Shown in pieces: positions 1-64,000 of a stretch of 64,000 bases of DNA. The DNA lies in assembly GCA_030549335.1 (NCBI GenBank), contig CM060195.1, forward strand, positions 49,447,975-49,511,974, written 5' to 3'. Position numbers and translations under genes: made by a program. Every line of letters starts with the position of its first letter. The stretch's first letter is position 1. A model generated the notes under the pieces. That model saw nothing but the letters and a program-made list of their open reading frames with translations, was not told where the DNA came from and did no database searches. The DNA is from Pontederia crassipes. Its lineage: Eukaryota; Streptophyta; Magnoliopsida; Commelinales; Pontederiaceae.

Positions 1-571
1 GATGGTGAGATTGATGACGATGTTAATCATAGAATTCAAGCTGGTTGGTGTAAGTGGAGGAAAGTCACTGGAGTTCTTTGTGATAGAAAAGTACCCAATA
101 AAGTTAAAGGAAAATTCTATCGTACTGCTATAAGGCCAGCAGTGTTATATGGTAGTGAATGTTGGGCTATGAAGGGACAACATGAACGTAAAGTGGGGGT
201 AGCCGAAATGAGGATGTTGAGATGGATGTGGGGTCATACAAGTTTAGATAAGATTAGGAATGACCATATACGTGAACGAGTCGGAGTGGCTCCTATTAGT
301 GAGAAAATGGTAGAGAATCGTTTGAGATGGTTTGATCATGTTCAGAGAAGACCATTAGATGCGCCAGTAAGAAGAGTAGATCAAATAATCTGGAGTCCGA
401 TTAAAAGAGGGAGAGGGAGGCCAAGGCGGACACTTGGCGAACTAATAGAGCAAGATCTATTGGTGAATAATATACCGAAAGGTTTGGTTACTAATAGAGC
501 GGAATGACGTCGTATGATCCATGTAGCCGACCCCACCTAGTGGGAAAAGGCTTTGTTGTTGTTGTTGTTGC
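1..571 (+). mobile_element. LINE (RTE-type) 3' end: C-terminal ORF2 and (TTG)n tail
   Basis: The reading frame is open from base 1 to the stop at 505-507 and encodes about 168 residues typical of the C-terminal part of plant non-LTR retrotransposon proteins, including VGVAPISEKM and NRLRWFDHVQRRP. Related elements usually continue through a tryptophan and finish IHVADPT; here the tryptophan codon reads TGA, so the frame stops about ten codons early, while the codons for IHVADPT remain just downstream (about 520-540). The element ends in a TTG repeat at about 552-571 instead of poly(A), as RTE-clade LINEs do. The 5' part lies outside the window. RTE assignment rests on remembered family features. 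Confidence 0.85.
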
Positions 572-910
572 TGCTTTGTCTCGGAAGAGAAGAAAACGAT
601 GCCAAATGCTCCATCTGTGAAGATGTTGGATTTCATTGTGAGTAGTATCTTTTTTTTCAGGAAAAAAAATAATTATATGATCCGGTTCTTTAAATTTTGA
701 TTTTGATTCAGTCATGATTTCGTATTTCAAATTCTTCATGCGTATCCAAATACATGTGCTATAATTTCATACTCCATGCATACATGCTGAGACTCATGTA
801 TCAGTTGATGCAAGTCTATATTAGTTTATGAGCTAATGGATATACTCAATATAGATTACAATTTTTTACTATAGATTTTATAAACGTACACTGTAATGAA
901 AGTTTTTATA

Positions 911-1077
911 TATTTTATAAACGTCCCAAGCCCGGATAAAGGAGGAGGGTTGTGTTAGGCCCCGACAGCCAGCGTAAAACCCTGTCGAATCTCATGAACA
1001 TGGATCAACGATGGCGTCGTATGATCCATGTAGCCGACCCCACCTAGTGGGATAAGGCTTTGTTGTTGTTGTTGTTG
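911..1077 (+). mobile_element. SINE-like element, copy A, sharing the LINE tail
   Basis: A body of about 100 bp, containing CCCAAGCCCGGATAAAGGAG near the start, is followed by about 65 bp nearly identical to the end of the LINE at 506-571, finishing in a TTG repeat. It is alignable almost throughout with copies at 1754-1933 and 18355-18529. A weak internal B-box-like stretch (TGTCGAATCTC) is present but no convincing A box, so it could be a SINE or an internally deleted LINE. No clear target duplication was found. Confidence 0.8.
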
Positions 1078-1132
1078 GGGATCTTTTGTTTGTCACACAA
1101 AAATATGATTTCGACTTCGTGATTTTTAGTTT

Positions 1133-1530
1133 GAGTTAGTTCCTTAAACCTCTCCTGAACTATAACAATTTTTCGTGCTTGCCCCTAATATATGGACTTA
1201 CCATAGCGCCCTCCTAAACTATGTCGTGATTTCCACTTTAGCCCTTCTGTTATATTCTGTTAACTTTCTCTTTTTTTTTCAATTTTTTCGATTTTATTAA
1301 ATGACTAAACTGTCCTCATGTGACTTGAAATAAATGTCCACTTTTTCCTTCTTCGTTGAGGACAATTTAATCATTTAATAAATAAAAAATAATGGGAAAG
1401 TTATCAGAATATGACAGATGGACTAAAGTGGAAATCACGACATAATTTAGGGGGGACTACGGTAAGTTCATATATTAGAGGCAGACGCGAAAAATCATTA
1501 TAGTTTAGGGCAGGTTTAATGAATTATCCC
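1133..1530. mobile_element. Mutator-type MITE with long TIRs and 9-bp target duplication
   Basis: The two ends are long inverted repeats of about 130 bp each (left AGTTCCTTAAACCTCTCC, right ending AGGTTTAATGAATTATCCC), separated by a short AT-rich centre. The element is flanked by TTTTAGTTT at 1124-1132 and again at 1531-1539. A 9-bp duplication with long TIRs is the signature of Mutator-like elements. It has no coding capacity. It lies in the region that would be the 3' portion or flank of the ORP gene. Confidence 0.88.
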
Positions 1531-1753
1531 TTTTAGTTTTAATTTATTGATTGCTCCGATGCGCGGAGTGTTGGAGGAGAAGTTCATATCATGAATGACA
1601 TGCCAACATGGGTTGAGTTTCATGTATTGAGAAACGGAATAGATAATCATTACTCTCTTGAGCAATATGGATTCAATACAATGGTTGTATTTTTAGAGGG
1701 GAGAGACCTTATGTTGAAATATTGTTTTTTTTTTTTTGAGGAGAATGTTGAAA

Positions 1754-1933
1754 CTCCGCCTATGTTTTTTAGCCGGTCCCAAGCTCGGATAAAGGAGGAG
1801 GGTTGTGTTAGGCCCCGACAGCTAGCGTAAAACCCTGTCGAATCTCATGAACATGGATCAAGCGTCGTATGAACCATGTAGCCGACCCCACCTAGTGGGA
1901 TAAGGCTTTGTTGTTGTTGTTGTTGTTGTTGTT
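1754..1933 (+). mobile_element. SINE-like element, copy B, with 16-bp target duplication
   Basis: Second copy of the family at 911-1077, with the same body and the same LINE-derived end and a longer TTG tail. It is flanked by perfect 16-bp direct repeats, GAGGAGAATGTTGAAA at 1738-1753 and 1934-1949. These define its exact ends and show insertion by target-primed reverse transcription. The perfect repeats suggest a fairly young insertion. Confidence 0.9.
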
Positions 1934-1949
1934 GAGGAGAATGTTGAAA

Positions 1950-3403
1950 TATTGTTTCCATCGTCAGATCATTGGTGAGAGATTGGGCTAGGTGTAGACC
2001 ACCCTGAATGTAATCTGCTGTCATTGTCTATCAATTATGAATAACTATGGATGAGTGCCTACCACCTCAAAAGAAGAAAAAAATTACTATACTCTTGGAA
2101 ATTTCTCTAAGGGGCAATAGTTTGGATATCAAGCTCCATCCAAACCTAAAGAAACAGTGTTCAATCAAGGGTGTTATCCACAAGACTCAATAGTGGACAA
2201 CAATAATGAAAAACTTGAAGAGCTTAATATTTATTTGGATGAAAGGAGAACATTTGGCTCTTGATGATGAAGATGAGATAAGATTGACCACAAGTGATTT
2301 CTGAGGGGAATCTACTAGAGAAGAAATTAATTTAGAGTTGGGTAAATGGTAATAAAAAATTAGCAGTTGAAAGATAAATTCAGTGAGGGTTGTTGAAGAA
2401 ATCATAAAAGTGAAATCTCATATGAGGCATAAGTTCTTAACAACATTAAGTGTGTTGATTCAACCTTCATCAAGTTTTAGAGCCAAATAAAGAGTGTCAT
2501 GACATGTTTTGTAAGGATAAAATATCAGGAATGCAATAGGTGTTCCATTCTCCACATCCTGAAAGATCTGTTCTACTAGAGACATCATGCATTATCCTCT
2601 CTGCTACTCAAGTTCAAGATCAAGCACTTTTCAAGAAGAAGAGGCCAATGCAGGAGTCATAATTTATTTACTTTTCTATTCTGTTTGTTTTCGTTTAATC
2701 TGATTCTATTGCAGGGGTCCTAGTTTAAGTGAAGTTAGTCTTATGTAGACCAAGTTAAATGTTTGACAGTTGGAAGCTTGGGCAGATTTGATTTAAACAT
2801 TTTTTGTTTCATATTTAGAATTTTTCTGAACTTGGAGTTTATAAGAGAATGATATATGCCTTAGAATTTCTTCCAAACAGTGATGGATTCCCGGATGATA
2901 TTTTTATCGACTATCTTCTGCTTATGCAGCATCATCATCACTTATAAGTTCTCTTTGTTTTCTATGGACATTTTCTAATCACACAAATATCTGCTTATGC
3001 CGGCATCATGCATTTGTTTTCTCCATTACAAAGGAGTCTTATGTGCCCGTTAAAAAGGTACACAAATTTCGCTAGTGGCACTCAAATTTCTTGGTGTCAT
3101 ATATTTCTTAAATGTAGATAGACGTAGTCACTCAAAAAATATAGCTTTCTACAAATTTTGCAATGTGATAAATTTCTCATGTTTATTTGACACTTAAATG
3201 TATGTCATACTGGCATCATTTCGTTCTAGATGGCAAGTCTTTTTTAATTCCTGGCATAACTAGCAGCCTGTAATTACCTAATTACTCGAAATAATGTAAA
3301 TTACCTACTAGGATTTCTATATTGTGACTGAAAAAAGTTCTAAGATTGAAAATTGTAAACATAGAAGGAAAGGAAAATACAATAAAGGTCCCAAAAAAAT
3401 CAC
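1950..3403. other. Non-coding stretch, ORP 3' intron or flank
   Basis: No readable exon was found here. I looked on the minus strand for the missing last part of the ORP sterol-binding domain (a conserved GKWD motif and the C-terminal GWKPRWF motif) and did not see it. The sequence is AT-rich and unremarkable. Confidence 0.5.
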
Positions 3404-6400
3404 CTGATGAGGGTTCCTGTCTATGATTGATTGCTCCTTAAACTTCAGTTTACATGAATACTCATGATTTCCTTGTATGCGCATAGTACCGTAATGGTCA
3501 CAATAAAGTTTCCCCAAAATAAGGTTGTAGATGGAAGTAGTCACCTGAAAGAGATAGTCAGAATCAAATTATGAATCCATAATTAAATTATGAGAGCGCC
3601 AGAATAATAGATGAAATACCTTGCTCCACTGAAAAACTTCGCCATCATCAAATTCAAGAGTTAAAACACCAACAGGATCTAGTTGAATTGAACGTCCCCA
3701 AAACTTACTTTTCAAATTGCTATCACCCCAGAACCTCCATCCATTACCCTCACAATGACATGCAACAATCATTGGATGATGACTGACCTGAAAACCCAAA
3801 ATGGAAGATGGCTTACAATAATGCTTAATTTTATATCTTAAAATAACAAATAACAAAATGATGACATTGAAAGAGAAAAAAAGTCTACTCAGAATTCCTT
3901 GAGTATTCAATAGAAAGTGCAGTACATTAGTTTTTTTGGGAGAAAGTAACAACACATGAGTTAGTTTCTCTTACTATACATGAGTTTTTTTTGTTAAGGA
4001 ACATTAAATGGATGACAATTATTTTTTGAATTACAATTAATTTGATGCACTGCTTGGTATTTGAAGTAGTGAAAATACAACATACAGAACCAGGAATACT
4101 GTAAACATATGAAGATTGAAATTTACTTTTTCTGAGAAAAACCGAAGACCCCGGTCAGGATAATCAGCCTCATATGTCTCGCCAAGAAGTGGATTAAAAG
4201 GTTTGCAGCTTCTGCCATCAGTGGACGCATAACCAGAAACAGCAAATGCAGCAACATTCAATATTCTCATGAGGCTATTCCCCTATAAATTTACAGTATA
4301 TCAAAATATTGAAGATTTAAATGCTGGAAATAGTGCAGGATCTAAATAAAAAGTTAAATCTGAATAGATAAGAAATCAGATTAGACAGTAAGAGAATATT
4401 TGGAGAAAGCTAAAGTTTCTAAAGCAAAATAATTTAGCATAGTCAAACTTAGATGTTATGACATTTTACTTAAGGATGCATGAAAGAAGAGCATACCCCT
4501 TTGCCCCATTCACTAGCTCGGTCTAGAAGGTAAGAATATTCTAGATCTTCAAAACATCTTTGCAAGGATGAAAGTGGTTCATTAAAATACACAGGAAGGC
4601 ACACTCTTGTGAGATCCTTCCCAATATTATCCTTAATCATTGACCAGAGGCTCACTGCTTTTTCTTTTTCAGCTGGATCCGGTAACTTTTTGCGTCTTCT
4701 AATGAATGGATAGTTCGATCCCCCAGCCATGATGACGAAATCATTGCTATCAACAGAACCAATGCCGTATCCATTCTCATCATCTGAACCAATTTCAGAT
4801 CTACTGCTTTTAAAGGAACAAGATGACAGAAAATCCCGTGTATCGAAGTAAGCATTGTCTTCCTCGTCAGTCTCCTCTTCAGCAGCATCCTGCCTGTCGT
4901 TTTCATAATCAGATTCAGTTGCACTTCCTTCTGAAAAACAAATGTGAAAAAAAGAATAAATCGACACCTGATAGAAAGTTAAATCCATAGAGTTATGAAT
5001 GTTTACTTAGAGAAAATCAATGCATATATGTTTCTATAAAATGAAAAACTGCATGCCAACACATAGAAGAAGAAAGGGGTTGCTAAATGTCAAAAGAAAT
5101 AGAATGAAACACCAATGTACTTGATAAGGGGAGTGTTGAATTGAAAGAAATTGAGTCAGAAAGAAAGCAAAAAAGGAAAAGATAGAAACCAGAATAATAA
5201 ACATCAGTTGTGAAGCAAATGATTTTTAATAAATGGTACAGAATATTCTATTAATGATTTATTGATAAATGGAGGTCAGATTCTGACTGGCATCCCTATC
5301 TTTCGCAAGAAAGAAAAAGATCATACATTAAAGATTTACATGCTCAAAGGCATGACGGCATAGATGAATACAAGGCCAATTTCAAATCTAAACAAAAGGC
5401 ACGTACATAACATGTTAGCCTAAAGAAGAAACAGAAGATGATATATGTCAATTGGTGAAATAATTATTAAAGAACTTCAATGTAATATAACCGAGGTTGA
5501 CAACTTTCCTACAACATTTGGGAGTTCTATCGAGTTCTTCTAAAATTAGGAAATACTTTAACTAGTATGAAAACAATTTACTTTTAATTTCAGCTTCTCC
5601 GTAATTCCAAATAATTTATTATAATGAATATTTCAGTTTATTTATACACTCTTTAGGAGGAGTTTAATTTCCACGTGTACAGAAAAAAAACATGAGGAAG
5701 ACAAATGACCATAATTGTAATTTAAATGAATAACAACAATGATGCATCCTCAAAGAAAGAACCAAAAAACCTTTAGGCATCTTTGGCACCACTGAGAAGT
5801 TGCAAATTGAATTTTAGTAAACAGACAAACGTTATAGCATTAATCGTACCACTAGATTTCTCATTTCTTGGTCTAGAAGTGGATCCATACTCGTTTGACT
5901 GCCTCTGACTCTCATCAACAAGGGTGTTCTCCAAGTCAACCTTTTCTGTCTACAAATGAAAGCAAGAGAACAAAATGAAAAACGGCATGGCTTAACAAAC
6001 CGATAAAGAAAAATTAATCAGAAACATGTGACTTGTGAAGCATAACCAATAAACAAAAACAATGTTTCAACCACAAGGTATAAAAGAAGAGTTAAGTAAA
6101 GCAACACAGTCAACATAAATACCAACACAAATATAGTATCTCCAAGAATAATACCTGACCATCAAAACATGCTAATTCTGAAGGACCCACAATGTCAATG
6201 CATAAAGAACAGATGACCATTTCTATGCAATAGGATTCCAAAGAACACATACTTTTTAGAGCAAGTAAAGGATGCTACCAAACTGTGAAGACATCCTTAT
6301 CAATGGAGGAGTTTTACGTTACCAAAGTGGCTAATTGTACACACAATGAATGATGATTCTGTCACTATCCTCTCCCATTCTCTAACCATTAGAAGTGGGG

Positions 6401-8945
6401 CTCAGAAATGGAAAGAGTTGACACTATACTACTTCTAGAAATCTGCTCAGTGCTAAAGAATGCTAATCCACACTATTTCACATGGCAATTTCTTATTATT
6501 GGGAATTGATAATCAAATCACAAGAAAGACAAATTAGCCCCTAAATTCATTTTAAAAAATAATTGTCTGAAAACCTTTGGTCCTTTACACAAACTCTAAC
6601 ACATTCTGTAGGCTGTTCAACTTGATTTCTTGGCACACATATGGAACACGACAACATCGTTATATTCGATTTCTTTGCACTTTGCCATAAAGTAAGTTCG
6701 ACTTCTTAGCATGCCTAACATGTATGATAACCATAACCACACAAGAAATCATGAGATACTTGTCCAAGAAAATTATTAAATTCATAGGAACTGTACCCTT
6801 TGAAGATGTACAAGATCGCTGATAAACGAATACGGTGACAAACTAAAACTTATAACCTTAGTTCTGTTATCCCATAATATAAAAATGGGTTGAGCCAATG
6901 ATTGGTGTCAAGTGAGTTGACTCCTTTAAATGCTCAGTTCGGTCAACTTAGCGGAGTACAAGTCCAAGAGTTCAGAAAATCAAAGCAAATATCAACATAG
7001 CATGATGATTAAAGTTCAATTCTATAATAAGTATTAGCAAAGAAAAGAAATATGTGTGCATTTGCTATTAAAATTGAATAAGGGTTCAGGCTGCTGTAAA
7101 AGGCATTTTACAATATAGATATCGCATACAGAGATGATAGTGTTACGAAAAGAGGGAGAGAGGGATCGCACGAAATACAGAAGAACACGAAGAGGAAAAA
7201 CGGCGGCGGCTCTTTGTTATGAAATAATGATGATTACAAGGATGGGTCTCGGTCTAGACCCCTAGGGAGTTTATATAGGCACTCCTTTTGACAGATGATA
7301 GGAATTACATACGGACTGGGACTCTAAATAAATCCCCTGAAAATAGGACACCTATCTCGTGATAAGGAAATAAATCAAATCCGAATCACAAACAGAATAC
7401 CCCTAAAAAATTTTCGCTCAGGGGCTCCGCCCCCTTGCAACCCCCGCAGGGGATCCCCCTGGATCCCCCCCCTTGACCCCCCACAGGCTCGCTGACCGGG
7501 CAGCGAGACCCCCGTAGGGGAATTCTGCTGAAGCGCCTGCCTATATAAGGGAACCAACTGGGTTCAGATTCAAGGCATTATTAACAGATAGTTTATTCAA
7601 ACAAATTCAATCACACATATCAGATACAAAGGAAAACATATTAAATGGTTGCAAATCTTTACGAAGATCATCTGAATATTCTGGAAAAAAAAAACAGTTT
7701 AGAGTCAGCAGTGAGGTTTGGCGCTATACCTCTAATTGGCCAAGGGTTTCAACTAGGCGTGCCTGCCTCTGCTTGAGAATCACGAGTTGATTCTGAAGCG
7801 CCGCAAACTCAGCCCTCATGATCTGTTCACTGTCTTGAATCACTTGCTCACTCACCCCTTCCTCCTGCAGCCTTTGCCTCAACTTCTCGGTCGAAACATT
7901 GTCCACACGTGCCATTAGCTCGCTGTTGGAGATTTTTGGAAACATCTCCTTCACCGCCTGCAGAGACTCCAACCATGCTGCTCGATCCTCCCTTGTTTCG
8001 GCTCTCACATGAAGCCTTTTAATTCCGGTGAAAATGGAGAACCTCTTATCATCCGATTTACTCTCCCTAATGGACGACACCTTAACCAAATGGAAAATAA
8101 TAATTGAAAAAAACGAATAATGTAAATCCACAACCGGAAAGAAAAAAGTAACAAGTATTGAGATCACCTAAAACACCAAAAAGAATGGAAAATTCCAAGC
8201 TTGGCCATAAATCCGCAAACAACGGAAACAAACAGATGTATTTGGGCTGCAAAAACCGAACTTGATAGTTGAGACGCGTTGGCAAATGAAAGAAACAGAT
8301 ACGGAAACCTAAAGTAAAGAATAAAAGGGGGAAAACAATTTTCAGCATTCATATGCAAAAACATGTAGGCCCTTTGGTAAGTAATCAGAACTGTTCATCC
8401 ACGAAGGAAAGGAAATAACCAATTCACACCTTGAGGTGGACTTCGCCGACGGGCTTGCGTTGAAGATGAGGGAGGTGGTGGCCGTTGCTTTTGCCGGGGC
8501 GGGAGATACGGCGGACGGACTCCTCGCCGATGACCTTGGAGTCCTTCTCCGTCTCCTGGGTGACCTCGATCCGATCGGGCCCGTGGATCTTGTAATAGGA
8601 GAGGACGCCGTCCTGCAGCACGAACCACCGGGGGCGCCACCCCTTGCCGTAGTTGACCCACTTGTGGAGGATGCCAGAGATACCGTTGCCGACGATGTCA
8701 TTGATGTTGGACTCGTGGAGGGAGGCGGCGAGGAGGAGGAAGGACGACGAGGATATGTCCTGGGGTCGGTGCCTGTGGCCGTTGGGCGCGGCGGCGATGG
8801 TTGACGGAGGTGGAGGGGGAGGGGGAGGAGGCGGAGGAGCGGACATGGCGAAAGAGGCGGAGGGGGAACCAGTGGAGGAGCTGCCAGCTCCGGCGCCGGC
8901 GGCGGGGGAGACCGGGACGGGGGAGGCGCAGCAGAAGGGACGCAT
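3404..8945 (-). CDS. ORP: Oxysterol-binding protein-related protein (ORP, PH-domain subfamily), 3' end missing
   Basis: Lipid-transfer protein that in this family moves sterols or phosphoinositides between membranes at contact sites. Seven exons read in frame: 8430-8945, 7730-8080, 5850-5949, 4497-4930, 4127-4282, 3620-3787, 3404-3544 (622 codons). The ATG at 8945 begins MRPFCC, as in plant homologues. A PH domain spans about residues 88-218, a coiled coil about 219-289, then an acidic stretch with a FFAT-like AYFDTRD (candidate ER/VAP anchor). The sterol-binding domain begins near residue 400 and includes [14 protein letters not shown] and the signature EKVSHHPM. Relatives are about 800 residues, so roughly the last 180 are absent; later exons may lie left of base 1 or be lost. 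All visible junctions keep frame. Proline- and serine-rich N-terminus is GC-rich. Intron 2 carries a solo LTR. Confidence 0.93.
7141..7586 (-). mobile_element. Solo LTR in ORP intron 2
   Basis: Fossil LTR of 446 bp beginning TGTT and ending AACA on the plus strand, flanked by GATAG at 7136-7140 and 7587-7591. A TATA-like box (CCTATATAAACTCC, minus strand, near 7270) suggests minus orientation. No internal retrotransposon sequence adjoins, so it is a solo LTR, probably copia-type. Perfect 5-bp target repeats suggest modest age. About 7416-7520 is a GC-rich, partly palindromic tract. Confidence 0.85.
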
Positions 8946-9149
8946 CAAAAGGCGTCGACGGAGGAGCAGGAAGGGGGAGAGGGGGGAGGCAAAGTTAAGC
9001 AGAAGAAGGGCACGTGGTGGAGTTTTGGAAGCGGAGCGGGAGGAACTTGTCGCGGAAATCGGTGACGGTTTTCTTCTCGTTTTTTTTTTCCTTTCTTTTT
9101 TTTTTCTTCCCTCGTCTCGCAATTTCTTTTTTTTTTCGGAATATCCCGA

Positions 9150-12100
9150 GTGATCCGTGGTGGAATATTAGAAATTATATAAATTTAAAAAAAAATTTGA
9201 CGTATTAAATATTTAACTTTTTTTTAATTCTAAGTTTGAACTTTGAGACATCTTTTATACATTATTTCTTTTCTGCGAAAACTTTGGAATTTAACATCTT
9301 ATATTTACGTACAAATTTAATATTTCTTATATGACTTATCCATGTGAAATTAATTCAACATATACATCTTGCATCGAAATGTAACATCAAATATCAAAAT
9401 TGCATACTATTAATTTTATCCTTGTCAAGATTTTTCTGTCGATTCATCCTATAAGTTTTTTTTCTTAATCTGAAATATTTAAAACCAACAAATTATTATA
9501 ATATGTGTCATTTAATAATAAATATATTCCCAAATTATACATTTTTATATGTAAAGAAATGCAATCTGTCTTTGTTTATAAGAATATAAGTTTTAAATAT
9601 AAACCAAAATTTATATCGAAATCAAAACATTTAAGTTCCACTTTTCATGTATCACAATTATGTCATAAGTCGATCTCACCGTTCGATTTTATATAATTTT
9701 TTTGTGCATACATTGCAAGTTATACGTCGATGTGATGTTGGAAAATTATATTTTAAAGCCATTCATAGCGAGATTTTTTTTTTTGTCTACTCAATGCTAG
9801 AAAAATTTTTGCCCGAGCATTAAATTGAATTAAATGATCGTGTTTAATTTTATTGTACATGCATCCAAACATGTTTTTCCACGTTTCATCCTAAAAAAAA
9901 TTTTGGAGAATAAGTTACATGCAGTAATTAAATATTTTGTGTTGTATGTAAATAATTACTATGCACTTTTTACCTAAGCATCGTCATAATATTCCAATTC
10001 AAAGAAAATGTATAGTAGAAAGAAAAAAAAAAAGAAAAGATGACGGATATATACATTAATTATTATGACAACTTTAATTATCATTATTTTTTAATGCTTT
10101 ATGTCACGTACACAAATACCTCTACTCTACACTTAAACAAAAATATTGTAAATACCCTTTTAATCTTGTAATAATATCTATTACATTTTTCTGATTATTG
10201 CGTCATAAGAAAAATAACTAAAATTCCAATATTATTAATGGATAAAACTGGCGGCTAACTGGGGGACCAAAATGGCTTATCTTTTTGTTTGTTTGGAATT
10301 AATCTCTAATGAGGAGAGAGAGAGATGTTTGCTTGGTACATAAGGAAGAGAGTGAAAGAAGCTAGTTGGAAATTTCTTGGAGTGGGGAAGTTGTGAGGTT
10401 TCACGTTGGTGAGTGTGGGGGAGAACAAGGAGGCGGAAAGAGAAATTTGGGTCTTTTTTTGTGGTTTGGAAAATTTGGACCATCAGATGTCAAATGTAGG
10501 TGAACATGGCCGGGGAAAGCAACACAAAGTGGAGTGACAAAGTACGAGTTATTACTTATTAGAGGGAGAGAGAGAGAGGCGATGACAGCTAAGGCCGGTG
10601 GTTCTTTGTATTTATTTTTCTCGGTCAAAAGGTGACTGATACGTGGCAGAAGGCAAGTTTGAGTTCATTGGACCGAAGCCGTGGGGTCCTTTCTCTTTCA
10701 CTCTCCTTATTTAGCTTCGTCCAAAGAGTCCGCATCAGGAAATGGAGAGAGAAACTAAAAAATAAATTAAATAATAAGAATTTAATATAACAAATTTAAT
10801 TTGTTTTAAATAATTTGATCAATAAAAAATGGAATGAACGATGATATTTTCGGATTTGATTATATCTGAATCATCAATTTTGATCTATACTTTACTTTTT
10901 GGAAATGGATTCCTCGATAGTCCACGAAGTTGTTTCTCTCTCATCTTCTTCCTTTATAAGCTCTCGGGATCCGATAAGCCATTAAAATCTTGCTATTTTG
11001 TGCTTTTGAATCCTATTGCTGACGTGGGAGCACGGATGCCGGCACTTGGCGTGACGTGCATGTCTCAACGTTACTTTACATTTTACAACGAGCTGCGAAC
11101 CAATTAAGATATATAATCTCTTATTAGTTACTCGTTTAATTCCTAGTAGGAAACAAATATTGAGGTGGTCACAATGCCACTCTTGAAAAATTTAATATTA
11201 CTTTATATATAAACTTTAAGTATTATTAATATATCTCTTGCCTAGTTCATCTTCCATTCATTTGTTTCTTTTCTCTTTCCTCTTCCATTCAATCTACATT
11301 AATTTAATATTTTACCACTTTTATGTATTTCTTTCTTTTTAAGTCTTGTGAACTCTTAGGCTACTTGTTAAATATAATAATATCCTAAAACATTAGATGA
11401 AGACGTATTAAATAGGGGTGTAAGAAAAATTTTGACAAACTCGAAAAATCCATTCAATTAAAAAAAATTAAAAATTAGGGATTCGAATATGATTTAAAAT
11501 TATTTTTATAAATTAAAAATTATTCAATAAAATTAGAGTTCATCCGAAAAAACCATAGGTCCCGTTGAGTCTATTTTTATTTATATAATTAATTCATAAG
11601 TTATCTCTTTTTTATTATATATAATACTTTTTTTTAATAAAATCTTCTGCCTTTCTATCGCATTATTTAACTTTAATTTGACAACTTTTAAATATTAGTG
11701 TATATTTTATATATAATATAACATTCATTAGTCTTTATGTTAATTTTGATTTAATATATGTTTTGTAAAATATAATTATACAAAATTAGGAGCCCGAAAA
11801 AATCATTCAAAAAAATTGATGCGCTAGTGAGTGGTTTTTATTTTTTTAATCTTAGGGTGATTTTTTAATTTAAAAAACTGATTCAAAAAATAATAGACAA
11901 TTTTTTAATCGAAAATCCGATCTGATCCGAAATACTTTCAACCTAAATATTAAAATTAATGTAATATATTATAGTATACATATTAAATTTGTAAAAAAGT
12001 TCACCAATAAGACAATAATCAACGTATGCAATTGTTTCGGGAAAAAATCACCTTCTTTTTTATTTATAGTAATTTATTTCCATTTTCATTATTTTTATGT

Positions 12101-12960
12101 TTATTTTATTTCATATAATTTTGAATAATTTATATATATTTAATGTAATTACACTTTATTAATTAAATTTAAATGATAATACTAATATCTGGAAGAGAGA
12201 AAATAGAGAGAAAAAATGATTAATTAAGAAAAAAGTTGAGTGGAAATAAGAGGTGAAAGAAAATAAATTAAAATTAAAGAAAGGGTAAAATAGAAAGTTT
12301 AGAGTGAAATGTCAGGAGTCTTATTATTTATTTAGTAGCTATTCTTTTTTCCAATCTCCGTCTGATATTGGGAAAATAGACGCAAATAATCACTAATTTT
12401 ACCTCTTATTTATTTCATTTTTACTTTTTTATTATATTTATTTTTCCTATATTATAGTTCTTAAAATAACAAATAATGAGTATGTAAAGTAACGCTTATT
12501 TATTATTATTCAATTTAATATATTACTAAATTAAGTGTATATTTATTGAACTCATTTGACAATGAAATACAATATTTAAAGTTAAAATAAATTACGACAT
12601 TTGAATTTGTTATATTTATTAAAATGATTTAATCATGAGCATCAAATAGTCTAAGGATTTTAATCAAAAACACTATTTAATTAATAAAGTAAATTAATAT
12701 ATCATGATTATTTTATAAATTTAACGAGAAAAACTAATATTTTACATTCATTCTACATGGGATGTTTTATATGTACATTTTTCTTTTTGAAATAAGAACT
12801 ATTGAAACAGACAAATCGTGAAAATATAGTAACTGAATAAAATATGTAGGCCCTAATTAATTTATTTTCCTTGTGATACAATTTTTCCAACAAAAAAAAA
12901 AAGACAACGCCGATTAGAAAAAAAGATGCACACGCATTAGTTAGTTTTCTTCTTTTTTCG
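9150..12960. other. AT-rich intergenic DNA upstream of ORP
   Basis: No coding frame of substance and no RNA gene recognised. Around 10270-11100 the composition is less extreme, with short purine runs (GAGAGAGAG) and some unique-looking sequence. No convincing exon was found. Fold-back AT-rich stretches near 11150-12350 look like old MITEs. Confidence 0.5.
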
Positions 12961-12961
12961 T

Positions 12962-13411
12962 AAGGGTATTCACGGGTCGGATTTGACCCGACTCGACTCG
13001 ATCCGTCCGATTTTGATCGGGATAGGTCAGTGCATTTTGTGAGGTTGGAGGTTCGAATCGGATTGGATCGAGTCGGATGGTCAGATTACCTGACTACCAT
13101 TTTTTAAAAAATTTTTCTTACTTTCTCTATTATTTAATATACAAATATTATATAATATTTATTTAAAAATCATAAAGTAACATATTCAACATTTAAACAT
13201 TATTTTACACATTTAAAATATTTTTTTAATATTTTATTTTTTATACATAATATAAGTTAAAAACTAAAAAAAATAAAAAAATTAAAAAAATTGAATCTTC
13301 GAATCAGGTGGGTTGACTTAGGTCGAAAAATTATGACCCGTACCCAATCCAACCAAGCTCGGGTTAAGATCGGGTCATCGAGCTTGCGGGTCGACCTGAC
13401 CCGCTGAACAC
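12962..13411. mobile_element. Degenerate hAT-like MITE (GGGTATTCACGGGTC end)
   Basis: The ends are inverted repeats rich in GGGTC/GACCC, about 25 bp with mismatches (left AGGGTATTCACGGGTCGG, right GACCTGACCCGCTGAACACT). The core is AT-rich. It is visibly related to the well-preserved element at 59479-59958. The target duplication is no longer readable, so the limits are approximate. Confidence 0.6.
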
Positions 13412-16400
13412 TGTATGACAAGAGAAAAAATGATAAAAAGGAAAATATGCAAACATTTCTTACTATTTATGCACAAAATTATCGCATATGTAATCGTGCG
13501 ATTTGGATGAGTTGTTGTGTTTCCTTTTAATATGATGGTATTATAATGGTAAAGTAGAAACCAAACTATTTTGTGGTACACCACAAATAGGGCAGAATAT
13601 TAGTGGACAATGAACTGTATAAATAAAATATTATAAAAATATGGACAACTAAATTATCAGACGAGATGCATATGAGAAAGCTTGTGCAATGTGGTACTAC
13701 AGTGTGGATATGTTAATTTAGAGACGATCTCAGGATGACATCTTAATCATGAAAGTCCATCTGACATAATATCAAGTGGATGCAAATGTTGATTTGAGAT
13801 AGATATTTTTATCATAAATAATTCAAATACGACCTGCCAATTACCATGTAAAATCCATTTATAATTATTGTTTATTAATAGGTTAACTATGGAGTACATG
13901 GTGTTGTAGATAGTACTACTACTACCTGCATGCGTCAAGGGCGGAGGATGGCTTTTGTTATTATTATATGAACAGAAGTTGAGGGGGCAAATAATCACAT
14001 GAGAAGTTTTCTTTGGTTTTTGTCCATGGAGGGCCCCAAATTGGTAAAAAAGAAGTCATTAATTACCGAGAACAAAGGGCATCTTTCTTTTTTGTCGAGA
14101 TTCATTAGTGTACAAGAATATTAGCATTCGATTAATTCGATATTCGGGTGAAAGTAATATGAATAAATTCTTATCAAAATAATAATTCTAAAATTAAACT
14201 CATACTTCAATCCCGGAACACAATCCCACTATTTGTTTGGATGCATCTTTTATTATTCCATGGATTGTATTTGCATCTCAGTTCAATAGTTATGTGGGTC
14301 ATTTAATTTGTGAGTAGAAGGAAACCCTATCAAAAAGGGGGACAGGTGATGAATTATTATCACTCAGCTTCATGTCTTGTTTCTTTTGTCTACCTTTGAA
14401 CTCACTTTTACATAGTTCTACCTCAGCCATTGGGCTCCATCCATTTTGTATGCATATTCCAAAGAAGAATAAGTTAGGTAGAAAATCAAATCTGTTTCCT
14501 CAGGGAAAAAAAAAGAGCTTGACAAAAGAAAAAACATGGGAGAACTAGTTTTCTTTATTTTATTTTCAAATAATTATTTTAAATGAAATTGTCTCTCTTT
14601 TTTATTATTAAATGTAGGAGATTTGTTCGTTGACGAGGCGATTTTAAATAATTATTTTATTAGTCGTAGCTGGTTCGACTCTCACCAATGAAATTTAATA
14701 TTATTTTTATTTATTATCCCTATAACAAAAAAAAGACTTATTAATCTGAAATAGTAAGTTTCCAAGTCAATTATATGTGGCATCCAAATAAAATATAATA
14801 GATTTATTAAAATAATATATAAGCATTCATTTAAAGATAAAATTTTAGAAAGAGAGAGAGAGAGGAGGTGTGCAATGCCCACTCTCTCTCTTTATCTTTT
14901 TAAAATTATTATAAATAAATATTCATATATTATATTTTTATCGTTGCACATGAAAATATGAGCATACTATATTTATTTTTTAATTAAAATGTTAACTTGG
15001 CATACTTTAAAATAAAATAATATATAATTATTATAAGAAAAGAGAAAAAGAGAGTGGGATGTCGCACTCCTCTCCTAATTCTTTTTTAAATTTATCTTAT
15101 AAATATTTATATATTTGTTAATAAATATATTTTATTTAAGTTAAAATACTAGATGGAATTCATGTCAACATCCTTTTTTTTAAAGAAAAGTGCATCATAA
15201 ATAGAGAATGCTAGAAAATGGATCATCCTCTCAAAAAAAAATATCAACAGGTGTCAAATCGCCCAATATTTGCCAATTTGTCGGCTACAAAATTGGATTA
15301 TATGTAGCAATGTGTACACGTAAATGATTCAATTAACTGATGTAAGTTCGTTATTAGAGTCCACAATTTCCAAGAGTGCCTATCTCGTTGTCGGTGATGC
15401 TGACAATGATAAGATAGTTTGACTAGTGAATTGTAGTTCGATTGCAGCGGCGGAGGTGTTCTAAGTTCTAACACTGCACAGGCCTTCAAAATCTCTATTT
15501 TAAAATAAATAACTATATTTTTTTTAATAAATATATATAATATCTTTTTAAAGTTTTAGATCACATGAATGTCACATCAGCATGCCAATTAGCAAATTGA
15601 CTTGGAATCTTATTGTTGGAGGTTAGAAATATTTTTTTTTGTTATAAATTTATAAGCCAGGGGGATTAATTTATTACAAAACGAAGTTCGGAGATGAAAA
15701 TTTGATCAAGGCGAAAGTTGAGAACCTAACGGTGAAAATTACTCTCCCTTCAACTAATTTTATGCATCTTCAATTGTGCTGAAGAATTCTTCTACATGTC
15801 CATGTAGTTTTCCTCTTATTTACAATGATCAAAATAAATTTGGACTACATGTAAATCTTATTCATCCTTTTCTTACTTATGTTTGTATGTTTGTATATCA
15901 ACCTACAAAATTGAGAATTTTGATTATGACATTAAATCGCCTATTTATTTAAAGATATAATAATAAAACATAGATGCGTCTGTTCACAAACACGGAGGAA
16001 GTTATTAGTGACGTAGACCCATTACCTCAAGTTATATTATTATTGTATTTGTAATTTATATATAATAAAGGTTCAATCGTTGTACAGTAGCATAGTATTT
16101 TTATTCATTATGATTCGTAACAAATGATAGATTTATTAATTAAACATTTTATCGATCAACCATTCATCCCTAAATCGAACGGTGCTATCCATAAAAAAAA
16201 AAGCACAATAATATACAATACTTACACCAATGGAGTACTCTCGCTAGTAGCTTTTGTTTTCGAATGCTTCATTGCCAATGACCACCAAGATCGGCATAAA
16301 TTTATATTATCTCAAGAATATGCCGCCCCGCGATCTCAATCGCCACCGTCACATTCTACCTCGTATGCACCTACTAACATTTTCTCGGAAAATATTTTTT

Positions 16401-16642
16401 AAATGAATATTTCGGTGGCAAGAATTCTAAGTTCGGTGATCGAGTCTGAATTTTAAAAGAAAAAGATATAATAGAAAGAGAAATCATAATCTTAAAAATG
16501 TTATGATAATTTCAGAGGCATGAATCATTGCCGAATAAATATAATTTTCATAATTATGTTTGGAGTCGAATCAGATCGAATCAGTCTGGTTTGAGCCAAC
16601 CCTTGCCGCGCCGACGTTGTAAGGGGCGCAAGTCTTCGGCTA
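13412..16642. other. AT-rich intergenic DNA with fold-back repeat
   Basis: No gene seen. At about 14845-15085 two inverted segments (GGTGTGCAATGCCCACTCTC and, inverted, GAGAGTGGGATGTCGCACTCC) enclose AT-rich DNA, probably a small MITE. Similar wording near 11160-11190 suggests the same family. Confidence 0.45.
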
Positions 16643-17269
16643 TGTTTGGCACTATTAGCGATTTAGCAAGCACTAACTAACGGATAACGGATGATGATTA
16701 ACAGTTAAATATTTTAAAAGTGTTTGATAAACTTAGCGGTATAATTAGCCGAAGAATATAAAAATGACATAATCAAACATATGACAAATTATTTAATTTA
16801 AGCACTATACATATTATATTATAATATAAATAAATTAAATATTTATATCTTAATTAAATAAAATAAAATTTCACAACTAATTTTATTTGTTAAAATATAT
16901 AAAAAATTATATTGACAATAATTTTTATATAGTGCACCAATATTATAAAAGTATTAATTGTAAAATTATTTTTTATTCATTGTTAACATATAAATAATTT
17001 GCAATTAATTAAGCATTAATATGAAAAGAAATATAGTTAAATGATTATAAAATAAAACAATGAGAAAATAATAAGATAAGTTAGAAAGAAATAATGTATT
17101 TGAATATGGATAAAATTGAAAAATTTTATAAAATACTAAAGAGTAGATTTTCAATATTTTCTTATAAAACGTTAAATGCTAGTTATTTTCATCATTTACC
17201 AAACAAAAAAAATTAATGTTTGAACCGTTAAATATTATTTGAAACGCTAATTTTAATGTTACCAAACAG
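16643..17269. mobile_element. Non-autonomous TIR element (TGTTTGG ends)
   Basis: Left end TGTTTGGCACTATTAGCG and right end CGCTAATTTTAATGTTACC followed by AAACA form imperfect inverted repeats of about 20-25 bp around an AT-rich core without coding potential. The TGTTTGG end resembles PIF/Harbinger or hAT MITEs. I could not settle the target duplication. Confidence 0.55.
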
Positions 17270-17977
17270 AACTTTGTTCTGAGTAGAGGCAGTTTCATAT
17301 TTTCACGTGTGAAATATAAAGCTCCTCTGCGAAAATATCTTGACACCAAAAAGTAACTTGTGCATTGTGGTCAACTCAATTGATACTTTCATGCGCGAAT
17401 TCGACTTGATCCGATCAAATTTAATTGAGTTTGGAGCGTCATGCCCGACCCCGGGCATGGAGTCAGTGGCTTGGCACCGAAAACATGACTGCACAGGGCT
17501 CAATCTCTTCCTTGCAGGGGAGAATGCGATAACTGAGGAAAACGGATGAGTTCGTGAGATTGGGGGGAGGAAAAGGAAATTGATTAATCATATACTCGTA
17601 GCAATAGCATCCCAAATCCTACCACCGCTGAGGGTGGTTTTGACACTGCGTGTGTAAATGTTTGACAGCCACGTTGTTTGTTTCTCATTATAGGATCGAA
17701 AAAGGTGGACGCATATCGTGCATGTGGTGATGCCTCCCTTGGTCCGGTTGGCACCATATATATGTAAATGACCTAATACTTTTTCTACCGCCCCTCGTGC
17801 ATTTTTTGCCCTTGGGAATGCACTATCCCGTCTGACGCAGCAGATCCAGATCGTGTTCATGCATAGTGACGTTCGGGCATCCATCACTTTATCCATTGAC
17901 TGACAATGGTTTGGTCTTAATAAAAGATTATGTCCAATTTCGGATGATGCTTATATGACAGCTACGTAGATAGAACC

Positions 17978-18054
<77 letters not shown>

Positions 18055-18354
18055 GTGTTCCATTTTCCAAATAGATAGGTTTATCATGCTATTCATGTTG
18101 TCCAGTCTTATATACGTCGACAGCGAATTTAAAAGTAGGCAAGTCACAATGACAAACTCAGATGGAAGGTGAAGTTGGTTTTGACCAACATAGTAATGGA
18201 TGAGAGAAAATAAATAACAAAGCGCGAACACACAACATCCAGTTTTGATTCTTTTGTATATATTAGGCAGTAAGGTATACATGTCTAGCATTACCAGTCA
18301 CATCAACAGAAATAAAACAATTCTATGCACAACAACGCAGAGATTCGTCGAGGA
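17270..18354. other. Intergenic DNA before MPS1, including (AG)n microsatellite
   Basis: No gene recognised. A pure AG dinucleotide run occupies about 17981-18051, roughly 35 units. The rest is unique-looking non-coding sequence. Confidence 0.6.
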
Positions 18355-18529
18355 CACAACAACAACAACAACAAAGCCTTATCCCACTAGGTGGGGTCGG
18401 CTACATGGATCATACGACGCCATATTCGTTGATCCATGTTCATAAGATTCGACATGATTTTATGTTGGCTGTCGGGGCCTAACACAACCCTCCTTCTTTA
18501 TCCGGGCTTGGGACCGACTATAAACAAAG
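18355..18529 (-). mobile_element. SINE-like element, copy C
   Basis: Third copy of the family at 911-1077, inserted in reverse, so the tail appears as a CAA repeat at the left and the CCCAAGCCCGGATAAAG head at the right. It lies about 270 bp downstream of the MPS1 stop codon. It retains the same LINE-derived 3' segment. No clear flanking duplication was found. Confidence 0.85.
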
Positions 18530-18796
18530 ATAGAAAATGGCAGGAAAAAGTAATGAACAAACGAATCACGGCAGACAATCGGCGCTGCCCAATTTCTGGA
18601 TTTTGACCAAACCATGAATGACACAAGGGTGGATTAGCCAATACATGAGTATGACGATATCACTTTAGTGTTGAAATATTTGACTAAAAACTGATCAATC
18701 ATATACCTGGATGGCAGTCGGTGATCTGTGCAAGAACACATGATCTAACCGGGCTTACAAAATGAGCTACTTCGATATACAATGTACAATTACAAA

Positions 18797-21700
18797 CTAG
18801 GAGACACTTGGCCGGGTTGGCTCCTGAGAGATGGCTGGATCTAACCCATGATTATCACCAAGCTTGGCTATGACATCAGTGAGCTTGGAAAGCATGCTAG
18901 ACACTTCAGGGTGGCTCCAATGAGCTCCAACTCGTTCCATAAGAAATTTCCATCGGTGGTCACCGCAAAATGGAGTGATCTCTCGAGGGATTGGAGGAAT
19001 GAGAAATGGGTGTTGGAGCAGCTGTGGTATCCTCCACCTCTCATTGCGATCCCACGCAAGACATCTCTTCATGAGATCTATAAGCCAAGGGTTGGGCACT
19101 GGATCGTAAGAGATCTTGTGGTTTCGGTCTGTGACAACTTTAAACTTGGCCCAGAAAGTTTTGTACTCTGCAAAGGGCGTCTTACCATACACCATTTGGT
19201 ACAGGATGCAGCCAAGGGACCAGATATCTGATGGACGCCCACATTTGATAGTGTTTCCATTTGCATCATCTTCATTGCACATGAATGCTTCAGGTGACAT
19301 GTAATTCAATGTTCCCACCTGCAGACAATATAGCAATGTTTTCACCTGCTAAACTTCTGTTGGCCAAACAATGAAATATGTTGATCAAATATAGAACACC
19401 ATGAGAGAAAATTGAACCTGTGCATCGCGTTGAATGTTAGTTGTGTCACTCATTATAGCTTTAGCAATACCAAAATCAATAAGCTTGAGGGATCCTCTGA
19501 CAAGAAGGAAGTTGGCCGGTTTCAGATCAGAATGCACAATGCGTTCCTCATGTATGGTATTCACAGCCTCAAGCATTTGCTGCAGAAGCAAGAAAGGTGA
19601 TTTTTATGAAACATTAGAAAGTATAGGTGGATATGAATGAGACGAGTAGTAAGCCCATCCCAAAAAGTGTTAACCATTGGTTCGCATCAATGAAATTACT
19701 TAAGAAATTGGAGGAGCCACTTTGTCTAGTCATAATTGAAATTGTTTAATTACTGAAACCTACCATCGACCAAACAGATGTAGTCTATATGGCTGGTGAT
19801 TACTATCGCACCAGGATGGATAATGTGGATTTTTGCAAGAGAGCACATTGGAGCTAATGATCCAAGTACCACCTTCTAAACCTACCATCAACCGATCAAA
19901 TCTAATCTCTATGGATGATGTTTACCAACCCACCAGAGATTAACTCATCATAAAAGATGGATTATGTGGATTTATGAAAAATGCTTACCATCAGATGATA
20001 GATATTCAATGGCAAAGCAGACATCGACTTGCATAATACATATGTACCAACTACTGCATGAGTGCCAATGGTCTAATATTTATCTCTACATCTTAAAGAG
20101 TATGCCTGGTTAGTATTGATTTTATTTGCTGCAACAAGTTGTACAACAATTCAAGAACAAAATTGGAAAACAATTGATACATATTAAGAAGAATTGTATC
20201 ACTATTGTTTTTCCTTCACAAATTAAGTTCTTAAATTTCTTCAACCCCTGAGGGAAAAAACATAACGATCAGCTGTTTTCTGCAGGAAAGACAGTATAAG
20301 CAGAGCTATGGAATACCTGCCAATAAAATCGCAGCCAGTTTTCATCTATTTGAGAATTCGAAGAACTAATCTCCTTCCACTTTTGAGCAACCATATGGGC
20401 TAGATCAATTTCTCCATATTCAAGTACCATGTAAATGCATTCATCGTCTTTTATTCTCTTATCCTTCAAGGTCATGGAGCCACTAAGAACTTCGCGCAGC
20501 AACATTTTATCTGTCACCTGGAAACAGAGCTATCATATTAAGAAGCTAAGATCCTGAAACTATAGGTAATCTTCATATAGGGCATATATTAGCTATTCCC
20601 TAAAACTATAGGTTTTTTTAAAAAAATAGGAGAGAATGAGAGCCATGTGCACTCATCCATATTTATTAATATAACAATGTTACATCAAGATGTTGAAATA
20701 ATAATTACTACTCTTGCCCAGTCTCTCATCAAGCATCTAGACATAGATAAGATATTCAACATAACATCGTTCCCTCCTAAAAATGCATCCATTTCATTGG
20801 CACCGTATGGACCATAGGAAAGCCAATGACATTGCACGTCGACGCCTGAATACATAATATTGTTTGGTTCCTAATCTTTGGCGATAAGATATAGTGGTGG
20901 ACATGCTCAGGTCAAAATTTCAAACACAAAAACCTTAGCATATTTTTGCACAGTGCACTGCTCTTGAACATATGGGAAAATTACGCAGACCATGAGCATT
21001 GAATAATAGTTTGAATTCACTCACATATTATCACATTAAAAAGAATCATCATAAGACAGATTTAATTTGTACCTCATAGTCAACTAGTTGAATAATATTG
21101 CTCTTTCCTTTTAGCTTGTTGAGATACTCAATCTCTTGACAGAATCCATATGCAGTTGGATAGTCACGGCCTTTCAATTTGATTTTCTTCAAAGCATATA
21201 TAGTGCAATCAGATGAAATCACCTTATGAACTTCACTACTTCCTCCACTACCTATTTTACCAAGCTTTTGATAAAGCTTCCCATTGACATTAAAGAATAC
21301 ATCAGGGTCATATTTTTTCTTACGAGGAGCCTTCTCGACTTTGCTTTGTTGTGAAGGCCCTAAATCCCTTGTCGATGAAATATTATTCTTTGACAAAAGA
21401 AGTTCAGATGGCAAAGACCCAGCACCATCGAGAATGTCTTTGCCCTTTTTGTTTTCAGCCAAGTGCACATCATTTTGATGATGCTGACGCCATTCACTCT
21501 CTTTCAACATAGACCCATTTCCTTCTGCACAGTCATTATCTTGAATGCTCGTGTTCTCTCCAGCAAAGGATGACATTTGAGTGGCAAATGCAGTTTGTCC
21601 TGGTGGTGGAGCATGAGTGTGCTGTAATGTCTGACCGGTGTTAACTGAGAGTGTAGTGGCACATGAAGAGCCTATAGCTGAACCTCCAGTTGCTGGTGAC

Positions 21701-22855
21701 ACATAATGTTGGCTGTCAACTGTCTCTTTCCCGTTTCCTAACAAGTTAGACTCCTCCAATTTCAGTCCAGTCCTGGAAACATGTGCTTTTGCAATATCCT
21801 GCTCCTTAAATTCACGACCAGTTGTTGCCAGAGTTCCCAAGTAACTCTCCCCATCTGCAAAACAAGAGAATGCAAATAACAACAATTATTCTCCATGCTA
21901 CAAGTAGTCACGCATGTAAGAAGGGAGAAAAGATGGATAAATTAGAAATGCATAAAATTGCAACTGGACTAGAATGACCCATCTTTTCTCAAGCAATATT
22001 AAAAAAAAATTTACTTACTCTCGAATGTTAAATTAAACTTTTCCGAATTGCTGTCAGCATGTACTCGTGAGGCTATTGCTTGAAATGAAGGAACTGCTGC
22101 AGATGACCTTCCTTGTCCATCAGGAAGCAGAACAGCATCTTTTTGCATTCCGACAAGACTCAACTTCTCACCTATGCCTGAAGTTAAAGTACCAGAGATT
22201 GAAGGTGGGGTAAGCGAGGAATCCTCAAGAGGACCCGTCACTACTTCACTCACAAGTTCCTTCCTTTGTCCCGACGCAGCATTCGTCGTCGCCGCGGCTC
22301 CAGCTTGCCGCACCACCTTCCCGGTTTGGTTTCCAGATAGTGAAGGCAAAGAGGCGCTGCTCCTTGAGGGCTCGGTTTGGGAAACCAGCACACGGGTCGC
22401 CCGAAGAACATTAGACTGCATGGTACCTAAGATAATATAGCCATCAAAGAAACTGAATCAGTAACCCGAACGGCACTCAAGGACAGGGCCTCAAAACCCT
22501 AATTGCCACCTTAGTGAATTGGAATTCAGTTCAAATCTCAAAATAAAAATGAAGAAACGAGTTGCCCATCGGAAGGGAGGAATCCCTAGATTCCGCATCA
22601 AGCTGAGGAAGGACACAAGTAGATGGCAGGAGAAATAGAAAGGAAAAAAAGAAATTGGATCATCTCACCGAGGGGTCTATGTCGCTTGAACACGGCATGG
22701 GCCTGACGGAGGAAATCGGGGGGCGAGAAGGTGGCGGAGGAGGACGATGAAGAGGAGGACGAGGTAAGGTTGGCGTCGGCAACAGCGGCGGCGGCGAAAG
22801 GACGGGCGGGATTGAGCGGAGCCGTGGGAGTGGGAAGGTCAGCCTTCCGATCCAT
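18797..22855 (-). CDS. MPS1: MPS1/TTK-type dual-specificity protein kinase, complete
   Basis: Spindle-assembly checkpoint kinase acting at kinetochores in this family. Six exons keep frame and give 753 residues: 22669-22855, 22019-22426, 21073-21854, 20317-20517, 19418-19579, 18797-19318. The long N-terminus is low-complexity (poly-Ser near residues 31-39). The kinase domain runs from about residue 392: glycine loop [11 protein letters not shown] (397-407), ATP-binding lysine 421, hinge [13 protein letters not shown], catalytic loop [12 protein letters not shown] (Asp 544), DFGIAKA (Asp 561), activation segment with [20 protein letters not shown], and [23 protein letters not shown] in place of HRD is normal for MPS1. 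All catalytic residues are present and I see no break. Remnants of exons 2 and 3 occur at 35165-36040 and of exon 2 at 42690-42730. Confidence 0.96.
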
Positions 22856-23639
22856 AGCGCAGGACGGCTCCGGCGGAGGAAGCCAACGGCATTTCGGCGG
22901 CGCTGGAGGAGATCGGAGATCAGAGCATCGGAAAGAAGAGGGGAGGAGCGTGCGGCAGGCGGCGGCGAGGCGGAGAAGAGCGAAGTGATTTGAAAAGAAA
23001 CATAATTGGCGCTCGCTCGCGATGTTACTCGCCAGATGCGTAGTTCGTGGAAGCGGTAAGTAATACGGTACCTAGACACGTGCGCGCCTTATGTGGTGGG
23101 GTCCATCGTCCATGTGATACGTTTTCAGAGTGGTGCGCTGAAGCACGTAATTTTTCACACGGGGCGCGCGCTTGGAGACGAATTTAGCTGATCACCGAGA
23201 TTATAAAATAGCAAAAAATATTATCGGAAGAGATTAATTTTTAAAAACATCGAACATTTTCGGAAAGAATTTTTTAACATTGCTCTCGATCAATAAAAAA
23301 GAATTTTTGAAAATGTTGATCATTTCCGATCGGTGAAAACTGAATATTAATCAAATGATAATATTTTTTAACGTTGCTCTCGATCAATTAAAAAGGTTTT
23401 GCATTGGAAAACATAATTTGATTATTTAAAAAAAGGTTCCCAAAACTTAATCTGACATTATTAAAAAAATCAAGAAGCTTAAATTAAACTTATTTTCTTA
23501 TTTCTTCACTAATTTTTCACATCTAATTCTAAAATATATTTTTACATCTGACTCCAATGTAAAAACATTACGATATCTTTAAACTTTGCCATATTTTTTA
23601 TTTTAATTATTTCATCTGATTCTCTTAATTTCTCCATAA

Positions 23640-24440
23640 TTTTATTGTTTTATTTGTGAAAAAGGCCACCCCCACGTAATAATTGAAATATATTTACTGT
23701 CTTTTAGTGTTTGAAAAAGAATAAAATATTAACAAATAATATAAAAAGTAAAAAATTAATCATCTTACCTTCTTGTTATTATAAACACAAAAATAGAAAA
23801 CATGTATTTCAATTATTACGTGAGGAGTGTATTTTAGTCTTTTCACAAATAAAAAATAACAAAAATAGTTAACAAAATCATGCAAAATGTAATAAAATTT
23901 AGGAATATAGTAAGTTACTTTCAAGTTAGATATGAAAAAATAACGATAATTTAGATTTTTAAAAAAGACACAATTATTGTTATTCTAAAAAATATTATTG
24001 TCATTCTATTTGTCTTACAAAAAAGAAAATGTTCAACACTTCAAACACACTGAAGTGATAATAATATATTTTTTTCAAGTGTCAATAGTGATGCCCTAAA
24101 GAAATAACCCTTAATTTTATGCTCAATTTGAATGCACTAAAATTTGCAATCTTCCGAAAAAATTACACAAGCTACAACTTACGTGCCCAAATAAAAGTAC
24201 ATTACAACATCTAGATTGCAAATCAGTTGACATAAAATTTTGTACAAATACCGTGTATGCATTTGAACTTTTTTGGGAGGATAGAAGCAAGTCTACATGA
24301 AGTGAATGTGATCATTAAATTAAGCGGCATACAAGTTGTACATGAGAACGTTGTTTGATTATTGACAGAAGCTTTGCCATTTCACAAAGCGTGTTTACGA
24401 TCCTCTACTGGATTAAAGTTTATAAGAAATTCAAGGAATT
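23640..24440 (-). pseudogene. Duplicated 3' flank and last codons of ASHR1
   Basis: This stretch aligns with 47540-48275, the region just downstream of the intact ASHR1 gene. Shared landmarks include GTGTTTGAAAAAGAA, GAAGTGAATGTGATCATTAA and ACAGAAGCTTTGCCATTTC. At about 24393-24430 it includes the ASHR1 stop region and a few final codons (GTGTTTACGATCCTCTACTG). The match ends there, so only the very end of the coding sequence was kept. It lies directly before the intact MPS1 gene, which supports a block duplication. Confidence 0.8.
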
Positions 24441-25644
24441 GGTAATAACATAAATTGAAGTATCACGGAATACCTTGCAAGGGAAAGAAGAATCATCGTA
24501 AACTTTTCACGTTGCTTTGGACTCGTTATCGAAAACTCAATCACAATGAAGGAGAACGCTTGTTCACAATCCAAAATATCGTTCTGGACAACGTCGAAAT
24601 CAGGAGAAAATGTGGCAGTGTGTCGGTGGTGTTGAAGCACTATACACTTACGACACCATCACACACATATATGTGTTGGTTTCATGTGTGCCTCGTAACT
24701 GCATGCAGTGTGCAAAAACTGCATTGCAATTTCTCATCACGTGTACAACATGCACACCCTTAGCCCATCAAAGGGCGTTGTGTCCAACAATCTTCCACCC
24801 GCACTTGATGGGCTTTTATCCATTTTTAATTTTTGTAAAGGTTCGTTATGATAAATGGATTGTACGACACACGAATACATTCACAACTTACGGAAAACTA
24901 TGACTTGTTAGGGATACATAGTTACCCAACTACTTGAAAACCTATACTATGACATGTTAGAAATACATAGTTGCTCGATCATTTTGAGAGCTAAAAGTTA
25001 TTATCACATAACTGCTCACTCATGCTATAATGTGTTATCATTGTATAGCTACTTAACTATCATGTGAGGCACTACTATGATTTATGATTAATACACAGTC
25101 GTTCAAACATCTATGTTATTCATTTTATCTTAAAAACACTTGCTTGCACACTCCAGACGAAGACATAATTGAGGATAGACTTTTGCTTATTAATATCGCT
25201 ATTCTAAGAAGCATTTATTTATTAAGCAAGTCTCTAAATCAATCTCCATTATCGCGCAAAATGAGAGTCGACATGCCCATATTCTCTTAATCATCAGTCA
25301 ATATAGGTGCCATGCATAAATACATAAATTTCTCATTTGACCAATGACACAAATATCAGACTACTCAACTTAGTGACCATGTTTACAAAAGGATATTTCC
25401 TTTTGTTACTCATGGAGTCTTAAAAAAATATTTCTTTTAATAAGGGTACTAGTGAGTATACAGTTCCTCGTAAAATGTTCAATTTGTCTTTATGATAGAT
25501 GACTCTTGCTATAAAATAATAAATTTATTTAAAAATTTTAAATTTCACACCAAGTGTGAGTAACTATCTCATCCATGTCATTAATACTTAAATATCATTT
25601 CTATAGGAAGACATTAATTCCATCACTCATAGAAGAAATCTCTT
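24441..25644. mobile_element. Probable degenerate LTR-retrotransposon sequence
   Basis: AT-rich non-coding DNA with wording typical of copia-type LTRs (for example CCAACAATCTTCCACCCGCA near 24785) and repeated phrases such as CATAGTTACCCAACTACTTG and its variant about 60 bp later. Clear ends are not visible. It is a fossil, interrupted at its right side by the solo LTR at 25650. Confidence 0.4.
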
Positions 25645-25649
25645 GTTAC

Positions 25650-26131
25650 TGATGGGAAAATCCGAGAACAAGGAGAGAAGATCGCAGAGAGATTGCAGAA
25701 AAATAGAGGAGACACACGAAATTTACCCAGGTTCACCCTTGAGATGAGGGCTACGTCCTGCAAAGAGGTTCCACTATATGTTTAGGTTTACAGCCGCCAC
25801 ACAAAATTACATCAGAAATTAGGATATTAATAGCCTCTCCAAACCGGGTTTAAAACCCAAACAAACAGAGAAAAAACCTAATCCGAACCACACGGGCCGG
25901 CTAAACAAAAGCCCAAAACCCGTCTAGGTTTCGGGGGCGCTGCCCCCGAACCCCCGCCCGCTCACCGGCGAGCCCAAAACCCGTCCGTCGGGGGGCGGGG
26001 CCCCCCGAACCCCCCTTTCGTTCGTACGTCAGCAATAATGTTAATTGGGTAATACTCAGATTCCCCTAAGCTCACGTGGACGAACCCGGTGTGAGAAACA
26101 AGGGGCCCTGAAGTATTCACCAACTCTAACA
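25650..26131. mobile_element. Solo LTR with 5-bp target duplication
   Basis: Fossil LTR of 482 bp starting TGATGGG and ending CTCTAACA, flanked by GTTAC at 25645-25649 and 26132-26136. It contains the phrase GATGAGGGCTACGTCCTGC, common in copia-type LTRs. No internal region adjoins. About 25930-26020 is GC-rich with palindromes such as GGGGGCGCTGCCCCC. It lies inside older LTR-like DNA that continues on both sides. Confidence 0.87.
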
Positions 26132-26136
26132 GTTAC

Positions 26137-27240
26137 TTCTATCTATACATAATATTGTTTCACATATAATGTCATGATGACATATTTATTCATAAAAATG
26201 AATATACATAATGATATTTATATCATTATTTAGATGAATACTAAATTCATAAATGAATCATCGCAAACTACATATTGCGCTCAATGCTTTTACATTTAAG
26301 CATTTAAAAAGTTTTATGTAAATTTCATCTAATACATATGTGAATCAATAGTTAGACTTTTGACGAACGAGAGAAAAAACATAATAATTTCTCTATAGTC
26401 AGCGCTCATTTTGTGAGTATTGCTTTTCGTTACTTTTAAATATCCTATCATCCATATCAACTTATTTTGAACGCTTGCCTTTCGGTAAGATGAATGATTT
26501 AACAAGTCCTTGATTTGATTTTCTTCTTTAAACTCTAACTATTTGCATTAATATATTTTTTTATCTAGGCCAAGAGAGTCACAATTACTTATTTTAGCCT
26601 TATGTTCATTTCATATAGTCATTCGACAATTGACAATGTGAAACACAACTCATATATTTCAATAAATGAACATTAATTATGAGTTTGCTCCCACTCGAAT
26701 TGAGGTGTGAAAAGAGAATATGGACGAATCACAAATTAATCTGCATATATTGTCAACTCTGAATTTTTAACCTTTAAAGTGAAAATGTCAATCTCGTTTA
26801 GCCAAGAAAATATATGAATGTCATGTCTCTACTTATTATCTCAGTATTTATGTAGCATTAACAACAACATTCCAAATATAATATTGGAAATTAATTTGCG
26901 CCACACATTCAAGTAAATTATGGTTTTATCATATTCACTTTTATAATTGAGAATTATAGTTAGTCGCATAAATATATAATTTCATCACTAGGATGAAAGA
27001 AACCATCCTTGCACTCGAAAATTTAAGTTTGCAAAAAGTTAAAAAAAGTAAAATATAAAACTCGTTGCAAAATCAGAAACATAATCCAAATATCAAAATG
27101 ATGGAAAAGAGGAGTAAAATTTGCCGCTGAACACAAGTAAGTAAGTGATGTTAGATTTAATTTTTAATGACATATAAAATTATATTTTAATTATACAAAC
27201 CTCGAAAGATTAAAGTTAAAATGCTGAAAAAATTTGATTA
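26137..27240. other. AT-rich DNA: continuation of older element, then outlying array unit
   Basis: 26137-26970 looks like the continuation of the LTR-like sequence interrupted by the solo LTR. About 26990-27155 repeats wording of the 28-33 kb array (CTTGCACTCGAAAATTTAAG, GAACACAAGTAAGTAAGTGA), so one outlying array fragment lies here. No coding region was seen. Confidence 0.5.
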
Positions 27241-28165
27241 AAAAGGGATAACTTTATGCACTACACTTTGATTAAAAAATTAACTATGATGCTATTAGAT
27301 TTTGGATGAATCATAAATATAGCGATTGTAGAGAATTCTGTTAGCTTTCCATAGAATAAAAAATCATATCATTTGGATAACTGTGCAAAACATTATGCTT
27401 AAAATAATGCAGGGCGGTCGACATGCCGGCTTGAAAATCGATTAGTGCAAAAAATGCCCAATTTCAACAAACAAAATGACGGTCGACCGGACAGTGCAAA
27501 ATTTGTCAACGATCATATTTTTCATAAAAGAATATGTACTAGTCGACTAACCTCTGAGTTAACTAAACAATAACGAATAAATTTGAAAGAGAATTTTGTG
27601 GAATAATTTCTGGACGAAATTTTCACATCCTAAAGCCTATAAAAGGAGTGTCAAAGCAAGAAGCAAAAGCATTGTCCAAATCTTGAAAAAAAAACTTCAA
27701 GTTATCAAAAGAAGATCATTCTTTGAAGTTTTCTCTTCTTTCTCTCTCTTGTGAGCTTAGCATTGTAAAAGAGAAAAATATTTTATTTATAAAAATAATG
27801 AGAGAGCTCCTATGTAAAAGATGTTCATTAGAGAAGATGTGTGCCTTATCTCTCGAAGTGGAGAAGGGCGGTGGTGTAAAAAGCTTTTCTTCCTTGCCTC
27901 ATTTGGAACAAGGGAAGAAGAAATCTCCAGCGATCTCGAGGTCGAGAAGTCGGAGCGGGAACGTAAACCAAGGTGTGACTGAATTTCGTCAACAACCATT
28001 ACGTGATTTGTGATTGTTTTCTTTCTCTTCTTCTCATATTGGTTTTGATATGATCTGAATTGCATTGATTTAAAAAATTTTAAGAATTGATTTCAAGCTT
28101 TCACAATGATTATTATGAATTCGATACTTTTGTTTGAACATCAATTCACCCCATCTAAACAAAAA
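27241..28165 (+). mobile_element. Probable LTR fossil (copia-type) within the array
   Basis: The sequence has an LTR-like layout: repeated GTCGAC motifs (27415-27545), a TATA-like box CCTATAAAAGGAG near 27641, a leader with ATTGTAAAAGAG, and an end phrase CATCAATTCACCCC. Array-type sequence lies on both sides, suggesting it inserted into the array. Neither target repeats nor exact ends could be fixed. The 96-codon frame at 27723-28013 falls inside and is not supported as a gene. Confidence 0.45.
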
Positions 28166-30124
28166 AGAAACAAAAAACAACATTACATGCAATGATTAAT
28201 ATTGTACGAGAGAGATCGCGCATTCATTTAATTCACAATGACAATAAAACAAATAGTGATATGTCAAGAAACTTTAGGTTGTAAGAACTAAAAAAACATT
28301 AAGAAACAAAAGAATGAGAGTCTGTAATTCATAGGATGGAAAAGAGGAGATCAATAAATGGTTCAAATGTGTTTCCTCCCTCTTTGCAATCGAAAACTTT
28401 GATTTGCAAGAAGTGAAAAAAAATAAAATACATAAAATTCGTTGCAAAATTAGAAACCGAATCAAAAGCTCAAAATGATGGAAAAGAGGAATAAAATTCG
28501 TCACTGAACATAAGTAAGTAAGTGAAATTTGTCATTAGAAAAAAATGGTCATAGGAAACTTACGGTGTAGGAATCTAAAAAAACATCACGAAATAAGAGG
28601 AGAGTCCCTAACTCAAAGAATGGAATAGAGGAGGAGCTCAAAAAATGGTTTCGGAGTCCTCATCATTGCAATAAAATACTTAAGTTTGCAAAAAATAAAA
28701 TAAAACTCGAATGAACAACCTCCATTGTTCCACTCGAAAAAGCTAAAAAGAAAATATAAAAAATGTGGCAATTCATATGAGAAGTCCTTTGCTTTCCAAT
28801 GTGGAAAAATGAGAAAATAGAAGGTGAAGTAACTTATTTTCCTTAATCTAGTGCTGTTCAACACCGGTTTGTTGTTTTCCTTCAATACTGCCTTCAAATC
28901 CTTCAGCACTAGAATAAGCAGTGCTTGTGCAATTTTGAGTATAGTTTTTTTGTGCGAGCCCGGAGATGATGGAGGGAAGAGTAGAGATGCTATGAAGGAG
29001 ATTGCTTCGAGGTGGTGGTTTGAGAGACTGAGCAGATGGTGATGGTTCGAGAGACGAGAGGAAAACAAAAGCAAAAGTAAGTGATTTGAGAGGGAGGTAG
29101 GAACATTCACTTAAGAGATATTATTATTATTATTTTGAATAAAAAAATCTAAAGAAAGAAGAAAAAAAAACAAAAAACATTACATGCAATGCATAATATT
29201 GTATAAGAGAGAGAGCATTAGTCTAATTCACAATGACAATAAAACAAATTGTGATATGTCAAGAAATTTTAAGTTGTAAAAAATAAAAAAAAAACATTAA
29301 GAAACAAAAGTAGGAGAGTCCGTAACTCAAAGGATGGAAAAGAAGATATCAAGAAATGATTCAAATATGTTTCCTCCATTTTTGCACTAAAAAACTTTGG
29401 TTTGTAAGAAATTAAAAAAGTAAAATATAAATAATAAAACTCGTTGCAAATTAGAAATAGAATCCAAAGCTCAAAATAATGGAAAAGAGGAGTAAAATTT
29501 GTCACTGAACACAAGTAAGGAAGTGAAACTTGTCATTAGAAAAAAAATGATCTTAGAAAACTTATGATGCAGGAACCTAAAAAAACATTACAAAATATGC
29601 GGAGAGTCCCTAACTCAAAGAATGAAAAAGAAGAGGAGCTTAAGAAATGGTTATGGTGTCTCCATCCTTGCACTCGAAAACTTAAGTTTGCAAAAAACTA
29701 AAAAAAATAAAATAAAACTCGGATGAATAACCTCCATCATTGCACTCGAAAAAGCTAAAAAGAAAATATAAAAAAACATGGAAATTCACAGGAAAAGTCC
29801 GTTGTTTGCAACATGAAAAAAGGAGAAAAGAGAAGGTGAAGTACCTCATTTTCCTTGATCCTATGCCGTTCAACACCGGCTTGTTGTGTTTTTTTCAATA
29901 TTGCCTTCAAATCGCACCAGAATAGGCATTGCTCATGTGATTTTGAGTATAGTTTTCGAGCGTGAATCCGGAAGTGGTGGAGGGAAGAGCAAAGATGCTA
30001 CATATGACATTGCTAAGAGAGTGGTGGTTTGAGAGACTATGCAGAGGATGATAGTTTGATAGATGAGAGAAAAAAAACAAAAGTAAGTAATTTGATAGAG
30101 AGGGAGGGATAATCACTTAACATA

Positions 30125-30158
<34 letters not shown>

Positions 30159-30846
30159 TTTTTGAATAAAAAATCTAACAAAAAACAAAAAAAAAACAAA
30201 AATGTTACATGTAATGCATAAGACTGTATGAAAGAGAGCGCGCATTCTTTTAATTCACAATGACAACAAAACAAATAGTGATATGTCAAAAAAATTTAGG
30301 ATGTAAGAGGTAAAAAAAACATTAAGAACCAAAAGTAAATGAATAAATGTGATGACAATAGTTTCATACGTCTGCTTAATTTTTTCAATAATTTGCAAGG
30401 ACTCATTCATAAGAATAAATGTATTACATAATTTATAAACATAACATACCAAGTACCTCAAAAACACCAACTGGTCTGTGCCCTTTGTATATGGCTTTGC
30501 CCATCATTTCATTATACAAAAATTCAAAAAATGAAAAGTCCCCAAATAATTTTCTATGGTTGTTTGTTTGAAACGATGTACATAGCCATGTGCTGGACAT
30601 GAGAACACGCGGTATGAAACATACGTTTAGTCCTTTGAATGTTGTTATTCCATCTACTATTTTGTACATGAGATCCCCCGATAGCACCTAAACAAACAAA
30701 AAGAAAAATTAATAATATTTTAACGCGAATCCGGAAGTGGTGGAGGGAAGAGCAGAGATGCTACGGAGGAAGGTGAAAGTTTGATAGACGAGAGAAAACA
30801 AAAACAAAAATAAGTAAGTTGAGAGAGAGAGGGATAATCACTTAAC

Positions 30847-30913
<67 letters not shown>

Positions 30914-31571
30914 TTGAATCAAAAAATCTAAAAAAAATGAAAATCGTTACATGTAATGCATAAGACTGTATGTAAGCGAGCGCGCATTCATTTAATTCAC
31001 AATGACAACAAAACAAATAGCGATATGTCAAAAAACTTTAAGATGTAAGAATTATAAAAAAACATTAAAAACCAAAAGTAAATGAATAAATGTGATGTCA
31101 ATAGTTTCATACGTCTGCTTAATTCTTTCAATAATTTGCAAGAAGGACTCATTCATAAGAATAAATGTATTACATAATTTGTAAACATAACATACCAAGT
31201 ACCTCAAAAACACCAACTGGTCTGTGCCCTTTGTATATGGCTTTGTCCGTCATTTCATTAATTCAGAAAGTGAAAAGTCCCCAAATAATTTTCTATGATT
31301 TTTTGTTTGAAACGATGTACATAGCCATGTGATGGACATGAGAACATGCGGTATGAAACATACGTTTAGTCATTTGAATGATGTTATTTCATCCACTATT
31401 TTGTACATGAGATCCCCCGATAGCACCTAAACAAACAAAAAGAAAAATTAATAGTTTTCGAGCGCGAATCCGAAAGTGGTGCTACAGAGGAAGGTGATAG
31501 TTTGATAGACGAAAGGAAAACAAAAACAAAAGTAAGTAATTTGAGAGAGAGAGGGATAATCACTTAACATA

Positions 31572-31602
<31 letters not shown>

Positions 31603-31640
31603 TTGAATCAAAAAATCTAACAAAAAACAAAAAAATGCTA
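28166..31640 (-). repeat. Tandem array of partial SufC-like gene copies
   Basis: Four diverged units repeat here (about 28170-29140, 29170-30160, 30180-30915, 30930-31605), followed by the fullest copy at 32030-33655. Each carries the phrases TTCACAATGACAA and AAACAAATAGTGATATGTCA, or close variants, and each ends at an ATT microsatellite. Exon-like parts on the minus strand recur: exon A at about 28840-28985 and 29850-29970 (DLKAVLKENNK wording), exons C/D at 30445-30687 and 31195-31428 (SGDLMYKIVDGI, SFQTNNHRKLFGDFSFFEFL). No single unit holds all exons. Function of the array is unknown. Confidence 0.8.
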
Positions 31641-32029
31641 TATGTAATGCATAAGATCGTATGAAAGAGAGCGCACATTCATTTAATTCACAATGACAAC
31701 AAAACAAATAGTGATATGTCAATAAACTTTAGGATGTAAGAATTAAAAAAAACATTAAGAACCAAAAATAGAAGAGTCCGTAACTCAAAGGATGGAAAAG
31801 AGGAGGTCAAGAAATGGTTCAAATGTGTTTCCTCCCTACTTGCATTTGAAAACTTATGTTTGCAAGAGGTTAAAAAAGTAAAATATAAATAATAAAACTC
31901 GTTGCAAAATTAGAAACAGAATTCAAATCTCAATTTGATTGACAAAGTTCTACATTAACAATATCATCATGGTTTAAAATATAACATGATCTAAAATATA
32001 ACATGATATAAATTGCAAACTTCATTCCC

Positions 32030-33655
32030 TTAATCAGACTTAATGCTTCCATTAACCTAAAAAGAATGAAATGATAAGGCAAGATGAATAACGAATTTCC
32101 AACTTATCACAACTTTCTTACCATGATATGGACTTTAGTAGGGATCAGCTCATAGATTTGCCTAGTGGCAGAGATTATAATCATGGTCGTCTCCTCTTTG
32201 AGAAGGTCGGCTGCCTTCTTGAATTGTTTTTCACTCAATCCCATATCAATATCGTCCGCAATCTCTAAATTTGGTTCCAAAAGCTGCAAGAAGAAAAAAT
32301 TAACTTTAGATGTTGATTGATATGCATGAGTTTTTTTCTTTTCTAAAAATACGTACTGAAATTTTGATTATTTCGTTCAGCATATCTCCACACTCGCTAG
32401 TGGAGCATAGAGAATGGTCAAGTCGATCAGTGATGTCAAGAGTTCCATACGTCTGCTTAATTCTTTTAATAATTTGCAAGAATGACTCATTCATAAGAAT
32501 AAATGTATTACATAATTTATAAACATAACATACCAAGTATCTCAAAAGCACTAATTGGACTGTGCCCTTTGTATATGGCTTTGTCCGTCATTTCATTATA
32601 CAAAAATTCAAAAAGTGAAAAGTTCCCAAATAATTTTCTATGGTTTTTTGTTTGAAACGATATACATGTGCTGGACATGAGAACACGCAGCATGAAACAT
32701 ACGTTTACTCCTTTGAATGCTGCTATTCCATCCACTATTTTGTATATGGGATCCCCCGATAGCATCTAAACAATCAAAAAGAAAAAAATAATAGTTAGCA
32801 TATAATTTGTTAATGAGACACACACACACATATATATATATATACACACACGAGGGTTTTTTAGTTTTCTTACTTTAGCAAGGTTGACTTCCCACATCCA
32901 GGTTCAACAATAGCATGAACATGAAAGGAAAATGCGAGTATAGAAATTAATTCCGAAATGGTCCCGAATCTCACAACATTTGCATGACTCGAAAAGTTAA
33001 GGTTAGAATAAAAAAAAGAGTAGTGAAACTCGCCAAGAAAAACTTAAAAGAAATTGTTGTAGACGTGCACTTGCCAGGGTGAAACTCGTCTTTAGGAAAA
33101 TGGTCGTCGCCGACAATCTCAAGAGTAAGAATCTAAAACACGAAATCCCTAACTCAAAGGATGAAAAAAAGAAGGAACTCAAGAATGCTGCAAAAAACAA
33201 AAAATAAAGTAAAATAAAACTCGAATGAACATCACGAAAATAAAAAAATGACGATTTACAAGAGATGTTTTTGACGTGCACTTGCACTGGGAAAGGGGAG
33301 TTTGCAACTGAACAAAAACTTGTGTTTAGAAAAAAATGAACGTTGACAATCTCAGGAAACATACGATTGCAACTAAAAAACATCATGAAATCCCTAACTC
33401 AAAGGATTCAAAGGATGGAAAAGAGGAGGAGCTCTGGTGCATAGCTTGCAAAAAATTTAAAAAGTAAAATAAAACTCGGATGAAGTACCTCATTTTCGTT
33501 GATATCTAAGTTGACATCGTTCAGCACCGCCTTGTTGTTTTCCTTCAAGACTGCCTTCAAGTCCTTCACCACCAAAATAGGCTGCGCACATGAGGTGGCA
33601 GAGAGAATAAGGGTGCCATTGCCAGGGATGCCATCTTGGAGGCCGGTGCTTTGAC
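32030..33655 (-). pseudogene. SufC/ABCI6-like ABC ATPase relic, most complete copy
   Basis: SufC is the ATPase of the plastid SUF iron-sulfur assembly complex. Exon-like blocks, minus strand: A about 33489-33655 (PILVVKDLKAVLKENNKAVL), B about 32874-32920 (HAIVEPGCGKSTLLK, Walker A), C 32703-32765, D about 32534-32676 (SFQ followed by FGNFSLFEFLYNEM), E 32357-32452, F 32122-32283 (ending IPTKVHIM), G 32030-32056 (VNGSIKSD and stop). Blocks C, E, F and G have good splice sites and keep frame. Key residues differ from true SufC: the first Walker A glycine is lost, Walker B Asp-Glu reads Asp-Asp, the FSGGE signature is replaced by TSECG, and the switch histidine is absent. The C-terminus is shorter. 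I favour a pseudogene or non-catalytic paralogue. Identification is by motif alignment from memory. Confidence 0.72.
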
Positions 33656-35160
33656 ATAGAGGGATAGACTGAGAGACGAGGAGAGAGAGCGCTTACAACA
33701 TTTGTCAGGTTCTTTAGTTAGTAAGTAATGGACTCGCAATGGGAAAAGTTCCACAAGTTGCTTCATGCAAAGTCGGTTTCATTATTTTGGTTTCATGTAA
33801 AGGAAGAAATATGAGAGTGAGGGAGAGCTGAGCAAAGTCTTAAATAGTGAGCCTTTGAACAAAAATAATCGTATTAATTGTTGGCAGCAATTGGCCATCG
33901 TCACAACGTCCTAATTATAATTGTCGTCAATATTTTTAAATGATAAATTGACAATAATAATTTGATGGTAATTCTATATAACTCATTGCTATATTGTAAT
34001 ATTTTAAGTTATATATTATTATTATTATGAATCAACCTTTTTTTTGTCATCATAGTGTTCAGAAAGCGACGCCGATCATCTAATTCAATTGACGCTAAGA
34101 GTTATGTGCACTGGCCACGAGTTGCAGTCTAGGCTCAGCATCGAGCTCGATTATTCTGTTGTCGTCCCAATGAGCATGCCTAGCTATGACATGTGAGGCT
34201 CCAAGCGAAAATTTTGTGTATTCACAAAAGTTCGAACTCGAGACCTATGTTCATACGCTGAAGAGCTGATATCCACTCCACTCAAATTAAGTTGGTATCA
34301 ACCATCGACTTTAATATACTCCAAAGAGGTCCCTATATTTTTGTCATAGTTTTACCATACAATGTAACATAAATTTTGGCGTATAGTTTAACTTGATTTT
34401 AAAAACTTGTATATTCTTTTTTACAAAATAACCAACCAGGCCCTCATATAACGCATATATTGTAGTTGTACATTTTTAGAACCTTCCACACGATACTTTA
34501 AATGTTTAAATAAAAAAACTATCCATTGAGATAATTAGGTGTAAATGTAGCGCATATTAAGTAAATTTACCCTATGTTTTTGGGTTTCTTAATTAAAAAA
34601 TTATCAGTCTCTTATCTATTCATGATACTATAAAAAATATGATATTATTATAAATTTACATTAATCATTATTAATGATTTATACATTCTTTTTTGTTAAT
34701 ATGTATTCACATATGTTTCAAATAAAAATATACCTATGTATGTTTCATATAATTTGAATTCCGTTCATGTTACTTAACTAAAAAATAATCTAGATCTTTT
34801 AGGCCCCGTTTGAATCATCTCTCTTTATCCCTGTTAAGGTTTCAAAATCCATTGCTCCCGCATTTTGTTCATCTTGCATTTAGTTAGGTGGGGATTACAT
34901 GAATAGGAAAAATAACTATTTGGCAAAAATGACAGAGAATATGGTCTTATTCAAGAGGTTATTCTATATCTAAAGGGCCCCTAGGATCTAACATAAAATA
35001 TCAACATGGATTTGAATAAAGAAAATTGAATTGACCTCCAACCTGAACTAAAGTACTTTCGGTTGAGTCAGACTCAACACGTTGGACTAATTTGTTAACT
35101 TCGTGTTTTTTATGAATAATAATATATATATATATTTGAAATAAGACAAGTATATTAATC
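33656..35160. other. Intergenic DNA between SufC-like relic and MPS1 remnant
   Basis: Mostly non-coding and AT-rich. It includes a possible tRNA-derived SINE at 34075-34320. The phrase CGACTTTAATATACTCCAAA near 34308 recurs near 41672, so part of this DNA belongs to the duplicated block. Confidence 0.5.
34075..34320 (-). mobile_element. Possible tRNA-derived SINE
   Basis: On the minus strand a B-box-like GTCTCGAGTTCGAAC lies about 40 bp downstream of an A-box-like GAGTGGAGTGGATATCAGC, the spacing of a tRNA-type polymerase III promoter. A body of about 150 bp follows. A tRNA fold is not evident and no second copy was seen in the window, so this is tentative. Confidence 0.45.
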
Positions 35161-35164
35161 ATTT

Positions 35165-36045
35165 TGAGGATGACCTTTGATTTGCGAATTAATGCAGTTT
35201 GCCCTAGCGGCGGAGCAATACTGTACAACGTCAGAGTGGTGTAAACTGAGTGTATAGTGATTAGTGAGTGACACGTGAAACGCCCGTACGTAGTCTAACA
35301 AGTTGGAGTCGGACTCATCAAGTTTCAGCCCAGTCTTGGAAACATGCATTTTTTAGTCGATCGGCTGTGGACCTTAAAAGGGCCCACAGCTTCCTTTTCG
35401 TGCTTCTTGACCTCTCCATCAGTTGTTGCCAAAACAAGTGGATGCAAATAACAACAAAGATTCTCCATGCTACGGCATGTAAGCAAACAATCTAAAAACC
35501 AAACCTGAAAAACCGATGAGACCTTACATAAAAAAAAAAAAATACATGTTTCATAAAATAAAAAGCCAAGTCATTTCTTAAATTTTAAAACTTATTGAAA
35601 AAACTGATAGAGTTCTACATAATTAAAATGTATGTAGGAATATATATTATTATAATATTTGAATACTTCTATTATGAGATTATACATGTAAAATTGCTTA
35701 TATTATGATATATATTATACATGTAAAAGATTATATATATGTAATAAATAGTAGTATTAAAATATATAGTACACAATTATGTCAATTAATAAAAAAACAT
35801 TTTTTACTATTATCTGCCTCTTGTCACAAATATAAAATCTATGAAAAGTTATGAGCTTATGAAGTTAATTAATGTTATGTTAATTATGAACTTAGTTAAT
35901 TACGTTATCAATCTCTTTTGACAAATATAAAATCTATAAAAAATCTAATGAACTTTATTTAATGAACTTAGTTATTAGTTATATTATGTTATCAAGCTTG
36001 CCGCGCCATATTCCCGGTTTGGTTTCCAGATAGTGAAAAGAAAAT
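35165..36045 (-). pseudogene. MPS1 remnant (pieces of exons 3 and 2)
   Basis: About 35165-35490 is a decayed copy of MPS1 exon 3 N-terminal coding sequence at roughly 21570-21900 (shared: ATGCAGTTTG, CAGTCTTGGAAACATG/CAGTCCTGGAAACATG, TTCTCCATGCTAC). About 35996-36045 matches exon 2 near 22300-22345 (CCCGGTTTGGTTTCCAGATA). The order and strand agree with the intact gene. Introduced stops and deletions make it non-coding, and the AT-rich stretch between the two pieces is unaligned. It lies directly downstream of FBN3. Confidence 0.85.
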
Positions 36046-36410
36046 ACGGTATAATGTTTTTATCCTAATTATATAAACTTTATTTAAAAAAAACATTTAT
36101 TTTGATCGAGTTAAAATTCAATGATTATATTGACTCAAATTTTCACCATCCACGTCTTCGTGATGAGCAATTTCTTCTCTTTTATGTTGTGATATATTTT
36201 TTTTCTATGCAGATTAGGTGTCCCACAAAAGACCAAACTGTCCCTACTTAATTCGGAAATTCCAAACGTTTTTCTCTTTTTTTCATTCTTTAGTAAGAGA
36301 ATCGAGATGTTACATCATATATATACTATGCATCATGTATAAGAGAACTTTCTTCGGAAAAAGGACATGGGATTCTGTAAACAAGCATGACAAAATGGTA
36401 AAATTTAGCA

Positions 36411-39400
36411 CTAAACTGGGACCCTGTATGATGGATCAACCATTTTGAGTATGAACAGGTTGCCCTTGTAACCCCTCGAGATCCTGGAGAGAAGATGAAT
36501 GGGTTTTAGAATTTAAAGAAACCATTAAGAAATTATAATATAGCATTACAGTATTGGAAATGAGCTGATAGGGAAAGATAAAATGATGATAAAAAATAAA
36601 CACTTACCGGATTTCCTCATCAAGGTAAGTGATTTCTAGCTCACCACGGCCTCCTCCGGATGCTTTTATAGGTATCTTCATGTGAATAGAAAAACAAATT
36701 TTAAATTCCAGACCTCAGAGAGGCCAAATTATGGTTAAATGATCGGTGGCTAAAGAAAACTTGAAATAGTCGATCATGGTCCTCGTGAAGCAAAATAGCA
36801 ATTGCTTTGAAACCCTGTAACTGCTATTGCTTGTAAAGCTTGAAATAGTCTATCAGAAGAAACCTTGTAAAGCGGGATTTTAAAAACTATTCTCATTGGC
36901 ATCCCTGGAGAGAGAACTTCCGATCCTGACAGTGCTTCCACAAGATTTTAGTAGTGTGGATATGTATGAACATACTTAAGAACAATACTGTTACTTACCA
37001 AACCTAATATTTTGAAAGTGTCGAACCGAACAGCTATCCTCGTAGCATTCAGAGGCACCAAATTAGCCGTTGCCTGTAAATGCCATAACATCACACTGCA
37101 GTTGTAAATTCTCAACTACATAGGATAAGAAAGAACAAACGAGATTGATTAATACAGAACCAAAATTGGCATGTAATTGCCTTTTGCAACAAAAAGAGGT
37201 AGCTTTGAAATACCTAGATGCTTTAACCTCTAGATGGTGGCATGCTTAGATAACATGTTCTGAATCGAGTTATCAATGCCATTCATGAATTAGTTGTCTA
37301 AAGGTCACCAAGAAGCACAAGGAATTGTGCTAGAGGGTACCACCTTGGTGAACTCCCATGAATGCATCCAAATCTATAGTCCTCAAGGACATTCCCATCC
37401 TAACCCTACCAAGGTCCAATGGAAGCCCCCACCTTCTGCCTAGTCCAAAGTTAACTCAGATGGGTCTTCCCTCAGGCCATGGGAGATTGAGTGTGAAGGA
37501 TTTCTTATCCATAATAATACATGTTTTCTTCTACATGCAGAATCCATTAACAGATCCTTCCAGTTTACCATAGAAGCAGAGGCTTGGGGTGTTAGATATG
37601 GAATTCTGAAGTACTCAGTAGCTCAGTTTCAGCCAGTTCTAAATTGAATGCGACTCAATGTCACTTGCGCAGGTTCTTAAGAAGAAAGCATGCATCCCCT
37701 GGAGAATCCAGAATATCTTGGTCTGGAATGTTTTCACCCTTTACACATTTTCATATTAGAAATGTTTATCGGTAGTTCAATTGTCTGGTAGATTTTTCAG
37801 GCATCCTATTCCTATGGGTGTCTCACTTTGTCAAGAGGACTCCCTCTGAGCCTCCAAAATCTCTTGTATCTATTGATCTTGCATTTTAATGGACAATCCA
37901 TATTTTAAAAAATAGAAAATATTAGAACTTCCACATGATGAACCTCATATACAAATAAGACATGTGCTATGTGGATGATTTCAAATATGGTTTTTTTAAA
38001 GAAAAAGAAGCCAAGTGATTGAAATCTCCAATGGAAAGTTAAATCAGCGGAGCCAATTTTATGTAACTACTACCATATTTAAAGATCCAACAACAGATGC
38101 TTCGACCAACAATATAGTTGTCTCATATAACCAGGGTTGAGGTTTACCAATTCCTCAACGATAAACTTATCACTTTGGTAATGACATGAATGCCCCATCT
38201 GCATAATTGATAACTCTATTAAGTCTTTGATAAAAGTCATAAAGGTTTGAGTGCATATTTTACCTACTGAAATAACAGTTCCATTTGCTCTTGTTTCAGC
38301 ATTTTAAATACCCCATTTTTACGATGCCAAATCATGTTCATTAATAAGCATATGCAAGCTTAATACTCATCTACAAGCGGTGATATTTATCCTTTACAAT
38401 TTTGATCACGTCAAGTCTTTTTTAGTATGATATATACCATTTTTTATGTGAAACAATATGATCCTAGTGAGACTGCACAGATTGAAGAATAGCAATTTCA
38501 GGTTTGTCTGAAATTATCTCATCCCTTGTATTGTTCATAGCGGGTGCCTTAATGGAAACTGCAACTGAAGAATTAGTACCCTGTAGGACATGATCTCATG
38601 AAGTCAAGATGACGTACCTGGTTGAAGTAAGGCCAGGTTTCCATATTTTGAGCACGTAATGTGTCAGCATTGATTGCCTGATAGATCTTTCCATTTGCTC
38701 GTAGAACCTTTGGTCTCTAAGAAAAGGCAACAAAACATCAATGCACCCCTGACTTCCTTACAAAGAACTGGATGAAGAAAATGAAGTGTGGTTGCAAGCA
38801 AGTATTTCAGACACACACACAAGGAAACACTATAGCAATTGACCATCAAAAGCACTCTGTTTCCTGTTACTATATGAGACTTCAACTAGCATAATCAGTA
38901 AGTAAAGATGGTAGATCTTTCACATCACTGAAAACATTTTATTATGCACCAAAGAAATATTAGAATTTTATTTGGTACTGTGTTTCTGCCTATCATACCC
39001 ATTCAGGTTCCGAAAACTGAGTACACCAAAGACTATATGAGCAACAAAAGTTGTTTCAGACAATATTAATATATAATTGTACTAAAATGGTGGCAGGTAA
39101 GAAAGTGAAAGCAAAGCATGCTTCAATTGCCAAGAAGGAACAACAGGATACCTGGACTTGCAAAATTGATCTTGAAGTGGTATATAATAACTCCCATTTT
39201 CCATTGATCAGATCTGATTTAAGTGGCTCCTTAGTTGGAGTCAGAGCTTCTAAATCAAGAGCAAGCTACCAATCCAAAGGGTAAGAGGAAAATATTAAGG
39301 CTTTCAGATTTTTCTTGCCAAATGTTCAAACATAAATGGATAACATCATAATGTTTCTACAGAAAAAGGCCTATGCTAAGCATAATTCATGAATCTGAAA

Positions 39401-40020
39401 GAAGAACAAAACTTGCTTGTGTTGGGAATCTAATACTTCCACGATCAACTTATCATCCATGTTATTCAACTGGAATTCTTTGTCGCTTGTTACCAAGTAA
39501 ATCTGTCAGTTGCTGTTGATTTCCATTGGAGTGTTCATTTTATTATTCCTTGGTTTGGTAACAATGGCATTTGGAGGACGTCGAGGAAATTTAAGAAGCT
39601 TTCTAAGCTACTCGATGACACTATTTTTTTCTAGATAAAACGTTCTAAAATCTGATAAATTTGAACTACGAAAACGAGTTGAGAGCGGCGAGATTGGACC
39701 TGATCGACCCGTTCTTGGTCCTCAGACGTGGCTTCAGCGCCGCGATCGAGGGAGGCGATCGTCTCCAGCAGTTCCTCCTTGAGCTCCTCTCGGCTCTTCC
39801 CCTTCTTCTTTAGGAAGAAGGGAAAGAAGGAGACCCTAGACCTCCAGGTCTTCGCGGCGGACCGGAGGGGGGCGGGGGCGACGCCGCCGAACTCCCCCGC
39901 GGTCCGAGACGGAGTAGGTAACTGGAGCTGTTGACGCCCGTCGAGGTGGCGGCGGAGGGTTGTCGCCGGGAGGTGGGGATTTGGGATGGCAAGAACGAAG
40001 CAAGCGACTACCGACGCCAT
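36411..40020 (-). CDS. FBN3: Plastid lipid-associated protein / fibrillin, FBN3 (PAP4-like) type, complete
   Basis: Plastid protein of the PAP/fibrillin family, associated with thylakoid membranes or plastoglobules; its precise lipid ligand is not established from sequence. Six in-frame exons give 249 residues: 39700-40020, 39152-39265, 38618-38716, 36999-37073, 36608-36675, 36411-36483. The first 60 or so residues are basic and Ser/Arg-rich, as in a chloroplast transit peptide. The fibrillin domain follows: [69 protein letters not shown], and the family-typical terminus [10 protein letters not shown]. All junctions are GT-AG and no break is seen. The 1.5-kb intron 3 holds an antisense LINE fragment. 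A Pack-MULE-like element begins 249 bp upstream of the ATG and may affect its promoter (inference). Remnants occur at 42740-43196 and 47215-47530. Confidence 0.95.
37405..37910 (+). mobile_element. L1-type LINE RNase H fragment in FBN3 intron 3
   Basis: On the plus strand a decayed frame reads WKPPPSA, then [35 protein letters not shown] and, after a frame change, [20 protein letters not shown]. These match the C-terminal RNase H domain of plant L1-type LINE proteins (NSDG, EAEA, ECDS motifs). At least two stop codons and one frameshift are visible. It is antisense to the host gene and lies wholly inside the intron. Confidence 0.75.
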
Positions 40021-40268
40021 GAATGGACGACGAGCTCTCTCTCATCCTGGATAAAGGATTCACCGCCTTTCCGCCTCTGCCACACTGACCTCCGCCGTCG
40101 GATTTTAGTTTAGCGGCGAGCGATGTGATTTTGCTATGTCTTTAAACCGTTCTAAGCAACGGTTTTAACCGCTGCCAAGCGCTAACAGAAATGTGAACCA
40201 ATTATAATATAACCTGTGCGAAGCACGGCTCTTGCAAATTATGTTAACATAAATGAAAAAATAATATA

Positions 40269-41215
40269 GGGATTAATGAAAGTGCAGCACTCTTAGGTGA
40301 AACTTGGTGTAACGATTTAATCTCGATCATCTGTTTTAAATATACGGTCCAAATCAAAACTCTACTTTCTCTCCTCTCTCTTGCACGATCTCCTCCTCCC
40401 CACCAAGCCGCCATCGACCAACCTCTGCAACCTCCGAGCGCCGCCGCCGCCGCCGGCACCCCAACCCCAACCCCAACCCCACAACCTCTAAGTGTCGCCG
40501 CCCGCGAGCGCCGCCCCTGGGATCATCTTCTAGCGAACAACATCGATCGGACAATGGTCGGAAACCTTTGCAACCTCCGGCATTCTCACGCGTTGCAGCC
40601 ACCATCATTGAGCACGAATCCTGCCGACACCCCTACCCCGGATCCCCTGCGAGCCTACGCGTCGATCGTCGAACCAGATTTGCTGTCGTCGAGCCCTCGT
40701 CGACCGCCGCCGTCGATCTAATTTGTCGTAGATCCAGATCTGCCATTGTCGATCCAGATCTACCGCCGTCGATCATCGAGAGAGAGGAGAGAGCGGTGAT
40801 CGCAGAGTTTGGATGCAACGATCAAGTGCAGCGATCGTAGAGGTCGGGGGTGATGATCGGCAGAGGGGCTCGTCGGATCGTCCAAGCGCTCGCAGAAGGG
40901 TCGGGGCGCCGATCGTCGGAGCGCTCGCAGAGGAGCTCGTCGGATCGTCCAAGCGCTCGCAGAGGAGTCTGGGGCGCCGACCGTCGGAGCACTCACAGAT
41001 GGGTTGGTGCTCGCCCTCGCAAGGTCGCAGGCACCTTCGATCATAAGGGTTGGGGGCATGGACGATCACAGGGGTCGGGGGACGTGGGCGCTCGAGGTCG
41101 GAGAGGACGCCGGTGCTCAAGGTGGTCTGATCTGAGCCGGCCCATTGAATCCAACGATCGAGATTTAATCGTTACACCAAGTTTCACCTAAGGGTGCTAC
41201 ACCTCCATTAATCCC
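40269..41215. mobile_element. Pack-MULE-like element with perfect 9-bp target duplication
   Basis: Inverted repeats of about 60 bp bound the element (left GGGATTAATGAAAGTGCAGC; both ends share CTTAGGTGAAACTTGGTGTA in opposite directions). It is flanked by AATAATATA at 40260-40268 and 41216-41224. The interior of about 830 bp is very GC-rich, unlike the AT-rich surroundings, and has no transposase. GC-rich filler inside Mutator-type TIRs is typical of Pack-MULEs carrying host gene pieces, though I cannot name a donor gene. The interior holds a CGCCGC run and a CCCCAA run at 40459-40480. Open frames inside look like composition artefacts. Confidence 0.88.
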
Positions 41216-41669
41216 AATAATATATTAAAGAAATTAAACTTCATTATAAATTTACATCAAATTACAAAATACTTTTCTATAAACTGTATTCTTTACTTTA
41301 GTTCTTACGCATGAAAAAGCCACATAAAATTATATTTATGAGAATATTAATTTCTTAAAAAATAATATCAAATGAGATAATTATATGATCTTTAACTTTT
41401 TAATGATCATTGTAAAATTATCATAATTAAAAATTGTTTACATTAAAATCTCAATTGTAAAAATTTGCAAGTTCTTCTCTCTCTTCTAAGCTTTGAGTAT
41501 GAGAATCATTATTCTCTGATCTTGCCCTTAATAGAAATGTGATGCAATTATAATATATATATATGAGTTTAATATGCAATTAAAAGTTCGATTAATATGT
41601 GTTTTAAAAAAAATTGAATAGTTGGATAATGATTGTACCATTGAAATTAATTATTATGAATGAATGCAC

Positions 41670-42690
41670 CGACTTTAATATACTCCAAATGTTTTTCGTG
41701 AAAAATAGTTTATTATTACAGCAGAAGACAAGAATGTTTTTTTCACCTTTATAGGTTGGAATGTATTTGTTCCAACTCACAAATTTTTTTTCCAATGCAG
41801 TTTCAGTTGTCTAGGTTTCATGGTTTTGCCGTGTGAAAAGTTAAATATTGTTATTTGCGGATCGTTCGGTTGAAGAATATTTTTTAAGAGAATAAAGTCG
41901 CAGAATATCGTATTCTTAAAAAGTAGAAATATTTTTATTCTCGCTTGTGTTTGGATGGAAGAGAATAAATTTTAAAATAAAATATTTTAAATAAAATATT
42001 TTATTATAAATAATTTATGGTTAATATTATAATAACAATAATAATAATAATATAAAACATAACACTAAAAAAAATAAAAGAGCGATTCAAAAAGTAAAAA
42101 AAAAATGAGAATATCTCTATTCTTCTTATTTTGAAGAATATCTTTATTCTTCTAATGGTAATAAATATAACGTTTCGACAAATTTTAAGTGGTTTCATAG
42201 TTTTTTTTATTATTGACCAAAATAATCTTAAATAAGTGTTTAATTATATTCCGGGAATAACATAATATTCTTGTGACATTCTTGTGATCTTTTGATTTTT
42301 CTAAATATCCTATCAAATTGTGGCAATCTTGAGGGAAAGAAACCTGCCCATAATTGGAATAGGTGGAGAAGATTTTTAAGGAAGTAGATGATACTGCAGA
42401 GACTTGGTAATGAATTGCAAACTAATTAGGAGTCTTGCAATCATATGAAAAAAAAGAGATGGAAGAAAAAGAAATCTACAACGCGACCACTAAGATCATC
42501 ATTTATCACCATCTTCATTCTCTTTTTGTATAAAAAAAAACTACTAAGATCTTTGGTGACACTTAATGCCTTCATCGACCGAGAAAAAAGGAAAATAATA
42601 ATATGAGAGATGACTCAATAATAAAATTTCAACTAATAACAACTTTCTTACCATAAACAAGATATTATTAAGAAAGAATTTTTATTTTCT
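41670..42690 (-). pseudogene. SufC-like remnant, second block, split by a MITE
   Basis: This stretch aligns with 57290-57860: shared phrases include GTTGTCTAGGTTTCATG, GATCATCATTTATCACCATC and GACACTTAATGCC. The 57-kb copy contains the SufC-like exon ending IHVM at its splice donor; here the matching exon is largely deleted but the adjoining intron and exon G region remain. About 41855-42262 is extra sequence absent from the 57-kb copy, probably an inserted MITE. Confidence 0.65.
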
Positions 42691-43196
42691 TTGTCCCGCC
42701 GCACTCCAACTTGCCGCGCCACCCTCCCGGCCAGATATAATGTTTTATACTAATTATATAAACTTTATTAAAAAAACATATTTATTTTGATCGAGTTAAA
42801 ATTCTATGATTATTTTGACTCATGTTTTCACCGTCCATGTCTTAGTGATGAGCAGTTTCTTCTCTTATATGTTGTGATATTTTTTCTCTATGCAGATTAG
42901 GCGTCCTACAAAAGACCAAATTGTCCCTACTTAATTCAGAAATTCTAAACCTATTTTCTCTTTTTTTCATTCTTTAATAAGAAAAATCAAGATGTTGCAT
43001 CATATATATCATATGCATCATGTATAAGAGAATTTCTGGAGATATTCGGAAAAAAAGGACATGAGATTCGGTAAACAAGCATGACAAAATGTTAAAAGTC
43101 AACACTAAACTCGACCTGTATGATGGATCAACCATTTTGAGTATGAACAAGTTGCCCTTGAAATCGTTCGAGATCCCGGAGAGAAGATGAGTTGTA
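42690..43196 (-). pseudogene. MPS1 exon 2 scrap joined to FBN3 3' remnant
   Basis: 42690-42735 matches MPS1 exon 2 (TTTGTCCC then CTTGCCGCGCCACC; compare 22266-22325). 42735-43190 aligns closely with 36045-36497: shared are TTTATTTTGATCGAGTTAAA, CAGATTAGG, and a decayed copy of the last FBN3 exon (TGATGGATCAACCATTTTGA). The same MPS1-FBN3 junction is therefore present twice. The match breaks at about 43196, where LTR-like DNA begins, and resumes at 47215. Confidence 0.87.
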
Positions 43197-44019
43197 ACAT
43201 TCTCAAAATCATTCCTCCTATCACGTAAGCAGTCAGGTTAATTTCGGGAGCGCTACATTGTCTATTACACTATTGACCATGTAATAAAATGCACACGTGA
43301 CATCAATGTTATAAAAAAATATAATAGAACTTTAATGCGAAAGTTTGAACGTTGGAATGTCAAGGGACATAACTAATTCAATACAGTCTGTAACGAAATG
43401 AGAAAAGACCACAAGTTCAATAAGTTCGATGAGCGGAACAACACGATGTCTTTGAGTAACAAGATAATTATCAAACTAAAGGTAAAGCTTGATGATGTAT
43501 ATTGTCATGTGCATCATCCTCCAAGCTCTGAGCACATCCACAACTCATTGTCCAGGATTTTCACTTGCAAAATTTCAATGCAGAGGGATCGAATACCCGT
43601 GAGCAAAAAGCTCAGTACGATAGCAATATAAACGATGAAATAAAGATCAATGATAACCATATGATAAATGTATCAATGATGAACAATACTATACTTTGGT
43701 TTCTATGCATTAACTGTGATAGGTAATATATCTTGCCTTATGTATATATCTGTACTCTGTTCTTTACTATGACGATACCATGTCTTTATCATACTCTGCA
43801 TTATCTATACCATGATATGTTCCATACTTTGCTATGCCATACTCTATGCTTTTCTTTACAATACTTTGCTTTACATTACTTTGATGTGAGTTGCACTACG
43901 TCTTTTACATTACTATAATGTCCTTAAAGTTAGTTGTCCTATGTGAGCTCGACTTTATTAGATTGAGATGTTAAAGGTGCCTCTATGAATCTGTAAAGCC
44001 AGTAAGTCCATAAAGGAAA

Positions 44020-44300
44020 AGGGGTGTGACAATGCATCACCCAATTCGAAATGTAGGTGGAAGAGGACCTACACTTCAGGAACAGTGGTCATTTAATAAC
44101 CTGTAGGTTCACTGTCTCCTCAGTTAGCTACATATCTCTCTTGCTCAGTACTATGTTCTTTAGGGGAAGGAGTGTGACAAATGTATCACCCTTCTTCGAG
44201 ACACATGTGGGAGAGAATCTGAAGTCTCAAGAATAGTGGTCATTGAAGATCAGTAGGTTCGTTGTCTCATCAGTTAACTACCTGCCCCTCTCTATATCAT
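44020..44300. repeat. Two diverged tandem copies of about 140 bp
   Basis: 44026-44150 and 44168-44300 share phrases in the same order: GTGTGACAA, TATCACCC or CATCACCC, GTGG, AGTGGTCATT, GTAGGTTC and GTCTC TCAGTTA. They are direct repeats within the presumed gypsy LTR region and have diverged considerably. Confidence 0.65.
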
Positions 44301-44629
44301 ACTGTAATATTTGTTTCGTACAATGAGGCGGCACATAAAAATCCATTGTCTTTGTCTTTGCTTTATTTATTTTTACTTGTCATATAATCTATGAATCAGG
44401 ACTCAAATGGGCGTTAATGTCGATATAATAGGACTCAACCAGTATAGATGAACTGGTTAGAATCTCCAATTAGAATTTGAGTCAGACTTAAGTCAGGTCA
44501 AAATCCGATTCGGACTATGTCAATGTCAAAACTAGTTCAATGTCTTTCTATGGTTTGAGTGGGTTGAACCGGTTGGTTTGAACCGATGGATTTAATTGAA
44601 CCGGATGGTCTGAACTTATTGGTCTGATT

Positions 44630-44905
44630 GAACCGGTCGACGTTCTTGGTGGACCGGTCGACCATTTCTGGTGGACCGGTCGACCGTTCCCTGGCACCGG
44701 TCGGCCGACCCTCTTGGATCGGTCGACCTTATTCTTTGTCGAATAGTCTGTGGATCGGTCGACCGCACGCATGGGGTCGGTCAACCGATTGCTCTAGGAT
44801 CGGTCGGCCATACTGGTGATCGGTCGACCGGTCGTAAGGTCATGAGGATGCGCACTTTCTCACACGGATTGGTCGACCGTTGATAAGATCGGTCGATCGG
44901 TCCCT
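44630..44905. repeat. Irregular array of GGTCGACC palindromes
   Basis: The 8-bp palindrome GGTCGACC or a one-base variant occurs about ten times at spacings of roughly 20-40 bp, usually preceded by GATC or ACC. It sits within probable LTR sequence. Similar GTCGAC motifs occur in the LTR fossil near 27415-27545. Its function is unknown. Confidence 0.8.
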
Positions 44906-46739
44906 GTGATAAAATAGGACCGCCGGACTTCGTCCTTGATTCCGGCGATCTTCCGGTCGTCAAATTATTATAACGTAAATATGAAAAATGACACTAACAA
45001 TCTCATGATCACAATGATCTAATTCTTTGCATAAAACAATCCGTATTTCTTTGTCTAGGGATTAAAAACGTGCTAAGGTACCTTTCTCGTCATTAGAAGT
45101 TCGCCGACGATTCTCTCGTCGTCCGGTTGGTCGCCGGTGGTCTCTGATTGACGAGGAGGGTTCGCATGACTCTTGCGCACGATGAGGGAGTCGCTGTGAG
45201 GCAGGATTGTCCGTTGTTCTTCGTCTTGGTCGAGCTCTGCTTCGCCACCCACGCTATCGATCGTCGGAGAGACGAAGGAGAAGGAGAGACGGAGACGAGG
45301 GGAGAGCGACAGTCGGCAGAGGTCCAAGGGGGTGCGAGGGCGCCCCCTTTTCGCCCCTTTATAATCCTTGCCGACCCTTGGTCGGCCGGATTTGGAAACA
45401 GTCACGATCAGGGGCAAGACTCTCGCCCCTAATCGTCCGTTTCTTGTCGTTCGTCCCCTTTTTTTGAATTCGTTTCAAATTCACTCATTAATTGCATTAA
45501 TTTCACATTTTTGAATTTTTTTTCCTTAAATAGAAATTGGATACGTTACATTATTACCCTCTTAAAAGAAAATTCGTCCTTGAATTTTGATAAAAGTTAG
45601 GACTTACCGAATAGTTCAAGAAATTTTTCTCGCATCTCTGCTTCTACTTCTCAAGTTGCCTCTTTTTCTTAGTGATGCTTCCATGCTACTTTGACCAATG
45701 ATACTCTCCTTTTCCCTCGCTGGTGTTCTTTATATTCTAGTATTTCCGTAGGTCGTTCTTCGTATGTCAGATCCTCCTTGAGGTTTGGTTTCTCAATTTG
45801 GATTACGTTGGCGTAATCGTGCTTGTACATCCGGAGCAATGAGACATGAAAAACATTATGCACCCTGACATACGTTGGGGGTAAGGCCAACCTGCATGAC
45901 GAGTCTCCAACCATGTCTAATATCTCAAAAGAGCCTACATACCTTGGGTTCAATTTTTCACGCTTACTAAAACACATCACTCCTTTGATGTGAGAGACCT
46001 TAAGCAGGACTTGATCTCCTGCCTTGAACGTGTGTTCCCGGCGTTTCTTGTCTGCATAGGTCTTCCGACGATCTTGAGCGGACTTCATTCTCTTCTTTAT
46101 CAGTTCAATCCTATCTATGTACTTTTGAGTCTGCTTCTGTAATTTCGCGTTCAAAATCTTCCTTTCGCCCACTTCGCCTCAACATGCGGGAAGTGACATG
46201 GTCGACCATACAATGCTTCAAATGGGGACATTTCTATGCTAGTGTGAAAGTTGTTGTTGTAGGAGAACTCGATGAGAGGTAAGTGCTTGTCTCAGTTACC
46301 GTGCCAATCCGGTGCGCATGCTCTAAGCCTCCAGTGTTTCGTCCTTTTTTATTGTTCGTCTATTTGAGGATGGAAGACTGTACTATAGCGAAGCCTCGTA
46401 CCAAAAGCGTTCTGCAGACTCTTCCAGAATCTTGATGTGAATCTAAGATCTCTATCAGACACGATGGTTGATGGAATCCCATGAAGTCTAACAATCTTCT
46501 GCACGTATAGATTCATTAAACTTTCAAAAAATTATTTTACCTTGATGAGTAGGAAGTGAGCTGATTTAGTGAGTCGGTCCACTATCACCCAGATGGCATC
46601 ATGCCTCTTCTGAGTTCGAGGCAGACCCGTAATGAAATCCATCGCTATTTCTTCCCCCACTTCTACCGTGGGATGCCCAGATTCTTCAAAGTTTCTTGAG
46701 ATTTCTGGTGTTCCACTTTGACCTGTTGGCAGACGATAC

Positions 46740-47214
46740 ATCTAAAAACGTATTCTACGATCTCCGCGCGGCAGGGAGGGCCCCTCCTTCCCTTCGCCGC
46801 ACGGTGCAAGGGTGGGGGGTCGCCCCCTTCCTGCAACCTCCGGCGAGATTGTAGGGAGGGGGCGCCCCCTCCCCCCTCCCCTCCTTCCCTTCGTCGTGCG
46901 GCGCCCCCCAACCCTTGCGCGCGTGGCGCAGGGAAGGAAGGGGGCGACCCTCCGATGACACATGATCATTTTTTAATTATTTTTTTATCTATTATTATAT
47001 ATTATTTTATGTAAAAATGAACTAAGATTCGAATTATGGGTATAATGGACTTTTCATAAATGTAAAAAATAAAAAATAATGAAGAAATTAACGGAATTGG
47101 ACGGAATGATCAAATTGGAAAAATCATGATAATTTCTAAAAAAGCGAAGTTCGTAATTTGAAGTTAGATATGGAAAATTGCGATAGTTTAGGGATGATAG
47201 GAGAAAATAATTCA
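46740..47214. other. GC-rich palindromic tract and MITE-like end
   Basis: 46745-46960 is an island of G and C runs with palindromes such as GGGGGCGCCCCC, in contrast to AT-rich DNA on both sides. 46965-47214 looks like one long end of a Mutator-type MITE (phrases GAAAAATCATGATAATTTC and AGTTTAGGGATGATAGG resemble 1481-1530). Open frames across the GC-rich part are composition artefacts. Confidence 0.5.
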
Positions 47215-47530
47215 AGAAAATTTGAAATGGTCGATCATGGTCTTCGTGAAGCAAAATAGTAATTGCTTTGAAACCCTGTAACTGTCATTGCTTTCCAGTG
47301 TAGCAAGTTAATAGAAAGAATCTGTGTCACAGCTCAAACGCATCATAGGAATAAATAGCTCAAAACCATGTATGTAGAGTTTAGACAAAATGAGTTCAGC
47401 AACGTGTTGTCATCCCTTTCTATCAGAAGAAACCTTGTAAAGCTGGATTTTAAAAACTATTCTCATTGGCATCCATGGAGAGAGAAATTAGCATTGGTAC
47501 CAAATTAGCCGTTGCCTGTAAATGCCATAT
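47215..47530 (-). pseudogene. FBN3 remnant, exon 4/intron 4 part
   Basis: The sequence resumes the FBN3 copy interrupted at 43196. It matches 36745-36910 (GTCGATCATGG, GCTTTGAAACCCTGTAACTG, GATTTTAAAAACTATTCTCA) and then the start of exon 4 near 37055-37085 (ACCAAATTAGCCGTTGCCTG). Most of exon 4 is missing, so this cannot be translated. Confidence 0.85.
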
Positions 47531-47638
47531 ATTTTAAACACCAAAATATAATTAAACACTAAAATAATTGAAATATATTTATTATCTTTTAGTGTTTGAA
47601 AAAGAAAAAAAATATAATCCTCTTCATCATAGTTGAAC

Positions 47639-47688
<50 letters not shown>

Positions 47689-48229
47689 AACGCTAAAATA
47701 TAACTCATATTTTAATTATTACGTGATGAGTGCATTTTAGTCTTTTCACAAATAACAAAAATAACAAAAGAAAAGTTAACAAAATCATGAAAAAATTTAA
47801 ATGCAAAAAAACATGATAATTTTGCAAAGATTTTACAAAAAGAACACCACTATTATCATTCCATTTGTCTTACAAAGATAAAAATGTTGAACACTTTAAA
47901 CACTGACACGATAAAGTCACCATAATATTTTTTGAAATGTCAATAGAGGTGCCCTAAAAAAATAACCACTAAATTTATGCCCAAATTAAATGAACTAAAA
48001 TTTGCAATCTTCCGACCAAAAAAGAACACAAGCTGCAACTTACGTACCCAAATAAAAGTACATTGCAGCATCTAAATTGCAAATTAATTTACATCAATTT
48101 TTGTACAAATACCGTGTATGTATTCGAACCTTTCCGGTGGGAGAAGCAAGTCTACATGAAGTGAATGTGATCATTAAAGAAAGTTGCTAGATTATTGACA
48201 GAAGCTTTGCCATTTCACAAGTAGCGTGT
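47531..48229. other. ASHR1 downstream region, partner of 23640-24395
   Basis: Non-coding DNA between the FBN3 remnant and the ASHR1 stop codon. It contains an ATT microsatellite at 47638-47687 and is duplicated beside MPS1 at 23640-24395. It probably carries the 3' untranslated region of ASHR1. Confidence 0.6.
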
Positions 48230-51200
48230 TTACGATCCTCTACTGGATGAAGGTTTATAAGAAACCTCAACACGGGCTTCTTCCAACTGGTTCAGGAGCT
48301 CTTTCATGAAAGGTGTACCAGTCCCGTGCGTGATTCGAAGAATATCCGTCGCCTTGCGGAATGATTCAAAGGCGTCCTCTGTCAGTTCGAGTAACCTGAT
48401 AGATCAAATATGATACAGTAAGAAACAGTGGCAAAGAGGTTTTCTATTTAAATCTGAAAGCAACAAGATCAATAATGAGTTCCAGAAGGTTTGAATTATG
48501 CACGGGCAATTAGTAGATTCTTGGAATGTCATGCGTTCTTTTCTAGTTCTGGTGAGACTGCTATGCGAAACTTAATTCATGGTGCAATGTTAATTGCGTC
48601 AGCTGAAGCAATATTTATCTTATTGTGATTACCATTCGAGTTTCCCACAGGTATAAAACTGAAGTCCAAGCATTGGATGAATTGCTGGGTAGATTCCTGC
48701 ATTTAGGAAGAAGATGTTAAACACAATTTTGAACTGTATTGAAAGGGCAGCATAACTGCTCAGTGCGACCAATCAGAATGCAGAAGCTAATGATCATATT
48801 CTTCAATCCTTTCCATATTATGATTGTAGAACTTATGTTTTCTGGTTCACAGATAAGAATCCATGTTTTCTTCATGCATCAAACTTACAAAGACATAATT
48901 GAATTTCACAACCTATATTGACCACTACTAGAAAAACAAATGAATGCTTTGCATACTCTGATAAACTGGAATAGTTGAACGGCAATATGTCAAGGCACCA
49001 TCCCAATCTTGCAGCTCCATGAGAATCTGTAAAAAGTATCAAAAACATTATTCCTATTAGATAATGGATACAATCAAAAGAAACAAAAAAAACATGGGAA
49101 CGATTGTTGCAGACTTGCAGATACAAAATAGGACGCACGCTGCCTCTGCACAATAGTTGAAGATATAAAATAGGACACTTATGCAAATGCGCAGATTAAT
49201 GTAAAATCATATATTTATGTAATCAACATACCTTCAGTAGAGTCTCTCGGGTTCGTAGTAAATCAAGGGAGTATGGATGACAGAGCTGAAGCTGGAGCCG
49301 TTCAACATTTTTATACATACAATTTGCATCAGAAAGATCTAATTCTAGTCAAGGAGAAAAATTATGACAAAACAATTTTAACATAGTGTATTACATTAAT
49401 GATACAAAAGGAAATAGACCAAAATGTTTAAATCGCACGGTAATCAGGATACTGCCTCTGGACAGAAAACTTGAAGCTTTTTCTAATTGCTGTGCTACTT
49501 CAATGGAAAGCGCTTTGACTTCTTGTTCATCCCTAGTAAGGCCACATTGCTGGCATGTGAACATTTTCTGTCCTGTACAAGAAAATACAATGAAACAGAT
49601 AATGAGTACAGACGTGTGTGCTTGTTATACAAGAGAGCAAGAACAATCCTGATAGGAGTTTATGCCTTACTGCCTTAACTTACTAGAATCCAGAAGCAAC
49701 AAACCAATACACTTCTTGTCCTTACATCCATAGCCTTCCAAAATAGCAGTTGCATGGAGTTCATCATTTGGATCCTTAAACAAACGAGCATGATATTTTA
49801 AAGAAAAGAACATTGCGGACAGCTGCCGTGAAACAAGGGAAAAACAGAAAATGATCAAGTAACAATATCTGCAACAGAAACCTTTGAGCATTGCAGACAT
49901 CTGCATGTGAAGAAATACTGTTTGAGATCCTTCTGCCTTGTTTTAGTGGGTGCTGCAGTTTCTATATAACTAATCAAGATCTGAGAGACAAAATCCATAA
50001 GGTCAGATCTCCTACAAAGAAGATTATGTAATAGTTTAAATTAATAACTGGTGGAATAAACATAAGATAAAAGGAAAAAGACCATACCTCAGTACCTTTA
50101 GCTATAGGTTCTAAAGCACGCACAACAGCTATTCTACCCTCAAATACCAGAACTGAATTGGGGGAACAACTAAGTTCCAGATGCAGAACAAGAAAATCAT
50201 TCAGAAAAGTACGAAAATGAATTATTAGATGATAGCAAATTGTGACAACAATTGTCACATAGTATCTACCTGTGATTAATGGTAGAGATGACAGGATACA
50301 ATCCAGTCCCCAGCGGTCTGAGTTCACTATCACAGATACTATGAGCATTACAAGCCAGCTGCATCATATTAGAACAGGACCAATTAATGGAAGCAAAAAG
50401 TCTGTAAAGTTCCTAATGACATTAAGTTCTTTAAAACTAAAACCCTGTGTTTGATCATCACAAAGACAATAATCAACGAAAGCCAAACAGAAAGTTACAT
50501 AAGGAAGATGTGAATTGAGAATAACCACAAATAAGAAACCATAAAACATATGAAATAGCAATGGTGCATGCTACACCATGATAAACGGGTAATCTCAAGA
50601 ATTTTGGGAACCACGGCTTCACCAAGAACATGATTTAATCACAAGATATGAAAAGGAAACCCAACATTTAATTGGATCGAAAGGTACAAATATCCTGTGA
50701 CCTTAATGATATTGGATGATTCAATCTTCTATAACATGTTCAAGGAGCTTATGCTGACCATACCAAATGTATCAGCTAGATTAAGTATGAAAAGGAAGAA
50801 AAGATAGCAAAGCTATTATCAATTTTTATGAGATGACACCAAACTAACCTTGGAGAAATTGCATGTGACTTCCTTGATATTAATCTCCAGAGTAGGAAGA
50901 ACCAGCTTAACTAAATTAGCCATCTGGGCATAAAGCACCAGCTGTTTCTCATCAATGTCAGAAATATCTTAATGTGTTGTCTATCAAACAAAGGTGAAAT
51001 GGGAAATCCAATGTTTATCATCTAAAATCACAAGTACATTGAAGGATACGAGACTCTAGTGCCTCCACCAATTCATAGTTATCCATTGCAGTAGTGGGGA
51101 ATACCTTGCATTGGAAAAAGAATTGGTTAAACTATATCATCTGAATTATACCGTCTGGACTGGTGGGAGTAGCCAAATAGCACCCTGCTAGCATTCTCCC

Positions 51201-52281
51201 AAAAGAGACCTAATTCAGGATTAGAAAATAGCAAAAAAGCATGATCTAGCATCAAAAGTTAAACAAGGAACTCAGTCAAAAACAAGAAGACATCCCGTAA
51301 ATGCTCCATCAATTAGAAAATGCACAAAGGTTTCAAGATTGTTATCTTATTCCTTTTGAGAAGGTGTTATGCTCTATGTTAACTAAATGCTATAAAAAAA
51401 TAATGTAATACATGTGTGGTAACAATGCAATACGCACAAACTTCTGTTTTAGCACAATATCAAAATTGCATATAGCAACATAATCAAATATGTAATTAGA
51501 ATGAAGATATACAAGAAGATGGGTAACAAATATTGTTTTAGGAAAAAGAAAAAGCAGTCGGACAAGAATGGTGGAACAACAATGCAATAAAACTTCTCTC
51601 AGAAAAAAAATGCAAAAAAACTCACCTGATCATTCTGCAGTTTTTTTCTCAGTATAAGTCTCACCATTAGGCGTATAGTGGGAGTCAGCATTCTTTTCCT
51701 ATCCTCCGTAAGCGCTCCAAGTGCTCGGCATTCAAACTGATGTAGTTTCCATTCTGATTTCTAGCAATAAACCAATTTTGGTAGATATGAGGCACTATAA
51801 TCCTAACAAGTTTTCTAAGGTAGACATTTTCATTTTTTAAAATTACAATTTCCGGATTGCGGAAGGCACGTGGAAAACCACCTGTTCCCGTGTCGAGATG
51901 ATGCAAATAACGGAAATCGCATAACGAGAATTATATACCTGGCATGCACTCCCGCAATACCAAGCGACCTGGCAACCTGAGCACTTCTTCAAGTTCTTTG
52001 AGGTGAAGCACCCATCGCAGCTCGTCCCATGGTTCAGTTTGCTGGGAGCGGAGGCGTAAGGCTCCTGCAAAATTATCACATCACCTGCAGTAACATATGA
52101 CACAAGGCTCTCAAAGACACATACAATCAAACACATAAGAGTCATGCCAAATCAACGCTGCAGAGCACCAACCGGGCGAGAAGTCGCGCGTTGCGACGAG
52201 GCCACGACCCTTGTCCGCGATGGATTCAACTGTCAGGCCGCGTGCCGAGAGCGCACTCCGTAGCGCTTCGGTCAATTCCAT
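48230..52281 (-). CDS. ASHR1: ASHR1-type SET and MYND domain lysine methyltransferase, complete
   Basis: SMYD-like protein expected to methylate lysine using S-adenosylmethionine; substrate unknown. Fourteen exons keep frame and give 483 residues, against about 480 in Arabidopsis: 52173-52281, 51939-52084, 51626-51760, 51050-51104, 50849-50967, 50270-50358, 50088-50169, 49882-49980, 49684-49774, 49453-49572, 49232-49338, 48957-49026, 48633-48696, 48230-48395. The split SET domain opens with DKGRGLVATRDF; the MYND zinc finger follows (CDGCFTSKNLKKCSGCQ, then YCGSACQKSEWKLHQFEC). The cofactor motif NHSCSPN (216-222) spans an intron; ISYIET carries the catalytic-type tyrosine 250; post-SET cysteines CRCLQC lie at 271-276. 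The C-terminal half is helical, TPR-like. No break is visible. A 3' remnant lies at 23640-24440 and a 5' remnant at 55225-57190. Confidence 0.96.
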
Positions 52282-52289
52282 CTCCTCCT

Positions 52290-53970
52290 CCCTCCCGCAG
52301 TCCCGCTACCCTCGGATGCCAAATATAAAATGATGCTGGAGTGAGGGTTTAAAGAGACGTTTTATAACGACCGTTATTTTGGATCACATCTGATGTTACG
52401 ACACGATGTATCAGTTAACATGAATTGGATGACAAACCACTAAAAATTTTGTAAGTCGAAAGGAAAAAAGATAACGCAATCGAATACTTTTGATCTCTGA
52501 TGATAGCCATAGACTTCACGTAAGAGCTGAAAATGATTGAAAAGCCCAATAAAAGCACAAAAAAAAACATAAAAAAAAAACTTCAATTCAATTTATCGAA
52601 AAAATTCTTCAATTCATAACAATGGAAACCTTTCAGAGTAGAACGGATGTGCTGCGGTGGAGAATCGAGAGCTCGGGACAACAGCTTCTCACCGTAGCAA
52701 AGCTTCTCATGGTAGCAGCTCCGAATGTTGTCAAACACGTAAAACAGACACGACATGAAGGGCCGGGAAAAAACATAAATCGCGAACACTAAACACGGCA
52801 TGGCGGATTCTACCAGATTATTTTTAAAATATATTAATTAGCACAAAACTGAATATAATATTATAATAAAGCAAAATTTTCATCAAGTTATCAAATATTT
52901 AGCAACATGTCAAAGGATCAATACCAAATTCCAAATTACCAAAACTAAAATAAGTTTTAACATCCAAGTCATGAAAATTCAGAATAACAAAACATCATAT
53001 GATGCATCAAGAGACAAGTTCTATCAAAATAAGGAACACTAGCACTATCGAAATACCTAAATCTGTGACTGTAACACTAACACATTTCTAACATTCTATT
53101 ATCTATAGTCTATACATACAATACAAGCATACAGTAATCAGAACCTAATTCAAACCTAACTAAACATGCACTTATATAATCCTAATTTCTAACTTAAAGT
53201 TTTGAACATGAAAAAACTCGACCGGCCTCCCAGCTGCATTGGGCGAGCCGGGAGACCTCGCGCCTCCCTGCTCGTGAGCAGGAAGACCCCGGCGCCTCCC
53301 TGTTCGCGAGCGCAGGGAGACCCCGACGCCTCCCTGCTCGTGAGCGCAGGGAGACCTCGGCGCTCCCTGCTCGTGAGCAGGGAAGCACCGAGAGGTGCCG
53401 AGGTCCGCATTCCTCGCGCGAGGAGGGAGGGAGACAACAGCAAGAGAAGGAGCAGACTAGCGACAGAACAGAACGGCGCCAGAAAAAGAATGGGTGCGAC
53501 AGAAAAAGAACGGCGGGGAGTACCGACGATTCACGGCGAAAGGTAGCAATGGAAGGCAGCAAGACGGCTGGAAAACACGGCGGCACGCGGCTGCAACACA
53601 CGGCGGCAGGCGGCAACAACCGGCGGCAGGCGGCAGGCGGCGGCGGGCGGCGGCAAGCCTCGGCGGTAGGCGGAGGTAACTAGGGTATCGTCGTTTTTTT
53701 CTTTCTTATTCCACGCCACTAGTGCGTCCAGCGATCCCACGATCGAGCACGCGATAGCCGGAAACGAACCAGATTAGGATCGAAATGCAGATCGTAAAAT
53801 CGTACGTTCTTGGGACGCGATTTTGACAATCAGAGCTCCGACGATGGTGAGGCTCGACGATGGAATATGGACTGATTTGCGAATTTTGTAGATAATGATT
53901 TGGCTAAGTAATAGAGTAGTTAATTAATAACTATTATTTTAATAATTAATTTAATAAAAAGGATTCACCA
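52290..53970. other. Intergenic DNA with GC-rich repeats, possibly an LTR fossil
   Basis: 52290-53200 is AT-rich and non-coding. 53215-53420 holds about four imperfect tandem units of roughly 34 bp containing the palindrome CTCCCTGCTCGTGAGCAGGG. 53560-53675 is a GGCGGCAGGC-type run. This layout, followed by AT-rich DNA, resembles a GC-rich LTR but I could not find ends. Frames here are composition artefacts. Confidence 0.5.
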
Positions 53971-53974
53971 GATA

Positions 53975-55224
53975 CGACTCCGGAACTTCCGACGATCCAA
54001 ACCGACGGTAATCGAAAAAATAATTAAATATTATAATCTTATATATTATAATAAATAATATAATTAGTATTTTATTATTATAATTATCGACAGTTCTAAC
54101 CGTCGAAAGTTGACGGTCCGAAACGTAAATTATAATATTTAATTATTTTTATGTTAAAGTAAAAATATTATTCTATTATTACATTTCCTAGCTCTGAAAA
54201 TCGTAGGTATTGAAAAAATTATCCCACCACCCTCCCCACCTTTTTTTTTTCTTTTCCCGCTCCCCACTTTCTTTTTCCCCACTATTTATAACCAACCTCC
54301 TTCTCTCTCTAATTCTCTACCTCTTTCTCTCTCTCGGACGATGATCGAAGGATGACCTCCGCGACCCCCCTCTCTCTCGCCCGTGGCCGATCGGTGACCC
54401 CTTCTCTCTCTCCCTCGTGCGCGGTGACGGCCTGATTCGGCCGCACCCTAATATCATATGTAACATTCCCCACTAACGTGTAATATTGTTCGCTCTGGGC
54501 CTAAGCCCACACGATTTTTTCAAAACGCGTCATATTATGCCAAGATAATATTCTCATATATACCCAGCATCTCTCACGTGACTTATGCATGTAGGACTAA
54601 TTCAACATAAGTCATGAAAGAAATGCTGAGTATATATGGCAATATGTCCTTCACGAGGTGTGACGCGTTTTGGTAAAATCATGCGGGTCGAGGTCCAAAG
54701 CGAACAATATCACACGCTAATGGGGAATGTTACATATGATATCAGAGCCACTCCGCGTGGATCTATGTGCATAGTGGGGTGCGATCACTCTACGAGGGCG
54801 TTGAGTCACTAAGGGGAAAGGGTGCATGAAGATACCTTGGATTAGTTCAACATGCATAAGTTACGAGAGAGATGCTAGGTATATATGGGAATATGTCCTT
54901 CACCAGGTGTGACGCATTTTGATAAAACTATGCGTGTCGAGGTCCAGAGCGGACAATATCACACGCTAGTGAGGAATGTTATACACCGCGCCGCAATCGT
55001 CTGAAACTTCAGACGACTACAACCGTCTGAACTACCGACGGTTGGCAACCGTCGAAAATTTTTGACGGGTACGGCTGTCGAAACTTTTGACGATTGCCCG
55101 TCGGAAAAGTGTTTGCGATGAGCAATTTTCCAACATATCATATTCGTCTAAAACTTCATTTTTTGACGGATTTTGTAAAATTTGCGACGGTCGTAACCGT
55201 CTGAAAAGTCGATTTTTTTTAGTG
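53975..55224. mobile_element. CACTA element, non-autonomous, left end unresolved, with nested TRIM-like element
   Basis: The right end reads TTTTTAGTG at 55216-55224 and is followed by TTT. Subterminal motifs of the form CCGACGG or CGTCGAAA recur in both flanks (53990-54130 and 55000-55210), as in the CACTA element at 58392. The left terminus was not found. A TRIM-like element at about 54459-54990 interrupts it. Confidence 0.7.
54459..54990 (+). mobile_element. TRIM-like small LTR element with inverted LTR arm
   Basis: Fossil of the LTR family without coding capacity. Three copies of one segment of about 135-165 bp occur: inverted at 54451-54590, direct at 54595-54734 and direct at 54826-54990. 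After the second comes TGATATCAGAGCC, close to the primer-binding site for initiator methionine tRNA, and a purine tract (AAGGGGAAAGGG, about 54812) precedes the third. This suits a terminal-repeat retrotransposon in miniature whose left LTR was rearranged into a hairpin. Confidence 0.62.
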
Positions 55225-57190
55225 TTTGAAAAGGGGTTATGCTCTACGTTAATTAAATACTATAAAAAATATAATGTAATACATGAGCGTTAAAAATGCA
55301 ATATGCACAAACTTCTGTTTTAGCACAATATCAAAATTGCATATATCAACATAGTCATATTTGTAATTAGAATGAAGATATACAAGAAGATGGGTAACAA
55401 GTATTGTATTAGGAAAAAGAAAAAGCAGTTGCAGAAGAATGGTGGACCAACAATGCAATAAAACTTCTCCCTGAAAAAAATGCAAAAAGATAAAAAAAAA
55501 ACTCATCATTAGGTGTACAGTGGGAGTCAGCATTCTTTTTCCTATCCTCTATAAGCGCTCCAAATGCTCAGCATTTAGGGTAAATTACACGAATGGTCCC
55601 TCAACTTTTAATCGATTTCTAATTGGTGCGCCAATTTCAATTTATAATCAGAACGTCATCCATCTTTCATTTTCTTATATGCTTAGTCCTCCTGACCGAT
55701 GACACAAGTTTCCAGGTTGCCTTGCTTACGTGACCGACTTTCTCTCTCATCCATATCAGCTTAAGTCGATCACATTATTATAAAAATTTTAAAAAATAAA
55801 AAAATGAGATTGTCCATGCCATTTTAAAAATAAAAAAAAGTGAATTGCGAGAGAGAGAGGGAGGACTGGTCAAGCTCGACCGGACCTCTCTCTCGTCGTG
55901 CGGGAGAGAGAAGGAGGGGGGCGATCGCCCCCCTCCGATCGAGCTTGTCGGAGCTCGGGGGCAGTCTCCCCCCTCCCTCTCTCTCGTCGTGCGGGAGAGA
56001 GAAGGAGGGGGCGATCGCTCCTCCCTCTCTCTCCCGCGCCTCCGGTCGAGCTCGACCGGAGGGGATGGTCACCCCCCTCCCTCTCTCTCGCCGTGCTAGA
56101 GAGAGAAGGTCGCCCCCTCCCTCTCTCTCGCCGTGCAGAATAGAAAAGAAGGGGGTGACCACTCCTTCCCTCTCACTCCCGTGCGTGTGGGAGAGAGAGG
56201 GAGGGGGGCGATCCCTTTTCTCTCCAGCACGATGAGAGAGAGGTAGGGGGGCGACCGCCCCCCTCTCGCCGGAGCTCGACCATAGGGGGCGGTCGCCCCC
56301 CTCCTCTATCCAGCACGTCGAGAGAGAGAGAGGGGACCACCCCCTCCTTCTCTCTCCCGCACGGTGAGAGAGAGGTCCAGTCGAGCTCCGGCGAGCTCGA
56401 CCAGAGGGGGGCGGTCGCCCCCCTCCCTCTCTCTTTCGTAACTCACTTTTTTTAATTTTTTAATAATGTGGACAAACTCATCTTTTTTTTATTTTTATAA
56501 TGACGTGGCCGACTTAAACTGACGTGGATGAGAGAGAAAGTCGGCCACGTAAGTAAGGTAATCGAAAATCTGTGATCATCGGTCAGGAGGACTAAGCGTG
56601 TAAAAAAATGAAAGATGGATGACGTTCTGCTTATAAATTAAAGTTGGAGGACCGATTGGAAATCGACAAAATTGTGGATCATTCGTGTAATTTATCCCGG
56701 CATTCAAATTGATGTAACTTCTTCTAATTTCTAACAATAAACCAATTTTGGTAGATATGAGGCATTATAATCCTAACAAGTCCTCTACGGTAGAAATTTT
56801 TATTTTTTTAAAATTACAATTTTCGAATTACCAATTCCTACTGCATCAAAAATCGGAAGGAACGTGGAAAACCATATCGAGAATTTTATACCTGGCATGC
56901 GCTCCCGTAATGCCTAGCAACCTGAGCACTTCAAGTTCTTCGAGGTGAAGCACCCATTGCAACTCATCCCACGGTTCAGTTTGTTGGGACTGGAAGCACG
57001 CCTCCTGCGAAATTATAACATCACATGCAGTAACATACGACACAAGGCTCTCATATACACATACAATCAAACACATAAAAGTCATGCCGAATCAATGTCG
57101 TAGAGCACCAACACGGCGAGAAGTCATGCGTCGCGATGAGGCCACGACCCTTGTCCGCGATGGATTCCACTGTTAGGCCACGTGTCGAAA
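55225..57190 (-). pseudogene. ASHR1 5' remnant (exons 1-3), interrupted by a Mutator-type element
   Basis: 55228-55577 matches ASHR1 intron 3 and part of exon 3 (51355-51735; GTTATGCTCTA, CAAACTTCTGTTTTAGCACA). After the insertion at 55578-56697, the copy resumes at 56699 with the rest of exon 3, exon 2 (about 56890-57010) and exon 1 (about 57105-57190). Small deletions and changes make it non-coding (for example, the MYND region is shortened). It ends before the ATG equivalent. Confidence 0.9.
55578..56697. mobile_element. Mutator-type element with GC-rich core inside ASHR1 remnant
   Basis: Inverted ends of about 150 bp (GGGTAAATTACACGAATGG on the left, its reverse on the right, and CAGGAGGACTAAGC inside) enclose about 600 bp of CTCTC and GGGGCGATCGCCCC-type runs. 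Because the intact ASHR1 gene gives the empty site, the insertion point is clear: flanks CAGCATTTA (55569-55577) and CGGCATTCA (56698-56706) match at 7 of 9 positions, a decayed 9-bp duplication. No transposase is present. Confidence 0.85.
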
Positions 57191-57289
57191 TCACACACTT
57201 TGTCCGTTATTTTTTAGTCTCAACCAACTCATGAACCGTTTTAAGTCCCGAATATCAGTCCGACTAGCCGAGTCAAATCTGACAACACT

Positions 57290-57890
57290 GATTTTTTCAT
57301 CTACGGGTTGGTATATATTTGTCGCAGCTCACAACTTTTTTTTTCAATGCCTGGTTGTATTAGTTGTCTAGGTTTCATGCTTTTGCGGTTTCAAAAGTTT
57401 AATCTTATCATTTGTTATTGTGGCATTCTTATGATATTTTGGTTCTTCTAAATATTCTAATTGGAATAGATGAAAAAGATTTTAAGGAACTAGATGATAG
57501 GACAGAGACTTAACTTGGCAATGAATTGCAAACTAATTAAGAGTCTTGTAATCATGTGAAAAAAAGAGATAATAGAGAAGGAGATCTATAAAGCGGACTC
57601 TAAGATCATCATTTATCACCATCTTCATCTTCTCATGCATCAAAAAGCTACTAAGATCTTTAGTGACACTTAATGCCTCCATCGATCTAAAAAGAGGAAA
57701 ATAATAATATGAGTAATGAAATCAATAATAAACTCAACTAATAACAAGTTTCTTACCATAACATGAATCTGAGTTGGGATGATGGGGATGTGCTCAAATA
57801 TTGCTCCCTTGCCATATATTATTAAGATAGAATTGTTGTTTTCTTTCATATTCTTGACTTCATTTTTCACTCTCATCCAATCTTATTTCA
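57290..57890 (-). pseudogene. SufC-like exon remnant
   Basis: On the minus strand an exon-like segment at about 57772-57870 reads NSILIIYGKGAIFEHIPI, then PTQIHVM before a GTAAGAAA donor. This matches the last part of block F of the SufC-like relic (IYELIPTKVHIM). A following short segment near 57660-57680 reads DGGIKCH and stop, matching block G. The switch histidine of SufC is again absent. The upstream exons were not found. Confidence 0.68.
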
Positions 57891-58391
57891 TTCTTGTGCC
57901 AGTGATTATAAAACACATAAACTTAGGAATCTAACTATTTATTATTATATTATCTTATGAACTTTTACGAAATAATTACATAATTTCACACTTGAATTCT
58001 TTATTAACTCGTCGGCATTTGCACTTTATGATATATCATTTTTATTTCTTTTATCTTACATTCACTTAGACTTGATGTGTGCTAAAACCCTAGTGTTTCG
58101 TAGCATTTTAGAAAACTATATTTGCCACTTAATTGTAATAAATTTTGTGGATGTTACATTAAATCTTTTTGTCATTTCATCAATCTAAAATGCATTATAT
58201 ATATCCAAGTGAAAAGGAAATGAAAAAGGATGAATTGCTTCAACCTCTCTGAAGGAGGAGGAAGGAAATGACTAGTGACTGCTCTTGCTCAGTATCTGGT
58301 TGTTTTTAAGAAAGAAGTGAGAACTAAAATCTCTTTGTGTTTATTTTTTTATTATTGTCATCATGTCATGTAAGTACCTTCCTTCCAGTTT

Positions 58392-59429
58392 CACTACAAG
58401 AAAATTGGGATTTTTCGACGAATAATTTCCGACGGACAAAAATCCTTCGTAATTTACCACGGATTTTGCGACGGATATTGATTCGTTGGAATTTCCGACG
58501 GTTACAATCGTCAAAAATTTAAATAATAAATTACAAAATATATAATATTAATATTTTATTTTTTGACATTTATGAACGTCGAAAGTTTCGACGGTCCAGC
58601 TGTCGGTAAGTGAAAAAAATATAATATAAGTGGTATTTTATTAATATAATTATCGATCTTTCATACTGTCGACATTTCCGACGGTCTAAAATGTCAGTAA
58701 TAGAAAATTAAATTGCGTCATACTTATCGACACCTCAGACCGTCGAAAATGTACCGACGGTCCGGACCGTCGCTAAATGTTTCTGACGATCTCGATAATT
58801 AAAAAAATAACTCTCCCACACATTTTTTTTGTTTTCCCGCTTTTCCTATTAAATTTCTACCTATATATATATATATATCACATTATTATAACTCTCATCT
58901 TTGTCTCCCTCTCCAGAGACTATCTCTCATCTCTCTCTCCCTCTCCCTCTCCTATCTTGCCGGCGCGACGACTTCCCGGATGACGACTCGCCGGCGACAC
59001 TCCCTCCCTCCCTCTCTCTCTTCGGCGACCCACGGGGTGCCGATCAGGCCGCGAGCGGCGGTTTGGCTGCCTCGCAATCTGATTCAGCCGCTAGCGGCCA
59101 GATCGGTCGCTGTCAGCCGCTTGTCGGTAGGATCTGGCCATTGGCCGCTAATTTTTTTATATTATAAATTTTTTTTGCGACGGTTGCGACCGCCGAAAGT
59201 TTTGATGGTTGCGACGATCGCCGAAGGTTTCGACGGTTGTGGCCGCTAGAGTTTTGGGACGGTTACAACTATCGGAACTTCCGACGAGTTTTTTCCAATC
59301 GTCGCAAAACGATTTGCGACGACCATTTTTTCGACGGATCGATTCCGTCGAACCAACAAGCGAAAATTATAATTTCCGACGGTTTTGAGCAAATTACAGA
59401 CGTCTGAAATTACCTTTTTTCTTGTAGTG
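58392..59429. mobile_element. CACTA (En/Spm-type) non-autonomous transposon, both ends present
   Basis: The element of 1038 bp begins CACTACAAGAAAATT and ends TTTTTTCTTGTAGTG, with TTT on both sides (58389-58391 and 59430-59432). Many subterminal motifs of the type TTCCGACGG or its reverse occupy the outer 300 bp on each side. The GC-rich middle (58960-59150) has CCGGCG and CAGCCGC-type sequence that may be a captured host fragment, but no transposase is present. Confidence 0.95.
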
Positions 59430-59478
59430 TTTGGTGGCAAGGTATGAAACAACTATGAATGATAAATAGACTTGCTGA

Positions 59479-59958
59479 TAGGGGTGTTCACGGGTCAGGT
59501 TTGACTCGACCCGTGACCAAACTCGACGGTCGGTTTGGGTCGGATTTCAATTTTTTTTATGAAAGGACCCGACCCAACCCAACCCGGCCTAGGCCGGGTT
59601 GGGTCGGATCGGGTGGTCGTGTTACCCGACCACCCTTTTTCTTTTTCTTTTTAATTTTTAATACAAAAAAGTATTTACTAATTTATTTTAAATATAAAAT
59701 ATATTATTTTTAGGCATAAAAAATATTGTTATAAACATCTACATATTATTCTCTATTTAAAATACATTATTATATATATTTTAATTTTAGATGGTATTTA
59801 AATTGAATAAAAAATATTTAAAATTCAAAAAAATAAAATAAAAAAATCGGGTTGATGAGTCCGATCAAATCGAGTTGGAAAAATTCAACCCGAATCCAAA
59901 CCCGACCCGACCCAAAAGGATTCGGGCCGGGTCAGGTACTCGGGTTCGAACACCCCTA
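59479..59958. mobile_element. hAT-type MITE with 8-bp target duplication
   Basis: The 480-bp element starts TAGGGGTGTTC and ends GAACACCCCTA, a perfect 11-bp inverted repeat, and is flanked by CTTGCTGA at 59471-59478 and 59959-59966. An 8-bp duplication with this TIR is characteristic of hAT elements. The outer parts are rich in GGGTCGG/CCGACCC. It is related to the decayed copy at 12962-13411. Confidence 0.95.
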
Positions 59959-60068
59959 CTTGCTGAACATTCACAAATGGACAAAAGTACTGAATATATT
60001 TTATTTTATTTTGTTTATATCAGATTACTTGCACAATAATTCTTTCAAACCATGAGCATTAAGATTAA

Positions 60069-60333
60069 GGTGTTGTTTGGATACTATAATAAAATAAAGA
60101 ATAAACTTGATTCTGCTTATTATTGTCAAACATAAAGTTTATTCTCATATAATGATGATGGACAAAAATAATATTAAAAAAGTTATCCTTATAAACAACC
60201 AAAAATGTGAGATTAGCAATTATTTTTAAAAGTAATAATTGCTTTAACCTCAGGTGCAATTCCTCAAAAATTAATTATTAATAAGAATAATTAATCCTAT
60301 TATTGAAAAAATAAAAATTATCTAAACAGCCAC
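60069..60333. mobile_element. Tourist-like (PIF/Harbinger) MITE
   Basis: Imperfect inverted repeats GGTGTTGTTTGGATA and TATCTAAACAGCCAC bound 265 bp of AT-rich DNA, with TAA at 60066-60068 and 60334-60336. TAA or TTA target sites and this end sequence fit PIF/Harbinger-derived MITEs. Confidence 0.72.
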
Positions 60334-60336
60334 TAA

Positions 60337-62459
60337 GAATTAATATTTCTGGAATATCAATAATTTATTTATTATTATTTTCTTCATGTTCTGAAAGGTA
60401 TAAAAAATCTTATAAATTTAAGACAATGCTTCATTACCAAGAAATAATAGCAAACTCTTTGTAATCCACAAATAAAAGGACATAACAAGAACTTCAAATC
60501 ACAAAAGTTTTTTCTTCTTCTTAGAACTTCAAATACACATAGTTCACCTTTCGTTGCCCGAAAAATATTTAATTTACAATTTGTATTGAGCATAATGTCA
60601 TCGATTTTTTCTTATGGGGTGATAATGACATTGATTTTTTTTTTTACATCATAATCAGCATTGAAAATTGTGCTACGCCAATGCCGTTATCAGGAAAGAA
60701 TAACAATGATGGTTGACATATGTCTCCACTCTCCAACCTCTTTTCTATTCACACTCATTTAGTTTTCGTGTTCTTCTATCGTATACAAAATCACTAACAA
60801 CGAAATCAATTATAACAACTAATTAAGATTTCATTATTATCGGTAAATCAGTCATAAAGCTAAGTGTTAATAAAGTCGTTTGAATGTCAAGACATTCTGA
60901 AGTAAAAAAATATCTTCATATTATGAAGATCTCACGTCCGATCAAGAGGAATTTCCCTATAAGAGGGCGTGGGGTTAAGGGATTTTCCTATAAGAGGGCA
61001 AAAGGGCGTGGGGTCAAGGGTTCTCTTACGGCGTGGGAGGGCGTGTGGGTGGAATTTTTTGGGCGAAAATATTATAAGTTATTCTATATGTGATTTGAAG
61101 ATGATTTATTTTTTTATTACGAGATATGTATTTTAATTTTGAATAATTAATTTAAAATCTCAATTAGTATGAAATATCTATCATTCGAAAAGTGTCTATA
61201 TAAATTTTCTAAAAATTGAAATAAAAAGTAATCTAAATTATAATTCTCTTATATTTTCCATCTAACAAAACTATTAGCCGTCTTAAATTTCTCATGTGTT
61301 CTGTAATATTTTTCGTTCACAAATTCTAACACTAAGGAAAGTTCTTCCTAAAAAATGTTCTTGCTGGTTCCTTCTGATATCGTAAATAAACTTCACAAAA
61401 AAATGTTTCTTTAATTTTCCAGTACGCAATGCGAATTTTTTTAGTTGGCCATTTCGACAATACTTTAAAATTTGGATAGCAAATAATGAGTCTATTTATA
61501 ACTAGTTCAATCACTTAAGTTTTCTTAGAAAATTATTTTTAGAAATAAATAACTGCATTTTTGTAATAATTAAGAAATTAATTTTTAACATTAACCTTTT
61601 ATTTCTAAAATATTTTAACTACCATAACTAATTTTATATGTACCTCTTTTCGCCTGCCTATATATATTTTAATAGTTATCCATCTATTGAGCATAGATGC
61701 TCTTATATAATAATATTTTTTTTTATCCAGATTCCACACAATTCCTTTTGATTTTCTCCCTTTCCTCCTCTAAGTATATTTTATTTTAGTTCGCATTGAT
61801 TTATTCCCCTTTTTATTGATAATATTTTTTCAGTTTAAAATATATTTTTCCAATTTCCTTATTAATTTTATTATTGGGTAAGGTTAAGGTATTGCCTTTC
61901 TCGCTTAAAAAAAAAAGAAAACATGGGCCGAACCCAATTTTCTAGTTCAACCCGGTCTGACTATTTTTTTTTTCAATTCCGTGCGATCTTTTTGTGATTC
62001 ATAATTTTTTTATATCGAAAAATCTGATGACCAGCTACTAATTCACATCGGAACCCATAGTTGGATCTGATATTTTTTAAAAATGTGCTTTTGGGGTTAT
62101 TTTTGTGTCACTCGTGATTTTAACTCGACACAATTAACCGGCTTTTTTTTGGGTGAAACTTGGGAGATTGCGCTCGGGCAAGTATGAAATATTTTATTCT
62201 GTCGTATACTTTTAATTTATTTTATGAATTGAATTTAAATACGGCTCCATTATTATGTAAGTAAAAAATATTAATTTGACGGATGAAAACAAAATTAATA
62301 AGACTTATTAATTGAGTCGTTTGCAGTTGGAAAAAATAAATAGTACGAACAACGCGAGGACGCTTACGCTCGACTCGCATCCGGTGATTGCAAGTAACTG
62401 CTGACCGCCGCATGTTTCCTAATAACATATATTTAAACAAAAATCGGATCCAATGGAGA
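60337..62459. other. AT-rich intergenic DNA
   Basis: No gene, RNA or well-bounded element seen. Around 60960-61040 a short GC-richer stretch repeats AAGGG and GGCGTGGGGT phrases. Other frames are short and unsupported. Confidence 0.5.
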
Positions 62460-62472
62460 ATATTTTCAAATG

Positions 62473-63142
62473 CTGCGTTTGGTACGAAAATATCAAGAAA
62501 ACTTAATTCTCGAGAATTAATTGATGTGATAAAAAAATTTGAATTGATGTTTGGATGAAAAAGTGTAATGATGAAAATTTAAAAAATTAATTTGATAGAT
62601 AAATTTTAATAAGTGTTTGAATAAAAAGTAAGAACTAATAATATAATTTATTATTTTATTATTATTATTTGGATAAATTTTAGTAGGTATTTGGATAATT
62701 ATTATATTATTATTTATTTGATTAAATATTTTAAATATTATTAATATTATAATTTTAAATATTATAGTAAATCTAAATATCCAAATATAATATATTTTTT
62801 ATTAAAATAATTGAAATTTTTTATTATAAAAATAATTTATAATTATTATAACGTAAACTTTTAATTAATTACATTTAATAATTTATTTAATAAGATGACT
62901 AATTATATTAATAAATAACTAAATTATATATACTTATATTACATAATAATTAAAGAATGGATGAAAGGAAAAAAAGGTCAAAAGTTGCGGCTGAAAAGAC
63001 GTAAAAAAGAAGAAAAAAATTCTTGCCAAAGGCAAGAACAAAGTCACGTGACGAAAACTTTTTAAAGTTCCCGTCACGTAAAGCGTTTGGGAACTTTTCG
63101 CAATGTTCTCGCGAAAAGTTCCCATCCAAACGCAACCAAAGG
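62473..63142. mobile_element. TIR element with CTGCGTTTGG / CCAAACGCA ends
   Basis: Left end CTGCGTTTGG and right CCAAACGCAACC form a short inverted repeat around an AT-rich core. The flanks are 13-bp direct repeats, ATATTTTCAAATG at 62460-62472 and 63143-63155. A 13-bp duplication is longer than usual for hAT (8) or Mutator (9-11). The right third contains a strong hairpin (CGCGAAAAGTTCCC near 63110 and inverted partner near 63085). Confidence 0.68.
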
Positions 63143-63155
63143 ATATTTTCAAATG

Positions 63156-64000
63156 TGATTAGCTGAACTGATAGTAGAATTGAGTATTAAATGTTCGTTG
63201 GTGTTAACAGTCATGTTTGAGTTTTGAAGTTATCACATTAGTCAGAGAATAAATAATTACTATTTTATTTTTTTAACTTTGAATTAATCGAGTGTTAATA
63301 GCATTAGACATCAGAAACTTCTCCGTAAATCCGGGCCGATAAAAAAGTTATACGTTTATCTTCTTATTTAAAAGGAAGACTTTGCGGAAGAATAAGAAAT
63401 TTTATGTGAAAGTTATTAGGTTTGAACTATACTAATATACTATCGCACCTAGTTCAATTTTATTTTGAAGATTTATTCAATCGGTTGATTATCAAATTCT
63501 TTATCCTAAAGTCTTCTCGTCTTTGCAAAAGCTGAATAAGTAATACTTTGACTATACGTTAACACAAATGTTAAGTTAACATAATGATTAGTGTGTGCAA
63601 TTACTCTTGAAACGATCAAGTTTGAATATTGGTGATTTTTTTTTCTTGCTCTGTCTACATAAAAGAAATAAATAAATATTCTTCGTGGTACTGGTTTTTT
63701 ACTATTTCTAATTATATATATAACATAAGATATAGTTTTATTATTATAATTTAATACAGTTTGCTATACATACCAGTTTTTTTTAAAAAATAGTAAAAAT
63801 AGGGTTTTTAATAGTTTTTTTACTGATCAATCCGATGTCAAAGAAATTAATCAGATGCCAAAACTAGAAAACCATTGATCAGGATGACACCTGGATCCGC
63901 TCACCTTCCTCTTCTCGGACCCCGCAGTCTCCACCATCACGTTACCCAGTTCAAGTCATGTACGCAAAAGTCCAAACACCAAACAAGCAACCAAAACAAA
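63156..64000. other. AT-rich intergenic DNA at right edge
   Basis: No coding frame or element recognised. The last 170 bp become less AT-rich (ACACCTGGATCCGCTCACC), which could be the border of a further gene beyond the window, but nothing supports that directly. Confidence 0.4.

Follow-up and report, generated by a model that had tools for sequence, protein, structure and literature searches.

Tandem copies, mostly decayed, of MPS1, FBN3, ASHR1 and SufC-like gene fragments at a locus in Pontederia crassipes

Birth-and-death evolution is the term for gene clusters in tandem that turn over through unequal recombination. Fractionation follows whole-genome duplication and leaves each gene as a single copy, with the retained copies spread over the duplicates. 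The locus described here resembles fractionation in that a single kept copy per gene is spread over duplicates, but it is tandem and ~40 kb long instead of chromosome-wide, it appears to reflect several rounds with interleaved decay, and its survival pattern is within chance. Tandem copies with chimeric junctions, as found here, are described for the maize P1-wr locus (PMC2686159), and gain and loss that differ between homeologous regions, again as here, for the wheat prolamin and R-gene regions (PMC5974169). Unlike in those cases, the unit here appears to comprise several unrelated genes, three of which were each found with a single open copy. A number of fragments dispersed in other parts of this genome recall gene-fragment capture by Pack-MULEs and Helitrons (PMC1947982), whereas the repeats studied here keep introns, flanks and the order of the first two genes. 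A literature search gave no paper that we recognised as being about this locus.

The window, the whole stretch of 64,000 nucleotides that was analysed, lies on a chromosome called C13 here; C14 is its sister chromosome, and C9 and C10 hold two older duplicate regions. As the original prediction had it, the minus strand holds recurring fragments of an MPS1/TTK-type kinase gene (M), the plastid fibrillin gene FBN3 (F), the SET-MYND gene ASHR1 of the ASHR1/SMYD type (A) and a SufC-like gene (S), in the order M-A-S / M-F-S / M-F-A / A-S (self-BLAST). M, F and A are each open in a single copy, and these three copies lie in three different repeats (Table 1). All five pairs of matching segments that it listed were recovered on self-comparison, including the pair at 35996/42700, which is ~40 bp of one MPS1 exon joined to FBN3 3' flank. 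Between 18.0 and 58.5 kb there were 48 off-diagonal self-matches (self-BLAST, E<=1e-5), 44 of them direct and many inside the SufC-like array at 28153-32796; none of 20 first-order random sequences gave any at this threshold. With fragments assigned by hand and the array entered once, the 11 fragments of C13 form 4 ascending runs, a value reached by 0.4% of random orders, or 1.9% when the MPS1 scrap is omitted. On C14 alone, 10 fragments form 5 runs, which is not significant (12% of random orders). The copies thus lie head to tail in one order and on one strand, as in tandem segmental duplication, more weakly so for C14 alone, and they include introns and intergenic DNA, as such duplication also leaves: the copied ASHR1 segment 51726-52256 spans introns and the FBN3 segment 36050-36498 spans 3' flank. 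No repeat holds all four genes together and no remnant is full length. On C13, F adjoins A in repeat 3 and A adjoins S in repeat 4; on C14, A adjoins S in repeat 3.

Table 1. Features of the locus, in window coordinates.
Feature	Position	Strand	Basis
MPS1/TTK-type kinase gene, open copy, repeat 1	18800..23071	-	exon ORFs matched in C9 and C10, gene in C14
ASHR1 3' UTR/flank remnant, repeat 1	23510..24429	-	self-BLAST; nhmmer 23995-24429
Transposon-like sequence X, at broken edge of ASHR1	24430..26990	.	copies on many chromosomes
SufC-like pseudogene and tandem array of its parts, repeat 1	27003..33760	-	self-BLAST, nhmmer
MPS1 remnant, repeat 2	35166..36040	-	nhmmer 35166-35498 and 35992-36040; final piece joined to FBN3 3' flank
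FBN3 fibrillin gene, open copy, repeat 2	36414..40020	-	tblastn exons in window, C14, C9, C10
SufC-like 3' end remnant, repeat 2	41727..42656	-	self-BLAST, nhmmer
MPS1 exon scrap, repeat 3	42695..42737	-	alignment; same M-F fusion as repeat 2
FBN3 last exon and 3' flank remnant, repeat 3	42734..43190	-	self-BLAST, nhmmer; K2P 0.134 to repeat 2
Retroelement fragment between FBN3 remnant pieces	45672..46178	-	Pfam SH3_Tf2-1 2e-20; presumably Ty3-type
FBN3 remnants, repeat 3	47214..47529	-	self-BLAST; two probably intronic pieces, one exon piece
ASHR1 SET-MYND gene, open copy, repeat 3	48230..52281	-	conserved exons and stop codon
ASHR1 5' remnant, repeat 4, interrupted	55218..57198	-	nhmmer 55218-55577 and 56696-57198
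SufC-like 3' end remnant, repeat 4	57218..58400	-	nhmmer

The MPS1 kinase exons match TTK (PDB, 2e-68), the FBN3 exons PAP_fibrillin (PF04755, 4.3e-25, Pfam) and the ASHR1 exons SET and MYND (Pfam) and SMYD2 (PDB). In self-BLAST, MPS1 pairs 21567-22344 with 35167-36037 (three pieces, 73-91%), FBN3 pairs 36050-36498 with 42736-43190 (88%) and 36753-37087 with 47214-47529 (three pieces, 89-96%), and ASHR1 pairs 23678-24429 with 47563-48264 (72%) and 51355-52256 with 55225-57196 (two pieces, 80-83%). The match at 42.7-43.2 kb stands, its content being corrected to mostly FBN3 3' flank with the last exon. Likewise, the predicted ASHR1 end in repeat 1 is a real match but almost only 3' UTR and flank, with at most ~10 codons by position; tblastn gave no protein-level match for it, and its left part matches dispersed, partly inverted repeats. 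Two further nhmmer matches were taken as chance: MPS1 at 1941-2059 on the plus strand (9.7 bits), and FBN3 at 55767-56109 (11 bits), inside a simple internal repeat.

The SufC-like gene bears the weakest of the four names. NCBIfam sufC (TIGR01978) was matched by one of its seven pieces (32110-32367; 1.8e-5, 24 bits against a cut-off of 213), with a second at 0.077; two pieces had no Pfam family, and PDB searches gave no convincing match. Its 3' end segments at 41727-41857 and 42351-42656 match 57281-57761 at 77-83% (self-BLAST). No open copy was found, and better SufC exon matches sit on C15/C16, with 13 of 487 candidates scored and copies elsewhere therefore a lower bound. Two C15 SufC ORFs matched the SufC-like pieces of the window and C14 at 27-56% (blastp without composition correction); joined, the same ORFs matched C14 pieces only and none in the window (tblastn, E<=0.05).

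Much of the window, from 3.3 kb onwards, has a collinear counterpart at C14:4.33-4.40 Mb, in which orthologous pieces match at 81-97%. As C14 carries the same open M, F and A copies and most of the remnants, an assembly error is ruled out and the sorting must have preceded the C13/C14 split. In FastTree trees, the C13 copy of a repeat groups with its C14 counterpart (support 0.89 and 0.84 for A3end, 0.97 for A3long, 0.999 for S3a), and most K2P distances pair them likewise; the exception is the short A3end segment, in which c14_b3 is nearer to the C13 11.35 copy (0.048) than to w_b3 (0.059), contrary to the tree. By nhmmer, repeat 4 showed its ASHR1 5' remnant only in C13 and repeat 3 its SufC body only in C14, and these differing remnants indicate that real later decay exists. 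C14 also has an additional MPS1 remnant (c14r 33589-35676), beyond what four simple blocks explain. On C9 and C10, M adjoins F in a single neighbourhood each; the four-gene block was not seen in these outgroup loci, the 70 kb examined on each yielding neither ASHR1 nor SufC (nhmmer, tblastn).

Repeats 2 and 3 share a junction at which an internal MPS1 exon is fused to FBN3 3' flank, the distance from the MPS1 exon piece to the FBN3 last exon being ~0.37 kb in repeat 2 and ~2.0 kb in C9. MPS1 was therefore already broken before that duplication, and copying and decay alternated over at least two rounds. Inter-repeat K2P distances are 0.09-0.13 for FBN3 (minus a 45-bp exon piece), 0.11-0.16 for ASHR1 (BLAST-chained 5' comparison over 51726-52256 only), 0.12-0.17 for the SufC 3' end, 0.19 (C14) and 0.30 (C13) for MPS1 and 0.31-0.37 for the SufC body, and C13/C14 distances in decayed segments are mostly 0.05-0.08. 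Equal divergence of F, A3, A5 and S3 was rejected (homogeneity p=0.006), and MPS1 (C14) against these pooled gave p=0.01. The quoted ranges leave out S3b, which is short (121-133 sites; 0.20-0.25 between repeats, 0.195 and 0.08 between C13 and C14), and the MAFFT segments F3int and M_b2a, which were misaligned across indels (inter-repeat K2P 0.48-0.50) and replaced by BLAST-chained alignments.

The original prediction of tandem duplication of a block followed by decay holds for DNA-level tandem copying with introns, flanks, one order and one strand, but not for a single duplication, given the fusion shared by repeats 2 and 3 and the non-uniform distances between repeats. These data are probably best explained by an ancestral four-gene run and at least two tandem rounds, with decay between and after them. 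A minus-strand run MPS1-FBN3-ASHR1-SufC-like, with the last two genes likely next to FBN3 before duplication, would have existed on the ancestor of C13 and C14. Unequal recombination most likely made the tandem copies, and deletions and transposon insertions would have struck both between the rounds and later. MPS1, FBN3 and ASHR1 would each have been left with one open copy, by chance in three different repeats.

Piecemeal partial duplication, in which breakpoints already lay inside genes, four-gene repeats were never complete and little decay followed, is a less likely account. Every remnant is truncated, the M-F fusion passed ready-made into repeats 2 and 3, distances are unequal among gene pairs, and nhmmer (E<=1e-3) found no FBN3 in repeat 1 on either C13 or C14, all as this account would have it. 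Order and strand are nevertheless kept over four C13 repeats (0.4% by chance), and the remnants that differ between C13 and C14 show real later decay. The data do not distinguish whole-block copying from copies already broken when they were made. Reciprocal, fractionation-like survival lies within chance: three survivors fall in three different repeats by chance in 22% of cases for three equal repeats and 38% for four, and C14, with the same survival pattern, is one outcome together with C13, not two. Complementary loss, with each gene kept in exactly one duplicate, applies to MPS1, FBN3 and ASHR1 and fails for the SufC-like gene, for which no open copy was found, and duplicates complete at birth are at odds with the M-F fusion, which most simply pre-dates the separation of repeats 2 and 3. 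The locus clearly illustrates an ordinary process, tandem gene-block copying after which most copies decayed. On a small scale, its shared junctions allow events of copying and loss to be placed in sequence, and the same genome supplies the references: a sister chromosome and two older duplicate regions. The locus is also a warning that fractionation-like survival can come from chance and from already broken copies.

Delivery of gene fragments by transposon capture (Helitron, Pack-MULE or similar) is improbable. In its favour, X starts where the ASHR1 match stops, dispersed ASHR1 fragments occur on C4, C12 and other chromosomal sites (best 40 of 325 candidates scored, a lower bound), and an ASHR1-3'/S1P-lyase combination recurs at three loci. 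X contains a ~480-bp high-copy repeat (25650-26131) and occurs on many chromosomes (best 40 of 4502 candidates scored, again a lower bound), twice on C9; its presence there had suggested a conserved gene, a reading rejected once the genome search showed X to be repetitive. Against capture, the fragments contain introns and flanks and retain the M-F neighbourhood order, and FBN3 matches are nearly confined to this locus, C14 and the counterpart loci on C9/C10, the others, with 9 of 9 candidates scored, being one of 332 bp at 67% (C9:17.615 Mb) plus two short matches. The MPS1 search scored the best 40 of 182 candidates, copies elsewhere being a lower bound. Scattered processed retrocopies, named in the original prediction as part of one refuting case, are more improbable still: exons 2 and 3 are joined in one dispersed ASHR1 piece (C12:72714689-72715212), but the window repeats retain introns, intergenic sequence and a common strand and order. 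An assembly artefact, which a repeat-rich region might suggest, has a negligible chance, since C14 has the same arrangement, separately diverged, and the aligned M, F, A and S3' pieces show differences of 8-25% among the C13 copies.

Beyond the window, a second cluster with M, A and S fragments lies at 11.3-11.6 Mb on C13 and 6.8 Mb on C14, and appears to predate the C13/C14 split. The ASHR1-3'/S1P-lyase combination is found at C13 11.35, C14 6.78 and C4 15.47 Mb; none of the six pieces of the right-hand flank matched a Pfam family, and S1P lyase was named from PDB. Tentatively, the preferred four-gene run might have served as a duplication hub before the split, amplified in tandem by alternating rounds of copying and loss that spread its three surviving genes over three repeats, and seeding both the second cluster and the dispersed ASHR1/S1P-lyase chimera; this reading would jointly take in that the two clusters differ in their orientation to each other between the sister chromosomes, as an inversion between them would give.

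The locus, where fragments of MPS1, FBN3, ASHR1 and SufC-like genes recur in four repeats, is a genuine case of tandem duplication in several rounds with decay, which is an ordinary process. Comparison of the window (C13:49447975-49511974) with itself gave 48 self-matches at E<=1e-5 within 18.0-58.5 kb, 44 of them direct, versus none in any of 20 first-order random sequences, and only 0.4% of random fragment orders reach the block structure of C13 (1.9% without the MPS1 scrap). The matched pairs and block order of the original prediction were correct; on the sister chromosome C14 alone the order test gave 12% and leaves the block structure unsupported. The accompanying proposal of fractionation after a single event is unsupported, as repeats 2 and 3 have an MPS1-FBN3 junction in common and the survival pattern lies within chance. 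If each of three genes leaves one random survivor, all fall in different repeats in 22% (three repeats) or 38% (four repeats) of cases, so the survival of three genes in three repeats is ordinary and not special.

Features of the four repeats (window positions; "open" denotes copies whose exons appear conserved and without internal stops)
Repeat	Feature	Position	Strand	Remark
1	MPS1, open	18800-23071	-	
1	ASHR1 3' flank	23510-24429	-	
1	Transposon-like X			between ASHR1 3' flank and SufC-like pseudogene
1	SufC-like pseudogene and array	27003-33760	-	
2	MPS1 remnant	35166-36040	-	
2	FBN3, open	36414-40020	-	
2	SufC-like 3' end	41727-42656	-	
3	MPS1 scrap	42695-42737	-	
3	FBN3 remnants	42734-43190, 47214-47529	-	~4 kb apart; presumed Ty3-type fragment in gap
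3	ASHR1, open	48230-52281	-	
4	ASHR1 5' remnant	55218-57198	-	
4	SufC-like 3' end	57218-58400	-	

The window also holds a (GA)36 microsatellite (17980-18051), a GC-rich minisatellite stretch (53243-53680) and a ~165-bp repeat (909-1077, 1761-1925, 18356-18524), which looks like a high-copy MITE and has copies in the C9, C10 and C14 regions, right of the window and at the C15 SufC locus.

The common junction sets an internal MPS1 exon beside the FBN3 3' flank, and the distance from the MPS1 exon piece to the last FBN3 exon is ~0.37 kb in repeat 2 versus ~2.0 kb in C9, an older duplicate region. On the simplest reading, a single deletion would have made this junction before repeats 2 and 3 separated. 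K2P distances between repeats are 0.31-0.37 for the SufC body, 0.19-0.30 for MPS1 and 0.09-0.17 for ASHR1, the SufC 3' end and FBN3, and those between C13 and C14 in decayed segments are mostly 0.05-0.08; this would place the SufC body and MPS1 first, then ASHR1, the SufC 3' end and FBN3, and the C13/C14 split last. The four younger distance classes are heterogeneous (p=0.006), a difference that alone bears little weight because the segments are short and some contain exons constrained in one copy.

A 601-bp FBN3 query matched its C14 counterpart at 94% and those on C9 and C10 at 73% and 72%, and 70 kb of C14 and 70 kb around each of the C9 and C10 counterparts were compared. With MPS1 K2P distances of 0.029 (C13/C14), 0.037 (C9/C10) and 0.27-0.30 between pairs, the regions behave as two close pairs, whose members may be homeologs or very divergent haplotypes. 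From 3.3 kb rightward, C14 is collinear over much of the window and over the next 6 kb beyond it; the genes that are open in the window are also open on C14, at corresponding positions, and most remnants are there too. Because the copies kept open are the same ones on both chromosomes, sorting of these was complete before the C13/C14 split. In trees of three aligned segments (A3end and A3long of ASHR1, S3a of SufC-like), C13 and C14 copies pair inside each repeat tested, and distances agree except for the short A3end, where the C14 repeat-3 copy (c14_b3) is slightly nearer the C13 11.35 Mb copy than the window copy (w_b3). Losses after the split differ between the chromosomes: nhmmer found neither the repeat-4 ASHR1 5' remnant nor the repeat-3 FBN3 remnant in the 70 kb of C14 (c14r, reverse complement), nor in the window the counterparts of the c14r repeat-3 SufC body (52931-53559) and extra MPS1 remnant (33589-35676). 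In the same 70 kb, no counterpart was found for window ~25.0-27.0, 43.2-47.5 and 53.0-57.2 kb. An oxysterol-binding-protein gene (3266-9167, minus strand; PF01237, 1e-18), matched on C14 and C10, is the left-hand synteny anchor.

On C9 and C10, MPS1 adjoins FBN3 with ~1.3 kb separating the matched parts, and neither ASHR1 nor SufC was found in 70 kb of each (nhmmer E<=1e-3, tblastn E<=0.05). Synteny continues on C9, since DNA ~14 kb past FBN3 matches the gene beyond the sphingosine-1-phosphate (S1P) lyase (7904-10000 of L040, the stretch right of the window); in this interval ASHR1 and SufC were not found, nor was the lyase by DNA search. This may reflect loss of the three genes on C9/C10 or their gain on C13/C14. 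The lyase gene itself lies directly right of the window on the plus strand (PDB 1e-59 for pieces of L040 2.5-5.5 kb), with probable outer limits, set partly from ORFs, at ~L040 160-6220 (C13:49512134-49518194). A piece resembling the SufC 3' end (L040 817-1039) is probably within its first intron.

Kinase/TTK, PAP_fibrillin and SET plus MYND/SMYD matches bear out the families behind the predicted names MPS1, FBN3 and ASHR1 and leave the exact orthologues without support. The SufC-like last exon matches TIGR01978 at 1.8e-5, with a score that falls far short of the family cut-off. The best 13 of 487 candidates of a profile search include, on C15 and C16, exons that match TIGR01978 over its positions 43-116 and 158-220, from which we infer a working SufC pair. 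ORFs of the C15 SufC gene gave 27-56% matches to SufC-like pieces in both the window and C14, but tblastn with these ORFs joined (E<=0.05) matched C14 pieces only.

Across the genome (1.13 Gb, 43 contigs), the matches listed include a second cluster, with an MPS1 5' half at C13:11333241-11335546, pieces of ASHR1 on C13 (11.339-11.560 Mb) and C14 (6.784 Mb), and SufC-like pieces on C13 (11.531-11.552 Mb) and C14 (6.792 Mb); the genome search for FBN3 (9/9 candidates scored) gave no match in this cluster. Site patterns indicate that its MPS1 copy predates the C13/C14 split (14 vs 3 and 4 with C9; 17 vs 2 and 4 with C10). Less clear is the position of ASHR1 copies outside the w_b3/c14_b3 pair (C13 11.35, 7 vs 1 and 5; C14 6.78, 10 vs 1 and 5; C4, 12 vs 1 and 3), the first two of which pair together on trees (support 0.94 and 0.98). 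At three loci, ASHR1 3' sequence adjoins S1P-lyase-gene sequence, directly at C13:11354613 and C14:6784913 and across a short repeat at C4:15475684. The two clusters have equal orientation on C13 (11.3 vs 49.5 Mb) and mostly opposite orientation on C14 (4.36 vs 6.78 Mb), where the exceptions are two short SufC-like pieces on the other strand at C14:6.7988 Mb; an inversion would produce such a pattern. At C12:72714689-72715212, ASHR1 exons 2 and 3 (99% and 96% identity) are joined at splice sites and continue into intron 3, as would be expected from a partly spliced transcript, and related pieces occur at C13:49380595 and C13:39487191.
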